From the NCBI GenBank assembly GCA_963580285.1, contig OY757010.1, positions 61,464,406-61,528,405 of the forward strand: a DNA stretch of 64,000 nt, written 5' to 3'. Shown piece after piece: positions 1 through 64,000 of the stretch. How positions within the stretch are numbered: position 1 is the first letter of the stretch; every line of letters starts with the position of its first letter. Position numbers and translations under genes: made by a program. The stretch is from Lucinisca nassula (Eukaryota; Mollusca; Bivalvia; Lucinida; Lucinidae). Under the pieces are notes generated by a model. The model searched no databases, had not been told where the DNA came from, and worked only from the letters and a program-made list of their open reading frames with translations.

Positions 1-1156
1 GTTTACTTATCCGTAGGCTTATACGTAAGCCGTTAACCAGTACATCCCGTCTTGTTACAGAAAAAAACTGAGGTTAATAGGGGTACACTTATTTATTTTA
101 TTTATGCTCCAAAACCTCATCAGAACCGCCTCTAACAAGCATCCAAAACCCATTTTCGGACTATAAATAAGAAGTATATCATAAAGTTTCTTCAGAAAAA
201 TGACAGTTTTGGAAAAATGAAAGAGTACATTTTGTTACACGGATATGTGGTATTTGTTCATGGCTTTTCTGCTTTTCCTCAAGTATATTTCTTTCAATTT
301 GGTGTAAACAATAGCGCTGGAGTTCTGCAAACTCTTATTTGGCTAATTTTGTCAACACTATGATATGAAATTTTAACCCTGAAACTGCTGAACAAATTAA
401 TTCAGCCACACATATTTTCGACTATCTACCGATTAAATTACTTGATATATTGTATTCGCCCAAACTAGTAAGAAAATGGCACTCAGGAAAGGTCACATAC
501 TGCATGACAAACAGTGAAGATCCTGGTCAGACGCCTTCTTCAGAAGCAATCTGATCTGGATCTACACTGTTTTCAAAGAAAGGTGTTGTCGTTGTCCGCG
601 GGATAAGGTTTAATTTTGTGTAAACAATAGCGCTTGAGTTCTGCAATAGTACCAAATGCAGTTTTAAAAATAATAGCATCATTTCGGTGGAATTGCCTTC
701 ATTTAAATTATGAGCGAACCATGATTGTTACTGTTTACATGAAACGCAAAGTGTACAATCTTGTATAATGCTTTTTGTATTTCAAGATGTATAATGCCTA
801 CAAGCTAACCAAGAAGATAGAAACTCGCTCACCGCTGCCTTCACCGAGAGGTAGTGATCAAGGGGTCAGATGCAATTATGACTTCATAACTGTAGACGAA
901 GTAAGGTAGGTGGCAGCACATCACTTTAACCCATATATGCCTAGCGCTTCTTTTTTCTGATATTAGATGTGGCGACTGAGCTGGGTCTACCCTGTTTGCT
1001 GAAAGTACATGCATTTTTGCAAAACATACCGTTAACAAGACAAACCTTGCACCCCTATAATTGGAAACAGACAAATCCAAACTTATTTGGCAGGAGATTC
1101 CATTGACATATTCGGGTTAACAAGTGTGTGTGGTGTAAATCAATGTAAAAAAGAAG
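1..1156. other. No gene seen; short repeats only
   Basis: A+T-rich sequence without a credible open frame. A ~35-bp segment containing GTAAACAATAGCGCT occurs twice in direct orientation (about 297-332 and 611-646). About 60-260 has faint resemblance to MITE-1 (see 55422-55702): a T-rich flank and an eroded AGAACCGCCTC core near 121. About 920-1045 resembles the GATCAGACGCC hairpin family in decayed form. Confidence 0.5.
507..573. repeat. Decayed hairpin element (GATCAGACGCC family)
   Basis: Two arms, ACAGTGAAGATCCTGGTCAG and its approximate complement ending TCTACACTGTTTT, face each other around a short loop. The cleanest copy of the family is at 60215-60277. Other partial copies lie near 920-1045, 8745-8800, 19100-19150 and 49365-49425. 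Probably a small non-autonomous palindromic transposon; no terminal duplication is visible here. Confidence 0.45.
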
Positions 1157-1467
1157 TGAAGGCAATGATCAGAAATCGATACAAATAACAAACAGCTTCC
1201 ATCAGAGACACTAAAAGGGAAAGAAGCACAGACACGAAACAACTAATGAAAACATCAATAGTGGAAAGCCAAAAGGACAGCTACTTTCCCAGGCTATCCA
1301 AAACAAAATAATATAAGATATACACACACCCAAAGACAAACCATAACAAAAATAAACCGCGAAAGAAGAACCGCCTTGGAACGGTCAGAGGCATGCATTC
1401 CACTGGAGGGGGAGCTTTAATCGGTGTTACGTGGCCACAATCCTTGCCCTTACTTCCGTCGTTGTTG
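1157..1467 (+). repeat. Dispersed repeat family B, 3'-truncated copy
   Basis: Matches by eye the 5' half of the ~650-bp repeat seen at 7574-8220 and 14456-15105. The order of landmarks is GAAGGCAATGATCAG, ATCGATACAA, a GGGAAAGAA segment, GAACCGCCTTGGAACGGTCA, and ACGTGGCCACAATCC. Similarity stops just after CTTACTTCCGTCG. Short open frames over it are not conserved between copies, so it is treated as non-coding. Confidence 0.7.
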
Positions 1468-4140
1468 AAAAAACAAACAAAATCAGTTTTTTTCGTCTTT
1501 TGTTTTCATCTTAATTTCAAAACCAATATAGATATCCAAGGGAAAATGAAGCTGAAATTATTGACAGTTGCCATATAGTAATACCCTTTCATTTTATATT
1601 CATAACTTACAAACCGTCAAATGCATCAGCTTCAAACTTTAGATATAAGGTCACAATATCATATTTTTCTAATGTTTATTGTAATACATTATGATCAAAT
1701 AGGGTCAAGAACAAACTTTAAGTGAACCCATTTGGAGTTTAACTACTCTGCTTCTGACTCGATGTTTTTTCAACTCCAATGAACGTTAAAATTCCTTCAT
1801 TTCCTGAATAAACTGGGTGTAATAGTTGCGGCTAGGTTTGCGAATTTACCCGCAAATGATAGCATTAAATCGCAGTCGTGCATAATATACATTTATTGGC
1901 AGTCGAAGACGCATGCTCAATTAAAACTGTTTGATTAATTTTAAATGTATACTGTACTTCAAATGCATGTAAAATTTGAACGTCTGTTTCTTTATTTAAC
2001 AATCTTTTGTTTTGCTAGTGAGAAATGTCTCAATGTAATACTTCTTTATCCAGCCAGTTCATTCTTTTTCTGACATTATCGCGACTCATTATTGCATGCT
2101 ATTTGTTGTTATTTATAACGGATTACACATTGGATATATGGCCATTGTATGAATAAATTCTCTCCCGTTAAAGATCTGTTCTGATAAATTACAGATTCAT
2201 ACAGACAACATTTACATTCGCAAGATTGTATGCCTGGCTGGCCTTAAGTGAACAAACACAGTTTCATTACACTGCACTCAACACTAACAAACCGAGTAAT
2301 CGTTGAGGCAGTGAAATAAATACCGTACTGGACCAGGCAAATGAACATTTGATTCTGCAGATACTCCCAGCATCATTAAATGATAGTCGAATTTGCTCAA
2401 ATAAAGCATAATACTACCGTTAGTTGGGTAGACGACTGGGTATAACTCAACTTGTCAAGCATCATTGATGTCCACATCATATAAAGCGAGGTACACTGAT
2501 TGCATCGGTAGCGTAAACCTAGAAAAGAAATAGCTGCTGATTTTAATGGTCCAGCGCGCCTTGGTTCTGACTCACACTAGTCTTGAAATGACTTCGTCGT
2601 TCGTATGTCATAAAACAAAAGGCAGGCATCACTGTAACTCACAATACACATACAACAGGACTGGCATTCTGTACTGTGGCTTACTGGAAATAGTGTGAAT
2701 AAGTATATATCTTGTGCACCCTTGCTGGCTGCCGCGAGGAAAAGATGTCAGTTCTAATTTTGAGTTTGATAATAAAATTGCTTTCTTAGCGTCTCATCGT
2801 TTACCATGAGGAATATAGTTATTTTTGCTCTGTTCCATGATAACTCAATAAGCTGCTTGATATTTTTTCCGGCGCGACTTTCAGTCCTCTGAGCAACTAT
2901 GTTAAGAGGAAACGTTAGAGAAGATGTTCCAATAAAATTGCTATTCTTAGATGTAGTCGTTGTATACCTGGTTGTGAACGGTATTTTAGTTTGGTGTTTG
3001 GAAGAGCTAGCATGATAGGTGTATTAGTAAAAAGGCCATGATCAAAAACCATCTGGCGCATACATGTCTACTCGTATTGTAAGTGATCCCAATTAAGTCT
3101 CTTTTTCATTCTGAAGCTTTGCGGTACGTTAAGTCTAATGTTTAATCGAACAATTAAACGACATTAACTGCCTTTCATTCTTTGAATCTGATATATGTTA
3201 TACATCTAGAATGGACATGTGTATTTGATACAAAGAAAAAATGACAAAGTTTAATCTCTGAGTAATGGTGCTCGAAAAGATACTTCTGTGAGGCACAGAC
3301 CAGGCATCAGTAATAAACTGTTTGCATCTTGTCATGGTGACAGCCTGTCCCGGTAATAGTGGCAAGTTTTGAACAGCTTCAAAATTGCCCTTTAACCATG
3401 CGACAACAGCGCATAGCGGCTCCTTATATCCAGCACAATAGAAACAATTGTGAAGGAATGTTCTGCTGGTTCTGCTCGTCACTCTGACATTTTGCACTGT
3501 CTTGATAATTAAAACATCATTCAGCAAGACTTTTTGTGTAATAAAAGCGATAAATAAGAATGGCCAGGTATACTGTAATTATCCGATAATCTAAACAGAT
3601 CGAAGCAGCCCTAATACAATCAGTAGATAAAACTGGATCAAATTCAAAGCCTAAAGTACCACACCACTTTGATTTTCTGAACATATATGAAGCTCCAAGC
3701 TTCTGCAGTTATATAGATGGCAGAGTCTCATTCATCAAATATTATAACATCTCGTCAGTGTTGAAGTAAACTGAGACATCATGTGCCACAAAGTGCAATT
3801 CCAAAAAAAAAAGGTTCTAATGTATTAATTACACAGCAGATATGATAAACGACTGGCCTTAGGCTTGAAACTTTTCTTCGAAAGCTACATTCAAAACCAA
3901 CGGACCTGGGTCCAGTAAACTGTTCATATTCTGTTTAGCATTAATATGTATAAGCTTCTCACATTTTAGCGAAATACTACAGTAGTTGATATTTTTCTTG
4001 CTGGTGCAGTTAGCTTTTTGACCACCTACGAGTTCGCTAAGCTAACGATGCCTCGAATAAGTGGGCCTAAGTGTTTTATCGTTGTTGCCAAATTTATAAA
4101 ACATTTTTATATTTTGTTGTTGAAGTTGTTGTAGTAGTTG
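1468..4140. other. Long stretch without recognised gene
   Basis: No repeat family, RNA gene or convincing exon was recognised. The longest open frame (3198-3527, minus, 109 codons) has a mixed amino-acid composition that looks less random than most in this window, but I recognise no domain and see no good splice acceptor before it. It could be a piece of an old element or an isolated exon. Confidence 0.4.
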
Positions 4141-4212
4141 TTGGTTGTTGTTTTTGTCCATCATTGTCATCGTCTTCACTATTATTATTATTATTATTAT
4201 TATTTCTTTCAG

Positions 4213-4354
4213 CCCAAAAAGGGAATTAGGGGAAACAACAGAATTCCAAGAGCCAGATGAATCGGTATATATTGAGCTCGATGATAGTACACGATACGAC
4301 TACGCCACTGCACCCTCTTCCATAGTGACCATGACTACTGAACAGCGTCTATAG
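4213..4354 (+). CDS. Possible terminal coding exon of a membrane-receptor-like protein
   Basis: A pyrimidine-rich run ending TTTCTTTCAG (4203-4212) makes a good splice acceptor. From 4213 an open frame runs to TAG at 4352-4354, entering with one base that completes a codon. The 46 or so residues are acidic and hydrophilic (PKRELGETTEFQEPDE...) and contain SVYIEL, which fits the ITIM pattern S/I/V/L-x-Y-x-x-I/V/L, followed by a second tyrosine in RYDYATAP. This is the composition of a cytoplasmic signalling tail at the C-terminus of a single-pass receptor. The hydrophobic poly-Ile stretch before it (from 4145) is an ATT-repeat intron tract, not a membrane helix. No upstream exons and no AATAAA signal were found nearby, so this may be a real last exon, a pseudogene piece or chance. 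Confidence 0.35.
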
Positions 4355-5251
4355 TTTGAACTTGGGTCTGTACACTGGTACTTGACCCTGCTGAAAATAT
4401 TTAAGAACTGTTGTACCGAGGTGCTGTGATGGGCCTAGTTCACTATTGCTGTTGTCGCATGCAATAGTCCAGAAGAGTTAGCTAATCAGTCCGGTATCTG
4501 TCGAATCACCTAGGATAGCACAGCCTGTTACGCAGTGTATTTTGCCAAAAACTGCTGTGTTATCATATGTTCGCTTGAAACAGATTGTGTGTTCTGAATT
4601 TCGATTTTATCGATGTGTAAATCGGTGTTTTCGTTAGAACCCACATAATGTATGAATGAATTTGATTTTTGCGAATTTTATCGATGTGTAAACTCCACCG
4701 ATTCACTCACAAGCTGCATGAAACCCGAAAGGCGTCATGCTAGGATTTTTGAGTGATTCGCCGAAGTCTACACATCGATAAAAGCTTAAAAAAAAAGAAG
4801 ATAATGCATTGCATATAATTCCAACTTTGTCATCGAAATGTTTAAAATGCCACAAAAACGAAAGCTTTAGGAATTCTTTCGAAAGCGTAAAAATGAACTC
4901 ATCAACGGCCACGGCGGAATGAGTATTCATTCTTTTTTAAAGAACATCAAGCGCAAAAATCGTCAAGTCTTTAAATTCCGTATATTTGTCTTCTAATATT
5001 TTCATTTTCAATAGTTGACTATCTTTTAATCGAGTGCGGTTGACGTCAGCCGGACCAGCTTACTTTGACAGACTTCAGTAGGGGTTATAATCATATACTT
5101 GTTTAATTTTCATATTAAAATCCATATCCACAATTTTGCATATGCGATAACAGTGGAACATACCCAAAGTTATGGACACTGTTCCTGATAACCAGTTTTT
5201 GCCCGCCCGGGCTGATAACCGGAAATAATGCATTTTACATTAAGTGAGATT
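4355..5251. other. No gene seen
   Basis: If 4213-4354 is a true last exon, this would begin with its 3' UTR; no canonical AATAAA follows within view. A short element, TTTTATCGATGTGTAAA, recurs at about 4605-4622 and 4677-4694, and an inverse form lies near 4768-4785, so this may be a decayed palindromic repeat. Confidence 0.4.
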
Positions 5252-5260
5252 ATCATGCCC

Positions 5261-5462
5261 TGTTGAGTTTGTCCAGGCAAAGCGGTGCGAGTCGACCCGT
5301 CCATGCTTATAAACCAAATTGGTTTCTTTGGTCGACACGGCTTGAGATGTCATTTCATCTCAATGTTGAGTAAAAGTCCCACACGATTGGAAGCAACGTC
5401 TCCAAAATGAGCTTTACAGTGTTGAAGGGGCCGTTGAACCTCAAATCAAACAAACAAACAAA
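5261..5462 (+). mobile_element. SINE-C copy, 5'-truncated
   Basis: Runs from inside the family (GTCCAGGCAAAGCGGTGCGA region) to the tail CCTCAAATCAAACAAACAAA. A 9-bp target-site duplication, ATCATGCCC, flanks it at 5252-5260 and 5463-5471. 5' truncation, an A-rich 3' tail and a target duplication identify it as a retroposon. Complete relatives of about 290-310 bp are at 17931-18230, 18503-18808 and 36917-37225. Confidence 0.8.
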
Positions 5463-5691
5463 ATCATGCCCGGTTAATGTAGATCCAGACTGTGTCACGA
5501 CCTTCAAACCTAAAAATCGATTTACCTACTTTAAAAGATTATCAGTGATACCGTTAATGCTAACAATGCTCAACGCCATCACTAACAACTACGTCATCAC
5601 GTGGTGTAAACTTGCTGGCGTAATCTTTAATATTGATTTATTGTGTTGGGTATGACGACACTTCTACCTTTGTGTGTCTTTTTGTGTCGTC

Positions 5692-5695
<4 letters not shown>

Positions 5696-5759
<64 letters not shown>
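5696..5759. repeat. (GA)n microsatellite
   Basis: About 64 bp of uninterrupted GA dinucleotides. It creates artificial Arg-Glu and Ser-Leu open frames on both strands, which should be ignored. Confidence 0.97.
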
Positions 5760-5761
<2 letters not shown>

Positions 5762-7412
5762 AAGGAGATGAAAATGAGGGACATGGAAAATGAATGGAAG
5801 TGTAGAGACAGAAGAAACAACAACCTTCCCACCTCCACCTTTAACTTCTGCAAGTACGTAAGCCAACATCAGTTGAGTTCCTCAGTGACGCAATATAACC
5901 GGCATCTTCGCCTCGCCCAACGACCCCTGAAATGAACGCTCAACAATAACAGCCGGTTGAACGGATGTTAGATCACACAGTACACAGGCACTCGTTAAAT
6001 ACAAAATGAACCCTCACCCTAGCATCATTTTGTATGAAACGAGAGCCTGTGAGAAAGTATGGTTGAAGAGAGAGAAAGACGATTTAGAGAGGTTTCAATT
6101 GAGAATACACACACATTTGTTGAAGACATGAAAAATGTGAATACTAAAAGAGACATTTCACAGTTTCGGGCGATAACCAAAACTCCATTTTGTTACCCTG
6201 GTTTCGGGGAAAAAACACTACCAAATTTACATAAAGCAACAGCATTTTTGCGGATCGATCAATATGTAAGTCGTTAAAATATAGAAATGAGATGTGATAA
6301 ACCGTTTTTAGCATGTGGTTTTGCTTATTACCCGCAGTATCAATCCTTGACGGGCTAAAGCTCTCGGGCTGTTGATACTGCGGGCGATGACCAACACTCC
6401 ATGATATAATCTCTAATTATTGCTGAATGCCTGACTTCGGTGAATATTGTTGAATATGAATTACAGGAAAACACACCCGTGTAACGAAGTGAACTCTTCC
6501 ATGCCTCAAAAACTGACATTTTTCTCATAAAAAAGTGTGTTCTAGTGTGTCTATTTCTGCTGCAAGTATAGATTGCCTGCATACTCGTTTCAGCCGCCCA
6601 AGATACAGGAAATCGTGGATTTTAATCTGAAATGTAAATTCTTATGCAGCATATACCGAAGATTTATTTCATACTTACTCGTACCAGTGGAATCAATGCA
6701 TATCTGTAACAAATAAAAATGATATCAAAATCCAGTGAAATAAGGTCGTATCATTTCACTAGTGACTGATACCATTTATATTGTAGCGAGCCTGGACTAA
6801 ATATAGCGTTCTGGTATAGAATACAAAGAAAATTTGCTTTCTTCGGCAGATACCAAAACCATTTCATCTCGTATGCTAAAAACTTATGAATTTTCATCGC
6901 ACTCGATGAAATATTTTTGGTATCCCCCAACATATAAGAAAGGTAAATATCCTTATATCCTATCTAAGGTTGATACAAATAGAGAATTACCATGTTTGAT
7001 TTGCAGTGGTTGAATACGACCTCATGTACTTCGCCGTTTTAAGTTGTCGTCACTGCACGTACATGTAACGACAGTTCACTACACGTCGCAGTATTGTCAT
7101 GACAATATGGCGGCAATTACTAAAATTCCATGCTCACAAATAATCGATATGCGCGAAAGAAAATAATCTGACCAGTTTTGTGAGAAGAAGAAAATTCTGC
7201 CAATTGGCATCAACATCACTCGACGAGCCTCGAGAGACGGGTGTTTTTATCTACGCCTCAACTGACCTAAAGCTTGGGATAGAATTTCTTATCATACCCA
7301 GGTTATCCTACCCAGGGATAGACAAATATCGATGATTTCACGGGTTGATGTTCACTGTTTGAATAGAACCGTTAAATCTGATGTCACTGCAATATTATCA
7401 TTATAAAGCAGT
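5760..7412. other. No recognised gene or repeat
   Basis: Open frames of 60-75 codons occur on both strands but show no domain or splice context. Around 6330-6390 the motif CGGGCGATRACCAA and its surroundings recur (also near 6167-6182), suggesting a small local duplication. Nothing else stands out. Confidence 0.4.
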
Positions 7413-8344
7413 CATTACGAAAACACAACCTATATAATTCTGACCCCCTTGAACCCCACTTTTATATAGTAAAACTGGGGTTTACAGTGGTAAACCTTAT
7501 TTTTCTTATTTCTGCTCTAAAATAAAGATTGTGGGTACTCGTTAGAACCGTCTCAACGCGGCGGTTCTAACAAAGTAGAAGTAAAACAAAGATCAGGAAT
7601 TGATACAATTAACTTACTCCACCCATAAAAGACACCAAAGGGAAAGACATACAAACATTAAGCGACCAGACCATAATGGAAACCTAAACAAAGGAAGGCC
7701 ATAAGGACAGTTACTTTCCCACAAAATGGCCATATGGCCATCCAAAATAAAAGACACAAGTGATACACACAGTAAGTAACAAACAACAACAAAAATAAAT
7801 CGCCACAGAAGAGCCGCCTTGGAACGGTCAGTGGGAGATTTCCACTGGGGGGCTTAAATCGATTTTACGTGGCCACAATCCTCGCCCTTACTTCCGTCGC
7901 GATTTAGACAAATAATTTGTTCAGTCCGCATGAAGGCCTCCTAACTCATCAGTGCAACATCTCCGTGAACACAGAAATCAAAGAACCACAGAGGTGAGAC
8001 AACGGTGAGGACTCGACAGCAAGAAACCACTGAAATGCTGGAGCAAAAGAAAACCAACAGTTAGACTCCGATGAGCCCGACCAGAGACAGAGCATCAGGC
8101 ACCAACCAACATTATCTCTTTAATTTTCAATAAGCCTTTACGTTGGAGCCGTCATAGAATCTGAGGCCTGACCCACCGGCATGCAATTAAAGAGGGAAGC
8201 AAATTTGCCAACCGTGATTGGGTTCTAACAAGTAGCCACAATATATATTTTGATAAAAAATGAGAAAAATATCACAATTTTTCATCTGAAAACTGTCCTT
8301 TTTGCGGCGGTAACATTTACAATGTATTTGTATAGGAAGTCACA
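7413..8344. mobile_element. MITE-1 copy interrupted by repeat B
   Basis: The left part (7413-7573) starts CATTACGAAAACAC, passes through the conserved CCCCTTGAACCCCACTTTTA and TTCTTATTTCTGCTCT segments, and reaches the palindromic core TCGTTAGAACCG...CGGTTCTAAC. The right part resumes at 8221 with GGTTCTAACAA and continues through TATCACAATTTTTCATC and GCGGCGGTAA to a degraded right end near 8344. Between them lies a complete repeat-B unit. The interruption shows MITE-1 was here first. Confidence 0.7.
7574..8220 (+). mobile_element. Repeat family B, near-complete copy with target duplication
   Basis: A 647-bp unit inserted into the palindromic core of a MITE-1. The target sequence GGTTCTAACAA is present on both sides (7563-7573 and 8221-8231), an 11-bp duplication. 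No terminal inverted repeat and no clear poly(A) tail are visible, and no protein is encoded. The class is undetermined: a retroposon or a DNA element with long target duplications would both fit. Other copies: 1157-1467, 13130-13510, 14456-15105, 35645-35890. Confidence 0.65.
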
Positions 8345-8409
8345 CTTGCCTGCATTCAAACAATGCTCTCTATAGCCTGTCCTTTTTCGACAAATGGAAC
8401 TGGTCCATT

Positions 8410-8660
8410 GCCAGGGTGAGGCAAAGGTGACGTGTATCTTGCGTCACTGGGGCATCCAACTTTTATTGGAATACATTTGACAAGGCCTGTTGGTACACTG
8501 AATGGGTAGTGGGGGAGTATTGTTACTTCTTCTGTGTCTGTCTCTACACTTCAATTTCATTTTCATCTTTCTCCCTGTCCCTCTCTTTCATCTCATCTAC
8601 TATCTCTTCTATCCCTTTTCTCCCTTTCTCTGGGAAACGACACAAAATGACCCAAAAGGT
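8410..8660. repeat. Dispersed repeat family E
   Basis: Shares an ordered set of motifs with 18845-19060: GGTGAGGCAAA, CGTGTATCTT, GTCACTGGGGC, a pyrimidine-rich stretch with CTTTCTCCCT, and a GGGA-GGCACA-type AATGACCCA segment. Both copies are followed within ~100 bp by a decayed GATCAGACGCC hairpin, so the full repeat may be longer. Non-coding; class unknown. Confidence 0.5.
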
Positions 8661-8814
8661 TTGACATGTCGTTAAACTCAAAACAATAAATCTATTGATC
8701 AATGGTCGATTGCCGTTTAAGGAGCGCCAAGGTTTGTTTGTGTAAGTTTTGCCGCAAACAAAGAAGGCATCTGATTTGCGTCTACACTGTTTGCCAATGT
8801 CCCATCAATGGGAC

Positions 8815-9700
8815 CAATGTACCATACCATGCGTCTGTTCGCAGGTGACACGGCTGTGTACCTGACAATTGGTGGTACGGAAGACGGAACTGTGCTACAG
8901 AATGACCTGGACAGACTATCTATATGGGAGGACCAATGAGACATGGAGTTCAACCCATCCAAGTGCCAGGTGGTACGGGTGACAACAGCCAGGAAAGCAA
9001 TAAATTCAGTGTACACTTTACACGGTCAAATCCTGGAGGTTGTCACCAGTGCTAGGAACTTGCCAGTGGTCTATCATGGAACTGCCACATAGACCGGATA
9101 ACTGCAAACGCTAACCGGACCTTAGGATTCATTAAAAGAAACATCAAAACAAAAAATCCTAAGGTACGGGAGACACTGCCTACAACAGCTTGGTCCGCCC
9201 CAGCTGGAGTACACCGCCCCCATCTGGGATCCCCATACTAAGGAGAATATACTCCAGCTGGAAAAAGTCCAACGTATGGCAGCATGCGATTACCGGTCAA
9301 GCGTAACTGCCATGGTCAACTATCTTGGTTGGAGAACCTTAGAGCAGAGACGAGCAGATGCGCGCCTTTGCCTTTTTTTTATAAAATCGTTCACGGTTAT
9401 GTAGCAGCGCCCCTCTCCAAATACATACAACCTGTTGCTAAGGAAAACTTACGACACTGCTACTCTTTGGCCTTCAGTCAATTTCATACAACTTCACACA
9501 ACTAGCAGCACTCCAGGCCCTAGATCCATAAGTTGTGTTTTTAATCTGATTTTAGCTCAACTTCACTATTTTACTATATCATCTTTCGTCACCTTCACTA
9601 TCTGCTTTTAACTTTGCTTTTCCATTAATTGTGTTCGACAGCGTATCTGCCTAGAATGTACTCGCGGGCGTGTGGCAGTATATGAAGATAGATAGATACA
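8815..9700 (+). pseudogene. LINE reverse-transcriptase relic (C-terminal part and 3' UTR)
   Basis: Reading from about 8829, a frame encodes MRLFAGDTAVYL, the reverse-transcriptase catalytic motif in which F-A-D-D has become F-A-G-D (Gly codon at 8844-8846), so a catalytic aspartate is lost. The downstream sequence QNDLDRLSIWED and EFNPSKCQVVR follow the usual palm/thumb order, and RPQLEYTAPIWDP, LEKVQRMAA, YLGWRTLEQRRADARL and FYKIVHG match the C-terminal region typical of CR1/Jockey-type LINE proteins. Several frameshifts and stops break the frame (for example the stop at ~8937 and shifts near 9055-9240); only the last 73 codons to ~9503 are open. The 3' UTR seems to end in a GATA-type repeat near 9690. 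The N-terminal endonuclease is absent. Confidence 0.85.
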
Positions 9701-9789
9701 GTACAATACAAAATATCCGTGTGATATAGTGCATTTTTCAAGTCTCCATAACGGTTATTCGTCTGGAGAAAATGTGTAATAGTTTTCTG

Positions 9790-9965
9790 ATTTATATACC
9801 AAATGTAGATTGTGGGTGCTCGTTAGAACCGCCTCAATAGGCGGTTCGAACGAATACCCAGAACCTTTCAGTATGGGGGCAGAAATAGGAAAAAAATATA
9901 TTCCCCCTGTAAACTCCAGTTTTCTCTTAATAAGATGGGGTTTAGAGCGGTATTCTTTACACGAA
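9790..9965. mobile_element. MITE-1 fragment with palindromic core
   Basis: Contains the core GTTAGAACCGCCTCA/GGCGGTTCGAACGA and one flank with GCAGAAATAGGAAAA and the CCAGTTTT...GGGGTTTA segment. The terminal repeats are not recognisable at either end. Confidence 0.65.
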
Positions 9966-10325
9966 CCTATTAACTTGGTGGATGGGATGCTAGTCATATA
10001 AGAATTATGGATTATTGACTGGAATTTGTGTCCTTTTGTCACATTTCTAGTTTTGTTTTCTCATTAAAAAGTATAATGTATTGCAAACTCTCTGATATAC
10101 TGTTATAAACTAATGATAGAGGCACGTCCTGTATGCAACTGAGCAAAAATGGTGCAGCTAAGATTTTTGAAAACGCCATTTTTGTCGGCGCGAAAAGTAA
10201 TTAGTGTAATTGTGACCAAATTGTTGTAAATCCAGTAAATCATGACCCATTTCATCAAAGAGTTAAAGAGAGGGACAAACATAGTCTGTTTTAGCCTACA
10301 ACCCAGTTTCCCGTTGGCATGTACA

Positions 10326-10531
10326 CATCACGAAAACACACCTATATAATTTCTGACCACCTTGAACCCCATTTTTATATAGTAAAACTGGTGTTAACAG
10401 GGGTAAAACCTATTTTTCTTATTTCAGATTTTGAGCAGAAATAAGGAAAATATCACAATTTTTCATCTTAAAAGTTTCGTTTTTCGGCGGTAAAGTTTAC
10501 AATGCAATTGTATGGGCGTGTTTTCGTAATG
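10326..10531. mobile_element. MITE-1 copy lacking the palindromic core
   Basis: Ends are CATCACGAAAACACACC on the left and, complemented, CATTACGAAAACACGCCC on the right, a clear terminal inverted repeat. The two flanking modules are present but join directly at TTGAGCAGAAATAAGG, so the hairpin core is missing. This core-less copy shows the core can be lost, or gained, without loss of the ends. Confidence 0.75.
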
Positions 10532-10679
10532 AGCAGCAGATTCCATGACAGAATAAAGTTTCTTCAAGTGTTCTCTCTTTCAGTGTCATTCTTGTAGTGC
10601 AAGGAAGTAATAATATCTCTCCAGTTCTAATGTTTACCGTCAGCTGTTCCTTTTAAATCTGCTGAGAATGCGGTAGAAA

Positions 10680-10757
10680 TATAAAAAAAATAAATAGATG
10701 AAAATAAATAAACAAATATATAAATAAATAAATAAACAAATAAATAAATAAACAAAA
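10680..10757. repeat. AATA/ACAAATA simple repeat
   Basis: About 78 bp of imperfect AAATA units. Simple-sequence DNA only. Confidence 0.9.
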
Positions 10758-10854
10758 ATCTTACTCGACAATCGCTTCGGTAATCTTGATAGTCAATGGC
10801 TCTATTGGGGACTTAGAAACAAAATTGACTAGTGGTTGATTTACGTTGTCTAGG

Positions 10855-11141
10855 CGGCCGCCGCCCATGGGGGCTTGAAGAAAAGATGGGCTGCATGATG
10901 CTTCCACGCAGAGTTGAAACCAACCCGCACAAGAGTACTGGTAAACCGCTTAGAGAGTCTAAGCCTGCCCAGGCAAAGCGGTGCGAGTCGGACCGTCCAT
11001 GCATATAAACCCTATGGGTTTCATTGGGCGGCAGGGCTTGGGATGTCATTTCATCTCACTGTCAGGTAAAAGTCCCACAAAATTGGAAGCAACGCGTCCA
11101 AAATGATCTTTACAGTGTTGACGGGGACTTTAAATCTTAAA
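10855..11141 (+). mobile_element. SINE-C, near full length
   Basis: Bounded by a perfect 12-bp target-site duplication, ACGTTGTCTAGG (10843-10854 and 11142-11153). Internal landmarks: GGGGCTTGAAGAA, GCATGATGCTTCCACGCAGA, GGTAAACCGCTTAGAG, CAGGCAAAGCGGTGCGAG, TGTCATTTCATCTCA, AAAAGTCCCACAAAATTGGA. The 3' tail is reduced to ACTTTAAATCTTAAA. Part of the target is a local duplication (11142-11450). Confidence 0.88.
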
Positions 11142-11374
11142 ACGTTGTCTAGGGGAGATAATCTTTTACACTATTGTACATCCTACTGCCTAGTTTATTC
11201 CCTTCTTAGACGTTTCGTCCTAAACCCTCTTCCGAGTATTACATAATCCACCTTGTGTAAAATACGAAATTAACCCATCTTGAGTGCGTTGCACCATTTT
11301 TTATTTACGTTGTCTTAGGGAGATAAGCCCTTACTCTGTTGTACCACCTACAGCCTAGTTAATATTCCCCTCCC

Positions 11375-11434
<60 letters not shown>

Positions 11435-11450
11435 TAATCCACATTTTGTG
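11142..11450. repeat. Imperfect ~160-bp tandem duplication with (CT)n
   Basis: ACGTTGTCTAGGGGAGATAA (11142) recurs as ACGTTGTCTTAGGGAGATAA at about 11306. Each is followed by a TTGTAC...CTAGTT block. A CT dinucleotide run at 11380-11429 lies in the second copy. SINE-C inserted at the start of the first copy. Confidence 0.6.
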
Positions 11451-12858
11451 TAGAATACGGAAATCATCCACCTTGTGTTTAATATACAGGAAATATTTTC
11501 CAAAGTCTTGCAAATCCGATAAAGAAATGAATGCGTACGAGATTTGTTTATGGTTCCTCAATACATTTGCAAAAGAAAAATATAGGTGTCAGATTTGCAT
11601 GTTATTTTTTCCCAAAATATGATCCAGATTACCTTTTAGAATGGCTGTCCCAGAAGAAGAGGGTTTGGAGGTACCAACGGTTATTACAACAAGTACTTTC
11701 TTGTATTGGCAACATCTCTGTGCCTTTGAAAATAAATGCAATTCTGTATTTTTCACTTTTACCAGGACAAAAATGAAACCGCCTTCTTGACTTTTTAAAA
11801 GTTACTAAAACAGCTGCAGTTCAATAGTTCACATCAAATACTAGCGATTCGGACAAAGCTTTCTATCAAAAAGGCTACCTGGTTCGAAAACCAGAAAATT
11901 TTTGACATGTTTTTCTTCATGGGCGCCGCCATCTTCCTTTTTTTGCGGTAAATCTGAAATGCTCAGATTTCATCAATTATGCCTTCCACATTTTATTTTG
12001 CCCATCATCAATGAATATACCGCGACAATTCAGCTATGTAACCTTCTTCCTGCATATAGCATTATGACATCACCTATCTTGGAAGCATGTCATCACTAAT
12101 AAATTATTGCAGCTATCAAATTGAAGAGATATCCATCTTGCCAAGAAAAAACATATTCATACGCCTTGGAACTAATTTCCCAAAAATAACAATAGTACAC
12201 CATTGTTTTTAATTTAAAACATAATATTCATATTTGAAACTGTCTTGCAACTTATTTCACGTACTTTCCAACATGATGTGTCGTTAATTTATGAATAGAA
12301 TGCATTCATTTTCGAACTAGTTTATATGTTTAACATTTTCCGGTTTGTGTTGTTCGGCCCAGCTACAAGTAAACAAAGTGACAAAAATGAAATTTTTGAT
12401 ACTTTTTTCATCAAAATATCTTAATGGCATTGGGCTTCTATGAGTTTTTACCAGCCTACACATTGGTAAGTAGGTGACACAACATATCATTAATTGGATT
12501 AGATAAATATAATCTTTGTGTCCTGTCCAAAAATCAGTTATTTGTTTATGGTGGCTCATGTGAACCAATGTAACAAATCAATGGGTAAAAATCATGTCTA
12601 TACCATTGCAGTTATTGGCAGTGATCAGAAGCATTTTTAAACAAAGTTTCTGGTGCTGAACAGACTGCTTTCCGTCCTTCAGTTCAGATATGGGGATAAA
12701 CTGTTGGCTTATCTTAATTTCAATTTTTTGTTTTTGATTTATCCCGTATCAAAGCACCCATCCTGTAAACACAATCAGTAACACAGTGAAACTTTGGTGC
12801 AGTGATTGCATAAATTGTTATAAATTTCATGAATGAAATATATAAAATGAAGTACTAG
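11451..12858. other. No recognised gene or repeat
   Basis: A+T-rich sequence. Frames of 65-83 codons (for example 11531-11776 plus, 12317-12568 minus) have no domain and no splice context that I trust. Confidence 0.4.
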
Positions 12859-13129
12859 TGCACCTATCAGTGTTTTCCCCGAAAGGGGGAGTTGCGGGAT
12901 CACACAGGTGAATTAGACTTTTTAAAAATATTCCTGTCTAATTCCCCTGTCAGGGAGCTGGGAATGTTGTCCAATCTCCCATGCAATTGCTGTGATCAGC
13001 TGTCTAAATTCCCCAGTATTGGGCACAAATAATTTTTAAGAAAAGCATCAAAACCTGCCATTTGATAGAACTGGACTAGTTTGTTATCCTTGTGTGACTT
13101 TTTGCAACTTTTTGCAGCAACAGAATTCA

Positions 13130-13510
13130 GCCTGGTGTTGCGCTGGTGGGTTGGGAGGCCTTCATGCGGACTGAACGGGTTGTTTGTCTGGGTCGCGACG
13201 GAAGTGGGGGCGGGGATTGTGGCCACGTGGGATCGATTTGGGCCCCCAAGTGGAAACATTCCACTGACCGTTCCAAGGCGGCTCTTCTGTGGCGATTTAT
13301 TTATGTTGTTGTTTGTTACTTACTGTGTGTGTCGCTTGTGTCTTTGGTTTTGGATGGCCATATGGCCATTTTGTGGGAAAGTGACTGTCCTTGTGGCCTT
13401 CCTTTGTTTGGGTTTCCGTTGTGGTCTGGTCGCTTGGTGTTTGTATTTCTTTCCCTTTGATGTCTTTTATGGGTGGAGTAAGTTAATTGTATCAATTCCT
13501 GATCTTCCTC
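13130..13510 (-). repeat. Repeat family B, inverted partial copy
   Basis: Complement of the B order: GGAGGCCTTCATGCGG-type segment first, then the ACGTGG box, the TTCCAAGGCGGCTCTTCTGT segment, GGCCATATGGCCATTTTGTG, and TATCAATTCCTGATC at its end. The 147- and 104-codon frames crossing it arise from the repeat and are not conserved in other copies. Confidence 0.7.
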
Positions 13511-13784
13511 TCAAGTGGTTGTAGGGAGAATAGGAGATGCATAGAAGGACACAGAAATAAACAAAAAATGCCTCTACACTTTCTCTTCTCTACCATATTC
13601 TATCTGTTCCCTACACTGCATGCTGTAGTACTAGCCTACCTTACAACTTCTAACACCTAACCTACACGGGTCATATCAACCTACCATGTAAACCTACAAA
13701 CCCACAACTTCATTTCGTTCTTTCTTCTTTCTTTCTATCTTTCTTTCTTCCAATTTGGCCTTACCCAGAAGGGTACACTGACCC

Positions 13785-14066
13785 GGGACATAGACGGTGT
13801 ATATTACATACACTCCAGTTTTGCAGGATGAAAGCCTTCACAGTATTCATGTAATTTTATACGAAGGGTTCTGTAACATGCACAGGGAATGTTCCTCCAT
13901 TGACAGGAGGCTCCAGTTTACGTCCCGATCCAAAGGATTACTTTATGACTTCATCCTTACAAATGATGTCAATCGAGTGTGTTGGTAAACCGAAATTTTA
14001 TCATCGCTGCCGGGGATTGAACCAGGGCCTCTAACATCAGAGGCAATCACGGCCCTACTTAAAAAA
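13785..14066 (-). mobile_element. SINE-D, decayed copy
   Basis: Shares with 63328-63621 the blocks GTGTATATTACATACACTCC, TTTTGCAGGATGAAAGCC, ACGTCCCGATCC-AAAGGA and CCGAAATTTTATC. The tRNA-like head lies at the right (minus-strand 5') end, around 14010-14066, with a mutated B box (GGATTGAACCAGG on the plus strand). Confidence 0.65.
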
Positions 14067-14455
14067 ATGCGGATATTGGCTAAACGACCCACGGGCCAAA
14101 TGACCCACCGGTGAAATGACTCATATGGGCAACTAATCCTCGTAGAATGGTCCTCTTTTCTCTACCTATGTATGATAACATCGAGGGCAGTTTACAAGCC
14201 TCAGGGCGAAATGACTCACGGCCAAACAAAACTCGGATTCTTCCCGAAAGTCAAGGACAACTCGACACTGTCTGTAAAGTTTTGAGGCATGTTATTCAAA
14301 TGATAAGCGGACGTTCTTGGCCCTAGAAATTTGACTTCGAAATCACCCAAGCTGTTTTCGCCCGATACATTTTGGTCCTACTAGTAGTTGCTTTTGGTCA
14401 CCAATATGCCTAGATGTTTTGGTCATGAGAGGCAAAATCGTCAAGAAGAATAGAG

Positions 14456-15105
14456 ATGAAGGCAATGATCAGGAATCGATACAATCAACCCACAGCTCCC
14501 ATCAGAGACACCATTGGAAAAGAAACACAAACATTAAGCAAACAGACTCTTATGGAAACATCAATAGCGGAAAGCCCAAAGGACAGTTATTTTCCCACAA
14601 AATGGCCAATTGGCTATCCAAAACAAAATAATATAAGCGATATAAACATTCAAAGACAACCCATAACAAAAACAAACCGCGACAGAAGAACCGCCTTGGA
14701 ACGGTCAGTGAAACGAATTCCACTGGGGGTGGCTTAAATCGATTTTACGTGGCCACAGTCCTCGTCCTTACTTCCGTCGCTATCAAGACAAATAATTTGT
14801 TCAGACCGCATGAAGGCCTCCGAACTCAGCAGTGCAATAACTCCGTGAACACAAAAATCAAACAACCACAAAGATGAAACAACGGTGAGTAATCGACAGC
14901 AAGAAACCACTGAAATGCTGGAGCAAAAGAAAACCAAGAGTTAGGCTACGATGGGACCGACCAGAGACAGAACATCAGGCACCAACCAACATTACATAGA
15001 ATTAGAGTCTCTCGAACTCCCAGTAAGCCTGGAATCTGAGGCCTGACCCACCGGCGTGCAAATAAAGAGGGATGCAAAGTTGTTAACCATGATTAGGTTA
15101 ACTAC
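14456..15105 (+). repeat. Repeat family B, near-complete copy
   Basis: About 650 bp, colinear with 7574-8220: GAAGGCAATGATCAGGAATC, CAACCCACAGCTCCCATCAG, AAATGGCCAATTGGCTATCC, GAACCGCCTTGGAACGGTCA, ACGTGGCCACAGTCCTCG, GAAACCACTGAAATGCTGGA, CAGGCACCAACCAACATTA, GCCTGACCCACCGGCGTGCA, then CCATGATTAGG. No target duplication was identified. Non-coding. Confidence 0.72.
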
Positions 15106-15495
15106 CATGCATGCAGTCCGTCGTATAACATTTATGTTGTACCCAATCTCTTTTATATCGAGGAATGATTTTACGAAAGAGGGTGCAGAAGCAATTGCGA
15201 TTATATATTTTTCTGAATTTATATACCAAGTCACCATAAATTTCGGGTTATGACAGATCTTGTTGCAGAAGAGAATAAAGTCTAACATTTAATGTTGAAA
15301 CCAAATCTTAGAGGTGCCAACTCTTATAAGTCAGTTTTGATACCAAACTCACTAATTCTGTATTTTTTCACGCTTTTCTCACTGCCACGGACGATTGGCG
15401 AAATTCTACTCAATTCACGCCGTGCACGTGCAGTCAATATCGATGATACTCACTTCATTTTTGTGGTACATATCAATTAAAATCATAGTTCAAAG

Positions 15496-16376
15496 ATGGG
15501 GCGCCGTCCTGTGCTGACGTTAGACCAGCGTAATATGGCTATTGGAATACTTATTGGAAAAGTAAGGAGGTTGCAGAACATTTTTGTGTCAGTGAAAGTG
15601 CCATATCAAGATGCAGGTCAAAGTTCTGTCAAACTGGAACCGTCAAAGACAGACCACACTCTGGTAGACTGCGTAAAACATCACGACCTGTGGACAATTA
15701 TATCGTGACGTCATCTCGATGTAATCGGTTTCTCAGCAGTACCAGAATCTCCGGTATGGTTCAGAATGCAACTGGAACGCGAATTTGCGGTAGGAGTGTG
15801 AGGAATAGACAAAGTAGTGCCCGGTTACGTAGACGTCGACCATAGGAGTTCCATCGACGCGGGATCACAGACTCGTTAGACTCAGGCAAGGGCACATCGT
15901 CGTAGGACAAAGCGGTGGTGGAACCAAGTTGTGTTCACGGACGAATCCCGTTTCCATTTGAAATTTGCTGGCGGAAAAGTACGTGTTTGGAATCGAGATG
16001 TTGAGAGGATGGACCCTGCTAACTTCATTCAACATGACCGTACGTTTTGGTGGCGGCATCGTTATGGTTTGGGGCGGATTTTCGCATCGGGCTAAAACAG
16101 AGTTACTTTTCACGGAAACTTGAATGCCGTCCGATACTGTGATGAAATTGTTTGGCCTATGTTACAGCTTTTCTTACGTCAAGAACACGCCACGATTTAT
16201 CAGCTGGATAACGCTCGCCCCCATGTTGCACGTCATGCAATGGACTTTCTGCTGGCAAATAATGTGAATGTGCAAGATCACCGGATCTTTCGCCTATTGA
16301 ACACCTCTGGGATCATCTGGGAAGACGTTCCGATACAGAACGCGAACACCAAAGTTTTCTGTTACCCATATCATTG
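15496..16376 (+). pseudogene. Tc1-like transposase pseudogene
   Basis: Starts with MGRRPVLTLDQRNMAIGIL, a typical Tc1 helix-turn-helix opening, then shifts frame near 15563 into EVAEHFCVSESAIS and TGTVKDRPHSGRLRKT, the linker with its GRPR-type motif. Further on, WWNQVVFTDESRF carries the first catalytic Asp (15940-15942), and YQLDNARPHVARHAMDFLL the second (16207-16209), both in one frame. The SPDLSPIEHLWD block with the catalytic Glu (16299-16301) is in another frame, with a ~10-bp loss between second Asp and Glu. All three residues of the DDE triad are thus still visible but the reading frame is broken several times (also around 15710-15860 and 16020-16110). No terminal inverted repeats were recognised around it. 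Confidence 0.88.
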
Positions 16377-17258
16377 AAAAGTCCATTGTCTAGAAATGAC
16401 CGCTACCGTTTTTCTGCACACAGTCGGTAAATGACGTCATCGGATACCAGCAATTTTGTTTTAGGACGTAACATACACCTGTTGGATGTCATTGTTTTAT
16501 TTTAATGGGGCGGTTTTCTTTCATAAAAATTGTTTGGAGCCGGTAAAAATATTTTTCTCAGTAGCTAAACAGTTGCGCGCCTTGTGTTACGCACGATTTA
16601 TTTTCATGTTATTTAGCAGCGTACAGTGTGTTTACACAAATGCAAGTGTTAGCGCGTTCGCTTTTGTTTTAGCGCGAAAATATTTGGGCAAAGCATGAGT
16701 TTTCCGGGATAAAAAAAAAAAAAAAAAAAAAAACACTGGCAATCACGAGACAGTAGAGTAGTGCGTTTTTATTATGCTTACATCTACAGTTAGATAGGAG
16801 GATTTTAACACCTTTGTGTGTAATACATTATATAAGATCCAAAATATTTGGAAAATGCTGGACGATCTTTTACTGTCGCCAGTTGGGCGACCGACAGATT
16901 TTTTTTTTTTTGTTTGGCGTCCAGCCGATTTTTCAGTTGCTATGGGCGACTGTTAGTCTATCCCTGATGGCGGAAACAGCGGTCAGGAATCAGGTTTTCT
17001 GCGTCGACCAATCAGATTACTTTCATTTTAGTACTTACCTTGGGATATGTTCAAACAACATGACATGCGCAGAGAACGTTTACCTTTTAGCAGAAACACG
17101 ATTTATATTTAGTCTACTGTATAATTTCCTGACCACGGGCTGTAATGCGTGTCGAATTTCCCGCCCATGGAAGCACATTGGCGGTCTAATTCCCGGGTAC
17201 AGGAATATTTTTCGTGTCGAATCCCCTTGGTATGCACCCCTCCCCTACACCCCACCCT
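16377..17258. other. Non-coding stretch with a 23-bp poly(A) tract
   Basis: A run of 23 A residues at 16711-16733 follows TTTTCCGGGAT and might be the tail of an unrecognised retroposon; no flanking duplication was found. The 153-codon frame at 16814-17275 has no domain and includes the right inverted end of the 12859-17283 pair. Confidence 0.4.
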
Positions 17259-17283
17259 CTCGGGGAAAACACTGATAGATGCA

Positions 17284-17918
17284 TAAAAGCATCAACGAAG
17301 GGCAATCATTTTCCAAGTTAAATGCAAGAGATTTCAACACCTCAACCCAATCAATGAGCTTGTTGCCAGATGGGTAGAACTGGTCATTTTTGGCTACCAT
17401 ACACTGAATTTAAAATAGTACCGGTGAGATAATTACATTTTTTTCAATTTTTTGGAATCATTAATTTTCAGTACTATTTAGGTATTTTACTTGAAATTCC
17501 TCTGTTGCAGTACCTAAAGGCAAACTTGAGCCACATTTCTATGATAGTATTTTACACATTGTGGTTCTGTGGATTGAGATATCATTTTTTTGCAAAACCA
17601 AGGAAAAATGCAATAAATTACTAAAATTGTGACTTTCGAATAAAAATCTTTGGCTTTCATATTCTTACATTTACATGGACTACCATCTGATGAAAAATCT
17701 TTTCGGGTAATTATTTGCAAATATGATTTTTTCCGTACCTCAAATGTAGTGAAATAACTGTATTGAGGAACCTTAATCAAATTTGAGTATTTACAGTATT
17801 TTAACAAAATTGTTTGATTTACTTACCTATTGCATTCCCGTTTCTCTTGATATTATGAGTATTTCTTTTAACCGTTCTAAGTTTTCAAGCCGCCTTAAAT
17901 TAAGACTTTTTCATGTCT
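17284..17918. other. No recognised gene or repeat
   Basis: A+T-rich, without repeats matching the families defined elsewhere. A 97-codon minus frame (17514-17807) has no recognisable features. Confidence 0.4.
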
Positions 17919-17930
17919 ACTACTTTTTGC

Positions 17931-18230
17931 CCGACCCCGCCCATTTGGGCTTGAAGAAATAGATTGGCTGCATGATGCTTCCACGCAGAGCTGAAACCGT
18001 CCGCACACTATTACTGGTAAACCGCTTAGAGGATCTAAGCCTGTCCAGGAACCGCGGTGCGAGTCGGGCCGTCCATGCTTATAAACCCTATTGGTTTCAT
18101 TGGGCGACAGGGCTTGAGATGTCATTTCATCTCAACGTCGGGTAAAAGTCCCACAAAATAGGAAGCAACGTCTCCAAAATGACATATACTGTTTTGACGG
18201 GGACGTTAAACCTCAAATCAAACAAATCAA
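17931..18230 (+). mobile_element. SINE-C, full length
   Basis: 300 bp between perfect 12-bp duplications ACTACTTTTTGC (17919-17930 and 18231-18242). Begins CCGACCCCGCCCATTTGGGC and ends GTTAAACCTCAAATCAAACA plus AATCAA. No clear pol III A and B boxes were found in the 5' region, so the head may not be a tRNA; the retroposon nature rests on the tail and the duplication. Confidence 0.92.
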
Positions 18231-18242
18231 ACTACTTTTTGC

Positions 18243-18489
18243 ACTTTTTTGTTCTCTGTCTCTCTTTTCCAGTTTTACTGATAGTCAGTTTTACTCTGGC
18301 TTGAAAATATGAAACTGAGCATCAGTCTACCTCAAGTTCAGGATCAGAGCAGTTTTTGAGAGGTCATTACAATGTAAACAGTTTATGAAGTTGAACTGCT
18401 CAGCGTTCTTGCCAGACTGTGACGTATTTCAGTTCAAGCTCACAAAGTTTTTACAAGATTCCAGTGAATACATTTGTTGAATATTTATC
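18243..18489. other. No recognised feature
   Basis: Sequence between two opposed SINE-C copies; contains TTTGCACTTTTTTG immediately after the duplication and nothing else notable. Confidence 0.4.
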
Positions 18490-18502
18490 GTGATTTGTCT
18501 GT

Positions 18503-18808
18503 TTTTGTTTTTGTTTGATTTGAGGTTTAACGTCCCCGTCAACACTGTAAAGGTCATTTTGGAGACGTTGCTTCCAATTTTGTGGGACTTTTACCCGACA
18601 TGGAGATGAAATGACATCTCAAGCCCTGTCGCCCAATATTACCAATATGGTTTATTAGCATGGACGGTCCACCTCGCACCGCGGTTCCTGAACAGGCTTA
18701 AATCCTCTAAGTGGTTTACCAGTACTAGTGTGCGGGCCGAATTCAGCTCTGCGTGGAAGCATCATGCAGCCCATATATTTCTTCAAGCCCCCATGGGCGG
18801 GGGCAAAT
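18503..18808 (-). mobile_element. SINE-C, full length, minus orientation
   Basis: 306 bp between perfect 13-bp duplications GTGATTTGTCTGT (18490-18502 and 18809-18821). Faces the plus-strand copy at 17931-18230, 272 bp away, so the two could fold into a ~300-bp hairpin if transcribed together. Confidence 0.92.
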
Positions 18809-18844
18809 GTGATTTGTCTGTATGTGATACATATGAGAAACACG

Positions 18845-19150
18845 GGGGTGGTTGGGTGAGGCAAATATGTCGTGTATCTTATGTCACTGGGGCGGCTAGC
18901 TGATGTTGGTTTACAGATGGGCAAGGCCTACTGTCCTTGCATTTTTTGTCAGCTTCCACACTTCCACCCATATTCGTCTTTCTCCCTTGCCCCCACTTTA
19001 ATCTCCAATCTCTTTTTTCCCTTTCTGTGGGAGATGGCACAGAATGACCCACAAAGCCCGATAACCCTTTCTAGGCGGGAAACCCCTAAAAGGATATCCT
19101 GGCAATCAGCACAGACCCAGATCAGACGCCGCATAACTGTTTGCCAACAG
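18845..19150. repeat. Repeat family E plus decayed hairpin element
   Basis: Second copy of the family described at 8410-8660, including GTGAGGCAAATATG, CGTGTATCTTATGTCACTGG and the CTTTCTCCCT block. Followed by CAGACCCAGATCAGACGCCG, one arm of the hairpin family. Confidence 0.5.
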
Positions 19151-19289
19151 GATTGTCAAAAAAAAAAGAAATATATATATATATAGGCCTGAAACCTCTT
19201 AAATGACAAATGGACCCCCCAACATAATCAATCAACCTCTTATAGTCTGTGTGGAGCAATTGGAGAACGCAAACTGGATTGAATATGAC

Positions 19290-19400
19290 AATTTAGAAAA
19301 CACGCCTATACAAATACAGTTTAAATGTTATCGCCGAAAAAGCAAACATTTAAAGAAGAAAATTGCGATATTTAATTTTTATTTCTGCTCTAAACATGTA
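19290..19400. mobile_element. MITE-1 half copy
   Basis: Contains AAAACACGCCTATACAAATA, a GTTATCGCCGAAAAAGCAAA segment and TTATTTCTGCTCTAAA, the left half of MITE-1, then stops. A second fragment of the same half, inverted in part, may lie at about 19730-19800 (TTTTTTTCGGCGAAATTTTC). Confidence 0.6.
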
Positions 19401-19440
19401 CTGACCGGAAATAGAAACTATACACTTTTAAATTGTCTTG

Positions 19441-20141
19441 CCTGACAAAACAAGAGGATAATTCAATTAAACGTTACAAAGTAAGGATTTGACTAACTAC
19501 TGACATGAATCTTGTAACAATTTAAAGAAAAGCTGGCGTTCAAAATAATTTTTTTTTTTTTTTTGGTGGGGGGGGGGGGGGGGGGGGGGGAGGGGGGAAT
19601 GTAAAAAGTGCATTTTTCACACAAATCTGTTTGTAATCTAATTTTGACTTGAACATTTGTGCGTTTAGGTAATAAGTTAAAAGCAAGGAATAAAAAAATA
19701 AAATAACATCTAAAAATTATCGAGAAACAAACATTTTATTGAAATCTCAAAACCTGTTTTTTTTTCGGCGAAATTTTCAAAATGATGTTTCAAGTCAAAA
19801 ATCGACCAAAAAAAAAAAAGCCATCAATCGTACAATCGTATCATCTCCAGCTGTGTCTTAAATATTGATTAAAACAAAGACCGCAATCAGAAATGCTACA
19901 CTTTTCGCACACTTCCGATGGTTTGGTCCAATATTTAAAGGTCGATAACATTTCAACCATTTTGAAAATGCTCATTTTGTAAACAATATTCCCAACGTTA
20001 GATGATGAGTGATAACTGATAAAAATGGGTATCACATTCGCGACACAAAATGTTTGACTCAATGGAAACTTCAACAGCAAGATTTGGACCCCTGCTTTGT
20101 TTGTACCTGTGGCTTTACCCGTTAAATCGTAGCTATCATTA
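19441..20141. other. Non-coding left flank of the giant element, with T and G homopolymers
   Basis: A ~16-T run is followed by GGT and then 23 consecutive G residues (19568-19590), A and six more G. The tract could form a G-quadruplex and is prone to sequencing error. The rest shows no gene; the 79-codon minus frame at 19841-20080 is unremarkable. Confidence 0.5.
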
Positions 20142-20150
20142 ACATTTTAT
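20142..20150. repeat. 9-bp target-site duplication, left copy
   Basis: ACATTTTAT immediately outside the first base of the left terminal inverted repeat. The same nine bases lie immediately outside the right end (47019-47027). Confidence 0.88.
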
Positions 20151-20301
20151 AGTTGTGTGAAGTTGGCTCTGCAATCGCCCATCTGCATTCAGCTCTGCAT
20201 AAGACTTAACAGGATTCCCTTAATGTAACAGGATTCCTGTTAAGTCTAACCCAGAGCTCGACCTAGCTCGACATAGCTCTGCATAAACTTTCAATTCGGC
20301 A
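20151..20301 (+). repeat. Left terminal inverted repeat, 151 bp perfect
   Basis: Unique-looking outer ~95 bp, including GCAATCGCCCATCTGCATTC, precede the first satellite monomer at ~20250. The first difference from the right end is at 20302 (T against G). An internal inverted pair sits at 20204-20245. Confidence 0.9.
20204..20245. promoter_or_regulatory. Subterminal hairpin, left
   Basis: ACTTAACAGGATTCC and GGATTCCTGTTAAGT form a 15-bp stem with one mismatched position and a 12-nt loop. It begins 53 bp from the element end, exactly as the right-hand counterpart does. A transposase-binding or folding role is inference from position and symmetry. Confidence 0.5.
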
Positions 20302-23300
20302 TTCTTATGCAGAGCTCGACATAGCTCGACGTAGCTCTGCATACAACTTTCAATGTGCCATTCTTATGCAGAGCTCGACATAGATCGACGTAGCTCTGCA
20401 TACAACTTTCAATGTGCCAGTCTTATGCAGAGCTCGACATAGCAGAGCTCGACCTAGCGTATTGCAGAGCTCGACCTAGCTCGACATAGCTCTGCAAACA
20501 ACTTTCAATTCGCAAGTCTTATGCAGAGCTCGACATAGCTCGACGTAGCTCTGCATACTACTTTCAATGTGCCATACTTATGCAGAGCTCGACATAGCTC
20601 GACGTAGCTCTGCATGCAACTTTCAATGTGCCAATTTAGTGCAGAGCTCTGCAATCGCCTTAGGTCTGCATAATCTTAGAAATCATCACATCAATGCACA
20701 GCTCTGCGCTCGACATAGCTCGACGTAGCTCTGCATACAATTTTCAATTCGCCAGTCTTATGCAGAGCTCGACATAGCTCGACGTAGCTCTGCATACATT
20801 TTTCAATGTGCCAGTCTTATGCAGACCTCGACATAGCAGAGCTCGACCTAGCGAATTGCAGAGCTCGACCTAGCTAGACACAGCTCTGCATAAAACTTTC
20901 AATGTGCCAGTCTTATGCAGAGCTCGACATAGCTCGACGTAACTCTGCATAGCTCTGCATACAACTTTCAATGTGCCAGACTTATGCAGAGCTCGACCTA
21001 GCTCGACATAGCTCTGCAAACAACTTTCAATTCGCCAGTCTTATGCAGAGCTGGACATAGCTCGACGAAGCTCTGCGTATTGCTTTCAATGTACCAGTCT
21101 TATGCAGAGCTCGAAATAGCTCGACGTAGCTCTGCATAAATATTTCAATGTGTCATACTTATGCAGAGCTCGACATAGCTCGACGTAGCTCTGCATACAA
21201 CTTTCAATGTGCCATTCTTATGCAGAGCTCGACATAGATCGACGTAGCTCTGCATACAACTTTCAATGTGTTAGTCTTATGCAAAGCTCGACATAGCAGA
21301 GCTCGACCTAGCGTATTGCAGAGCTCGACTTAGCTCGACATAGCTCTGCAAACAACTTTCAATTCACCAGTCTTATGCAGAGCTCGACATAGCTCGACGT
21401 AGCTCTGCATACTACTTTCAATGTGCCAGTCTTATGCAGAGCTCGACATAGCTCGACGTAGCTCTGCATACAACTTTCAATGTGCCAGTTTAGTGCAGAG
21501 CTCTGCAATCGCCTTAGGTCTGCATAATCTTAGAAATCATCACATCAATGCACAGCTCTGCGCTCGACATAGCTCGACGTAGCTCTGCATACAATTTTCA
21601 ATTCGCCAGTCTTATGCAGAGCTCGACATAGCTCGACGAAGCTCTGCATATATTTTTCAATGTGCCAGTCTTATGCAGACCTCGACATAGCAGAGCTCGA
21701 CCTAGCGATTTGCAGAGCTCGACCTAGCTCGACACAGCTCTGCATAAAACTTTCAATGTGCCAGTCTTATGCAGAGCTCGACACAGCTCGACGTACTCTG
21801 CATAGCTCTGCATACAACTTTCAATGTGCCAGACTTATGCAGAGCTCGACCTAGCTCGACATAGCTCTGCAAACAACTTTCAATTCGCCAGTCTTATGCA
21901 GAGCTCGACATAGCTCGACGTAGCTCTGCATACTACTTTCAATGTACCAGTCTTATGCAGAGCTCGACATAGCTCGACGTAGCTCTGCATACATATTTCA
22001 ATGTGTAATACTTATGCAGAGCTCGACATAGCTCGACGTAGCTCTGCATACAACTTTCAATGTGCCATTCTTATGCAGAGCTCGACATAGATCGACGTAG
22101 CTCTGAATACAACTTTCAATGTGCCAGTCTTATGCAGAGCTCGACATAGCAGAGATCGAGCTGTTGTATTGCAGAGCTCGACCTAGCTCGACATAGCTCT
22201 GCAAACAACTTTCAATTCGCCAGTCTTATGCAGAGCTCGACATAGCTCGACGTAGCTCTGCATACTACTTTTAATGTGCCAGTCTTATGCAGAGCTCGAC
22301 ATTGCTCGACGTAGCTCTGCATAAATATTTCAATCTGCCATACTTATGCAGAGCTCGACATAGCTCGACGTAGCTCTGCATACAAATTTCAATGTGCCAG
22401 TTTAGTGCAGAGCTCTGCAATCGCCTTAGGTCTGCATAATCTTAGAAATCATCACATCAATGCACAGCTCTGCGCTCGACATAGCTCGACGTAGCTCTGC
22501 ATACATTTTTCAATGTGCCAGTCTTATGCAGAGCTCGACATAGCTCGACGTAGCTCTGCATACATTTTTCAATGTGCCAGTCTTATGCAGACCTTGACAT
22601 AGCAGAGCTCGACCTAGCGAATTGCAGAGCTCGACCTAGCTCGACACAGCTCTGCATAAAACTTTCAATGTGCCAGTCTTATGCAGAGCTCGACACAGCT
22701 CGACGTAACTCTGCATAGCTCTGCATACAACTTTCAATGTGCCAGACTTATGCAGAGCTCGACCTAGCTCGACATAGCTCTGCAAACAACTTTCAATTCG
22801 CCATTCTTATGCAGAGCTCGACATAGCTCGACGTAGCTCTGCATACTACTTTCAATGTACCAGTCTTATGCAGAGCTCGACATAGCTCGACGTAGCTCTG
22901 CATACATATTTCAATGTGTAATACTTATGCAGAGCTCGACATAGCTCGACGTAGCTCTGCATACAATTTTCAATGTGCCATTCTTATGCAGAGCTCGACA
23001 TAGATCGACGTAGCTCTGCATACAACTTTCAATGTGCCAGTCTTATGCAGAGATCGACATAGCAGAGCTCGACCTAGCGTATTGCAGAGCTCGACCTAGC
23101 TCGACATAGCTCTGCAAACAACTTTCAATTCGCCAGTCTTATGCAGAGCTCGACATAGCTCGACGTAGCTCTGCATACTACTTTCAATGTGCCAGTCTTA
23201 TGCAGAGCTCGACATAGCTCGACGTAGCTCTGCATAAATATTTCAATCTGCCATACTTATGCAGAGCTCGACATAGCTCGACGTAGCTTTGCATACAACT

Positions 23301-26300
23301 TTCAATGTTCCAGTTTAGTGCAGAGCTCTGCAATCGCCTTAGGTCTGCATAATCTTAGAAATCATCACATCAATGCACAGCTCTGCGCTCGACATAGCTC
23401 GACGTAGCTCTGCATACATTTTTCAATGTGCCAGTCTTATGCAGAGCTCGACATAGCTCGACGTAGCTCTGCATACATTTTTCAATGTGCCAGTCTTATG
23501 CAGACCTCGACATAGCAGAGCTCGACCTAGCGAATTGCAGAGCTCGACCTAGCTCGACACAGCTCTGCATAAAACTTTCAATGTGCCAGTCTTATGCAGA
23601 GCTCGACACAACTCGACGTAACTCTGCATAGCTCTGCATACAACTTTCAATTAGCCAGACTTATGCAGAGCTCGACCTAGCTCGACATAGCTCTGCAAAC
23701 AACTTTCAATTCGCCAGTCTTATGCAGAGCTCGACATAGCTCGACGTAGCTCGACGTAGCTCTGCATACAACTTTCAATGTGCCAGACTTATGCAGAGCT
23801 CGACCTAGCTCGACATAGCTCTGCAAACAACTTTCAATTCGCCAGTCTTATGCAGAGCTCGACATAGCTCGACAAAGCTCGACGTAGCTCTGCATGAATA
23901 TTTCAATGTGTCATACTTATGCAGAGCTCGACCTAGCTCGACACAGCTCTGCATAAAACTTTCAATGTGCCAGTCTTATGCAGAGCTCGACATAGCTCGA
24001 CGTAACTCTGCATAGCTCTGCATACAACTTTCAATGTGCCAGACTTATGCAGAGCTCGACCTAGCTCGACATAGCTCTGCAAACAACTTTCAATTCGCCA
24101 GTCTTATGCAGAGCTCGACATAGCTCGACATAGCTCTGCATACTACTTTCAATGTACCAGTCTTATGCAGAGCTCGACATAGCTCGACGTAGCTCTGCAT
24201 AAATATTTCAATGTGTCATACTTATGCAGAGCTCGACATAGCTCGACGTAGCTCTGCATACAACTTTCAATGTGCCATTCTTATGCAGAGCTCGACATAG
24301 ATCGACGTAGCTCTGCATACAACTTTCAATGTGCCAGTCTTATGCAGAGCTCGACATAGCAGAGCTCGACCTAGCGTATTGCAGAGCTCGACCTAGCTCG
24401 ACATAGCTCTGCAAACAACTTTCAATTCGCCAGTCTTATGCAGAGCTCGACATAGCTCGACGTAGCTCTGCATACTACTTTCAATGTGCCAGTCTTATGC
24501 AGAGCTCGACATAGCTCGACGTAGCTCTGCATAAATATTTCAATGTGCCATACTTATGCATAGCTCGACATAGCTCGACGTAGCTCTGCATACAACTTTC
24601 AATGTTCCAGTTTAGTGCAGAGCTCTGCAATCGCCTTAGGTCTGCATAATCTTAGAAATCATCACATCAATGCACAGCTCTGCGCTCGACATTGCTCGAC
24701 GTAGCTCTGCATACATTTTTCAATGTGCCAGTCTTATGCAGAGCTCGACATACCTCGACGAAGCTCTGCATACATTTTTCAATGTGCCAGTCTTATGCAG
24801 ACCTCGACATAGAAGAGCTCGACCTAGCGAATTGCAGAGCTCGACCTAGCTCGACACAGCTCTGCATAAATCAATGTGTCACTCTTATGCAGAGCTCGAT
24901 ATAGCTCGACGTAACTCTGCATAGCTCTGCATACAACTTTCAATGTGCCAGACTTATGCAGAGCTCGACCTAGCTCGACATAGCTCTGCAAACAACTTTC
25001 AATTCGCCAGTCTTATGCACAGTTCGACATAGCTCGACGTAGCTCTGCATACTACTTTCAATGTACCAGTCCAGAGCTCGACATAGCTCGACGTAGCTCT
25101 GCATAAATATTTCAATGTGCCATACTTATGCAGAGCTCGACATAGCTCGACGTAGCTCTGCATACAACTTTCAATGTGCCATTCTTATGCAGAGCTCGAC
25201 ATAGATCGACGTAGCTCTGCATACAACTTTCAATGTGCCAGTCTTATGCAGAGATCGACATAGCAGAGCTCGACCTAGCGTATTGCAGAGCTCGACCTAG
25301 CTCGACATAGCTCTTCAAACAACTTTCAATTTGCAAGTCTTATGCAGAGCTCGACATAGCTCGACGTAGCTCTGCATACTACTTTCAATGTGCCAGTCTA
25401 ATGCAGAGCTAGACATAGCTCGACGTAGCTCTGCATACAACTTTCAATGTACCAGTTTAGTGCTCTGCAATCGCCTTAGGTCTGCATAATCTTAGAAATC
25501 ATCACATCAATGCACAGCTCTGCGCTCGACATAGCTCGACGTAGCTCTGCATACATTTTTCAATGTGCCAGTCTTATGCAGACCTCGACATAGCAGAGCT
25601 CGACCTAGCGAATTGCAGAGCTCGACCTAGCTCGACACAGCTCTGCATAAAACTTTCAATGTGCCAGTCTTATGCAGAGCTCGACATAGCTCGACGTAAC
25701 TCTGCATAGCTCTGCATACAACTTTCAATGTGCCAGACTTATGCAGAGCTCGACCTAGCTCGACATAGCTCTGCAAACAATTTTCAATTCGCCAGTCTTA
25801 TGCAGAGCTCGACATAGCTCGACGTAGCTCTGCATACTACTTTCAATGTACCAGTCTTATGCAGAGCACGACATAACTCGACGTAGCTCTGTTTAAATAT
25901 TTCAATGTGCCATACTTATGAAGAGCTCGACAAAGCTCGACGTAGCTCTGCATGCAACTTTCAATGTGCCAATTTAGTGCAGAGCTCTGCAATCGCCTTA
26001 GGTCTGCATAATCTTAGAAATCATCACATCAATGCACAGCTCTGCGCTCGACATAGCTCGACGTAGCTCTGCATACAATTTTCAATTCGCCAGTCTTATG
26101 CAGAGCTCGACATAGCTCGACGTAGCTCTGCATACATTTTTCAATGTGCCAGTCTTATGCAGACCTCGACATAGCAGAGCTCGACCTAGCGAATTGCAGA
26201 GCTCGACCTAGCTCGACACAGCTCTGCATAAAACTTTCAATGTGCCAGTCTTATGCAGAGCTCGACATAGCTCGACGTAACTCTGCATAGCTCTGCATAC

Positions 26301-29300
26301 AACTTTCAATGTGCCAGTCTTATGCAGACCTCGACATAGCAGAGCTCGACCTAGCGAATTGCAGAGCTCGACCTAGCTCGACACAGCTCTGCATAAAACT
26401 TTCAATGTGCCAGTCTTATGCAGAGCTCGACATAGCTCGACGTAACTCTGCATAGCTCTGCATACAACTTTCAATGTGCCAGACTTATGCAGAGCTCGAC
26501 CTAGCTCGACATAGCTCTGCAAACAACTTTCAATTCGCCAGTCTTATGCAGAGCTGGACATAGCTCGACGAAGCTCTGCATACTGCTTTCAATGTACCAG
26601 TCTTATGCAGAGCTCGACATAGCTCGACGTAGCTCTGCATAAATATTTAAATGAGTCATACTTATGCAGAGCTCGACATAGCTCGACGTGCAACTTTCAA
26701 TGTGCCAGTTTAGTGCAGAGCTCTGCAATCGCCTTAGGTCTGCAAAATCTTAGATATCATCACATCAATGCACAGCTCTGCGCTCGACATAGCTCGACGT
26801 AGCTCTGCATACAATTTTCAATTCGCCAGTCTTATGCAGAGCTCGACATAGCTCGACGAAGCTCTGCATACATTTTTCAATGTGCCAGTCTTATGCAGAC
26901 CTCGACATAGCAGAGCTCGACCTAGCGATTTGCAGAGCTCGACCTAGCTCGACACAGCTCTGCATAAAACTTTCAATGTGCCAGTCTTATGCAGAGCTCG
27001 ACACAGCTCGACGTAACTCTGCATAGCTCTGCATACAACTTTCAATGTGCCAGACTTATGCAGAGCTCGACCTAGCTCGACATAGCTCTGCAAACAACTT
27101 TCAATTCGCCAGTCTTATGCAGAGTTCGACATAGCTCGACGTAGCTCTGCATACTACTTTCAATGTACCAGTCTTATGCAGAGCTCGACATAGCTCGACG
27201 TAGCTCTGCATACATATTTCAATGTGTCATACTTATGCAGCGCTCGACATAGCTCGACGTAGCTCTGCATACAACTTTCAATGTGCCATTCTTATGCAGA
27301 GCTCGACATAGATCGACGTAGCTCTGCATACAACTTTCAATGTGCCAGTCTTATGCAGAGCTCGACATAGCAGAGCTCGACCTGGCGTATTGCAGAGCTC
27401 GACCTAGCTCGACATAGCTCTGCAAACAACTTTCAATTCGCCAGTCTTATGCAGAGCTCGACATAGCTCGACGTAGCTCAGCATACTACTTTTAATGTGC
27501 CAGTCTTATGCAGAGCTCGACATAGCTCGACGTAGCTCTGCATAAATATTTCCATCTGCCATACTTATGCAGAGCTCGACGTAGCTCTGCATACAAATTT
27601 CAATGTGCCAGTTTAGTGCAGAGCTCTGCAATCGCCTTAGGTCTGCATAATCTGAGAAATCATCACATCAATGCACAGCTCTGCGCTCGACATAGCTCGA
27701 CGTAGCTCTGCATACATTTTTCAATGTGCCAGTCTTATGCAGAGCTCGACATAGCTCGACGTAGCTCTGCATACATTTTTCAATGTGCCAGTCTTATGCA
27801 GACCGCGACATAGCAGAGCTCGACCTAGCGAATTGCAGAGCTCGACCTAGCTCGACACAGCTCTGCATAAAACTTTCAATGTGCCAGTCTTATGCAGAGC
27901 TCGACACAGCTCGACGTAACTCTGCATAGCTCTGCATACAACTTTCAATGTGCCAGACTTATGCAGAGCTCGACCTAGCTCGACATAGCTCTGCAAACAA
28001 CTTTCAATTCGCCAGTCTTATGCAGAGCTCGACATAGCTCGACGTAGCTCTGCATACTACTTTCAATGTACCAGTCTTATGCAGAGCTCGACATAGCTCG
28101 ACGTTACTCTGCATAAATATTTCAATGTGTCATACTTATGCAGAGCTCGACATAGCTCGACGTAGCTCTGCATACAACTTTCAATGTGCCATTCTTATGC
28201 AGACCTCGACATAGATCGACGTAGCTCTGCATACAACTTTCAATGTGCCAGTCTTATGCAGAGCTCGACATAGCAGAGCTCGACCTAGCGTATTGCAGAG
28301 CTCGACCTAGCTCGACATAGCTCTGCAAACAACTTTCAATTCGCCAGTCTTATGCAGAGCTCGACATAGCTCGACGTAGCTCTGCATACTACTTTCAATG
28401 TGCCAGTCTTATGCAGAGCTCGACATAGCTCGACGTAGCTCTGCATAAATATTTCAATGTGCCATACTTATGCAGAGCTCGACATAGCTCGACGTAGCTC
28501 TGCATACAAATTTCAATGTTCCAGTTTAGTGCAGAGCTCTGCAATCGCCTTAGGTCTGCATAATCTTAGAAATCATCACATCAATGCACAGCTCTGCGCT
28601 CGACATAGCTCGACGTAGCTCTGCATACATTTTTCAATGTGCCAGTCTTATGCAGAGCTCGACATAGCTCGACGTAGCTCTGCATACATTTTTCAATGTG
28701 CCAGTCTTATGCAGACCTCGACATAGCAGAACTCGACCTAGCGAATTGCAGAGCTCGACCTACCTCGACACAGCTCTGCATAAAACTTTCAATGTGCCAG
28801 TCTTATGCAGAGCTCGACACAGCTCGGCGTAACTCTGCATAGCTCTGCATACAACTTTCAATGAGCCAGACTTATGCAGAGCTCGACCTAGCTCGACATA
28901 GCTCTGCAAACAACTTTCAATTCGCCAGTCTTATGCAGAGCTCGACATAGCTCGACGTAGCTCTGCATACTACTTTCAATGTACCAGTTTTATGCAGAGC
29001 TCGACATAGCTCGACGTAGCTCTGCATAAATATTTCAATGTGTCATACTTATGCAGAGCTCGACATAGCTCGATGTAACTCTGCATACAACTTTCAATGT
29101 GCCATTCTTATGCAGAGCTCGACATAGATCGACGGTAGCTCTGCAAACAACTTTCAATGTGCCAGTCTTATGCAGAGCTCGACATAGCAGAGCTCGACCT
29201 AGCGTATTGCAGAGCTCGACTTTGCTCGACATAGCTCTGCAAACAACTTTCAATTCGCCAGTCTTATGCAGAGCTCGACATAGCTCGACGTAGCTCTGCA

Positions 29301-32300
29301 TACTACTTTCAATGTGCCAGACTTATGCAGAGCTCGACATAGCTCGACGTAGCTCTGCATAAATATTTCAATGTGCCATACTTATGCAGAGCTCGACATA
29401 GCTCGACGTAGCTCTGCATGCAACTTTCAATGTGCCAGTTTAGTGCAGAGCTCTGCAATCGCCTTAAGTCTGCATAATCTTAGATATCATCACATCAATG
29501 CACAGCTCTGCGCTCGACATAGCTCGACGTAGCTCTGCATACAATTTTCAGTTCGCCAGTCTTATGCAGAGCTCGACATAGCTCGACGTAGCTCTGCATA
29601 CATTTTTCAATGTGCCAGTCTTATGCAGACCTCGACATAGCAGAGCTCGACCTAGCGAATCGCAGAGCTCGACCTAGCGAATTGCAGAGCTCGACCTAGC
29701 TCGACACAGCTCTGCATAAAACTTTCAATGTGCCAGTCTTATGCAGAGCTCGACATAGCTCGACGTAACTCTGCATAGCTCTGCATACAACTTTCAATGT
29801 GCCAGACTTATGCAGAGATCGACCTAGCTCGACATAGCTCTGTAAACAACTTTCAATTCGCCAGTCTTATGCAGAGCTCGACATAGCTCGACGTAGCTCT
29901 GTATACTACTTTCAATGTACCAGTCTTATGCAGAGCTCGACATAGCTCGACGTAGCTCTGCATAAATATTTCAATGTGTCATACTTATGCAGAGCTCGAC
30001 ATAGCTCGACGTAGCTCTGCATACAACTTTCAATGTGCCATTCTTATGCAGAGCTCGACATAGATCGACGTAGCTCTGCATGCAACTTTCAATGTGCCAG
30101 TCTTATGCAGAGCTCGACATAGCAGAGCTCGACCTAGCGTATTGCAGAGCTCGACCTAGCTCGACATAGCTCTGCAAACAACTTTCAATTCGCCAGTCTT
30201 ATGCAGAGCTCGACATAGCTCGACGTAGCTCTGCATACTACTTTCAATGTGCCAGTCTTATGCAGAGCTCGACATAGCTCGACGTAGCTCTGCATAAATA
30301 TTTCAATGTGCAATACTTATGCAGAGCTCGACATAGCTCGATGTAGCTCTGCATACAACTTTCAATGTGCCAGTTTAGTGCAGAGCTCTGCAATCGCCTT
30401 AGGTTTGCATAATCTTAGAAATCATCACATCAATGCACAGCTCTGCGCTCGACATAGCTCGACGTAGCTCTGCATACAATTTTCAATTCGCCAGTCTTAT
30501 GCAGAGCTCGACATAGCTCGACGTAGCTCTGCATACATTTTTCAATGTGCCAGTCTTATGCAGATCTCGACATAGCAGAGCTCGACCTAGCGAATTGCAG
30601 AGCTCGACCTAGCTCGACACAGCTCTGCATAAAACTTTCAAGGTGCTCGTCTTATGCAGAGCTCGACATAGCTCGACGTAACTCTGCATTGCTCTGCATA
30701 CAGCTTTTAAAGTGCCAGACTTATGCAGAGCTCGACCTAGCTCGACATAGCTCTGCAAACAACTTTCAATTCGCCAGTCTTATGCAGAGCTCGACATAGC
30801 TCGACGTAGCTCTGCATAAAACTTTCAATGTGGCAGTCTTATGCAGAGATCGACGTAGATCGACGTAGCTCTGCATACAACTTTCAATGTGCCAGTCTTA
30901 TGCAGAGCTCGACATAGCAGAGCTCGACCTAGAGAATTGTAGAGCTCGACCTAGCTCGACATAGCTCTGCAAACAACTTTCAATTCGCCAGTCTTATGCA
31001 GAGCTCGACATAGCTCGACGTAGCTCTGCATACTTCTTTCGATGTGCCAGTCTTATGCAGAGCTCGACATAGCTCGACGTAGCTCTGCCTAAATATTTTA
31101 ATATGCCAGACTTATGCAGAGCTCGACATAGCTCGACGTAGCTCTGTATACAACTTTCATTGTGCCAGTTCAGTGCAGAGCTCTGCAATCGCATTAGGTC
31201 TGCATACTCAGCACATCAATGCCCAGCTCTGCGCTCGACATAGCTCGACGTAGCTCTGCATACAATTTTCAATTCGGGAGTCTTATGCAGAGCTTGACAT
31301 AGCTCGACGTAGTTCTGCATACAATTTTCAATGTCCCAGTCGTATGCAGAGCTCGACATAGATCGAAGTAGCTCTGCATACAACTTTCAATGTGCCAGTC
31401 TTATGCAGAGCTCGACATAGCAGAGCTCGACCTAGCGAATTGTAGAGCTCGACCTAGCTCGACATAGGTCTGCATACAACTTTCAATTCGCCAGTCTTAT
31501 GTAGAGCTCGACATAGCTCGACGTAGCTCGGTATACAACTTTCAATGTGCCATACTTATGCAGAGCTCGACATAGCACAGCTCGACCTAGCGAATTGCAG
31601 AGCTCGACCTAGGTCGACATAGCTCTGCATACAACTTTCAATTTGCCATTCTTATGCAGAGCTCGACATGGCTCGACTTAGCTCTGCATACAACTTTCAA
31701 TGTGCCAGTCATCTGCAGAGCTCGACATAGCTCGACGTAGCTCTGCATACAACTCCCAATGTGCCAATTTAGTGCAGAGCTTTGCAATCGCCTTAGGGCT
31801 GCATAAACTTAGAAATCAGCACATCAATGCACAGCTCCGCGCTCGACATAGCTCAACATAGCTCTGCATACAACTTTCAATTCGATAGTCTTATGCAGAG
31901 CTCGACATAGCTGTGCATAGTACCTTCAATGTACCAGTCTTATGCAGAGCTCGACCTGGCTCGACGTAGCTCTGCATACGACTTTCAATGTGCCAGTTTA
32001 GTGCAGAGCTCTGCAATCGCCTCAGGTCTGCACAAACTTAGAAATCAGCACATCAATGCACAGCTCTGCGCTCGACACAGCTCGACGTAGCTCTGCAGAC
32101 AACTTCCAATTTGCGAGTCTTATGCGGAGCTCGACAAAGCTCTGCATGCAACTTTCAATGTGCAAGTTTAATGCAGTGCTCTGCAATCTCCTTAGGTCTG
32201 TATAAACTTAGAAATCAGCACATCATTACAGAGCTCTGCGCTCGACATATTTCGACGCAGCTCTGCATACAACTTTCAATTCGCCAGTCTTATGAAGAGC

Positions 32301-33909
32301 TCGACATAGCTCGACGTGGCTCTGCATACAACCTTCAATGTGTCAGTCTAATGCAGAGCTCGACATAGCTCGACGTAGCTCTGCATACAACTTTCAAAGT
32401 GCCAGCTTAGTGCAGAGCTCTGCAATCGCCTGAGGTCTGCATAAAATTAGAAATCAGCACATCAATGCACAGCTCTGCGCTCGACATAGCTCGACGTAGC
32501 CCGGCATACAACTTTCAATTCGCCAGTCTTATGCAGAGCTCGACATAGCTCGACGTAGCTCTGCATACAACTTTCAATGTGCAAGCCTTATGCAAAGCTT
32601 GACATAGCTCGACGTAGCTCTGCATACAACTTTCAATGTGACAGTGTGTGTAGTGCGGAGCTCGACATAGCATAGCTCGACCTAGCGAATGGCAGAGCTC
32701 GACCTAGCTCGACATAGCTCTGCATACATCTTTTAAATCGGCAGTCTTATGCAGAGCTCGACATAGCTCGACGTATCTCTGCATACAACTTTCAATGTGC
32801 CAGCCTTATGCAGAGCTCGACATAGCAGAGCTCGACCTAGCGATTGGCAGAGCTCGACCTAGCTCGATATAGCTCTGCATACAACTTTCAATTCGCCAGT
32901 CTTATGCAGAGCCCGACATACCTCGACGTAACTCTGTATACAACTTTCAATGTGCCAGTCTTATGCAGAGCTCGACGTAGCTCTATATACAACTTTCAAT
33001 GTTCCAGTTCAGTGCAGAGCACGACATAGCAGAGCTCGACCTAGAGAATTGCAGAGCTCGACCTAGCTCGACATAGCTCTGCATAAAACTTTCAATTCAC
33101 CAGTCTTATGCAGAGCTCGACATAGGTCGACGTAGCTCTGCATACTACTTTCAATGTGCCAGTCTTATGCAGAGCTCGACGTAGCTCTGCATACAACTTT
33201 CAATGTGCCAGTTTAATGCAGAGCTCTGCAATCGTCTTAGGTCTGCATAAACTTAGAAATCAGCACATCAATGCACAGCTCTGCGCTCAACATAGCTCGA
33301 CGTAGCTCTGCATACAACTTTCAATTCGCAAGTCTAATACACAGCTCGACATAGCTCTGCATACAACTTTAAATTCGCCAGTTTCGGCTTTTGTCGGCAT
33401 CCAACTATGAAATCAGCACCTCTATGCACAGCTCTGCGCTCGATATAGCTCTGCATACATTTTAAAATTTGCCAGTCTAATGCAGAGCTTTGCAATCAAG
33501 TATGAGTTTGTCATTTCAATGCAGAGCTCTGCAATCGACATAGTTCTGCATACAACTTCCGATGCGCCAGTTTAGTGCAGAGCTCTGCAATCGCCTTAGG
33601 TCGACATCCAATTGTGAAGTCTCCATATCAATGCAGAGCTCTTCAATCAACATACCGGGTAGTTTGAAATAGCTCTGTATACAACTTTCAATTCGACAGT
33701 TTATTGCAGAGCTCTGCAGTCGGCTTAGATCTGCATCCAACTTTGAAATTGCCATATGAACGCAGAGCTCTTAAATCGGCTTAGCCCTGTATCCAACTTT
33801 AAAATCGAAATTTGAATGCAGAACTCTGCAATCAGCCTAGCTTTGCATTTAATTTTTTTAGCCCTTTCAATGCAGAGCTCGAAAAACAGCCTAGCTCTTA
33901 ATTCGATTC
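20246..33909 (+). repeat. Left satellite arm (59-bp monomer, ~0.91-kb higher-order repeat)
   Basis: The monomer is 59 bp (for example 28014 to 28072): AGTCTTATGCAG, then three 10-bp subrepeats AGCTCGACAT, AGCTCGACGT, AGCTCTGCAT, then ACAACTTTCAATGTGCC. GCAGAGCT and AGCTCTGC at its edges can pair as an 8-bp stem. Variant monomers follow in a fixed order marked by GGTCTGCATAATCTTAGAAA at 20663, 21517, 22429, 23342, 24649, 25479, 26001, 26737, 27640, 28553, 29467 (variant) and 30412; six of the eleven spacings are 903-914 bp, the others 522 to 1307, reflecting unequal exchange. From about 31 kb inward the array becomes divergent, with irregular spacing and new point changes. Short frames inside it are translations of the repeat, not genes. 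Confidence 0.95.
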
Positions 33910-33923
33910 TTAACTCGAAAATT

Positions 33924-34232
33924 GCCGGCCTCGGTAGCTCAGTCGGATGCGCATCTGATAGGTGATCAGGAGGACACGGGTTCGATACCTACCGGGGTCG
34001 GCAACATTCTTTCGTAAAGACTGATCATGAAATCTTTATTACTGTTATTCTCTCCCTTCCGCTGATTCAAGAACGGAAGTTGTCAGTTTCTGGCGAAAGG
34101 ATGTGCACTGTACTCGCTAACTGCATATGGACAAGCTTGCCCAGGCAAAGTGTGGATAGGTAAACAGACCGGCTAAAATGACCTAAATAGTGTAGACTGG
34201 GCCGTTAAACCCCAATACAAACAAAGAAACTA
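33924..34232 (+). mobile_element. SINE-B inserted in the old part of the left arm
   Basis: Starts with a tRNA-like head: A box TAGCTCAGTCGG and B box GGTTCGATACC, with GCCGGC at its start and GTCGGC closing it. The body contains AACGGAAGTTGTCAGTTTCT and TTGCCCAGGCAAAGTGTGGA; the tail is CCGTTAAACCCCAATACAAA plus CAAAG. Imperfect 14-bp duplications (TTAACTCGAAAATT at 33910-33923, TTAACGCGACATTT at 34233-34246; three differences) fit an old insertion. Confidence 0.85.
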
Positions 34233-34246
34233 TTAACGCGACATTT

Positions 34247-34345
34247 CAATGCAAAGCTCTGCATTCAGCGTAGCTCTGTATTCAAATCTGCATTCACCAT
34301 TTCTAGAGCTCTGAATTCTCTCTTCAGCTCTACAATAGACATTTG
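34247..34345 (+). repeat. Inner remnant of the left satellite arm
   Basis: Fragments such as GCAAAGCTCTGCATTCAGCG and TAGAGCTCTGAATT keep the AGCTCTGCAT motif without regular spacing. This is the most decayed end of the array; after ~34345 it cannot be recognised. Confidence 0.6.
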
Positions 34346-34499
34346 CATCTATAGAGCTCATGTTCCCATAATGAGGGCAGCCTTTCTGGTAAAAAAGGAA
34401 GCAATGAATCCACACAAGAATTAAATGTGGCCGAATGTTTAATTGTGGTTTTACATCGGTGGTTTTAAAACAATAAAATATTGATAAATATTTTGTTTC

Positions 34500-34775
34500 T
34501 TTGTGTTGAGGTTCTACGTCCCCGTCAACACTATTTGGCTTTGTTGCCTGACGTCGTTTCCAAGTTTGCTTGATTTTTACCCCCGATTGAATTGTAATAC
34601 CGCATCAAGGACAACCACCAAAAGACACTGCTAGGGTTAAGGATGCGATCAGTCTCTCCGCATTTTTCCTTGGCAGGCGTAAATCTTCGATGCGGTTTAC
34701 CAGACTGCAGTTTGGTCGGTTTCAGCTCTGCGCGGAAGCATCATGCTACCCAATATATTTCTCTAAAACCTGATT
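34500..34775 (-). mobile_element. SINE-C, strongly decayed
   Basis: Recognisable blocks in complement order: GGTTCTACGTCCCCGTCAAC, a GACGTCGTTTCCAAG segment, TTTTTACCC, GGTTTACCAG and CAGCTCTGCGCGGAAGCATC. Many deletions; no duplication seen. Confidence 0.65.
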
Positions 34776-34832
34776 CGCGTGTGGCCGGTTGTAACGTGAT
34801 CTATCTCGTATTAACACATAGCAATGTTTATA

Positions 34833-35231
34833 AAGTCAAGCTTCGATAACTCGAACACATTCGGGACCATGATTTTTGATCGAGCTAGGGGTTATCGAGC
34901 TTTTGAAAGTTAGTCATGGTGCCAGTCCCTGAGGACTAATGGGGAGGAGCTTGGGAAACATGTTTGACCTTTTATAGATACTTGTATGTTTTGTGTTCGC
35001 TGTACTCGTAGGAATCGCCTCATTGAGGCAATTCCAATGAGTATACACAAAATACATTTCACACACATTTGAATCGCCTCAATGAGGCGACACAATCGAG
35101 AACCCAAAGCACCCACCGCGCCAAAGACCTGGTTATGCTATCTTGGAAGTAGCCATCACTGGCTCGAACTACTCGTTGGTCGAATAGATTTTTGTTGTCC
35201 CAAAGGTGTTCCAGACATCGAAGATTGACTA
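34833..35231. mobile_element. Pogo/Tigger-like MITE, decayed
   Basis: Left end after TA: AAGTCAAGCTTCGATAACTC; right end, complemented, AGTCAATCTTCGATG. The same layout as the better copy at 61035-61383. The centre carries the palindromic core GGAATCGCCTCATTGAGGC. TA lies at both borders. Confidence 0.6.
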
Positions 35232-35394
35232 TATTTCTATTCTTGCCATGAGAGCAAGATTTAACGCATGAATACATATACCTTGATATTTAACAATAGA
35301 AGGAGCCCCTTCGCCAGAAAAAAGTATTGTTAATGGGCTTTTGAGTATTACAATAATGCAACTGATACAGTTCTAACTACCATCACAAGTCAAA

Positions 35395-35635
35395 AAACTG
35401 ATTGGGCTGCATGATGCTATCACGCCGAGCTGAAACCAACCGCACATGAGTAGTGGTAAACAGCTTAGAGGTTCTAAGCATCGTGCGAGGTGGAACATAC
35501 ATGCATATAAACCCTATCAGTTTCATTGGGCGGAAGGGCTTGATAAGCCATTTTATCTCAATGTGTGGTAAAAGTCCCACAAAACTGGGAGTGACGTCTC
35601 CAAAATGACCTTAACAGTGTTGACGGGTATATTAA
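35395..35635 (+). mobile_element. SINE-C, decayed
   Basis: CTGATTGGGCTGCATGATGC, AACCGCACATGAGTAGTGGT, ATATAAACCCTATCAGTTTC and AAAAGTCCCACAAAACTGGG are in family order; ends GTGTTGACGGGTATATTAAG. The tail is lost where repeat B begins. Confidence 0.72.
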
Positions 35636-35644
35636 GTAGTAGTG

Positions 35645-35890
35645 GAGGCAATGATCAGGAATCGACACAACTAGCCCGCAGCTCCCACCAGAGACACCAA
35701 AGGGAAAGAAACACAAACATGAAACAACAGACCCTAATAGAAACATCAATAGCGGAAAGCCAAAAGGACAGTTACTTTTCCACAAATGGCCAACAGGCTA
35801 TCCAAATTAAAATAATATAAGCGACACAAACACCCAAAGACAAACCTTATTAAAAATAAACCGCGACAGAAGAATCGCCTTGGAACGGTT
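35645..35890 (+). repeat. Repeat family B, 3'-truncated copy
   Basis: Begins GGAGGCAATGATCAGGAATC and follows family order to CGCCTTGGAACGG at ~35890, where similarity stops. Like the copy at 1157-1467 it lacks the second half. Confidence 0.7.
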
Positions 35891-35948
35891 TTGTTAAGCC
35901 TTATGAAACAAACAAAGCATTACAGTACTATGTTGTTATGGAGAAATT

Positions 35949-36056
<108 letters not shown>

Positions 36057-36544
36057 TGTCTATTCCAGATTGTAGTACAAACTTAATTCTGATATAATTT
36101 TTTTTTTGCTTGCACGGTAAATACCCTCATTGAGCAGAACAAAATCCAAGTGAACTTCCACGTAAAAACTGAATGAGAGAGACAATGCAATTACATCTGA
36201 TGTCGCGATTAAGTAACAGTATGAAACACCTCTAGAACCTGTCCAGCAAACACACAACGTGTTTTGAACGTCGAACGCTATGACGTTGTATCGACGTTGA
36301 TACGACGTTGCATATACGTCACGTGCCTTCTGTGTGCATATAAATTATATAAAAATAGCCTCTCCTTTCCAAGCTATTTAGACTGTCAGAAGATTGTGTC
36401 ATGCATGACTTTGGTAAAGACAGATTGACAACACTCGTCTTTTTTCCTTTGTTTTAACTTTCTACTGATACTGCAATCCGTCAAAATAAATTTGACTGTT
36501 ACTAACAGGAGTACATTTTACACATCGCAGGTTTGCCGGATGTG

Positions 36545-36780
36545 AGTGTGAGTGTTTCAGTTTTACGTCCCACCAACAGCTAAGGTCATACGGAGACGGG
36601 ACCTCGGTTTAAAGACTCATCCGAAAGTCTGGAGAAGCCCGGGATCGAATTTGCCGGATGTAAGACTACACTGTAATCATGTAATTTAGCCGACACTATC
36701 GATGGTTCTACCATCATAGAAGGCCTCCATGTAATGTCCCGATCAAAAGGACGGTGGAATGTCCGGGACTTGTAGATATA
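36545..36780 (-). mobile_element. SINE-D fragment
   Basis: Shares CTACACTGTAATCATGTAAT, GGTTCT, AATGTCCCGATC and AAAGGACGGTG with the 63328-63621 copy. The tRNA-like head is missing. Confidence 0.5.
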
Positions 36781-36905
36781 GAGCTGAAACTGGCCACACA
36801 TGAGTACTGTTAAATCGCTTAGAACGACTAATCCTGGCCAGGCAAAGTGGTGTAAGTCAGCCCTTCCAATGCATAAGAGCCTTTTGGTTTCATTTGGCGT
36901 CATGA
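36781..36905 (+). mobile_element. SINE-C fragment split by another SINE-C
   Basis: GAGCTGAAACTGGCCACACA to TTTCATTTGGCGTCATG follows the family order and is interrupted at the target duplication of the minus-strand SINE-C at 36917. Older than its invader. Confidence 0.6.
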
Positions 36906-36916
36906 TAGGCGGAGAA

Positions 36917-37225
36917 ATTTTGTTTGTTTGTTTGATTTGAGGTTTAACGTCCCCGTCAACACTGTAAAATGTCATTTTGGAGACGTTGCTTCCAATTTTG
37001 TGGGACTTTTACCCAACATTGAGATAAAATGACATCTCAAGCCCTGTCGCCCAATGAAACCAATAGGGTTTATCAGCATGAATGGTCCGCCTCGCACCGC
37101 GGTTCCTGGACAGGCTTGGATCCTCTAAGCGGTTTACCAGTACTAGTGTCCGGGCCAGATTCAGCTTTGCGTGGAAGCATCATCCAGCCCATATATTTCT
37201 TCAAGCCCCTATGGGCGGGGGCCGC
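36917..37225 (-). mobile_element. SINE-C, full length, minus orientation
   Basis: 309 bp between perfect 12-bp duplications ATAGGCGGAGAA (36905-36916 and 37226-37237). Tail on the left (TTTTGTTTGTTTGTTTGATT), head GGGGGCCG on the right. Sequence is close to the 18503-18808 copy, so probably a fairly recent insertion. Confidence 0.92.
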
Positions 37226-37375
37226 ATAGGCGGAGAAGAGACAGTAGGTTCATACTATTATACAAAGGTCTAATGGGTTCTGTCAGTATTCCAACAGATG
37301 ACCTCGGCGATGTAGAAATCACCATGCATTTGCATTTCAGACCCATACTGCAAGAACTGATGTGTACAAAGATTC

Positions 37376-37698
37376 GACCGGTCCCGATAGCTCAGTTGGT
37401 AGAGTGTCCGCTCCGGGGAACGGGAGGTCACGGGTTCGATCCCGGGCCGCGACATACCAAAGTCGTTAAAAATGGTACTAGCTGCTCCTCGCTTGGCTCT
37501 CAGATTTACGGTGTAGAGCTAGGACTGGTCGACCCAGTGTCAGGATAATGTGATTGGGTGTGGTATCATGTAATGTGTCTTGAGAGATGATACTTCAGTG
37601 AGGCAGCACTATAAAAGTGAGCATTGAGCTCCCTGTCGCAACCAGACACCGTCGTGATATGACAGAAAAATTGTTAAAAGCGACGTTAAACCCGAATT

Positions 37699-37731
<33 letters not shown>

Positions 37732-37748
37732 ACACACATACACACACA
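37376..37748 (+). mobile_element. SINE-A, full length, with CA tail
   Basis: Perfect 13-bp duplications TGTACAAAGATTC (37363-37375 and 37749-37761). A tRNA-like head at about 37380-37455 has A box TAGCTCAGTTGG and B box GGTTCGATCCC. The body includes GGTACTAGCTGCTCCTCGCT and GGACTGGTCGACCCAGTGTC and ends CGACGTTAAACCCGAATTC followed by a ~50-bp CA-rich tail. The intact duplication implies a young insertion into the loop of the giant element. Confidence 0.93.
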
Positions 37749-37944
37749 TGTACAAAGATTCTTTTTCCCCTCGGACAATTAGGGATTGATTCGATCATTT
37801 CCTCAGCTGAAGGTGCTGAGGATAGTGTAGCTAAGTTTACCTCTTTGGTGATAGCTAGGGACTAACTTGCCATATCACAGGTGGTTATGGTGTATCAATG
37901 TCATTTATCATTTCACCAGTAACGATTCTGATTCTGATGACTTT

Positions 37945-38045
37945 AGAAGTAATGTCATCTGAATGTCGGGTAAGAGTCCCACAAAATTGGAGGAAGCGTC
38001 TCTAAACTGACCTAACTAGTGTTGATTTGGACATCAAATCTCGTA
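37945..38045 (+). mobile_element. SINE-C 3' fragment
   Basis: ATGTCATCTGAATGTCGGGT, AGAGTCCCACAAAATTGGAG and GTGTTGATTTGGACATCAAA correspond to the last ~90 bp of SINE-C. Confidence 0.6.
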
Positions 38046-38185
38046 AGTTTTACGTTTCCGGTTGATCGATATTTAACTGTAGGAGGAGTTCCGCTCACAA
38101 GATACATACTACTGACTTGGAAACCATGCAAAATAGTCTAACTTGAAATGAGAAAAAGTGAAAACATTATTTCAGGATAAAAAAA

Positions 38186-38240
38186 ACAAGAGGACCATGA
38201 TGGTCCTATATCGTTCATCTGAGCTAAACGATTAGAAGTT
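38186..38240 (-). mobile_element. End fragment of a pearl/HINE-like element
   Basis: AACAAGAGGACCATGATGGT followed by CCTATATCGTTCATCTGAGC resembles the complement of the 3' end at 60138-60175 (hairpin around CCATCATGG, then CTCTTGTTT). Only the terminus is present. It lies ~80 bp from the start of the right satellite arm. Confidence 0.5.
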
Positions 38241-38317
38241 TCAGGACGTTCCAATCTTTACCGGAGGATTTATGCTGATGGCAAGGTCAAAAACAGGCAT
38301 TCTCAGCCTTCAAGGGG

Positions 38318-41300
38318 ATGTCGAGCTCTGCATAAGACTGGCGAATTGAAAGTTGTTTGTAGAGCTATGTCGAGCTAGGTCGAGCTCTGCAATTCGCTAT
38401 GTCGAGCTCTGCTAAGTCGAGCTCTGCATAAGACTGGCACATTGAAAGTTGTTTGCAGAGCTACGTCGAGCTATGTCGAGCTCTGCATAAGACTGGCGAA
38501 TTGAAAGTTGTATGCAGAGCTATGTCGAGCTAGGTCGAGCTCTGCAATTCGCTAGGTCGAGCTCTGCAATTCGCTAGGTCGAGCTCTGCTATGTCGAGCT
38601 GTGCATAAGACTGGCACATTGAAATTTGTATTCAGAGCTACGTCGATCTATGTCGAGCTCTGCATAAGACTGGCACATTGAAAGTTGTATGCAGAGCTAC
38701 GTCGAGCTATGTCGAGCTCTGTATAAGACTGGCGCATTGAAAATTGTATGCAGAGCTACGTCGAGCTATGTCGAGCACAGAGCTGTGCATTGATGTGCTG
38801 ATTTCTAAGATTATGCAGACCTAAGGCGATTACAGAGCTCTGCACTAAACTGGCACATTGAAAGTTGTATGGAGAGCTACGTCGAGCTATGTTGAGCTCT
38901 GCATAAGTCTGGCACATTGAAATATTTATGCAGAGCTATGTCGAGCTATGTCGAGCTCTGCATAAGACTGGCACATTGAAAGTAGTATGTAGTGCTATGT
39001 CGAGCTATGTCGAGCTAGGTCGAGCTCTGCAATTCGCTAGGTCGAGCTCTGCTATGTCGAGCTCTGCGCTTACCTGGCACATTGAAAGTTGTATGCACAG
39101 CTACGTCGAGCTATGTCGAGCTCTGCATAAGACTTGCGAATTGAAAATTGCATGCAGAGCTACGTCGAGCTATGTCGAGCGCAGAGCTGTGCATTGATGA
39201 GCTGATTTCTAAGATTATGCAGACCTAATGCGATTGCAGAGCTCTGCACTAAACTGGCACATTGAAAGTTGTATGCAGAGCTATGTCGAGCTAGGTCGAG
39301 CTCTGCAATTCGCTAGGTCGAGCTCTGCTATGTCGAGCTCTGCATAAGACTGGCACATTGAAAGTAGTACGCAGAGCTACGTCGAGCTATGTCGAGCTCT
39401 GCATAAGACTGGCGAATTGAAAATTGTATGCAGAGCTACGTCGAGCTATGTCGAGCGCAGATCTGTGCATTGATGTGATGATTTCTAAGATTATGCAGAC
39501 CTAAGGCGATTGCAGAGCTCTGCACTAAAGTGGCACATTGAAAGTTGTATGCAGAGCTACGTCGAGCTATGTCGAGCTCTGCATAAGTATGGCACATTGA
39601 AATATTTATGCAGAGCTATGTCGAGCTCTGCATAAGACTGGCGAATTGAAAATTGTATGCAGAGCTACGTCGAGCTATGTCGAGCGCAGATCTGTGCATT
39701 GATGTGATGATTTCTAAGATTATGCAGACCTAAGGCGATTGCAGAGCTCTGCACTAAAGTGGCACATTGAAAGTTGTATGCAGAGCTATGTCGAGCTAGG
39801 TCGAGCTCTGCAATTCGCTAGGTCGAGCTCTGCTATGTCGAGCTCTGCATAAGACTGGCACATTGAAAGTAGTACGCAGAGCTACGTCGAGCTATGTCGA
39901 GCTCTGCATAAGACTGGCGAATTGAAAATTGTATGCAGAGCTACGTCGAGCTATGTCGAGCGCAGATCTGTGCATTGATGTGATGATTTCTAAGATTATG
40001 CAGACCTAAGGCGATTGCAGAGCTCTGCACTAAAGTGGCACATTGAAAGTTGTATGCAGAGCTACGTCGAGCTATGTCGAGCTCTGCATAAGTATGGCAC
40101 ATTGAAATATTTATGCAGAGCTACGTCGAGCTATGTCGAGCTCTGCATAAGACTGGCACATTGAAAGTAGTATGCAGAGCTACGTCGAGCTATGTCGAGC
40201 TCTGCATAAGACTGGCGAATTGAAAGTTGTTTGCAGAGCTATGTCGAGCTAGGTCGAGCTCTGCAATACGCTAGGTCGAGCTCTGCTATGTCGAGCTCTG
40301 CATAAGACTGGCACATTGAAAGTTGTATGCAGAGCTACGTCGATCAATGTCGAGCTCTGCATAAGAATGGCACATTGAAAGTTGTATGCAGAGCTACGTC
40401 GAGCTATATCGAGCTCTGCATAAGACTGCCACATTGAAAGTTTTATGCAGAGCTACGTCGAGCTATGTCGAGCTCTGCATAAGACTGGCGAATTGAAAGT
40501 TGTTTGCAGAGCTATGTCGAGCTAGGTCGAGCTCTGCATAAGTCCGGCACATTGAAAGTTGTATGCAGAGCTATGCAGAGTTACGACGAGCTGTGTCGAG
40601 CTCTGCATAAGACTGGCACATTGAAAGTTTTATGCAGAGCTGTGTCGAGCTAGGTCGAGCTCTGCAATTCGCTAGGTCGAGCTCTGCAATTCGAGGTCTG
40701 CATAAGACTGGCACGTTGAAAAATGTATGCAGAGCTACGTCGAGCTATGTCGAGCGCAGAGCTGTGCATTGATGTGATGATTTCTAAGATTATGCAGACC
40801 TAAGGCGATTGCAGAGCTCTGCACTAAACTGGCACATTGAAAGTTGTATGCAGAGCTACGTCGAGCTATGTCGAGCTCTGCATAAGTATGGCAGATTGAA
40901 ATATTTATGCAGAGCTACGTCGAGCTATGTCCAGCTCTGCATAAGACTGGCACATTGAAAGTAGTACGCAGAGCTACGTCGAGCTATGTCGAGCTCTGCA
41001 TAAGACTGGCGAATTGAAAGTTGTTTGCAGAGCTATGTCGAGCTAGGTCGAGCTCTGCAATACGCTAGGTCGAGCTCTGCTGGCACATTGAAAGTTGTAT
41101 GCAGAGCTACGTCGATCTATGTCGAGCTCTGCATAAGAATGGCACATTGAAAGTTGTATGGAGAGCTACGTCGATCTATGTCGAGCTCTGCATAAGAATG
41201 GCACATTGAAAGTTGTATGCAGAGCTACGTCGAGCTATGTCGAGCTCTGCATAAGTATGACATATTGAAATATTTATGCAGAGCTACGTCGAGCTATGCA

Positions 41301-44300
41301 TAAGACTGGTACATTGAAAGTAGTATGCAGAGCTTCGTCGAGCTATGTCGAGCTCTGCATAAGACTGGCGAATTGAAAGTTGATTGCAGAGCTATGTCGA
41401 GCTAGGTGGAGCTCTGCATAAGTCTGGCACATTGAAAGTTGTATGCAGAGCTATGCAGAGTTACGTCGAGCTATGTCGAGCTCTGCATAAGACTGGCACA
41501 TTGAAAGTTTTATGCAGAGCTGTGTCGAGCTAGGTCGAGCTCTGCAATTCGCTAGGTCGAGCTCTGCTATGTCGAGGTCTGCATAAGACTGGCACATTGA
41601 AAAATGTATGCAGAGCTACGTCGAGCTATGTCGAGCTCTGCATAAGACTAGCGAATTGAAAATTGTATGCAGAGCTACGTCGAGCTATGTCGAGCGCAGA
41701 GCTGTGCATTGATGTGATGATTTCTAAGATTATGCAGACCTAAGGCGATTGCAGAGCTCTGCACTAAACTGGTACATTGAAAGTTGCATGCAGAGCTACG
41801 TCGAGCTATGTCGAGCTCTGCATAAGTATGGCACATTGAAATATTTATGCAGAGCTACGTCGAGCTATGTCGAGCTCTGCATAAGACTGGCACATTGAAA
41901 GTAGTATGCAGAGCTACGTCGAGCTATGTCGAGCTCTGCATAAGACTTGCGAATTGAAAGTTGTTTGCAGAGCTATGTCGAGCTAGGTCGAGCTCTGCAA
42001 TACGCTAGGTCGAGCTCTGCTATGTCGAGCTCTGCATAAGACTGGCACATTGAAAGTTGTATGCAGAGCTACGTCGATCTATGTCGAGCTCTGCATAAGA
42101 ATGGCACATTGAAAGTTGTATGCAGAGCTACGTCGAGCAATGTCGAGCTCTGCATAAGTATGGCACATTGAAATATTTATGCAGAGCTACGTCGAGCTAT
42201 GTCGAGCTCTGCATAAGACTGGCACATTGAAAGTAGTATGCAGAGCTACGTCGAGCTATGTCGAGCTCTGCATAAAACTTGCGAATTGAAAGTTGTTTGC
42301 AGAGCTATGTCGAGCTAGGTCGAGCTCTGCAATACGCTAGGTCGAGCTCTGCTATGTCGAGCTCTGCATAAGACTGGCACATTGAAAGTTGTATGCAGAG
42401 CTACGTCGATCTATGTCGAGCTCTGCATAAGAATGGCACATTGAAAGTTGTATGCAGAGCTACGTCGAGCTATGTCGAGTTCTGCATAAGTATGACACAT
42501 TGAAATATTTATGGAGAGCTACGTCGAGCTATGTCGAGCTCTGCATAAGACTGGTACATTGAAAGTAGTATGCAGAGCTTCGTCGAGCTATGTCGAGCTC
42601 TGCATAAGACTGGCGAATTGAAAGTTGTTTGCAGAGCTATGTCGAGCTAGGTCGAGCTGTGCATAAGTCTGGCACATTGAAAGTTGTATGCAGAGCTATG
42701 CAGGGTTACGTCGAGCTATGTCGAGCTCTGCATAAGACTGGCACATTGAAAGTTTTATGCAGAGCTGTGTCGAGCTAGGTCGATCTCTGCAATTCGCTAG
42801 GTCGAGCTCTGCTATGTCGAGGTCTGCATAAGACTGGCACATTGAAAAATGTATGCAGAGCTACGTCGAGCTATGTCGAGCTCTGCATAAGACTAGCGAA
42901 TTGAAAATTGTATGCAGAGCTACGTCGAGCTATGTCGAGCGCAGAGCTGTGCATTGATGTGATGATTTCTAATATTATGCAGACCTAAGGCGATTGCAGA
43001 GCTCTGCACTTAACTGGCACATTGAAAGTTGCATGCAGAGCTACGTCGAGCTATGTCGAGCTCTGCATAAGTATGGCACATTGAAATATTTATGCAGAGC
43101 TACGTCGAGCTATGTCGAGCTCTGCATCAGACTGGCACATTGAAAGTAGTATGCAGAGCTACGTCGAGCTATGTCGAGCTCTGCATAAGGCTTGCGAATT
43201 GAAATGTGTTTGCAGAGCTATGTCGAGCTAGGTCGAGCTCTGCAATACGCTAGGTCGAGCTCTGCTATGTCGAGCTCTGCATAAGACTGGCACATTGAAA
43301 AGTGTATGCAGAGCTACGTCGATCTATGTCGAGCTCTGCATAAGAATGGCACATTGAAAGTTGTATGCAGATCTACGTCGAGCTATGTCGAGCTCTGCAT
43401 AAGTATGACACATTGAAATATTTATGCTGAGCTACGTCGAGCTATGTCGAGCTCTGCATAAGACTGGTACATTGAAAGTAGTATGCAGAGCTACGTCGAG
43501 CTATGTCGAGCTCTGCATAAGACTGGCGAATTGAAAGTTGTTTGCAGAGCTATGTCGAGCTAGGTCGAGCTCTGCATAAGTCTGGCACATTGAACGTTGT
43601 ATGCAGAGCTATGCAGAGTTACGTCGAGCTGTGTCGAGCTCTGCATAAGACTGGCACATTGAAAGTTTTATGCAGAGCTGTGTCGAGCTAGGTCGAGCTC
43701 TGCAATTCGCTAGGTCTAGCTCTGCTATGTCGAGGTCTGCATAAGACTGGCACATTGAGAAATGTATGCAGAGCTACGTCGAGCTATGTCGAGCTCTGCA
43801 TAAGACTGGCGAATTGAAAATTGTATGCAGAGCTACGTCGAGCTATGTCGAGCGCAGAGCTGTGCATTGATGTGATGATTTCTAAGATTATGCAGACCTA
43901 AGGCGATTGCAAAGCTCTGCACTAAACTGGCACATTGAAAGTTGCATGCAGAGCTACGTCGAGCTATGTCGAGCTCTGCATAAGTATGGCACATTGAAAT
44001 ATTTATGCAGAGCTACGTCGAGCTATGTCGAGCTCTGCATAAGACTGGCACATTGAAAGTAGTATGCAGAGCTACGTCGAGCTATGTCGAGCTCTGCATA
44101 AGACTTGCGAATTGAAAGTTGTTTGCAGAGCTATGTCGAGCTAGGTCGAGCTCTGCAATACGCTAGGTCGAGCTCTGCTATGTCGAGCTCTGCATAAGAC
44201 TGGCACATTGAAAGTTGTATGCAGAGCTACGTCGATCTATGTCGAGCTCTGCATAAGAATGACACATTGAAAGTTGTATGCAGAGCTACGTCGAGCTATG

Positions 44301-46922
44301 TCGAGCTCTGCATAAGTATGGCACATTGAAATATTTATGCAAAGCTACGTCGAGCTATGTCGAGCTCTGCATAAGACTGGCACATTGAAAGTAGTATGCA
44401 GAGCTACGTCGAGCTATGTCGAGCTCTGCATAAAACTTGCGAATTGAAAGTTGTTTGCAGAGCTATGTCGAGCTAGGTCGAGCTCTGCAATACGCTAGGT
44501 CGAGCTCTGCTATGTCGAGCTCTGCATAAGACTGGCACATTGAAAGTTGTATGCAGAGCTACGTCGATCTATGTCGAGCTCTGCATAAGAATGACACATT
44601 GAAAGTTGTATGCAGAGCTACATCGAGCTATGTCGAGCTCTGCATAAGTTTGACACATTGAAATATTTATGGAGAGCTACGTCGAGCTATGTCGAGCTCT
44701 GCATAAGACTGGTACATTGAAAGTAGTATGCAGAGCTTCGTCGAGCTATGTCGAGCTCTGCATAAGACTGGCGAATTGAAAGTTGTTTGCAGAGCTATGT
44801 CGAGCTAGGTCGAGCTCTGCATAAGTCTGGCACATTGAAAGTTGTATGCAGAGCTATGCAGAGTTACGTCGAGCTATGTCGAGCTCTGCATGAGACTGGC
44901 ACATTGAAAGTTTTATGCAGAGCTGTGTCGAGCTAGGTCGAGCTCTGCAATTCGCTAGGTCGAGCTCTGCTATGTCGAGGTCTGCATAAGACTGGCACAT
45001 TGAAAAATGTATGCAGAGCTACGTCGAGCTATGTCGAGCTCTGCATAAGACTAGCGAATTGAAAATTGTATGCAGAGCTACGTCGAGCTATGTCGAGCGC
45101 AGATCTGTGCATTGATGTGATGATATCTAAGATTATGCAGACTTAAGGCGATTGCAGAGCTCTGCACTAAACTGGCACATTGAAAGTTGCATGCAGAGCT
45201 ACGTCGAGCTATGTCGAGCTCTGCATAAATATGGCACATTGAAATATTTATGCAGAGCTACGTCGAGCTATGTCGAGCTCTGCATCAGACTGGCACATTG
45301 AAAGTAGTATGCAGAGCTACGTCGAGCTATGTCGAGCTCTGCATAAGGCTTGCGAATTGAAAGTTGTTTGCAGAGCTATGTCGAGCTAGGTCGAGCTCTG
45401 CAATACGCTAGGTCGAGCTCTGCTATATCGAGCTCTGCATAAGACTGGCACATTGAAAGTTGTATGCAGAGCTACGTCGATCTATATCGAGCTCTACATA
45501 AGAATGGCACATTGAAAGTTGTATGCAGAGCTACGTCGAGCTATGTCGAGCTCTGCATAAGTATGACACATTGAAATATTTATGCTGAGCTACGTCGAGC
45601 TATGTCGAGCTCTGCATAAGACTGGTACATTGAAAGTAGTATGCAGAGCTACGTCGAGCTATGTCGAGCTCTGCATAAGACTGGCGAATTGAAAGTTGTT
45701 TGCAGAGCTATGTCGAGCTAGGTCGAGCTCTGGATAAGTCTGGCACATTGAAAGTTGTATGCAGAGCTATGCAGAGTTACGTCGAGCTGTGTCGAGCTCT
45801 GCATAAGACTGGCACATTGAAAGTTTTATGCAGAGCTGTGTCGAGCTAGGTCGAGCTCTGCAATTCGCTAGGTCTAGCTCTGCTATGTCGAGGTCTGCAT
45901 AAGACTGGCACATTGAAAAATGTGTGCAGAGCTACGTCGAGCTATGTCGAGCTCTGCATAAGACTGGCGAATTGAAAATTGTATGCAGAGCTACGTCGAG
46001 CTATGTCGAGCGCAGAGCTGTGCATTGATGTGATGATTTCTAAGATTATGCAGACCTAAGGCGATTGCAGAGCTCTGCACTAAACTGGCACATTGAAAGT
46101 TGTATGCAGAGCTACGTCGAGCTATGTCGAGCTCTGCATAAGTATGGCAGATTGAAATATTTATGCAGAGCTACATCGAGCTATGTCAAGCTCTGCATAA
46201 GACAGGCACATTGAAAGTAGTATGCAGAGCTACGTCGAGCTATGTCGAGCTCTGCATAAGACTGGCGAATTGAAAGTTGTTTGCAGAGCTATGTCGAGCT
46301 AGGTCGAGCTCTGCAATACGCTAGGTCGAGCTCTGCTATGTCGAGCTCTGCATAAGACTGGCACATTGAAAGTTGTATGCAGAGCTACGTCGATCTATGT
46401 CGAGCTCTGCATAAGAATGGCACATTGAAAGTTGTATGCAGAGCTACGTCGAGCTATGTCGAGCTCTGCATAAGTATGGCACATTGAAATATTTATGCAG
46501 AGCTACGTCGAGCTATGTCGAGCTCTGCATAAGACTGGCACATTGAAAGTAGTATGCAGAGCTACGTCGAGCTATGTCGAGCTCTGCATAAGACTTGCGA
46601 ATTGAAAGTTGTTTGCAGAGCTATGTCGAGCTAGGTCGAGCTCTGCAATACGCTAGGTCGAGCTCTGCTATGTCGAGCTCTGCATAAGACTGGCACATTG
46701 AAAGTTGTATGCAGAGCTACGTCGATCTATGTCGAACTCTGCATAAGAATGGCACATTGAAAGTTGTATGCAGAGCTACGTCGAGCTATGTCGAGCTCTG
46801 CATAAGTATGGCACATTGAAATATTTATGCAGAGCTACGTCGAGCTATGTCGAGCTCTGCATAAGACTGCCGAATTGAAAGTTTATGCAGAGCTATGTCG
46901 AGCTAGGTCGAGCTCTGGGTTA
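38318..46922 (-). repeat. Right satellite arm (same satellite, inverted)
   Basis: Starts abruptly at ATGTCGAGCTCTGCATAAGA with well-preserved monomers. The marker TCTAAGATTATGCAGACC (ends at 40800, 41740, 42985, 43898, ~45143, 46056) gives spacings of about 940, 1245, 913, 1245, 913 bp: two higher-order repeat lengths alternate, differing by 332 bp. Variant monomers of the left arm (for example the CATAGCTCTGCAT doubling next to GACGTAACTC) recur here in complement, so the arms share one repeat library. Inner section 39.26-40.11 kb contains a local duplication of ~0.5 kb. No genes. Confidence 0.95.
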
Positions 46923-47018
46923 GACTTAACAGGAATCCTGTTACATTAAGGGAATCCTGTTAAGTCTTATGCAGAGCTGAATGCAGATGGGCGATTGCAG
47001 AGCCAACTTCACACAACT
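46868..47018 (-). repeat. Right terminal inverted repeat, 151 bp perfect
   Basis: Exact complement of 20151-20301, ending GCCAACTTCACACAACT. The transition to unique flank is at 47019, with the duplicated 9-bp target. Confidence 0.9.
46924..46965. promoter_or_regulatory. Subterminal hairpin, right
   Basis: ACTTAACAGGAATCC paired with GGAATCCTGTTAAGT. Its outer edge is 53 bp from 47018, the same distance as on the left. Confidence 0.5.
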
Positions 47019-47027
47019 ACATTTTAT
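47019..47027. repeat. 9-bp target-site duplication, right copy
   Basis: ACATTTTAT directly after the last base of the right terminal repeat; identical to 20142-20150. Confidence 0.88.
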
Positions 47028-47101
47028 TCGATAAATCAGACATGCCACTGATGATAATTTATATAATTAGAATTCAAATTTCATTAAATTACTTTGCCCG
47101 T

Positions 47102-47138
47102 GACAATTAAAAAAAGAGTGTATAGTTTCTATTTCCGG
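47102..47138. repeat. Flank motif inverted relative to 19405-19438
   Basis: AGTGTATAGTTTCTATTTCC with its GACAATT neighbour is the complement of the motif at 19405-19438 outside the left end. The distances from the element differ (85 bp against ~710 bp), so it is probably a dispersed repeat that happens to flank both sides. Confidence 0.5.
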
Positions 47139-47188
47139 AGAGTATATATCGAGCTGGTCACTTTACTAACCTATGCACATGGTTACGC

Positions 47189-47515
47189 GCGAGAGAGAGA
47201 GACAATTCGGGTTTAACGTCGCTTTCAACTATCTTTGAGTCATACCACGACGGTGTCTGGTTGCGACCATTATAGTGCTACCTCACTGAAGTATCATGTC
47301 CCAGACACATTACATGAAACCACACCCAGTCACATTATCCTGACACTGGGTCGACCAGTCCTAGCTCTACCCCGTAAACCCCGTAAACCTGAGTGCCAAG
47401 CGAGGAGCAGCTAGTACCATTCTTAACGACTTTGGTATGTCGCGGCCCGGGATCGAACCCGTGACCTCCCGTTCCCCGGAGCGGACACTCTACCAACTGA
47501 GCTATCGGGGCCGGT
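47189..47515 (-). mobile_element. SINE-A, minus orientation, with GA-type tail
   Basis: Imperfect 10-bp duplications ATGGTTACGC (47179-47188) and ATGGTAACGC (47516-47525). On the minus strand the tRNA-like head is at about 47441-47512 with B box GGTTCGATCCC; the tail after CGTTAAACCCGAATTG is TCTCTC rather than CA. Inserted into a SINE-B fragment (47522-47600). Confidence 0.88.
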
Positions 47516-47521
47516 ATGGTA

Positions 47522-47600
47522 ACGCCAGAAACTGACAACTGCCCTTTCTTGAATCAGCGGCAGGCAGACAGTAACCATAGAAAAGATATCGGAATCTGAA
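47522..47600 (-). mobile_element. SINE-B fragment
   Basis: CCAGAAACTGACAACTGCCC and ATAGAAAAGAT match the middle of the SINE-B at 48640-48955. The head and tail are gone. Confidence 0.6.
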
Positions 47601-47769
47601 AAGTAGATACCTATACATTTTTATTGAATACAGATATCTGCATTTCAAAAGGAGATATCTGTATTTCATTTTAGAAACGCAGCTCGATATCTATATCCCT
47701 ATTTAAACACAACACGAAGTCATATCAGGGGGAAATTGGGAGCCTTAATACTCCACTACCATCACGAGA

Positions 47770-48045
47770 ACAAGTCCATGAAACGAAGACCCCCCTGAAC
47801 TCCACTTTATATAGAGAAAGTGGGGTTTACGGGGGTATACATTATCTGCCTTATTTTTGCTCAAAAACATAGATTGTGGTTACTCGTTAGAACCGCCTCA
47901 TTGAGGCGGTTCTAACGAGCACCCACAATCTAAAACATAAAAACATAATAAACATAAATTAAAAACATAGATTGGGGGTTCTCGTTAGAAATGCCTCATT
48001 GAGGCGGTTCTAACGAGCACCCACAATCAAAGTTGAAAGCAGAAA
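47770..48045. mobile_element. MITE-1 copy with a duplicated palindromic core
   Basis: One flank (CCCCTGAACTCCACTTTATA, GGGGTTTACGGGGG) is followed by the core palindrome GAACCGCCTCATTGAGGCGG (about 47890-47915), an ATAAAAACATAATAAACAT spacer, then a second core (about 47986-48012). Each core is flanked by the GTTAC-TCGTTAG / CGAGCACCCACAATC pair. The second core has one changed arm (GAAATGCCTCA). Confidence 0.75.
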
Positions 48046-48080
48046 TATTAAAGATGATATCAGTTTTGCCTAATATTTAT

Positions 48081-48416
48081 TACACCGGCCCCGATAGCTC
48101 AGTGGATAGAGTGTCCGCTCCGGGGAACGGGAGGTCACGGGTTCGATCCCGGGCCGCGACATACCAAAGTCGTTAAGAATGGTACTAGCTGCTCCTCGCT
48201 TGGCACTCAGATTTACGGGGTAGAGCTAGGACTGGTCGACCCAGTGTCAGGATAATGTGACTGGGTGTGGTATCATGTAATGTGTCTGGGACATGGTATT
48301 TCAGTGAGGCAGCACTATAAAAGTGAGCATTGAGCTCCCTGTCGCAACCAGACACCGTCGTGATATGACTGAAAAATTGTTGAAAGCGACGTTAAACCCG
48401 AATTCACACACACATA

Positions 48417-48466
<50 letters not shown>
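48081..48466 (+). mobile_element. SINE-A, full length, with long CA tail
   Basis: Perfect 12-bp duplications CCTAATATTTAT (48069-48080 and 48467-48478). tRNA-like head with A box TAGCTCAGTGGATAG and B box GGTTCGATCCC; one base is missing in the D-arm region relative to 37376-37748. Body and CGTTAAACCCGAATTC end are conserved; the CA tail is ~60 bp. Confidence 0.93.
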
Positions 48467-48470
<4 letters not shown>

Positions 48471-48639
48471 ATATTTATCATTTTCTTACACCATGTTGGA
48501 CGCCATTATTTCTTAAGCTTACGGACCGGTTTTCCTAATGACTAGCATACATGTACACAAATTTAAAGCGCGATAATCATAACCGGCTTTTATAGCGACA
48601 CGGAAGAGTGTTTACTTACCGTTCGATTCACAGCGAGGT

Positions 48640-48955
48640 TTTGTTTGTTTGTTTGTATTGAAGTTTAACGGCCCAGTCAACGCTATTTTAGGTCATTTTT
48701 GAGTCGGCCAGTTTACCTATCCACACTTTTCCTTGGCAGGCTCAGTATACGTAAGCGGTTATACCAGTACAGTGCGCTTCTTTCGCCAGAAACTGACAAC
48801 TGCCCTTCTTGAATTGACGGAAGGGAGAGAATGATCGTAGAAAAGATTTCATGATCAATCTCCACGAAAGAATGTTGCCGACTCCGACAGGTATCGAACC
48901 CGCGTCCTGCTGATCACCATTCAGACGCGCATCCGACTGAGCTAAGGAGGCCGGC
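48640..48955 (-). mobile_element. SINE-B, full length, minus orientation
   Basis: 12-bp duplications TCACAGCGAGGT (48628-48639) and TCACGGCGAGGT (48956-48967), one difference. The tRNA-like head lies at about 48882-48953 on the minus strand (plus-strand GGTATCGAACCCG is the complement of the B box; ACTGAGCTAAG that of the A box). The tail reads CAAACAAACAAA in complement after the shared CCGTTAAAC. Confidence 0.9.
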
Positions 48956-49009
48956 TCACGGCGAGGTAAATAGATAAGGTTTATTTATAGTAACGCTAGG
49001 ACCGTAAGC

Positions 49010-49215
49010 TGAAACTACCGCACATGAGAACTGATAAACCGTTTAGAAGTCTCAGCCTGCCCAGGCAAAGTGGTGCGAGTCGTACCCTCCATGCATATAA
49101 ACCCTACAGTCGGGTGGTAGGGCTTGAGATGTCATTTCATCTCAATGTCGGGTAAAAGTAGCAACGTCTCCAAAGTGACATAAATAATGTTGACGGGGAC
49201 GTTAACTTGAGCCTT
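49010..49215 (+). mobile_element. SINE-C, internally deleted
   Basis: AGCTGAAACTACCGCACATG, CAGCCTGCCCAGGCAAAGTG, ATATAAACCCTACAG, TGTCATTTCATCTCAATGTC and TGTTGACGGGGACGTTAAC are in order; the AGTCCCACAAAATTGGA block is deleted. Confidence 0.75.
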
Positions 49216-49499
49216 CGTTCAAACAAAGTTAAACAATTCAAACAAAGTTAAAGCGAACGACCAGCATCGAACATAGACCATGGAATTTCATCCGCTATGG
49301 AGAGGCAATATTACATAATGTGATTTAAACAAAGTTAATTCCCCCTACTTAAAACATCCAACGAAGACACTGATCAGACGCCGCATTCTAGTCTCTGATC
49401 AAGGTCTTCGTTGTTTGCCAATATACCAGTAATAAGATAATGGCATGCTAAATATTTAAGCCTCTGCACCGAATATAACTTGTTTTAACCGGAAACGAA

Positions 49500-49880
49500 C
49501 TAAGCCTGTGTGAGTCAGAAAGCATATAAGCCGTCTGGTTTCATTATATAGGTGGCAGGGTTTGAGATGTCATTTCACCACATTGTCGGGTAAAAGTCCC
49601 ACAAAATTGGAGGCAACGTCCCTAAATGACCTAAAAAGTGTTGACAGGGACGTTAAACCCAAATTCAAACAAACAAATCAACCAAATACTTGCTGAATTG
49701 ACGCACTGATCGGTTAATGTCCAAGTTCGCAAAGCGATGCGTCTGATACCGCATATGATCAGGATCTACACTGTTCGCTTGAAATATAGGAGAGACAGGG
49801 TTACTAGAGGCAATCTAAATCCCCGTTCTTATGCGTCTGTGCCATTGCAGAACATTTTCCAGTCATACTCAGCCCAGTGT
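49500..49880 (+). repeat. SINE-C variant with attached ~200-bp unit
   Basis: A divergent SINE-C (TTTGAGATGTCATTTCACCA, AAAAGTCCCACAAAATTGGA, CGTTAAACCCAAATTCAAAC) runs directly into a unit with GCACTGATCGGTTAATGTCC, TTCGCAAAGCGATGCGTCTG and ATGCGTCTGTGCCATTGCAG. The same two parts are adjacent, inverted, at 62870-63235, so they probably form one larger repeat family. Confidence 0.6.
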
Positions 49881-50011
49881 TGCAACTTAAACATGTTAAA
49901 GTGAATGTACAAAAAATGCATTAAAACCCGAAAAATGATCGGGCAAGGGGAGGTAACTACCAGATTATCGACCGTCGTCTTTCTTCAAATATTTGTTACC
50001 ATGAACCCTGC

Positions 50012-50079
50012 GGGCCAATGTCGGGCCGATAGCGATACGACGTTGTCACGTAGTATCGTTATCGGTCCGACGTTGGCCC
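50012..50079. repeat. Perfect-type hairpin element
   Basis: GGGCCAATGTCGGGCCGATA with GCGATAC pairs with GTATCGTTATCGGTCCGACG and TTGGCCC around a ~14-nt centre. A related hairpin with AGCGATACGAC...GTCGTATCGCT is at 57277-57327. Probably a small dispersed palindrome. Confidence 0.6.
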
Positions 50080-51087
50080 GATAGAAACAGGTCATTTTTT
50101 AGCCAAAAGTAATACTTGCGATTCGGAAAACACTCGCGTTCTTTCAAGGGAAGTCAATCAAAAGTAATCTTGTGTCAGTAAATAACGCATATTGTGACCG
50201 AGATAAATGAATACTAAAATAGACGTCCCGATAAAAGAAATAGTAGAAAGCTCATTTTTATGACAAGTAACTCTAAACTGTAATTATGAAGCTGAGAATT
50301 TACATTTTACGACATTTTAATCTCATGATAAGGTTTTAATATCTACCAATATGCAAAAATGTTTTTGTCATACATAATATTCTCCGACACTACTGGGCAT
50401 TACACGGACTTGTTAATTATATATAACACACCCGTATAATGCTTTCTTTCATGGAAATACTCTAAAATGGTATTTTTGATGAATATTCTTTGGAACCCTG
50501 TATTGCGGTACAGGGTCAAAAAGTAAAGTTAAAGACCCCAACTCCACTAGACAGAGACTGGCTACAGTCGTTTTTGTTTTATATTCATTACTCTCTTTAT
50601 CCTGTTCCTCTGTAATCCAACTGGCTGAACTAGCTAAGGGACTAAAGTAAAACAAAATTCTATAAGCTATGCAAGCTTTATGTCCCTTCAAGGCCAGAAA
50701 AAGAAAGAGAGAAGAAGTAAAAGAAAGGGTCTGGAGCCAGACTACACCAGACCCAAAGAACAAAAGCAATTTTATACAACATCAACACCCAAAAATAGGA
50801 TATTTGATTGTTGATTTTTTTTTATTTCATCGAATGAACACCAAAACCAGTATTTTCACGAGTGACAGTATGAACGCAGTGGATCGCCTGCAATGTGAAT
50901 GAGCACCGAAGTGGTTCATTTAAGCATTTTTTTTTTTTTTTGCTAGCGACCCGCTGTCGTTCATACTTTCATGAACAGCAGGAAAAATAGTTTATTTCTT
51001 ATATCTTTTTATACCGCAATCAGGCATTCTAGAAACCTAATAAAGGGGGTCGAATAACTGCACGCTATAATCGGTAGTATAATGTTA
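50080..51087. other. No recognised gene or repeat
   Basis: Contains a 106-codon minus frame (50449-50769) and overlapping plus frame (50669-50902) without recognisable domains, and a T homopolymer near 50927-50941. Confidence 0.4.
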
Positions 51088-51218
51088 TTAATCAAGTAAT
51101 TTCGTATTGGCCCAGTTACAGGTCCGAGGTCTGCTGTATTGGCACGAGGCCGAAGGCCGAGGCCAATACAGCTGACCGTGGACCTGTAACTGGGCCAATA
51201 CGAAATTACTTGATTAAT
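51088..51218. repeat. 131-bp palindrome
   Basis: Left arm ATTAATCAAGTAATTTCGTA then TTGGCCCAGTTACAGGTC; right arm GACCTGTAACTGGGCCAATA then CGAAATTACTTGATTAAT. Arms of ~56 bp with a few differences close on CGAGGCCGAAGGCCGAGG. No target duplication stands out. Confidence 0.8.
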
Positions 51219-51895
51219 GACAATTTTATTAATTGGTGCAATTAAAAACATGATTTATGATTTTTTAATATTGGTTGACCTTGTGTAATATAGGATAATC
51301 AATTAATAATGACCTATAATACCTTCTACTGACCTGTTATACGTCTAGTGACCGTTTATAGACCGGACCTACATGTACTTTTCAGATCACTAATTTACCA
51401 GTGTAAACAATAACATGTAACCTTTTATACACGGGAAAGTAACGAAACTGCAAGTTAAAATCTTTGCAATATTTATTTGAACAGATTTTCAGAAGTTTCA
51501 TCTAAATTCTTACCTTCTCGGCCTTTCCTGGTTTGAATGGCCCATTGGAATGATTGCACACTGCTACTGCAGTTGCGTCTCAATCTCGAAAATAATTTCT
51601 AAAGCTAAAATAAACTATGCAAGGTATGTTTTTGCAGATTTTCATACAGAATGTAAAGCGCTGAGAAACTTTTATTCGAGCGTCCATGTTGTTTTCCAAG
51701 TCTTTGTAGCCCGGCGACGTCAGAAACTTTGCACTCGTTGACGTCACGTTATACTACGTGTGCGCGCCATGGCACTGAATATCATTTAACATGCCACACT
51801 GTCTGTTTTTTTTTTTTTTTTTTGTTTTTTTTTTTTTGCTTAAATTAGCTTATTTATTGCAAAACCCCTTGATTGCTTTGAATTGCGGTATAAAC
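51219..51895. other. No recognised gene; T homopolymers
   Basis: Includes T18-G-T13 at 51806-51837. The 63-codon frame at 51550-51741 has no recognisable domain. Confidence 0.4.
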
Positions 51896-52041
51896 TAAAT
51901 ACATGATTAGTGTCTTTAATAATAAAATGCAATCGGTTCGCAGCGACAATTTTACAGGGGCTCGCGACAGCTCGCCCCTATAAAACTGTCTAAGGCTCAC
52001 CGATTATATTTTATTATTAAAGACACAAACCATGTATTTAC
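51896..52041. repeat. ~145-bp imperfect palindrome
   Basis: AAATACATGATTAGTGTCTT plus TAATAATAAAATGCAATCGG pairs with ACCGATTATATTTTATTATT plus AAAGACACAAACCATGTATT. The centre has CAGGGGCTCG/CGAGCCCCTA-like halves around GCGACAGCTCGC. Likely a MITE relic. Confidence 0.65.
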
Positions 52042-52382
52042 TAGATTCTTTGCTCATCATCACTGGGCGAAAAAAAAATTTTTATAGGGCAAGCTAAAAA
52101 ACAAAAACATGCTGTTTTTCTACAGAGAGCGGAACAGCGTTGACGTCGCCAACGCCCAATCAGATCGGTGGGAACCATGGTTTAGTCCGACGTAACTTGA
52201 CGTCACATGACGTCACTGACTGAAGCATGTGACTCGATGCGTTGTAAGCATGAACTACATTGTTCTGTATAGGTTTACTACAGGCTTTACAAGGATATAG
52301 GCGTGTTTTCGTGATTTTCTTCGGCAATAAAACAGAATCTTACATACATGTAGTTGGTCATTACATATGTGGTCATTCCTTA
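52042..52382. other. No gene; fragment of a MITE-1 end
   Basis: GATATAGGCGTGTTTTCGTG at about 52296 resembles one MITE-1 terminus, without the rest of the element. Otherwise featureless. Confidence 0.4.
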
Positions 52383-52402
52383 GGGGCTCTTTTGGGCTCT
52401 TA

Positions 52403-53533
52403 CACTGTCACGATTTTGGCCACGACTCACCACGATTTTTTAAATCGTGGTAAATCGTGAACAACGTCGTAGAGAAGTCGGCAGAGATCTTCCGTGAGGA
52501 ATCGTGGTTGATCGTGATAGTTCGGGAGTGACCACGACTGTTTTGGACATGTTCAAAACATTCGTGACGAGTCGGCATCATTTTTCAAATCGTAGAGCAG
52601 TCGTAGAGAAATCGTAGGTCAGTCGTGAGCCGTCGTCGTGGTAATCGAGGCCAATCGTGAATAATCGTGACTGAATTCTATCACGATTGTGCTACGACGA
52701 GACAAGATCATCTACGATGCCTCTACGATTCCGTTGCGACTGCCGTACGATTTACTACGATATCATGACGACTGCTCACGACAATGCAAGATTCACCAGG
52801 AATGCACTACGATTGATGACGACGCTAGCACGATTTATCCCGACGCTACGTCGAACGCACTACTTTCTCCACGTAACTTTGTACATATAATTACCCAAGC
52901 AACTATGGTCAACTGTCACCTGTCCCTCCTGTTCCTCTGCACCTCCAGTTGTTCAGCCATTGCAATGTCATTTTTGATCATGTCTTGTTCGAGCTGAACT
53001 AAATTTTGAAGATACAGAAGCCTTTGACCTGACTGCAAAAACATTTTCGTCAGATGCTCTCTACAGAAATGGTTGAGACTGAATGACACTGTGCATTTGA
53101 TGAACACTTTTATATACCCAGATCGTTATAAATCCTGACGAATCGGGAGAAGTCTTGGTTAATCGTGAGTAAATCGTATCGAATCCTCAATGATCGTACT
53201 GAGTCTTTGATCATCGTGCCTTGGTCGTAGAACAGTCTTGCAGGGATCGTGAGAAATCGTGTATGATCGTCTGATATCTTGAAGCAATCGTGGTGCAGTC
53301 GTAGAAGAATCCTAGAGGATCGTAAGACATCGTAGTCGATCGTAGAGGATCGTTGTAGATCGGCTCCATTATCGTACAGCAATCGTGATTGTTCGTAGAA
53401 GTGTCGTAGCGATGTCGTGAGTATTCGTAGGGTAGTGAAATCAGAACCGTGTATGCCCCGATTTGCCACGATTTTCATGGTCCCAATTGGTCGTGGATAG
53501 TCGTGGACAATCGTGGTCAAAGTCTTGACAGTG
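52403..53533. mobile_element. CMC (CACTA/Mirage/Chapaev)-like non-autonomous element
   Basis: 1131 bp. Left end CACTGTCACGATTTTGGCCA, right end complemented CACTGTCAAGACTTTGACCA; 33 bp match with six differences. TA flanks both ends (52401-52402 and 53534-53535). Both halves are packed with TCGTGG, TCGTGA and TCGTAG (or their complements) at roughly 10-12 bp spacing, with strand orientation switching at about 52690 and again in the right half. Short subterminal motif arrays with CACTG/CACTA ends are typical of the CMC superfamily; a 2-bp TA duplication fits Mirage-type members. A unique centre (~52870-53105) holds a 63-codon minus frame (52916-53107, ending VQRNRRDR) that I cannot identify. 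No transposase. Confidence 0.65.
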
Positions 53534-53987
53534 TAGGGAGCTTACCACTAAATATTTTCCATAGACGACAATAGTAACATTTTTCCATCTCCAACAAAAA
53601 CTGTACATGCAAAATATTTCAAACCTTGGTGGTTTGTAGAGCAACTCTAGCTGAATAAATCCCAAAGAAAAAATCCACATGTAGCCCGTCTCCTTTTTGA
53701 GCTATTGTCCGCCATATTGTTGATGTGTAGCGCCGCAGTGAATAACAGGGCAATTTTTTCTCAAAGGGGTGACCATGAAAATGTGGCAGCAATATTTTTG
53801 GGCTTGCAGATATAATTGCAAAGCATCTATTATTTTGTTTTGCTATAAGTACCCTTTTCTTAAAATGAAATAAATCCAGCCTATATAACCAATGAAATGC
53901 ACAGCTGGTATTTGATCCTCTATCAAATCTTCTGTCCCAAAGTGCTGGTTCCCCGGCTCAGCAATATTTAGTGTTAAGCTACCTATA
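53534..53987. mobile_element. 451-bp unit, copy 1
   Basis: Its ends form an imperfect inverted pair: TAGGGAGCTTACCACTAAAT on the left and, complemented, TATAGGTAGCTTAACACTAA on the right. It is the same length as copy 2 (54904-55354) and I find only two differences (A/G near 53777, T/A near 53886). The left end abuts the CMC-like element, which replaced its outermost bases. Confidence 0.8.
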
Positions 53988-54901
53988 CCAAACCCTTATT
54001 GTCTTTATGATCCATCAAAAGCATTGTCAAATAGAAATTTAGATCATATCTAATAATTTAAGCATGCATAATAAATGTTCAGTGACAAAGAATCTTTGAA
54101 GTTTGCGAAAAAGTTATCGCTTTCAGATTCTACAATGAAAGCCGAACAAACAATATTTTGTGAAAAAGGGCAAAGTTTACCTCTTTCTGGAATGGAACCC
54201 AGACACCGGCTGGCATCAGTGGTTCTTCTCCTATGTCTTTGGAACAATTCAATCCTAAAATGCACTAAAGTATGCCTTAATAGCATACCAACTGGTATTT
54301 ATGGCTGATTTCACACCTATACCCCCTATTTTATGTAAAATTGGCATTTTGAGGATATTTTGATGATAAAACTTTGACAAAAATGATTATAAATGCCTCA
54401 ATACCATGAGAAATAGTGGATATATATCTGTTCAGACCCTTTAACATGAATCTAATCAATAAGAACCAATAAGAGATGAGAAAACTTATCGCGATATTGC
54501 AGCAGAGACAATTTTGAAGTTTTGCTTTCGCTAGAGACCAAGGCCAAAAACCAGGTGACCTTAGTGCTAAATTCCAGATGGAGTAGATCCTTTCTCTTGT
54601 GTTTCTGGTTATACACTGACTGTAAGACTTTTTCCAAAACAAACCCATTAACAATTGATTAACATGGCTTTAAAGTACCCCCCCCCCCTCAAAATGCACA
54701 GATCAGAAGCAAAAACTGATCAAAACACCCAGTTAGACCTAAATTACCACAAACCTTACACTTTTTTTTACAGTTTCTATGGCAAACCACATGCCAGGAA
54801 TATCCATTTTATGATACAGAATTGGATAGAACCTACCAATGTGTGAAAATATGATGTAATGACTGAAAACTGGAGTGTGGGGCTGATTTTCAAACTTTTG
54901 G
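53988..54901. other. Segment between the 451-bp twins
   Basis: About 914 bp without a convincing gene. It starts CCAAACCC and ends TTTTGG, a weak inverted extension of the neighbouring unit ends (TATACCAAA / TTTGGTATA). Frames of 78-107 codons (54050-54286 minus, 54331-54654 minus) have no recognisable domain. It includes a C9-type run at about 54680-54688. Confidence 0.5.
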
Positions 54902-55354
54902 TATAGGGAGCTTACCACTAAATATTTTCCATAGACGACAATAGTAACATTTTTCCATCTCCAACAAAAACTGTACATGCAAAATATTTCAAACCTTGGT
55001 GGTTTGTAGAGCAACTCTAGCTGAATAAATCCCAAAGAAAAAATCCACATGTAGCCCGTCTCCTTTTTGAGCTATTGTCCGCCATATTGTTGATGTGTAG
55101 CGCCGCAGTGAATAACAGGGCAATTTTTTCTCAAAGGGGTGACCATAAAAATGTGGCAGCAATATTTTTGGGCTTGCAGATATAATTGCAAAGCATCTAT
55201 TATTTTGTTTTGCTATAAGTACCCTTTTCTTAAAATGAAATAAATCCAGCCTATAAAACCAATGAAATGCACAGCTGGTATTTGATCCTCTATCAAATCT
55301 TCTGTCCCAAAGTGCTGGTTCCCCGGCTCAGCAATATTTAGTGTTAAGCTACCT
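54902..55354. mobile_element. 451-bp unit, copy 2
   Basis: Direct repeat of 53534-53984. Left end TATAGGGAGCTTACCACTAA; right end runs into GTAAGAGCCCCTTT, whose complement GGGGCTCTTACA resembles GGGGCTCTTTTGGGCTCTTA at 52383-52402. Thus the whole block 52383-55366 may be one nested element with GGGGCTCTT ends. Confidence 0.8.
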
Positions 55355-55421
55355 GTAAGAGCCCCTTTATGAAGATTACGAGCCTCGACTGAGGCTCGTT
55401 TCGTAAATTTCATTTTAAATT

Positions 55422-55702
55422 CATTACGCAAACACGCCTATACAAATACATTGCCACCTTTATCGCCGAAAAAATGAAAATTTTATGATGAAAAATTGTG
55501 ATATTTTCCTTATTTCTGCTCCAAATATAGATTATTGGCACTCGTTAGAACCGCCTCATCGAGCCGGTTCTAACGAGTACCCACAATCTATATTTTAGAG
55601 CAGAAATAAAATAAAATAAGTTATATCCAGGGAAACCCCAGTTTTATTATATAAAAGTGGGGTTCAAGGGGGTCAAAATTGTATACGCATGTTTTCGTGA
55701 TG
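55422..55702. mobile_element. MITE-1, the best complete copy
   Basis: Left terminus CATTACGCAAACACGCCTAT, right terminus complemented CATCACGAAAACATGCGTAT. Modules in order: TTATCGCCGAAAAAATGAAA, GTGATATTTTCCTTATTTCT, palindromic core CTCGTTAGAACCGCC/CGGTTCTAACGAG, GAGCAGAAATA, AAACCCCAGTTTTA, GTGGGGTTCAAGGGGGTC. No target duplication is obvious. Copies: 7413-8344, 9790-9965, 10326-10531, 19290-19400, 47770-48045, 55979-56292, 63765-64000. Confidence 0.82.
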
Positions 55703-55978
55703 GATATTCCTCGGCAGGCACACATCGGTGACACGATGTTGAATCAACGTTGAAAGAGGTTGATTGTTTCAACGTTCACTGCCGGTATGGAAGTGTACGA
55801 TAATCTATTGAAATTTAACCCTTATCCTGCTGAATAAATCAATGTATCCACTCCACTTTCGGACAATTATTTAATTGTATCTATTCGTTCAATTAAAAAT
55901 AGTGTAGATTTGTATCTGCACTATTTGCAATGTAGGGGCTTGTCATGTTCAGCAGAATGAGGGTTAAATAGGTCTGTG
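55703..55978. other. Spacer with small palindromes
   Basis: GTTGAATCAACGTTGAAAG and TTGTTTCAACGTTCACTG form a weak hairpin near 55740-55785. CCCTTATCCTGCTGAA (55822) and its complement TTCAGCAGAATGAGGG (55951) are an inverted pair about 130 bp apart. No gene. Confidence 0.45.
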
Positions 55979-56292
55979 CATCAAGAAAACAGGCCTATAT
56001 AATTTTGACACCCTTGAACCTCACCTTTATATAGCAAAGCTGGGGTTTACGGAGGTAAACCTTGTTTTCTTATTTCTGCTCTAAAATATAGATTGTGGGT
56101 ACTCGATGAGGCGGTTCTAACGAGTACCCACAATCTATATATTGAGGCGGTTCTAGCGAGTACCTACAAATCCGCAGTATATTTTGAGCAGAAATACATG
56201 TAATAAAAACATCACCATTTTTCATCTTAAAATTTTCTCTTTTTTCGGCGGTAAATTTTACAATGTATGTATATAGATGTGTTTTCGTAATG
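55979..56292. mobile_element. MITE-1 with rearranged core
   Basis: CATCAAGAAAACAGGCCTAT to GATGTGTTTTCGTAATG. The core region is rearranged: TACTCGATGAGGCGGTTCTA is followed by a second GAGGCGGTTCTAGCGAGTAC, so one left half-core is lost and one right half-core duplicated. Confidence 0.75.
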
Positions 56293-56565
56293 GAATATGA
56301 TTTTAGAAAAGCGCGTCATAGACTTTGCCGATTGTTTGAACCATCTATGGGTACTGACGAACACTGAAGATGATATGTGCTTAGACTGATTTCATGGCGG
56401 TTTATAAGTACTAATATTATCGTGCAGCTCAGTCTATTTCTCCAAGCCCCGATAGCGGGGCCCAGATATCAAATAGGGTTTGTGCGGACGAGTTTACATC
56501 TACTCGTATTCAAGGACTTTGGCTACTCTGTGTTGAACTTGCAAATAAAGCACTACTACTGCTTC

Positions 56566-56591
56566 ATCTACTACTACTACTACTACTACTC

Positions 56592-56639
<48 letters not shown>

Positions 56640-56640
56640 G

Positions 56641-56694
<54 letters not shown>

Positions 56695-56702
56695 TACTAC
56701 TA
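56566..56702. repeat. (CTA)n trinucleotide repeat, cut by the gap
   Basis: About 137 bp of CTACTA repeats with rare CTCCTA and CGTACT interruptions, ending at an assembly gap. It produces an artificial Tyr-rich frame. Confidence 0.95.
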
Positions 56703-56902
56703 NNNNNNNNNNNNNNNNNNNNNNNNNNNNNNNNNNNNNNNNNNNNNNNNNNNNNNNNNNNNNNNNNNNNNNNNNNNNNNNNNNNNNNNNNNNNNNNNNN
56801 NNNNNNNNNNNNNNNNNNNNNNNNNNNNNNNNNNNNNNNNNNNNNNNNNNNNNNNNNNNNNNNNNNNNNNNNNNNNNNNNNNNNNNNNNNNNNNNNNNNN
56901 NN
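56703..56902. other. Assembly gap, 200 N
   Basis: Exactly 200 undetermined bases, a round size normally used for a gap of unknown length. Order and distance across it are therefore not certain. Confidence 0.97.
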
Positions 56903-56963
56903 ACTGGGATCCTCTGGCACCGTCAAAACCTAGATACCATGCACTTAGCTACATGCGCGTCAC

Positions 56964-56967
<4 letters not shown>

Positions 56968-56998
<31 letters not shown>

Positions 56999-57069
56999 AG
57001 AGAGAGAAAGAGAGAGAGAGAATGGACAATATGTAGGCCACGATAAGAAAGCAATGAGCACATGTAGGC

Positions 57070-57106
<37 letters not shown>

Positions 57107-57218
57107 CTAATGAGCAACATGAAGGCCAGAGAGGAGAGGAGACGAATGAGCAACAATGAAGGCCACAGAGAGAGAGAGAAGAGAGAGAGGAGAGAGGAGA
57201 GAGAGAGAGATCGAGAGA

Positions 57219-57253
<35 letters not shown>

Positions 57254-57407
57254 TAAATCGCCTGAACGGTGCGTCTGACCGAGAGCGATACGACATGGCG
57301 ACGTCGTATCGCTATCCTGCCCGATGTTGACCCACTGTTTCAACATGTAGCCCATAATGAGTGAGAGAAAAAAACTTAGCAACATGTTGGCCATAGCACT
57401 TTCAGAG

Positions 57408-57459
<52 letters not shown>

Positions 57460-57503
57460 CACTGGGGGGAACGTGTACACCATGGCATGTTGAGAGAAGA
57501 GAG

Positions 57504-57577
<74 letters not shown>
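56968..57577. repeat. GA-rich minisatellite region
   Basis: Long GA runs are separated by related spacers containing AATGAGCAACATG and TGTAGGCCAC or TGAAGGCCA (near 57022-57072, 57108-57130, 57146-57166, and weaker at 57340-57395). This suggests a compound repeat of GA tract plus a ~25-bp spacer. A hairpin (57277-57327, AGCGATACGACATGG/GTCGTATCGCT) interrupts it. The Ser-Leu and Arg-Glu frames here are artefacts. Confidence 0.85.
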
Positions 57578-57582
<5 letters not shown>

Positions 57583-58154
57583 AGAATTTCACTCCATTTT
57601 ACACATTGGAATTCGCATAAAAAGTTTAAAAGAATTTCACTATACTACGATCTACGATTTCAGTCACAACAATTGTGTGTAACGATGTTGAGATGACCCC
57701 TGCATACCTTTCTAGGTATTTACCGCATGACGTCATTATTCACGCGCGTTGTAGTTTTGTCGCGAAATTAAAAATAGACTAACTGTGTTCGTAGCATAGT
57801 TAGGAAAACCGTCTCATAAAACTTAACCTGTGATCATAATTGTTCGCAATATTACATAAAACTCATTCATTTGTATTATTTAAACAAAAAATACCCGATA
57901 TATGTAAAAAAAAAAATTAAGCACTTTTTTTCCGACAGCTCAATAATGCACCTTTAAACCTCAATTCAAACAAACAAATATCATGGCAATATTTCATTTT
58001 GGACAACTGTTTGGCCATTCATTCTTTTCTGCTAAAGGGGGTGGGGTGAGGGAAACAAACTATTCTTCGTATGTTTAAATCCTATGTAACATGGAGTCTT
58101 CCACCTAGTAAGTTTGGAGTTGTCACTTCCTATTATTATGGTGTCAGGTTTTTT
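57578..58154. other. No gene seen
   Basis: A short retroposon-like tail, CCTCAATTCAAACAAACAAA, at about 57959-57979 suggests the end of a SINE-C-like element whose body is not recognisable. Confidence 0.45.
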
Positions 58155-60175
58155 AGCTCACCTGTCACGTAGTGACAAGGTGAGCCATTGTGATCACTTT
58201 TCCGTCGTCGTCCGTCGTCAGTGCGTGCGTGCGTGCGTGCGTCCGTAAACGTTTTCTTCAAACGACATCATCTCCTAAACCACTGATCGTATTTTGACCA
58301 AACTTCATAGGAATGATCCTTAGGTGGTCCCCTTTCAAAGTTGTTCAAATGGTTCCGGTCCGTTGCACATGTAGGTCACAGGAGCCAAAAATAGATTTTT
58401 TTCACCGAAAATTTAAAAAATCTTCTCCTCTGAAACCACAAGGCCCAGGTCTTTGATATTTGGTACGAAGCTTCATCTAGTGGACCCCTAACCAGATTGT
58501 TCAAATTATAGTGCTGGGGCCAAAAATTGCCCCCGCCCCGGGGCCCTTTGGTTTTACATGGGCTTATATAGGGAAAATCTTTAAAAATCTTCTTCTCTGA
58601 AACTGCAAGGCCCAGGTCTTTGATATTTGGTATGAAGCTATAGCTGGTGGACACCTACCAAGATTGTTCAAATTATAGTGCTGGGGCCAAAAATACCCCC
58701 GCCCTGGGGCCCTTTGGTTTTACATAGGCTTATATAGGGAAAATCTTTAAAATCTTCTTCTCTGAAACTGCAAGGCCCAGGTCTTTGATATTTGGTATGA
58801 AGCTTCATCTGGTGGACCCCTACCAAGATTGTTCAAATTATAGTGCTGGGCCAAAAAAGCCCCCGCCGCGGGGGCCCTTTGATTTTGCATGTGCTTATAT
58901 AGGGAAAATCTTTAAAAAATCTTCTGCTCTTAAACTGCAAGGCCCAGGTCTTTGATATTTGGTATAAAGCTTCATCTGGTGGACCCCTACCAAGATTGTT
59001 CAAATTATAGTGCTGGGGCCAAAAAATGCCCCCGCCCCGGGGCCCTTTGGTTTTACATAGGCTTATATAGGGAAAATCTTTAAAAAGTATCTTCTCTGAA
59101 ACCGCAAGACCTAGGTCTTTGATAATTGGTATGAAGCTTCATCCATAGGACCCCTACCAAGAGTATCCAAATTATAGTGCTGGGGCCAAAAATGCCCCCA
59201 CCCCGGGGCCCTTTGGTTTTACATAGGCTTATACAGGGATAATCTTTAAAAATCTTCTTCTCTGAAACCGCAAGGCCCAGGACTTTGATATTTGGTATGA
59301 AGCTTCATCTAATGGACCTCTACCAAGATCGTTCAAACTATAGCCCTGGGGGGGGCAAAAATGCCCCCGCTCCGAGGCCCTTTGGTTTTACATAGACTTA
59401 TATAGGGAAAACCTTTAAAAATCTTCTTCTCTGAAACCACAAAGCCAAGGTCTTTGATATTTGGTATGAAGCTTCATCTAGTGGACCTCTATCAAGATTG
59501 TTCAAACAATAGCCCTGAGACCAAAAATGTCCCCGCTCTGGGGCCCTTTGGTTATACATAGACTTTTATAGGGAAAATCTTTAAAAAGGCCTAGGTCTTT
59601 GATATTTGGTGTGAAATTTCATCTAGTGGACCTCTATCAAGATTGTTCAATTTATAGCCCTGGGGCCAAAAATGTCGCCGCCCTGAGACCCTTTGGTTTT
59701 ACATAGACTTATAGAGGGAAATCTTTAAAAATCTTCTCTGAAACTGCAAGGCCCATGTCTTTGATATTTGGTATGGAGCTTCATCTAGTGGACCTCTACC
59801 AAGATTGTTCAAATTATAGCCCTGGGGCCACAAATGTCCCCAGCCCGGGGCCCTTTGGTTTTACATATACTTATATAGCCCTGATGCAAATTTGGTTTTG
59901 CATAGGCTTATGTATGGAATATCTTAAAAAAAATCTTCTTCTCTGAAGCGGCAAGGCCCAGGTCCTTGATATTTGTTGTGTAGCTTCATCTAGTGGACCT
60001 TTGCCAAGATTGTTCATATTATAGCCTTTGTTAATGCTTGGTATGAAGCTTCACCTTTAAGACCTCCCTCAGCATTATGCACATTAAAGCCCTGGGGCCA
60101 ATAATGACCCTCCCTGGGGCCCACTTGTTACACTATGGATCAGGTGAGCGATCCAGGGCCATCATGGCCCTCTTG
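58155..60175 (+). mobile_element. Pearl/HINE-like element with ~167-bp internal tandem repeats
   Basis: Starts AGCTCACCTGTCACGTAGTG and folds on itself (AGCTCACCTG...AAGGTGAGC). A GTGCGTGC run and a GACCAAACTTCATAGGAATG segment follow. Then about ten imperfect units of ~160-170 bp carry AAGGCCCAGGTCTTTGATAT, TATGAAGCTTCATCT, CCAAGATTGTTCAAATTATA, a GCCCCGGGGCCC box and CTTATATAGGGAAAATCTTT. The end is CAGGTGAGCGATCC, then AGGGCCATCATGGCCCT (hairpin) and CTTGTTTT. Subterminal inverted CTCACCTG/CAGGTGAGC, a terminal hairpin and a central minisatellite match the layout of bivalve pearl elements and Helentron-derived HINEs. Non-coding; it would need a helper Rep/helicase. Confidence 0.75.
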
Positions 60176-60214
60176 TTTTTATTTGTGGCAAATTTTACAA
60201 AAAGGAATTTTCTT

Positions 60215-60277
60215 TTAGCAAACAATGTAGACCCAGATCAGACGCCGTGTCTGATCTGGATCGGCACTGTTTGCTAA
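60215..60277. repeat. Hairpin element, best copy
   Basis: TTAGCAAACAATGTAGACCC with AGATCAGACGCC pairs with TCTGATCTGGATC and GGCACTGTTTGCTAA around GTG. 63 bp in all, arms ~30 bp. TTAGCAAACA/TGTTTGCTAA at the very ends is perfect. Confidence 0.7.
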
Positions 60278-60468
60278 TTTCCCAGAAGAGGGCATATATG
60301 GGTTAAGTATATTGCCATTCGGTCAGGTGCGTCATTCTTTCCCGAAATTTTTCTATAAATTTCACATTGTTTATCTAATAAGACCGATTCGTAATTTCGT
60401 AGGACCCGATCCTACCAACACTTACCACACACTGGAACAACGCCATATCAACGTCGTTGCAATAATGT

Positions 60469-60757
60469 TTGTTTGATTTGAGGTTTCACGTCCACGTAAA
60501 CTCTGTAAAGGTAATTTTGGAGACGTTGCTTCTAATTTTGTGGGACTTCTACCCGACATAGAGATGAAATGACATCTCAAGCCCTGTCGCCCAATGAAAC
60601 CAATAGGGTTTATAAGCATGGACGGTCCGACTCGCACCGTTTTGCCTGGGCAGGCTTTGATCCACTAAGCAGTTTACCAGTACTCGTGTGCGGACCGGAT
60701 GCAGCTCTGCGTGGAAGCATCATGCAGCCCATATATTTCTTCAAGCTCCTATGGGCA
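60469..60757 (-). mobile_element. SINE-C, full length, minus orientation
   Basis: Perfect 12-bp duplications TTGCAATAATGT (60457-60468 and 60758-60769). Tail TTGTTTGATTTGAGG on the left; head TCAAGCTCCTATGGGC on the right. Confidence 0.92.
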
Positions 60758-60814
60758 TTGCAATAATGTATAATCATATTTATCTGTCAAAATAATGAAA
60801 CAAACTTGTACAGT

Positions 60815-61008
60815 TCTAATACGATCTGTTTTGAGTTCGAGCCTGGCTCGAGTCACATGTGAGACGCCAAGTTCTGCAACGGAAGGTCAAGTCGTTTTTC
60901 TCCGGTTTTCGCCCACCTCTGATTAACGATCGGCTCGACATGAGTGAAATAATCTTGAAAGGGCCGTAAAACCACCCCCCCCCCCCAAAAAAAAAAAAAA
61001 AAAAAAAA
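60815..61008 (+). mobile_element. Unclassified SINE-like retroposon with C/A tail
   Basis: Contains TTTGAGTTCGAGCCTGGC (a possible mutated B box), a CTCCGGTTTTCGCCCACCTC body, and ends AAAGGGCCGTAAAACC followed by about 13 C and 24 A residues. The GGGCCGTAAAACC ending recalls the SINE-B tail GGGCCGTTAAACC. No target duplication was found. Confidence 0.45.
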
Positions 61009-61034
61009 AAAGATCTGTTTTGAAATTTAATGTA

Positions 61035-61383
61035 CAGTGAAACTTCGATGACTCAAACACTGATGGCCCATTTACTACGGCCGAGTCGAACTCTTTCTTG
61101 AGTCCCTAGAAAGAAAATTCCATAACTGCAGATATAAATATAGTTTGTATAATTGTCTAATTTGACCTTAAAAATGTATGTTTTGTGTACGCACTAGAAT
61201 CGCCTCGATGAGGCGATTCTAATGAGTACACACAACATGCATTTATTTTGAAGAAAACTGAAAATATGTCCGTATTCGGCCTCCTCCCCTAGCTCCAAGA
61301 TCAATCCACTGTGGCTCGAACCACCGTGGTCTCGAACAAATTTTCTTGGTCCCAAAAGTGTTCGAGCCATTGAAGTTCGACTG
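61035..61383. mobile_element. Pogo/Tigger-like MITE
   Basis: Ends CAGTGAAACTTCGATGACTC and, complemented, CAGTCGAACTTCAATGGCTC, with TA on both sides (61033-61034, 61384-61385). CAGT-type ends with CTTCGA and a TA duplication are characteristic of the pogo/Tigger branch of Tc1/mariner. The middle carries the palindrome AGAATCGCCTCGATGAGGCG (61191 onward), shared with MITE-1. No coding capacity. Confidence 0.8.
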
Positions 61384-61385
61384 TA

Positions 61386-62356
61386 TATTCATATTTATCT
61401 GTCAAAATAATGAATTTAAAAGTACTCTGCGTGGACTAAAGGTAGCGAGAAGGACTGAATTCATGTCCGTGGTTGTTTTGTGGGACTACGCTATTAATAT
61501 ACCTAAGGAAATTTACAAATCGTGCCTATTTGATCGTAAAAGTATCTAACATTATGAAATCACAGATTTATGACACCTAATAAGAATTGACGGGTCATGT
61601 GCGCTATATAAAGTCATATGCGCGAATATGGCCCACATGTGGTATTAAGACAAACCGTCACGTTGGTGTCTTTTGGCGAATAGCGAAAGGCAATCGTATC
61701 GATTCCTGGTCATTGCCTTCCCTTCTACATCGAGAATACCCTCTTTGGTCGAGGTACACTGTGGTTAGACTCAGTGTCTGGATTAACTTTCCAATTAAAC
61801 GAAAACAGAATGCATTTTACTCCTTTTTTATTTTTCCACGCTTGTGGTTTCCACGTCAATGGTAACCATAACTTTGTGACGTCTGCATTGCGTGGTATCT
61901 GTGCGGGTCGTCATTGGTATCCTTATTCGAACACCCTCATCAAGAAATTCACATCTATAATTCTAAAATCCTGCTTTTTGCTAATTCTAATAACGCATGG
62001 CAGGTACTCAATACATTAGTATTTTATGCTATTCAGGAAACATTGGAAATTATATACGAATTATTGCTGTAAAACTAAAAAAACTGTCGACTTGCATCAA
62101 GCATCTATATTTTGCCGAATAAAATAGGTCATAATTCGTCATTGACAGAAGGATTTGCATCCACAGTTCGTGGAAAGTATTCCGATACACCGCGAAACAG
62201 ATTGCTATCAACATCTGTGGGCATCTATTTAATATATGCCCGTAAAATGCGATTTGTTCAACTCACCACGAATGTTTGTTGTTTTTTTTTCCGTCGGCGT
62301 TTTTGGTATCCGCCTGCGTTCCAGGTAGTCGAATACCCCGTGTGTGCACGGGTTTG
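61386..62356. other. No recognised gene; small repeat-B scrap
   Basis: TATCGATTCCTGGTCATTGC at 61698 is the complement of the first 20 or so bases of repeat B. Frames of 66-92 codons (61346-61549, 61587-61865, 61774-62019, 62112-62360) overlap each other and show no domain. Confidence 0.4.
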
Positions 62357-62366
62357 TTAACATGAT

Positions 62367-62638
62367 GTTTTGTTTGTTAGATTTGACGTTTAACGCTCCA
62401 ATCAACACTATATCGGTCATTTTGGAGACGTTGCCTCCATTTTTGAGGAAATTTTACCCGGCATTGAGATGAATGACATCTCAAGCACTGCAACCCAATG
62501 AAACCAATAGGGTTTATAAGTATGAACGGTCCGACTCGCACCGCTTTTCCTGGCCAGGCTAAGAATCTCTAAGCGTTTTATCAGCACTCATGCCACAGGC
62601 TGTCGGATTCTTGAAGTCCCGATGGGCGGGGCCGATTT
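62367..62638 (-). mobile_element. SINE-C, minus orientation
   Basis: 10-bp duplications TTAACATGAT (62357-62366 and 62639-62648). More divergent than other copies (GACGTTTAACGCTCCAATC in the tail region) and shortened in the head. Confidence 0.82.
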
Positions 62639-62682
62639 TTAACATGATATAAATGCTCATACCCTAACAGATATCAAAAGTG

Positions 62683-62845
62683 GGGCCGAGGTGTCTTTGG
62701 GGCCGAGATGTCTAGGGGCCGAGGTTACAGTGGGGCCGAGGTGTCTAGGGCCGAGGTGACTAGGGCCGAGGTGTCTAGGGCCGACTTGGTTTTGGGCCGA
62801 CCTGTCTAGGGGCCGAGGTGGTAGTGGGGCCGAAGTGTCTGGAAA
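62683..62845. repeat. GGGGCCGAGGTGTCT minisatellite
   Basis: About nine imperfect units of 15-20 bp built on GGGGCCGAGGTGTCTA, with variants GGGCCGAGGTGACTA and GGGCCGACCTGTCTA. On the minus strand it reads as degenerate HLGPR/TSAP peptides, which explains the 84-codon frame. Confidence 0.9.
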
Positions 62846-62869
62846 TCGAGTCAACGATGCTTTGAACAA

Positions 62870-63235
62870 CTTGGCCCTTGTCTGAGTGTGACTGCAATGG
62901 CACAGACGCATTAAAGCGGGGATTTAGACAGCTTCTTGTAACCCGGCCTGTATCTCCTCTATTTCAAGCGAACAGTGTAGACCCTGATCAGATGCGGGAC
63001 CAGACGCCTCGCTTTGCGAGTTCGGACATTAACTGATCAGTGCGCCAGTAAAGCACTTTTTTGGTTCATTTGTTTGTTTGAATTTGGGTTAAACGTCCCT
63101 GGTCATTTTGGAAACGTCGCTTCCAATTTTGTGGGACTTTTACCCGACATGGAGGTGAAATGACATTACAAGCCCTGCCACCTGATGAAACCAGATGGCT
63201 TATATACATTAGACGGCTTTGCATGGGCAGGCTTA
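62870..63235 (-). repeat. Inverted partner of 49500-49880
   Basis: In complement: CACTGATCAGTTAATGTCCG, AACTCGCAAAGCGAGGCGTC, TACACTGTTCGCTTGAAATA and ATGCGTCTGTGCCATTGCAG, joined to a SINE-C variant with TTTGTTTGTTTGAATTTGGG at its tail. The order of the two parts is the same as at 49500-49880. Confidence 0.6.
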
Positions 63236-63327
63236 GTTCGTTTTTTGGTTGAAACGAATTACATTCGGTACATAGGCCTATCTTATCCTATCCTATCTTC
63301 TGATACTGCGTCGGTCACATTTGACCA

Positions 63328-63621
63328 TTACCGCAGGTGTATATTACATACACTCCTGGTTTTGCAGGATGAAAGCCTACACAGTAATCATGTAATTACG
63401 GTAGGGATCTTTAACCTGCACAGGGGATGGTTCTCCTTGCACAAGGGGGCCTACAGTTAACGTCCCGATCCGAAGGACGGTGCACTTTATGACATTCATC
63501 CCTGCAAATGATGCCAATGGAGCGATTTCGGACACCGAAATTTTATCGCCGCTGCCGGGGATCGAACCCGGGACCTCTAGCATCAGAGGCAAGTGCACTA
63601 ACCACTGAGCGATCACGCCTA
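63328..63621 (-). mobile_element. SINE-D with tRNA-like head
   Basis: On the minus strand a head at about 63548-63621 reads GCGTGATCGCTCAGTGGTTA (A box) and GGTCCCGGGTTCGATCCCCG (B box). The body follows with CGATAAAATTTCGGTGTCCG and CGTCCTTCGGATCGGGACGT and ends near GGAGTGTATGTAATATACAC. Decayed copies lie at 13785-14066 and 36545-36780. The tail lacks the CGTTAAACC motif of SINE-A/B/C. Confidence 0.8.
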
Positions 63622-63764
63622 AATTCTTAACGTGCCATTATCAAGTTCAAATTTTATTCAAGACCCCCTAACCAAGGGTATGAGAATGTAACATACATAG
63701 AATATGAAAATACATGAAAACAAGTGACGAACAACAGAAAGTACAATACATATACAAGAACCTC

Positions 63765-64000
63765 CATCACGAAGACACGCCCATACAAATGCACCCCAAA
63801 CCCCACCGCCGCAAAACGAAAATTTTACGATGAAAAATTTTGATAATCCTCCCACCTCCGCCGAAAATGCAGACGGCGGGTACCCGCTAGAACCACCTTA
63901 TTGAGGCGGTCCCAACGAGCACCCACAATCCACACCCCAGAGCAGAAATAAGAAAAACAAGGTTCACCCCTGCAAACCCCACTCCTACCATACACAAGTG
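63765..64000. mobile_element. MITE-1, window-truncated and T-to-C biased
   Basis: CATCACGAAGACACGCCCAT to the window end. Module order equals 55422-55702, but many positions that are T in other copies are C: ACCCCAAACCCCACCGCCGC, CCTCCCACCTCCGCCG, TACCCGCTAGAACC, ATCCACACCCCAG. A-to-G changes on the same strand are few. Confidence 0.75.

Follow-up and report, generated by a model that had tools for sequence, protein, structure and literature searches.

A probable family of giant foldback-type DNA transposons with satellite arms in the bivalve Lucinisca nassula

A 26.9-kb unit with satellite arms in the window

The window, by which we mean the whole analysed stretch of 64,000 nucleotides (C1:61464406-61528405 of the 2.93 Gb Lucinisca nassula genome in 696 contigs), contains a unit of 26,868 bp (20151-47018) that has inverted ends and is bordered on both sides by the same 9-bp sequence, ACATTTTAT (20142-20150 on the left and 47019-47027 on the right). 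The outermost part of the left end is a terminal domain, or tip, which lies outside the satellite (20151-20251, plus strand) and is common to other copies genome-wide, and the right terminal domain (46918-47018, minus strand) is its perfect inverted copy. A subterminal hairpin in the tip spans 20191-20258, with arms at 20191-20218 and 20231-20258 that are 86% complementary; the position of its mirror on the right, 46911-46978, was derived from the perfect inverted repeat. The ends of the unit are perfect inverted copies of each other over 151 bp. This perfect match stops where an extra 59-bp unit intervenes on the right side, and the colinear terminal inverted repeat is longer: it comprises 424 bp on the left (20151-20574, plus strand), which differ from their counterpart on the right (46536-47018, minus strand) by two mismatches and the lack of one 59-bp unit. 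An earlier sequence-only reading of this locus had reported the coordinates, the perfect 151-bp repeat, the flanking 9-mer and the opposed arms, all of which were confirmed by recomputation; as a measure of end length, the 151 bp gave way to the colinear 424 bp.

Within the window alone, the target-site duplication can be read either as 9 bp with 151-bp ends or as 7 bp with 152-bp ends, because ACATTTTAT starts with A and ends with T. The 7-bp reading was ruled out by the other copies, which fix the length at 9 bp. The chance of a given 9-mer match is low (p about 5e-6), and although the window contains 11,202 perfect inverted-repeat pairs that are maximal and at least 25 bp long, only that of the unit has a directly abutting direct repeat of 7-10 bp. 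As separate observations, ACATTTTAT also occurs at positions 11988 and 19731, the sole run of Ns in the window (56703-56902) is located outside the unit, and a 167-bp array, likewise outside it, extends from 58407 to 59878 and presumably resembles repeats of bivalve molluscs.

Inside the tips, the unit consists of two satellite arms facing each other across an interior. The left arm (20252-33900, plus strand; about 13.7 kb) and the right arm (38311-46917, minus strand; about 8.6 kb) are built of 59-bp monomers that are organised, in opposite orientations, into a 913-bp higher-order repeat with the unit order 59x5, 96, 59x3, 121, 59, 96, 69; overall, units of 59, 96, 121, 69 and 49 bp occur. 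The description of the arms as two opposed arrays of one 59-bp satellite thus held for their opposition, and the higher-order repeat replaces the plain 59-bp array. In the left arm the orientation is strict, with 187 occurrences of GAGCTCGAC and none of its reverse complement; the reverse-complemented right arm has 131 occurrences (one orientation counted). Degeneracy of the left arm rises toward the centre, with degenerate units continuing to about 34340, and the best-match score of units drops centreward in both arms (Spearman -0.56 left and -0.34 right), which marks the inner units as the more diverged ones. Furthermore, the tip of about 100 bp and the satellite have exact words of 12-14 bp in common, and the scores of their alignments are higher than those of all, or almost all, 300 shuffled versions (p 0.003 to 0.02). 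Therefore, the satellite may derive from the tip, for which this is modest evidence. A scan of viral contigs for a satellite word gave no match, and neither the letters of the satellite nor those of the 167-bp array were matched in the texts of open-access papers.

The interior (33940-38310) is free of long open reading frames, and about half of it is made up of dispersed repeats: repeats that recur within the window cover 49% of the interior compared to 25% and 32% of the flanks. Among them is a tRNA-headed SINE (37376-37748, plus strand) with a 13-bp duplication of its own, TGTACAAAGATTC, at 37363-37375 and 37749-37761, while a further tRNA-headed SINE-like repeat (33924-34230, plus strand) is nested within the left arm, where the latter is degenerate at its inner end. 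Stop-to-stop frames in the interior of the window copy reach 140 amino acids at most, and a Pfam scan of 15 of its 38 open reading frames of at least 50 amino acids gave none above cut-off. By frame length, the one criterion applied to the interiors of the other copies, the central stretches of the six copies read whole (see below) contain no stop-to-stop frame longer than 160 amino acids.

Copies of the unit across the genome

The sequence-only reading had put forward the outer 95 bp as a query; the genome was searched instead with tips of 151 bp and 29 bp. With up to two mismatches, the 29-bp tip gave 197 matches (102 forward and 95 reverse), compared to 0 and 0 for the control. Pairing was judged on 100 listed tips of these 197, all of them exact matches. 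Among these 100, 39 convergent pairs were found within 150 kb, spaced 17.5-126 kb apart with a median of 35.7 kb, and none of the 39 was closer than 17.5 kb. No neighbouring tips within 150 kb were divergent or pointed in the same direction. The remaining 22 of the 100 tips have no listed partner; their partners may be among the 97 other tips. In a set of 43 distinct tips, drawn partly from the list of best matches, 26 are identical to the left tip of the window over 149 bp, the latter itself counted, and the worst has 26 mismatches.

Target sites were read at 15 of the 39 listed pairs, that of the window included. Fourteen of the 15 have perfect 9-bp duplications, each of a different sequence, and the sole exception is a pair 71 kb apart at C1:25888664..25959725, which is without a duplication. 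In addition, six copies were read whole: the window copy and the five pairs with both ends among the first 40 exact matches, a choice that is biased toward well-kept tips. Their lengths are 21.4, 26.9, 29.0, 32.7, 35.7 and 42.7 kb, they are free of Ns, they have tips at the two ends only, and all six carry satellite arms of about 9-21 kb. Together they contain 222 exact 35-bp words of the satellite in 188.5 kb, a density that would give about 4,000 such words in about 98 elements if the satellite were confined to them. It had been anticipated that other copies would be paired in inverted orientation, flanked by direct repeats of 8-10 bp and equipped with arms of various lengths, and the genome bears out all three points.

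The interior is wholly or largely common to the window copy and four of the five other whole copies, with 0.46-1.99% substitutions (gaps uncounted). Two of these, at C3:96.7M and C10:136.3M, are without the part that matches window positions 37382-38310, and the copy at C3:176.09M, for which the limits of the arms were set by hand, is the one of the six without the interior. The layout of the copies read is accordingly a 9-bp duplication, a hairpin-bearing terminal domain of about 100 bp, a satellite arm of about 9-21 kb, an interior that is non-coding and about 3-5 kb long in five of the six, and the inverted arm and tip.

It might be asked whether a transposon is involved at all, or whether an inversion or segmental duplication within a satellite array, or an artefact of assembly, produced the arrangement. 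The assembly of satellite arrays is difficult, and the units described here are known from the assembly alone; moreover, a comparison of the 200-bp flanks of other tips gave ten short similarities of 25-107 bp. Against this stand the six gap-free copies, the 9-bp duplications of different sequence that flank 14 of the 15 pairs read, the convergence of all neighbours within 150 kb among the 100 listed tips and the dissimilar flanks of the window copy and the closest of the relatives read, and we regard such a non-transposon origin as barely credible. The inverted ends built of subrepeats, the constant 9-bp duplication at 14 of the 15 sites read and the occurrence of the same ends at unrelated sites are the structural hallmarks of foldback elements. 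The unit thus very probably belongs to a multicopy family of foldback-type DNA transposons that are giant and non-autonomous.

Inheritance and turnover of the satellite arms

A foldback-type transposon of this size could still have come about in two ways, as the arms may have moved with the element or may have grown afterwards. In the latter case, a small transposon would have been inserted at each site and its arms would have grown independently in place, so that the mobile unit would be short and the satellite secondary. The window copy was compared with the copy at C1:137.57M, 76 Mb away. The two are colinear in one orientation through the left arm, the interior and the right arm, with 18.5 kb of chained exact matches (at least 120 bp each) in this orientation and 6.1 kb in the other; for the arms alone the values are 14.6 kb matched and 6.1 kb crossed. 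By the same measure, the two arms of the window copy yield 2.4 kb between themselves. Even odd unit lengths recur in the same order in both copies, for instance a unit of 68 bp and the series 92-69-59-113. The duplications of the two copies are different and their 200-bp flanks have no similarity. Therefore, the unit was copied together with its satellite, which supports the proposal that the element is a single mobile unit that includes its arms.

The remaining copies show the same tendency in a weaker form. When the five interior-bearing copies were oriented by their interiors, matched arms exceeded crossed arms in 10 of 10 pairs, although in the nine pairs other than that of the window copy and C1:137.57M the excess amounts to only 0.3-2.0 kb, and the copy without interior at C3:176.09M has no consistent excess of matched arms with the others. 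Whole-arm inheritance is clear for one pair of copies and consistent, though weak, for the rest.

Length, on the other hand, is labile. The window copy and C1:137.57M differ by 8.9 kb in length at 0.46% interior substitutions; therefore, the arrays change length fast. In these two close copies the arrays were inherited while their length changed far more than their sequence. Arm lengths that lie kilobases apart even between the two closest copies, the weak colinearity of the arms outside this one pair and a local excess of related units (see below) are what growth in place would produce. This explanation is nevertheless very improbable and largely refuted by the colinearity of both arms between the window copy and C1:137.57M at so few interior substitutions, by the matched arms in all ten oriented pairs and by the absence of any listed pair below 17.5 kb. 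The satellite arms are carried along when the element moves, and transposition as such can therefore spread satellite DNA in the genome. Of the link between transposition and satellite DNA that the sequence-only reading had drawn, the spread of the satellite within elements is upheld, and its origin in transposition remains a suggestion.

The relationships among single satellite units point in the same direction. In the six whole copies, the nearest neighbour of a unit is located in the same arm in 21-32% of cases compared to 8-9% expected (2.3-3.6 times, as local duplication would give), in the opposing arm of its own element in 4-7% compared to 8.5-8.7% expected, and in other elements in 61-73% compared to 82-83% expected. 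This pattern fits inheritance together with local duplication rather than an exchange of sequence from arm to arm within an element. From the window alone, gene conversion between the two arms, i.e. a mirror-arm homogenisation that keeps the ends alike, had seemed likely: full higher-order repeats agree to 97.2% between arms and to 97.7% within them (permutation p 0.074; 6 of 25 blocks were full-length and used), single units are likewise near-equal between and within arms, and exact cross-arm matches reach 296 bp. With nearest neighbours in the opposite arm rarer than expected and most of them in other elements, the likeness is family-wide, and arm-to-arm conversion, dropped on the six-copy comparison, is now improbable.

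Known relatives in structure and the source of the transposase

The comparisons in this section draw on the available portions of the cited reports. A close structural parallel is Tetris, a foldback element of Drosophila virilis (PMC4079207). As in the elements described here, its inverted ends start with an outer flanking domain and continue with tandem repeats that share a stretch with the end domain, its variable middle is without coding capacity, its duplications measure 8-10 bp, and no transposase is known for it in the portion available. Its arrays reach 66 repeats, and fibre-FISH detected long arrays inside Tetris. It differs in having ends of up to 1,735 bp, repeats of about 220 bp and three structurally complete assembled copies, compared to gap-free arms of about 9-21 kb, a 913-bp higher-order repeat, 39 listed pairs and arms traceable between copies in L. 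nassula; the likeness is one of structure alone. In assembled copies, foldback ends reach 1.3-1.7 kb according to the reports on Galileo (PMC3573991, PMC3688188) and Tetris (PMC4079207). The growth of satellite inside a foldback element is already known from Tetris because of its arrays of up to 66 repeats and the long arrays seen by fibre-FISH. What goes beyond known foldback elements are the assembled higher-order-repeat arms of about 9-21 kb in all six copies and the lack of any listed pair shorter than 17.5 kb. We found no report of such a giant satellite-armed family in the open-access literature, which misses most subscription journals. Links between transposons and satellites have usually been assembled from fragments, whereas here intact elements with matching 9-bp duplications and multi-kilobase higher-order arrays are available.

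Several other elements resemble the family in part. Tm1, a Mutator/Foldback element of Meloidogyne (PMC3169594), shows duplications of 8-10 bp, for the most part 9 bp, in 45 of the 53 elements that are complete; it differs by its repeats of about 14 bp, its size of about 1.1-2.6 kb and a known transposase-encoding copy, one copy class carrying a Phantom-like MULE transposase. Muta1 and Muta5, MULEs of Aedes aegypti (PMC5225508), are alike in their subterminal tandem repeats, their duplications of 8-9 bp and their ends of 145 and 151 bp, which bear a terminal motif that is a palindrome in Muta1; Muta1 is classed as a type 2 foldback element and has been assayed in laboratory yeast. In contrast to the present family, they are 3.2-3.5 kb long, encode a transposase and have a repeat of 12 or 15 bp that is present nine times. 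The MULE relatives Rehavkus and Phantom (PMC6446971) have duplications of 9 bp (Rehavkus) or 8-10 bp and a minisatellite within some elements, but this minisatellite is one-sided, as it precedes the 3' end or follows the transposase gene, and a transposase is present. Teratorn, a giant piggyBac-herpesvirus element of fish (PMC6431247), is comparable in its giant size and long inverted repeats, yet it carries genes and its own transposase and has 18-bp ends, and satellite arms are unmentioned in the available text.

Galileo, a member of the P superfamily in Drosophila (PMC3573991, PMC3688188), has ends that are very long, repeated internally and unstable in length, and the repeats in these ends bind the DNA-binding domain of its transposase as secondary binding sites. 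It differs in its 7-bp duplications, its longest ends of about 1.26 kb and its P-type transposase. As long, internally repeated inverted ends occur in several superfamilies, Galileo among them, and no transposase was linked to the elements studied here, the family could belong to a superfamily other than Mutator, for example one that is P- or Galileo-like with a THAP transposase. The 7-bp duplication of Galileo and the P superfamily was not found, since the other copies have 9 bp as in Tm1 and Muta1, and we consider such an affiliation unlikely.

We favour instead a transposase supplied in trans that would most likely be Mutator-like (MULE), because duplications of 8-10 bp together with composite ends of tandem repeats have been described for Tm1, Muta1 and Tetris; the 9-bp duplications fall within the 8-10 bp by which MULEs are defined (PMC5225508). 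Candidate sources are present, as the MULE domain (PF10551) gave at least 130 matches in the genome after the scoring of 150 out of 295 candidates, and some of these matches lie in frames of more than 1,000 amino acids. None of the 118 matches that were checked falls inside any of the 39 listed tip pairs or less than 200 kb from one; the other 12 of the 130 are on small contigs without listed tips and were left out. The suggestion that an autonomous MULE copy lies between such ends accordingly finds no support among these 118. With these matches lying away from the listed pairs, membership of the Mutator-like superfamily is therefore something we infer, from a purely structural link to MULEs.

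In the mechanism that we propose, the transposase would bind the tip and perhaps also the tip-like words that recur in the satellite units, cut at the tip and insert the element with a 9-bp stagger. The arms would lengthen or shorten via unequal exchange or slippage in gap repair and may have originated as duplicated subterminal binding sites. By analogy with Galileo, it may be hypothesised that the satellite units act as extra transposase-binding sites. It speaks against such large elements that the efficiency of DNA transposition falls above about 6 kb according to a review, which adds that cargoes of 100-200 kb have nevertheless been mobilised (PMC6431247). We tentatively raise the possibility, without yet favouring it, that the element has its higher-order-repeat satellite as its working end, that kilobases of tip-derived sites are needed or favoured for mobilisation in trans, that the family would for this reason consist of giants only, and that the satellite would have been dispersed and diversified genome-wide in this way. 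Satellite dispersal, the rate of higher-order-repeat turnover and the movement of tens of kilobases of inverted repeat by a DNA transposon thus become testable in one genome. By extrapolation, about 98 elements at a mean of 34.6 kb (from 37 of the 39 listed pairs, the two largest excluded) would total about 3.4 Mb or 0.12% of this genome.

Tip pairs and transposase-domain matches elsewhere in the genome

In the genome assembly of the same animal, two tips, the terminal domains of the giant foldback-type element, lie 71 kb apart on contig C1 (25888664-25959725) without a matching duplication. Two elements could have recombined to give this pair as a chimera, and in that case a rearrangement would be implied. 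On contig C12 (20529730-20655849), convergent tips are separated by 126 kb; they either delimit a single copy of very large size or are ends that do not belong together. A second tip on contig C4 (139708668-139708933), with 97% identity over tip positions 23-151, lies beyond the tip of another copy, at a distance of about 110 bp, and faces outward. Among the matches of the genome-wide search for the Mutator-like transposase (MULE) domain, four with equal scores are spaced about 10 kb apart on contig C6 (155057844-155089512). These contain open frames of 993 aa and are arranged along the contig as two forward followed by two reverse matches.

Further repeats in the window

To the right of the element, two copies of a 454-bp repeat (53531-53984 and 54901-55354) are in direct orientation and 99.3% identical within the window. 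The termini are imperfect inverted repeats of about 21 bp, and TA is present at the edges of the first copy. These repeats look like a young MITE pair.

tRNA-headed SINEs with CA-repeat tails are located at 48084-48454 (12-bp duplication CCTAATATTTAT) and, inside the element, at 37376-37748 (13-bp duplication), with a further family member at 47204-47515. Five copies of a dispersed repeat of about 300 bp (10861-11141, 17935-18232, 18503-18804, 36918-37222 and 60466-60756) occur in both orientations with 86-92% identity among them, one being situated in the non-satellite interior of the element. Furthermore, a tandem array (58407-59878) consists of 167-bp units that are about 88% alike and presumably resembles bivalve repeats.
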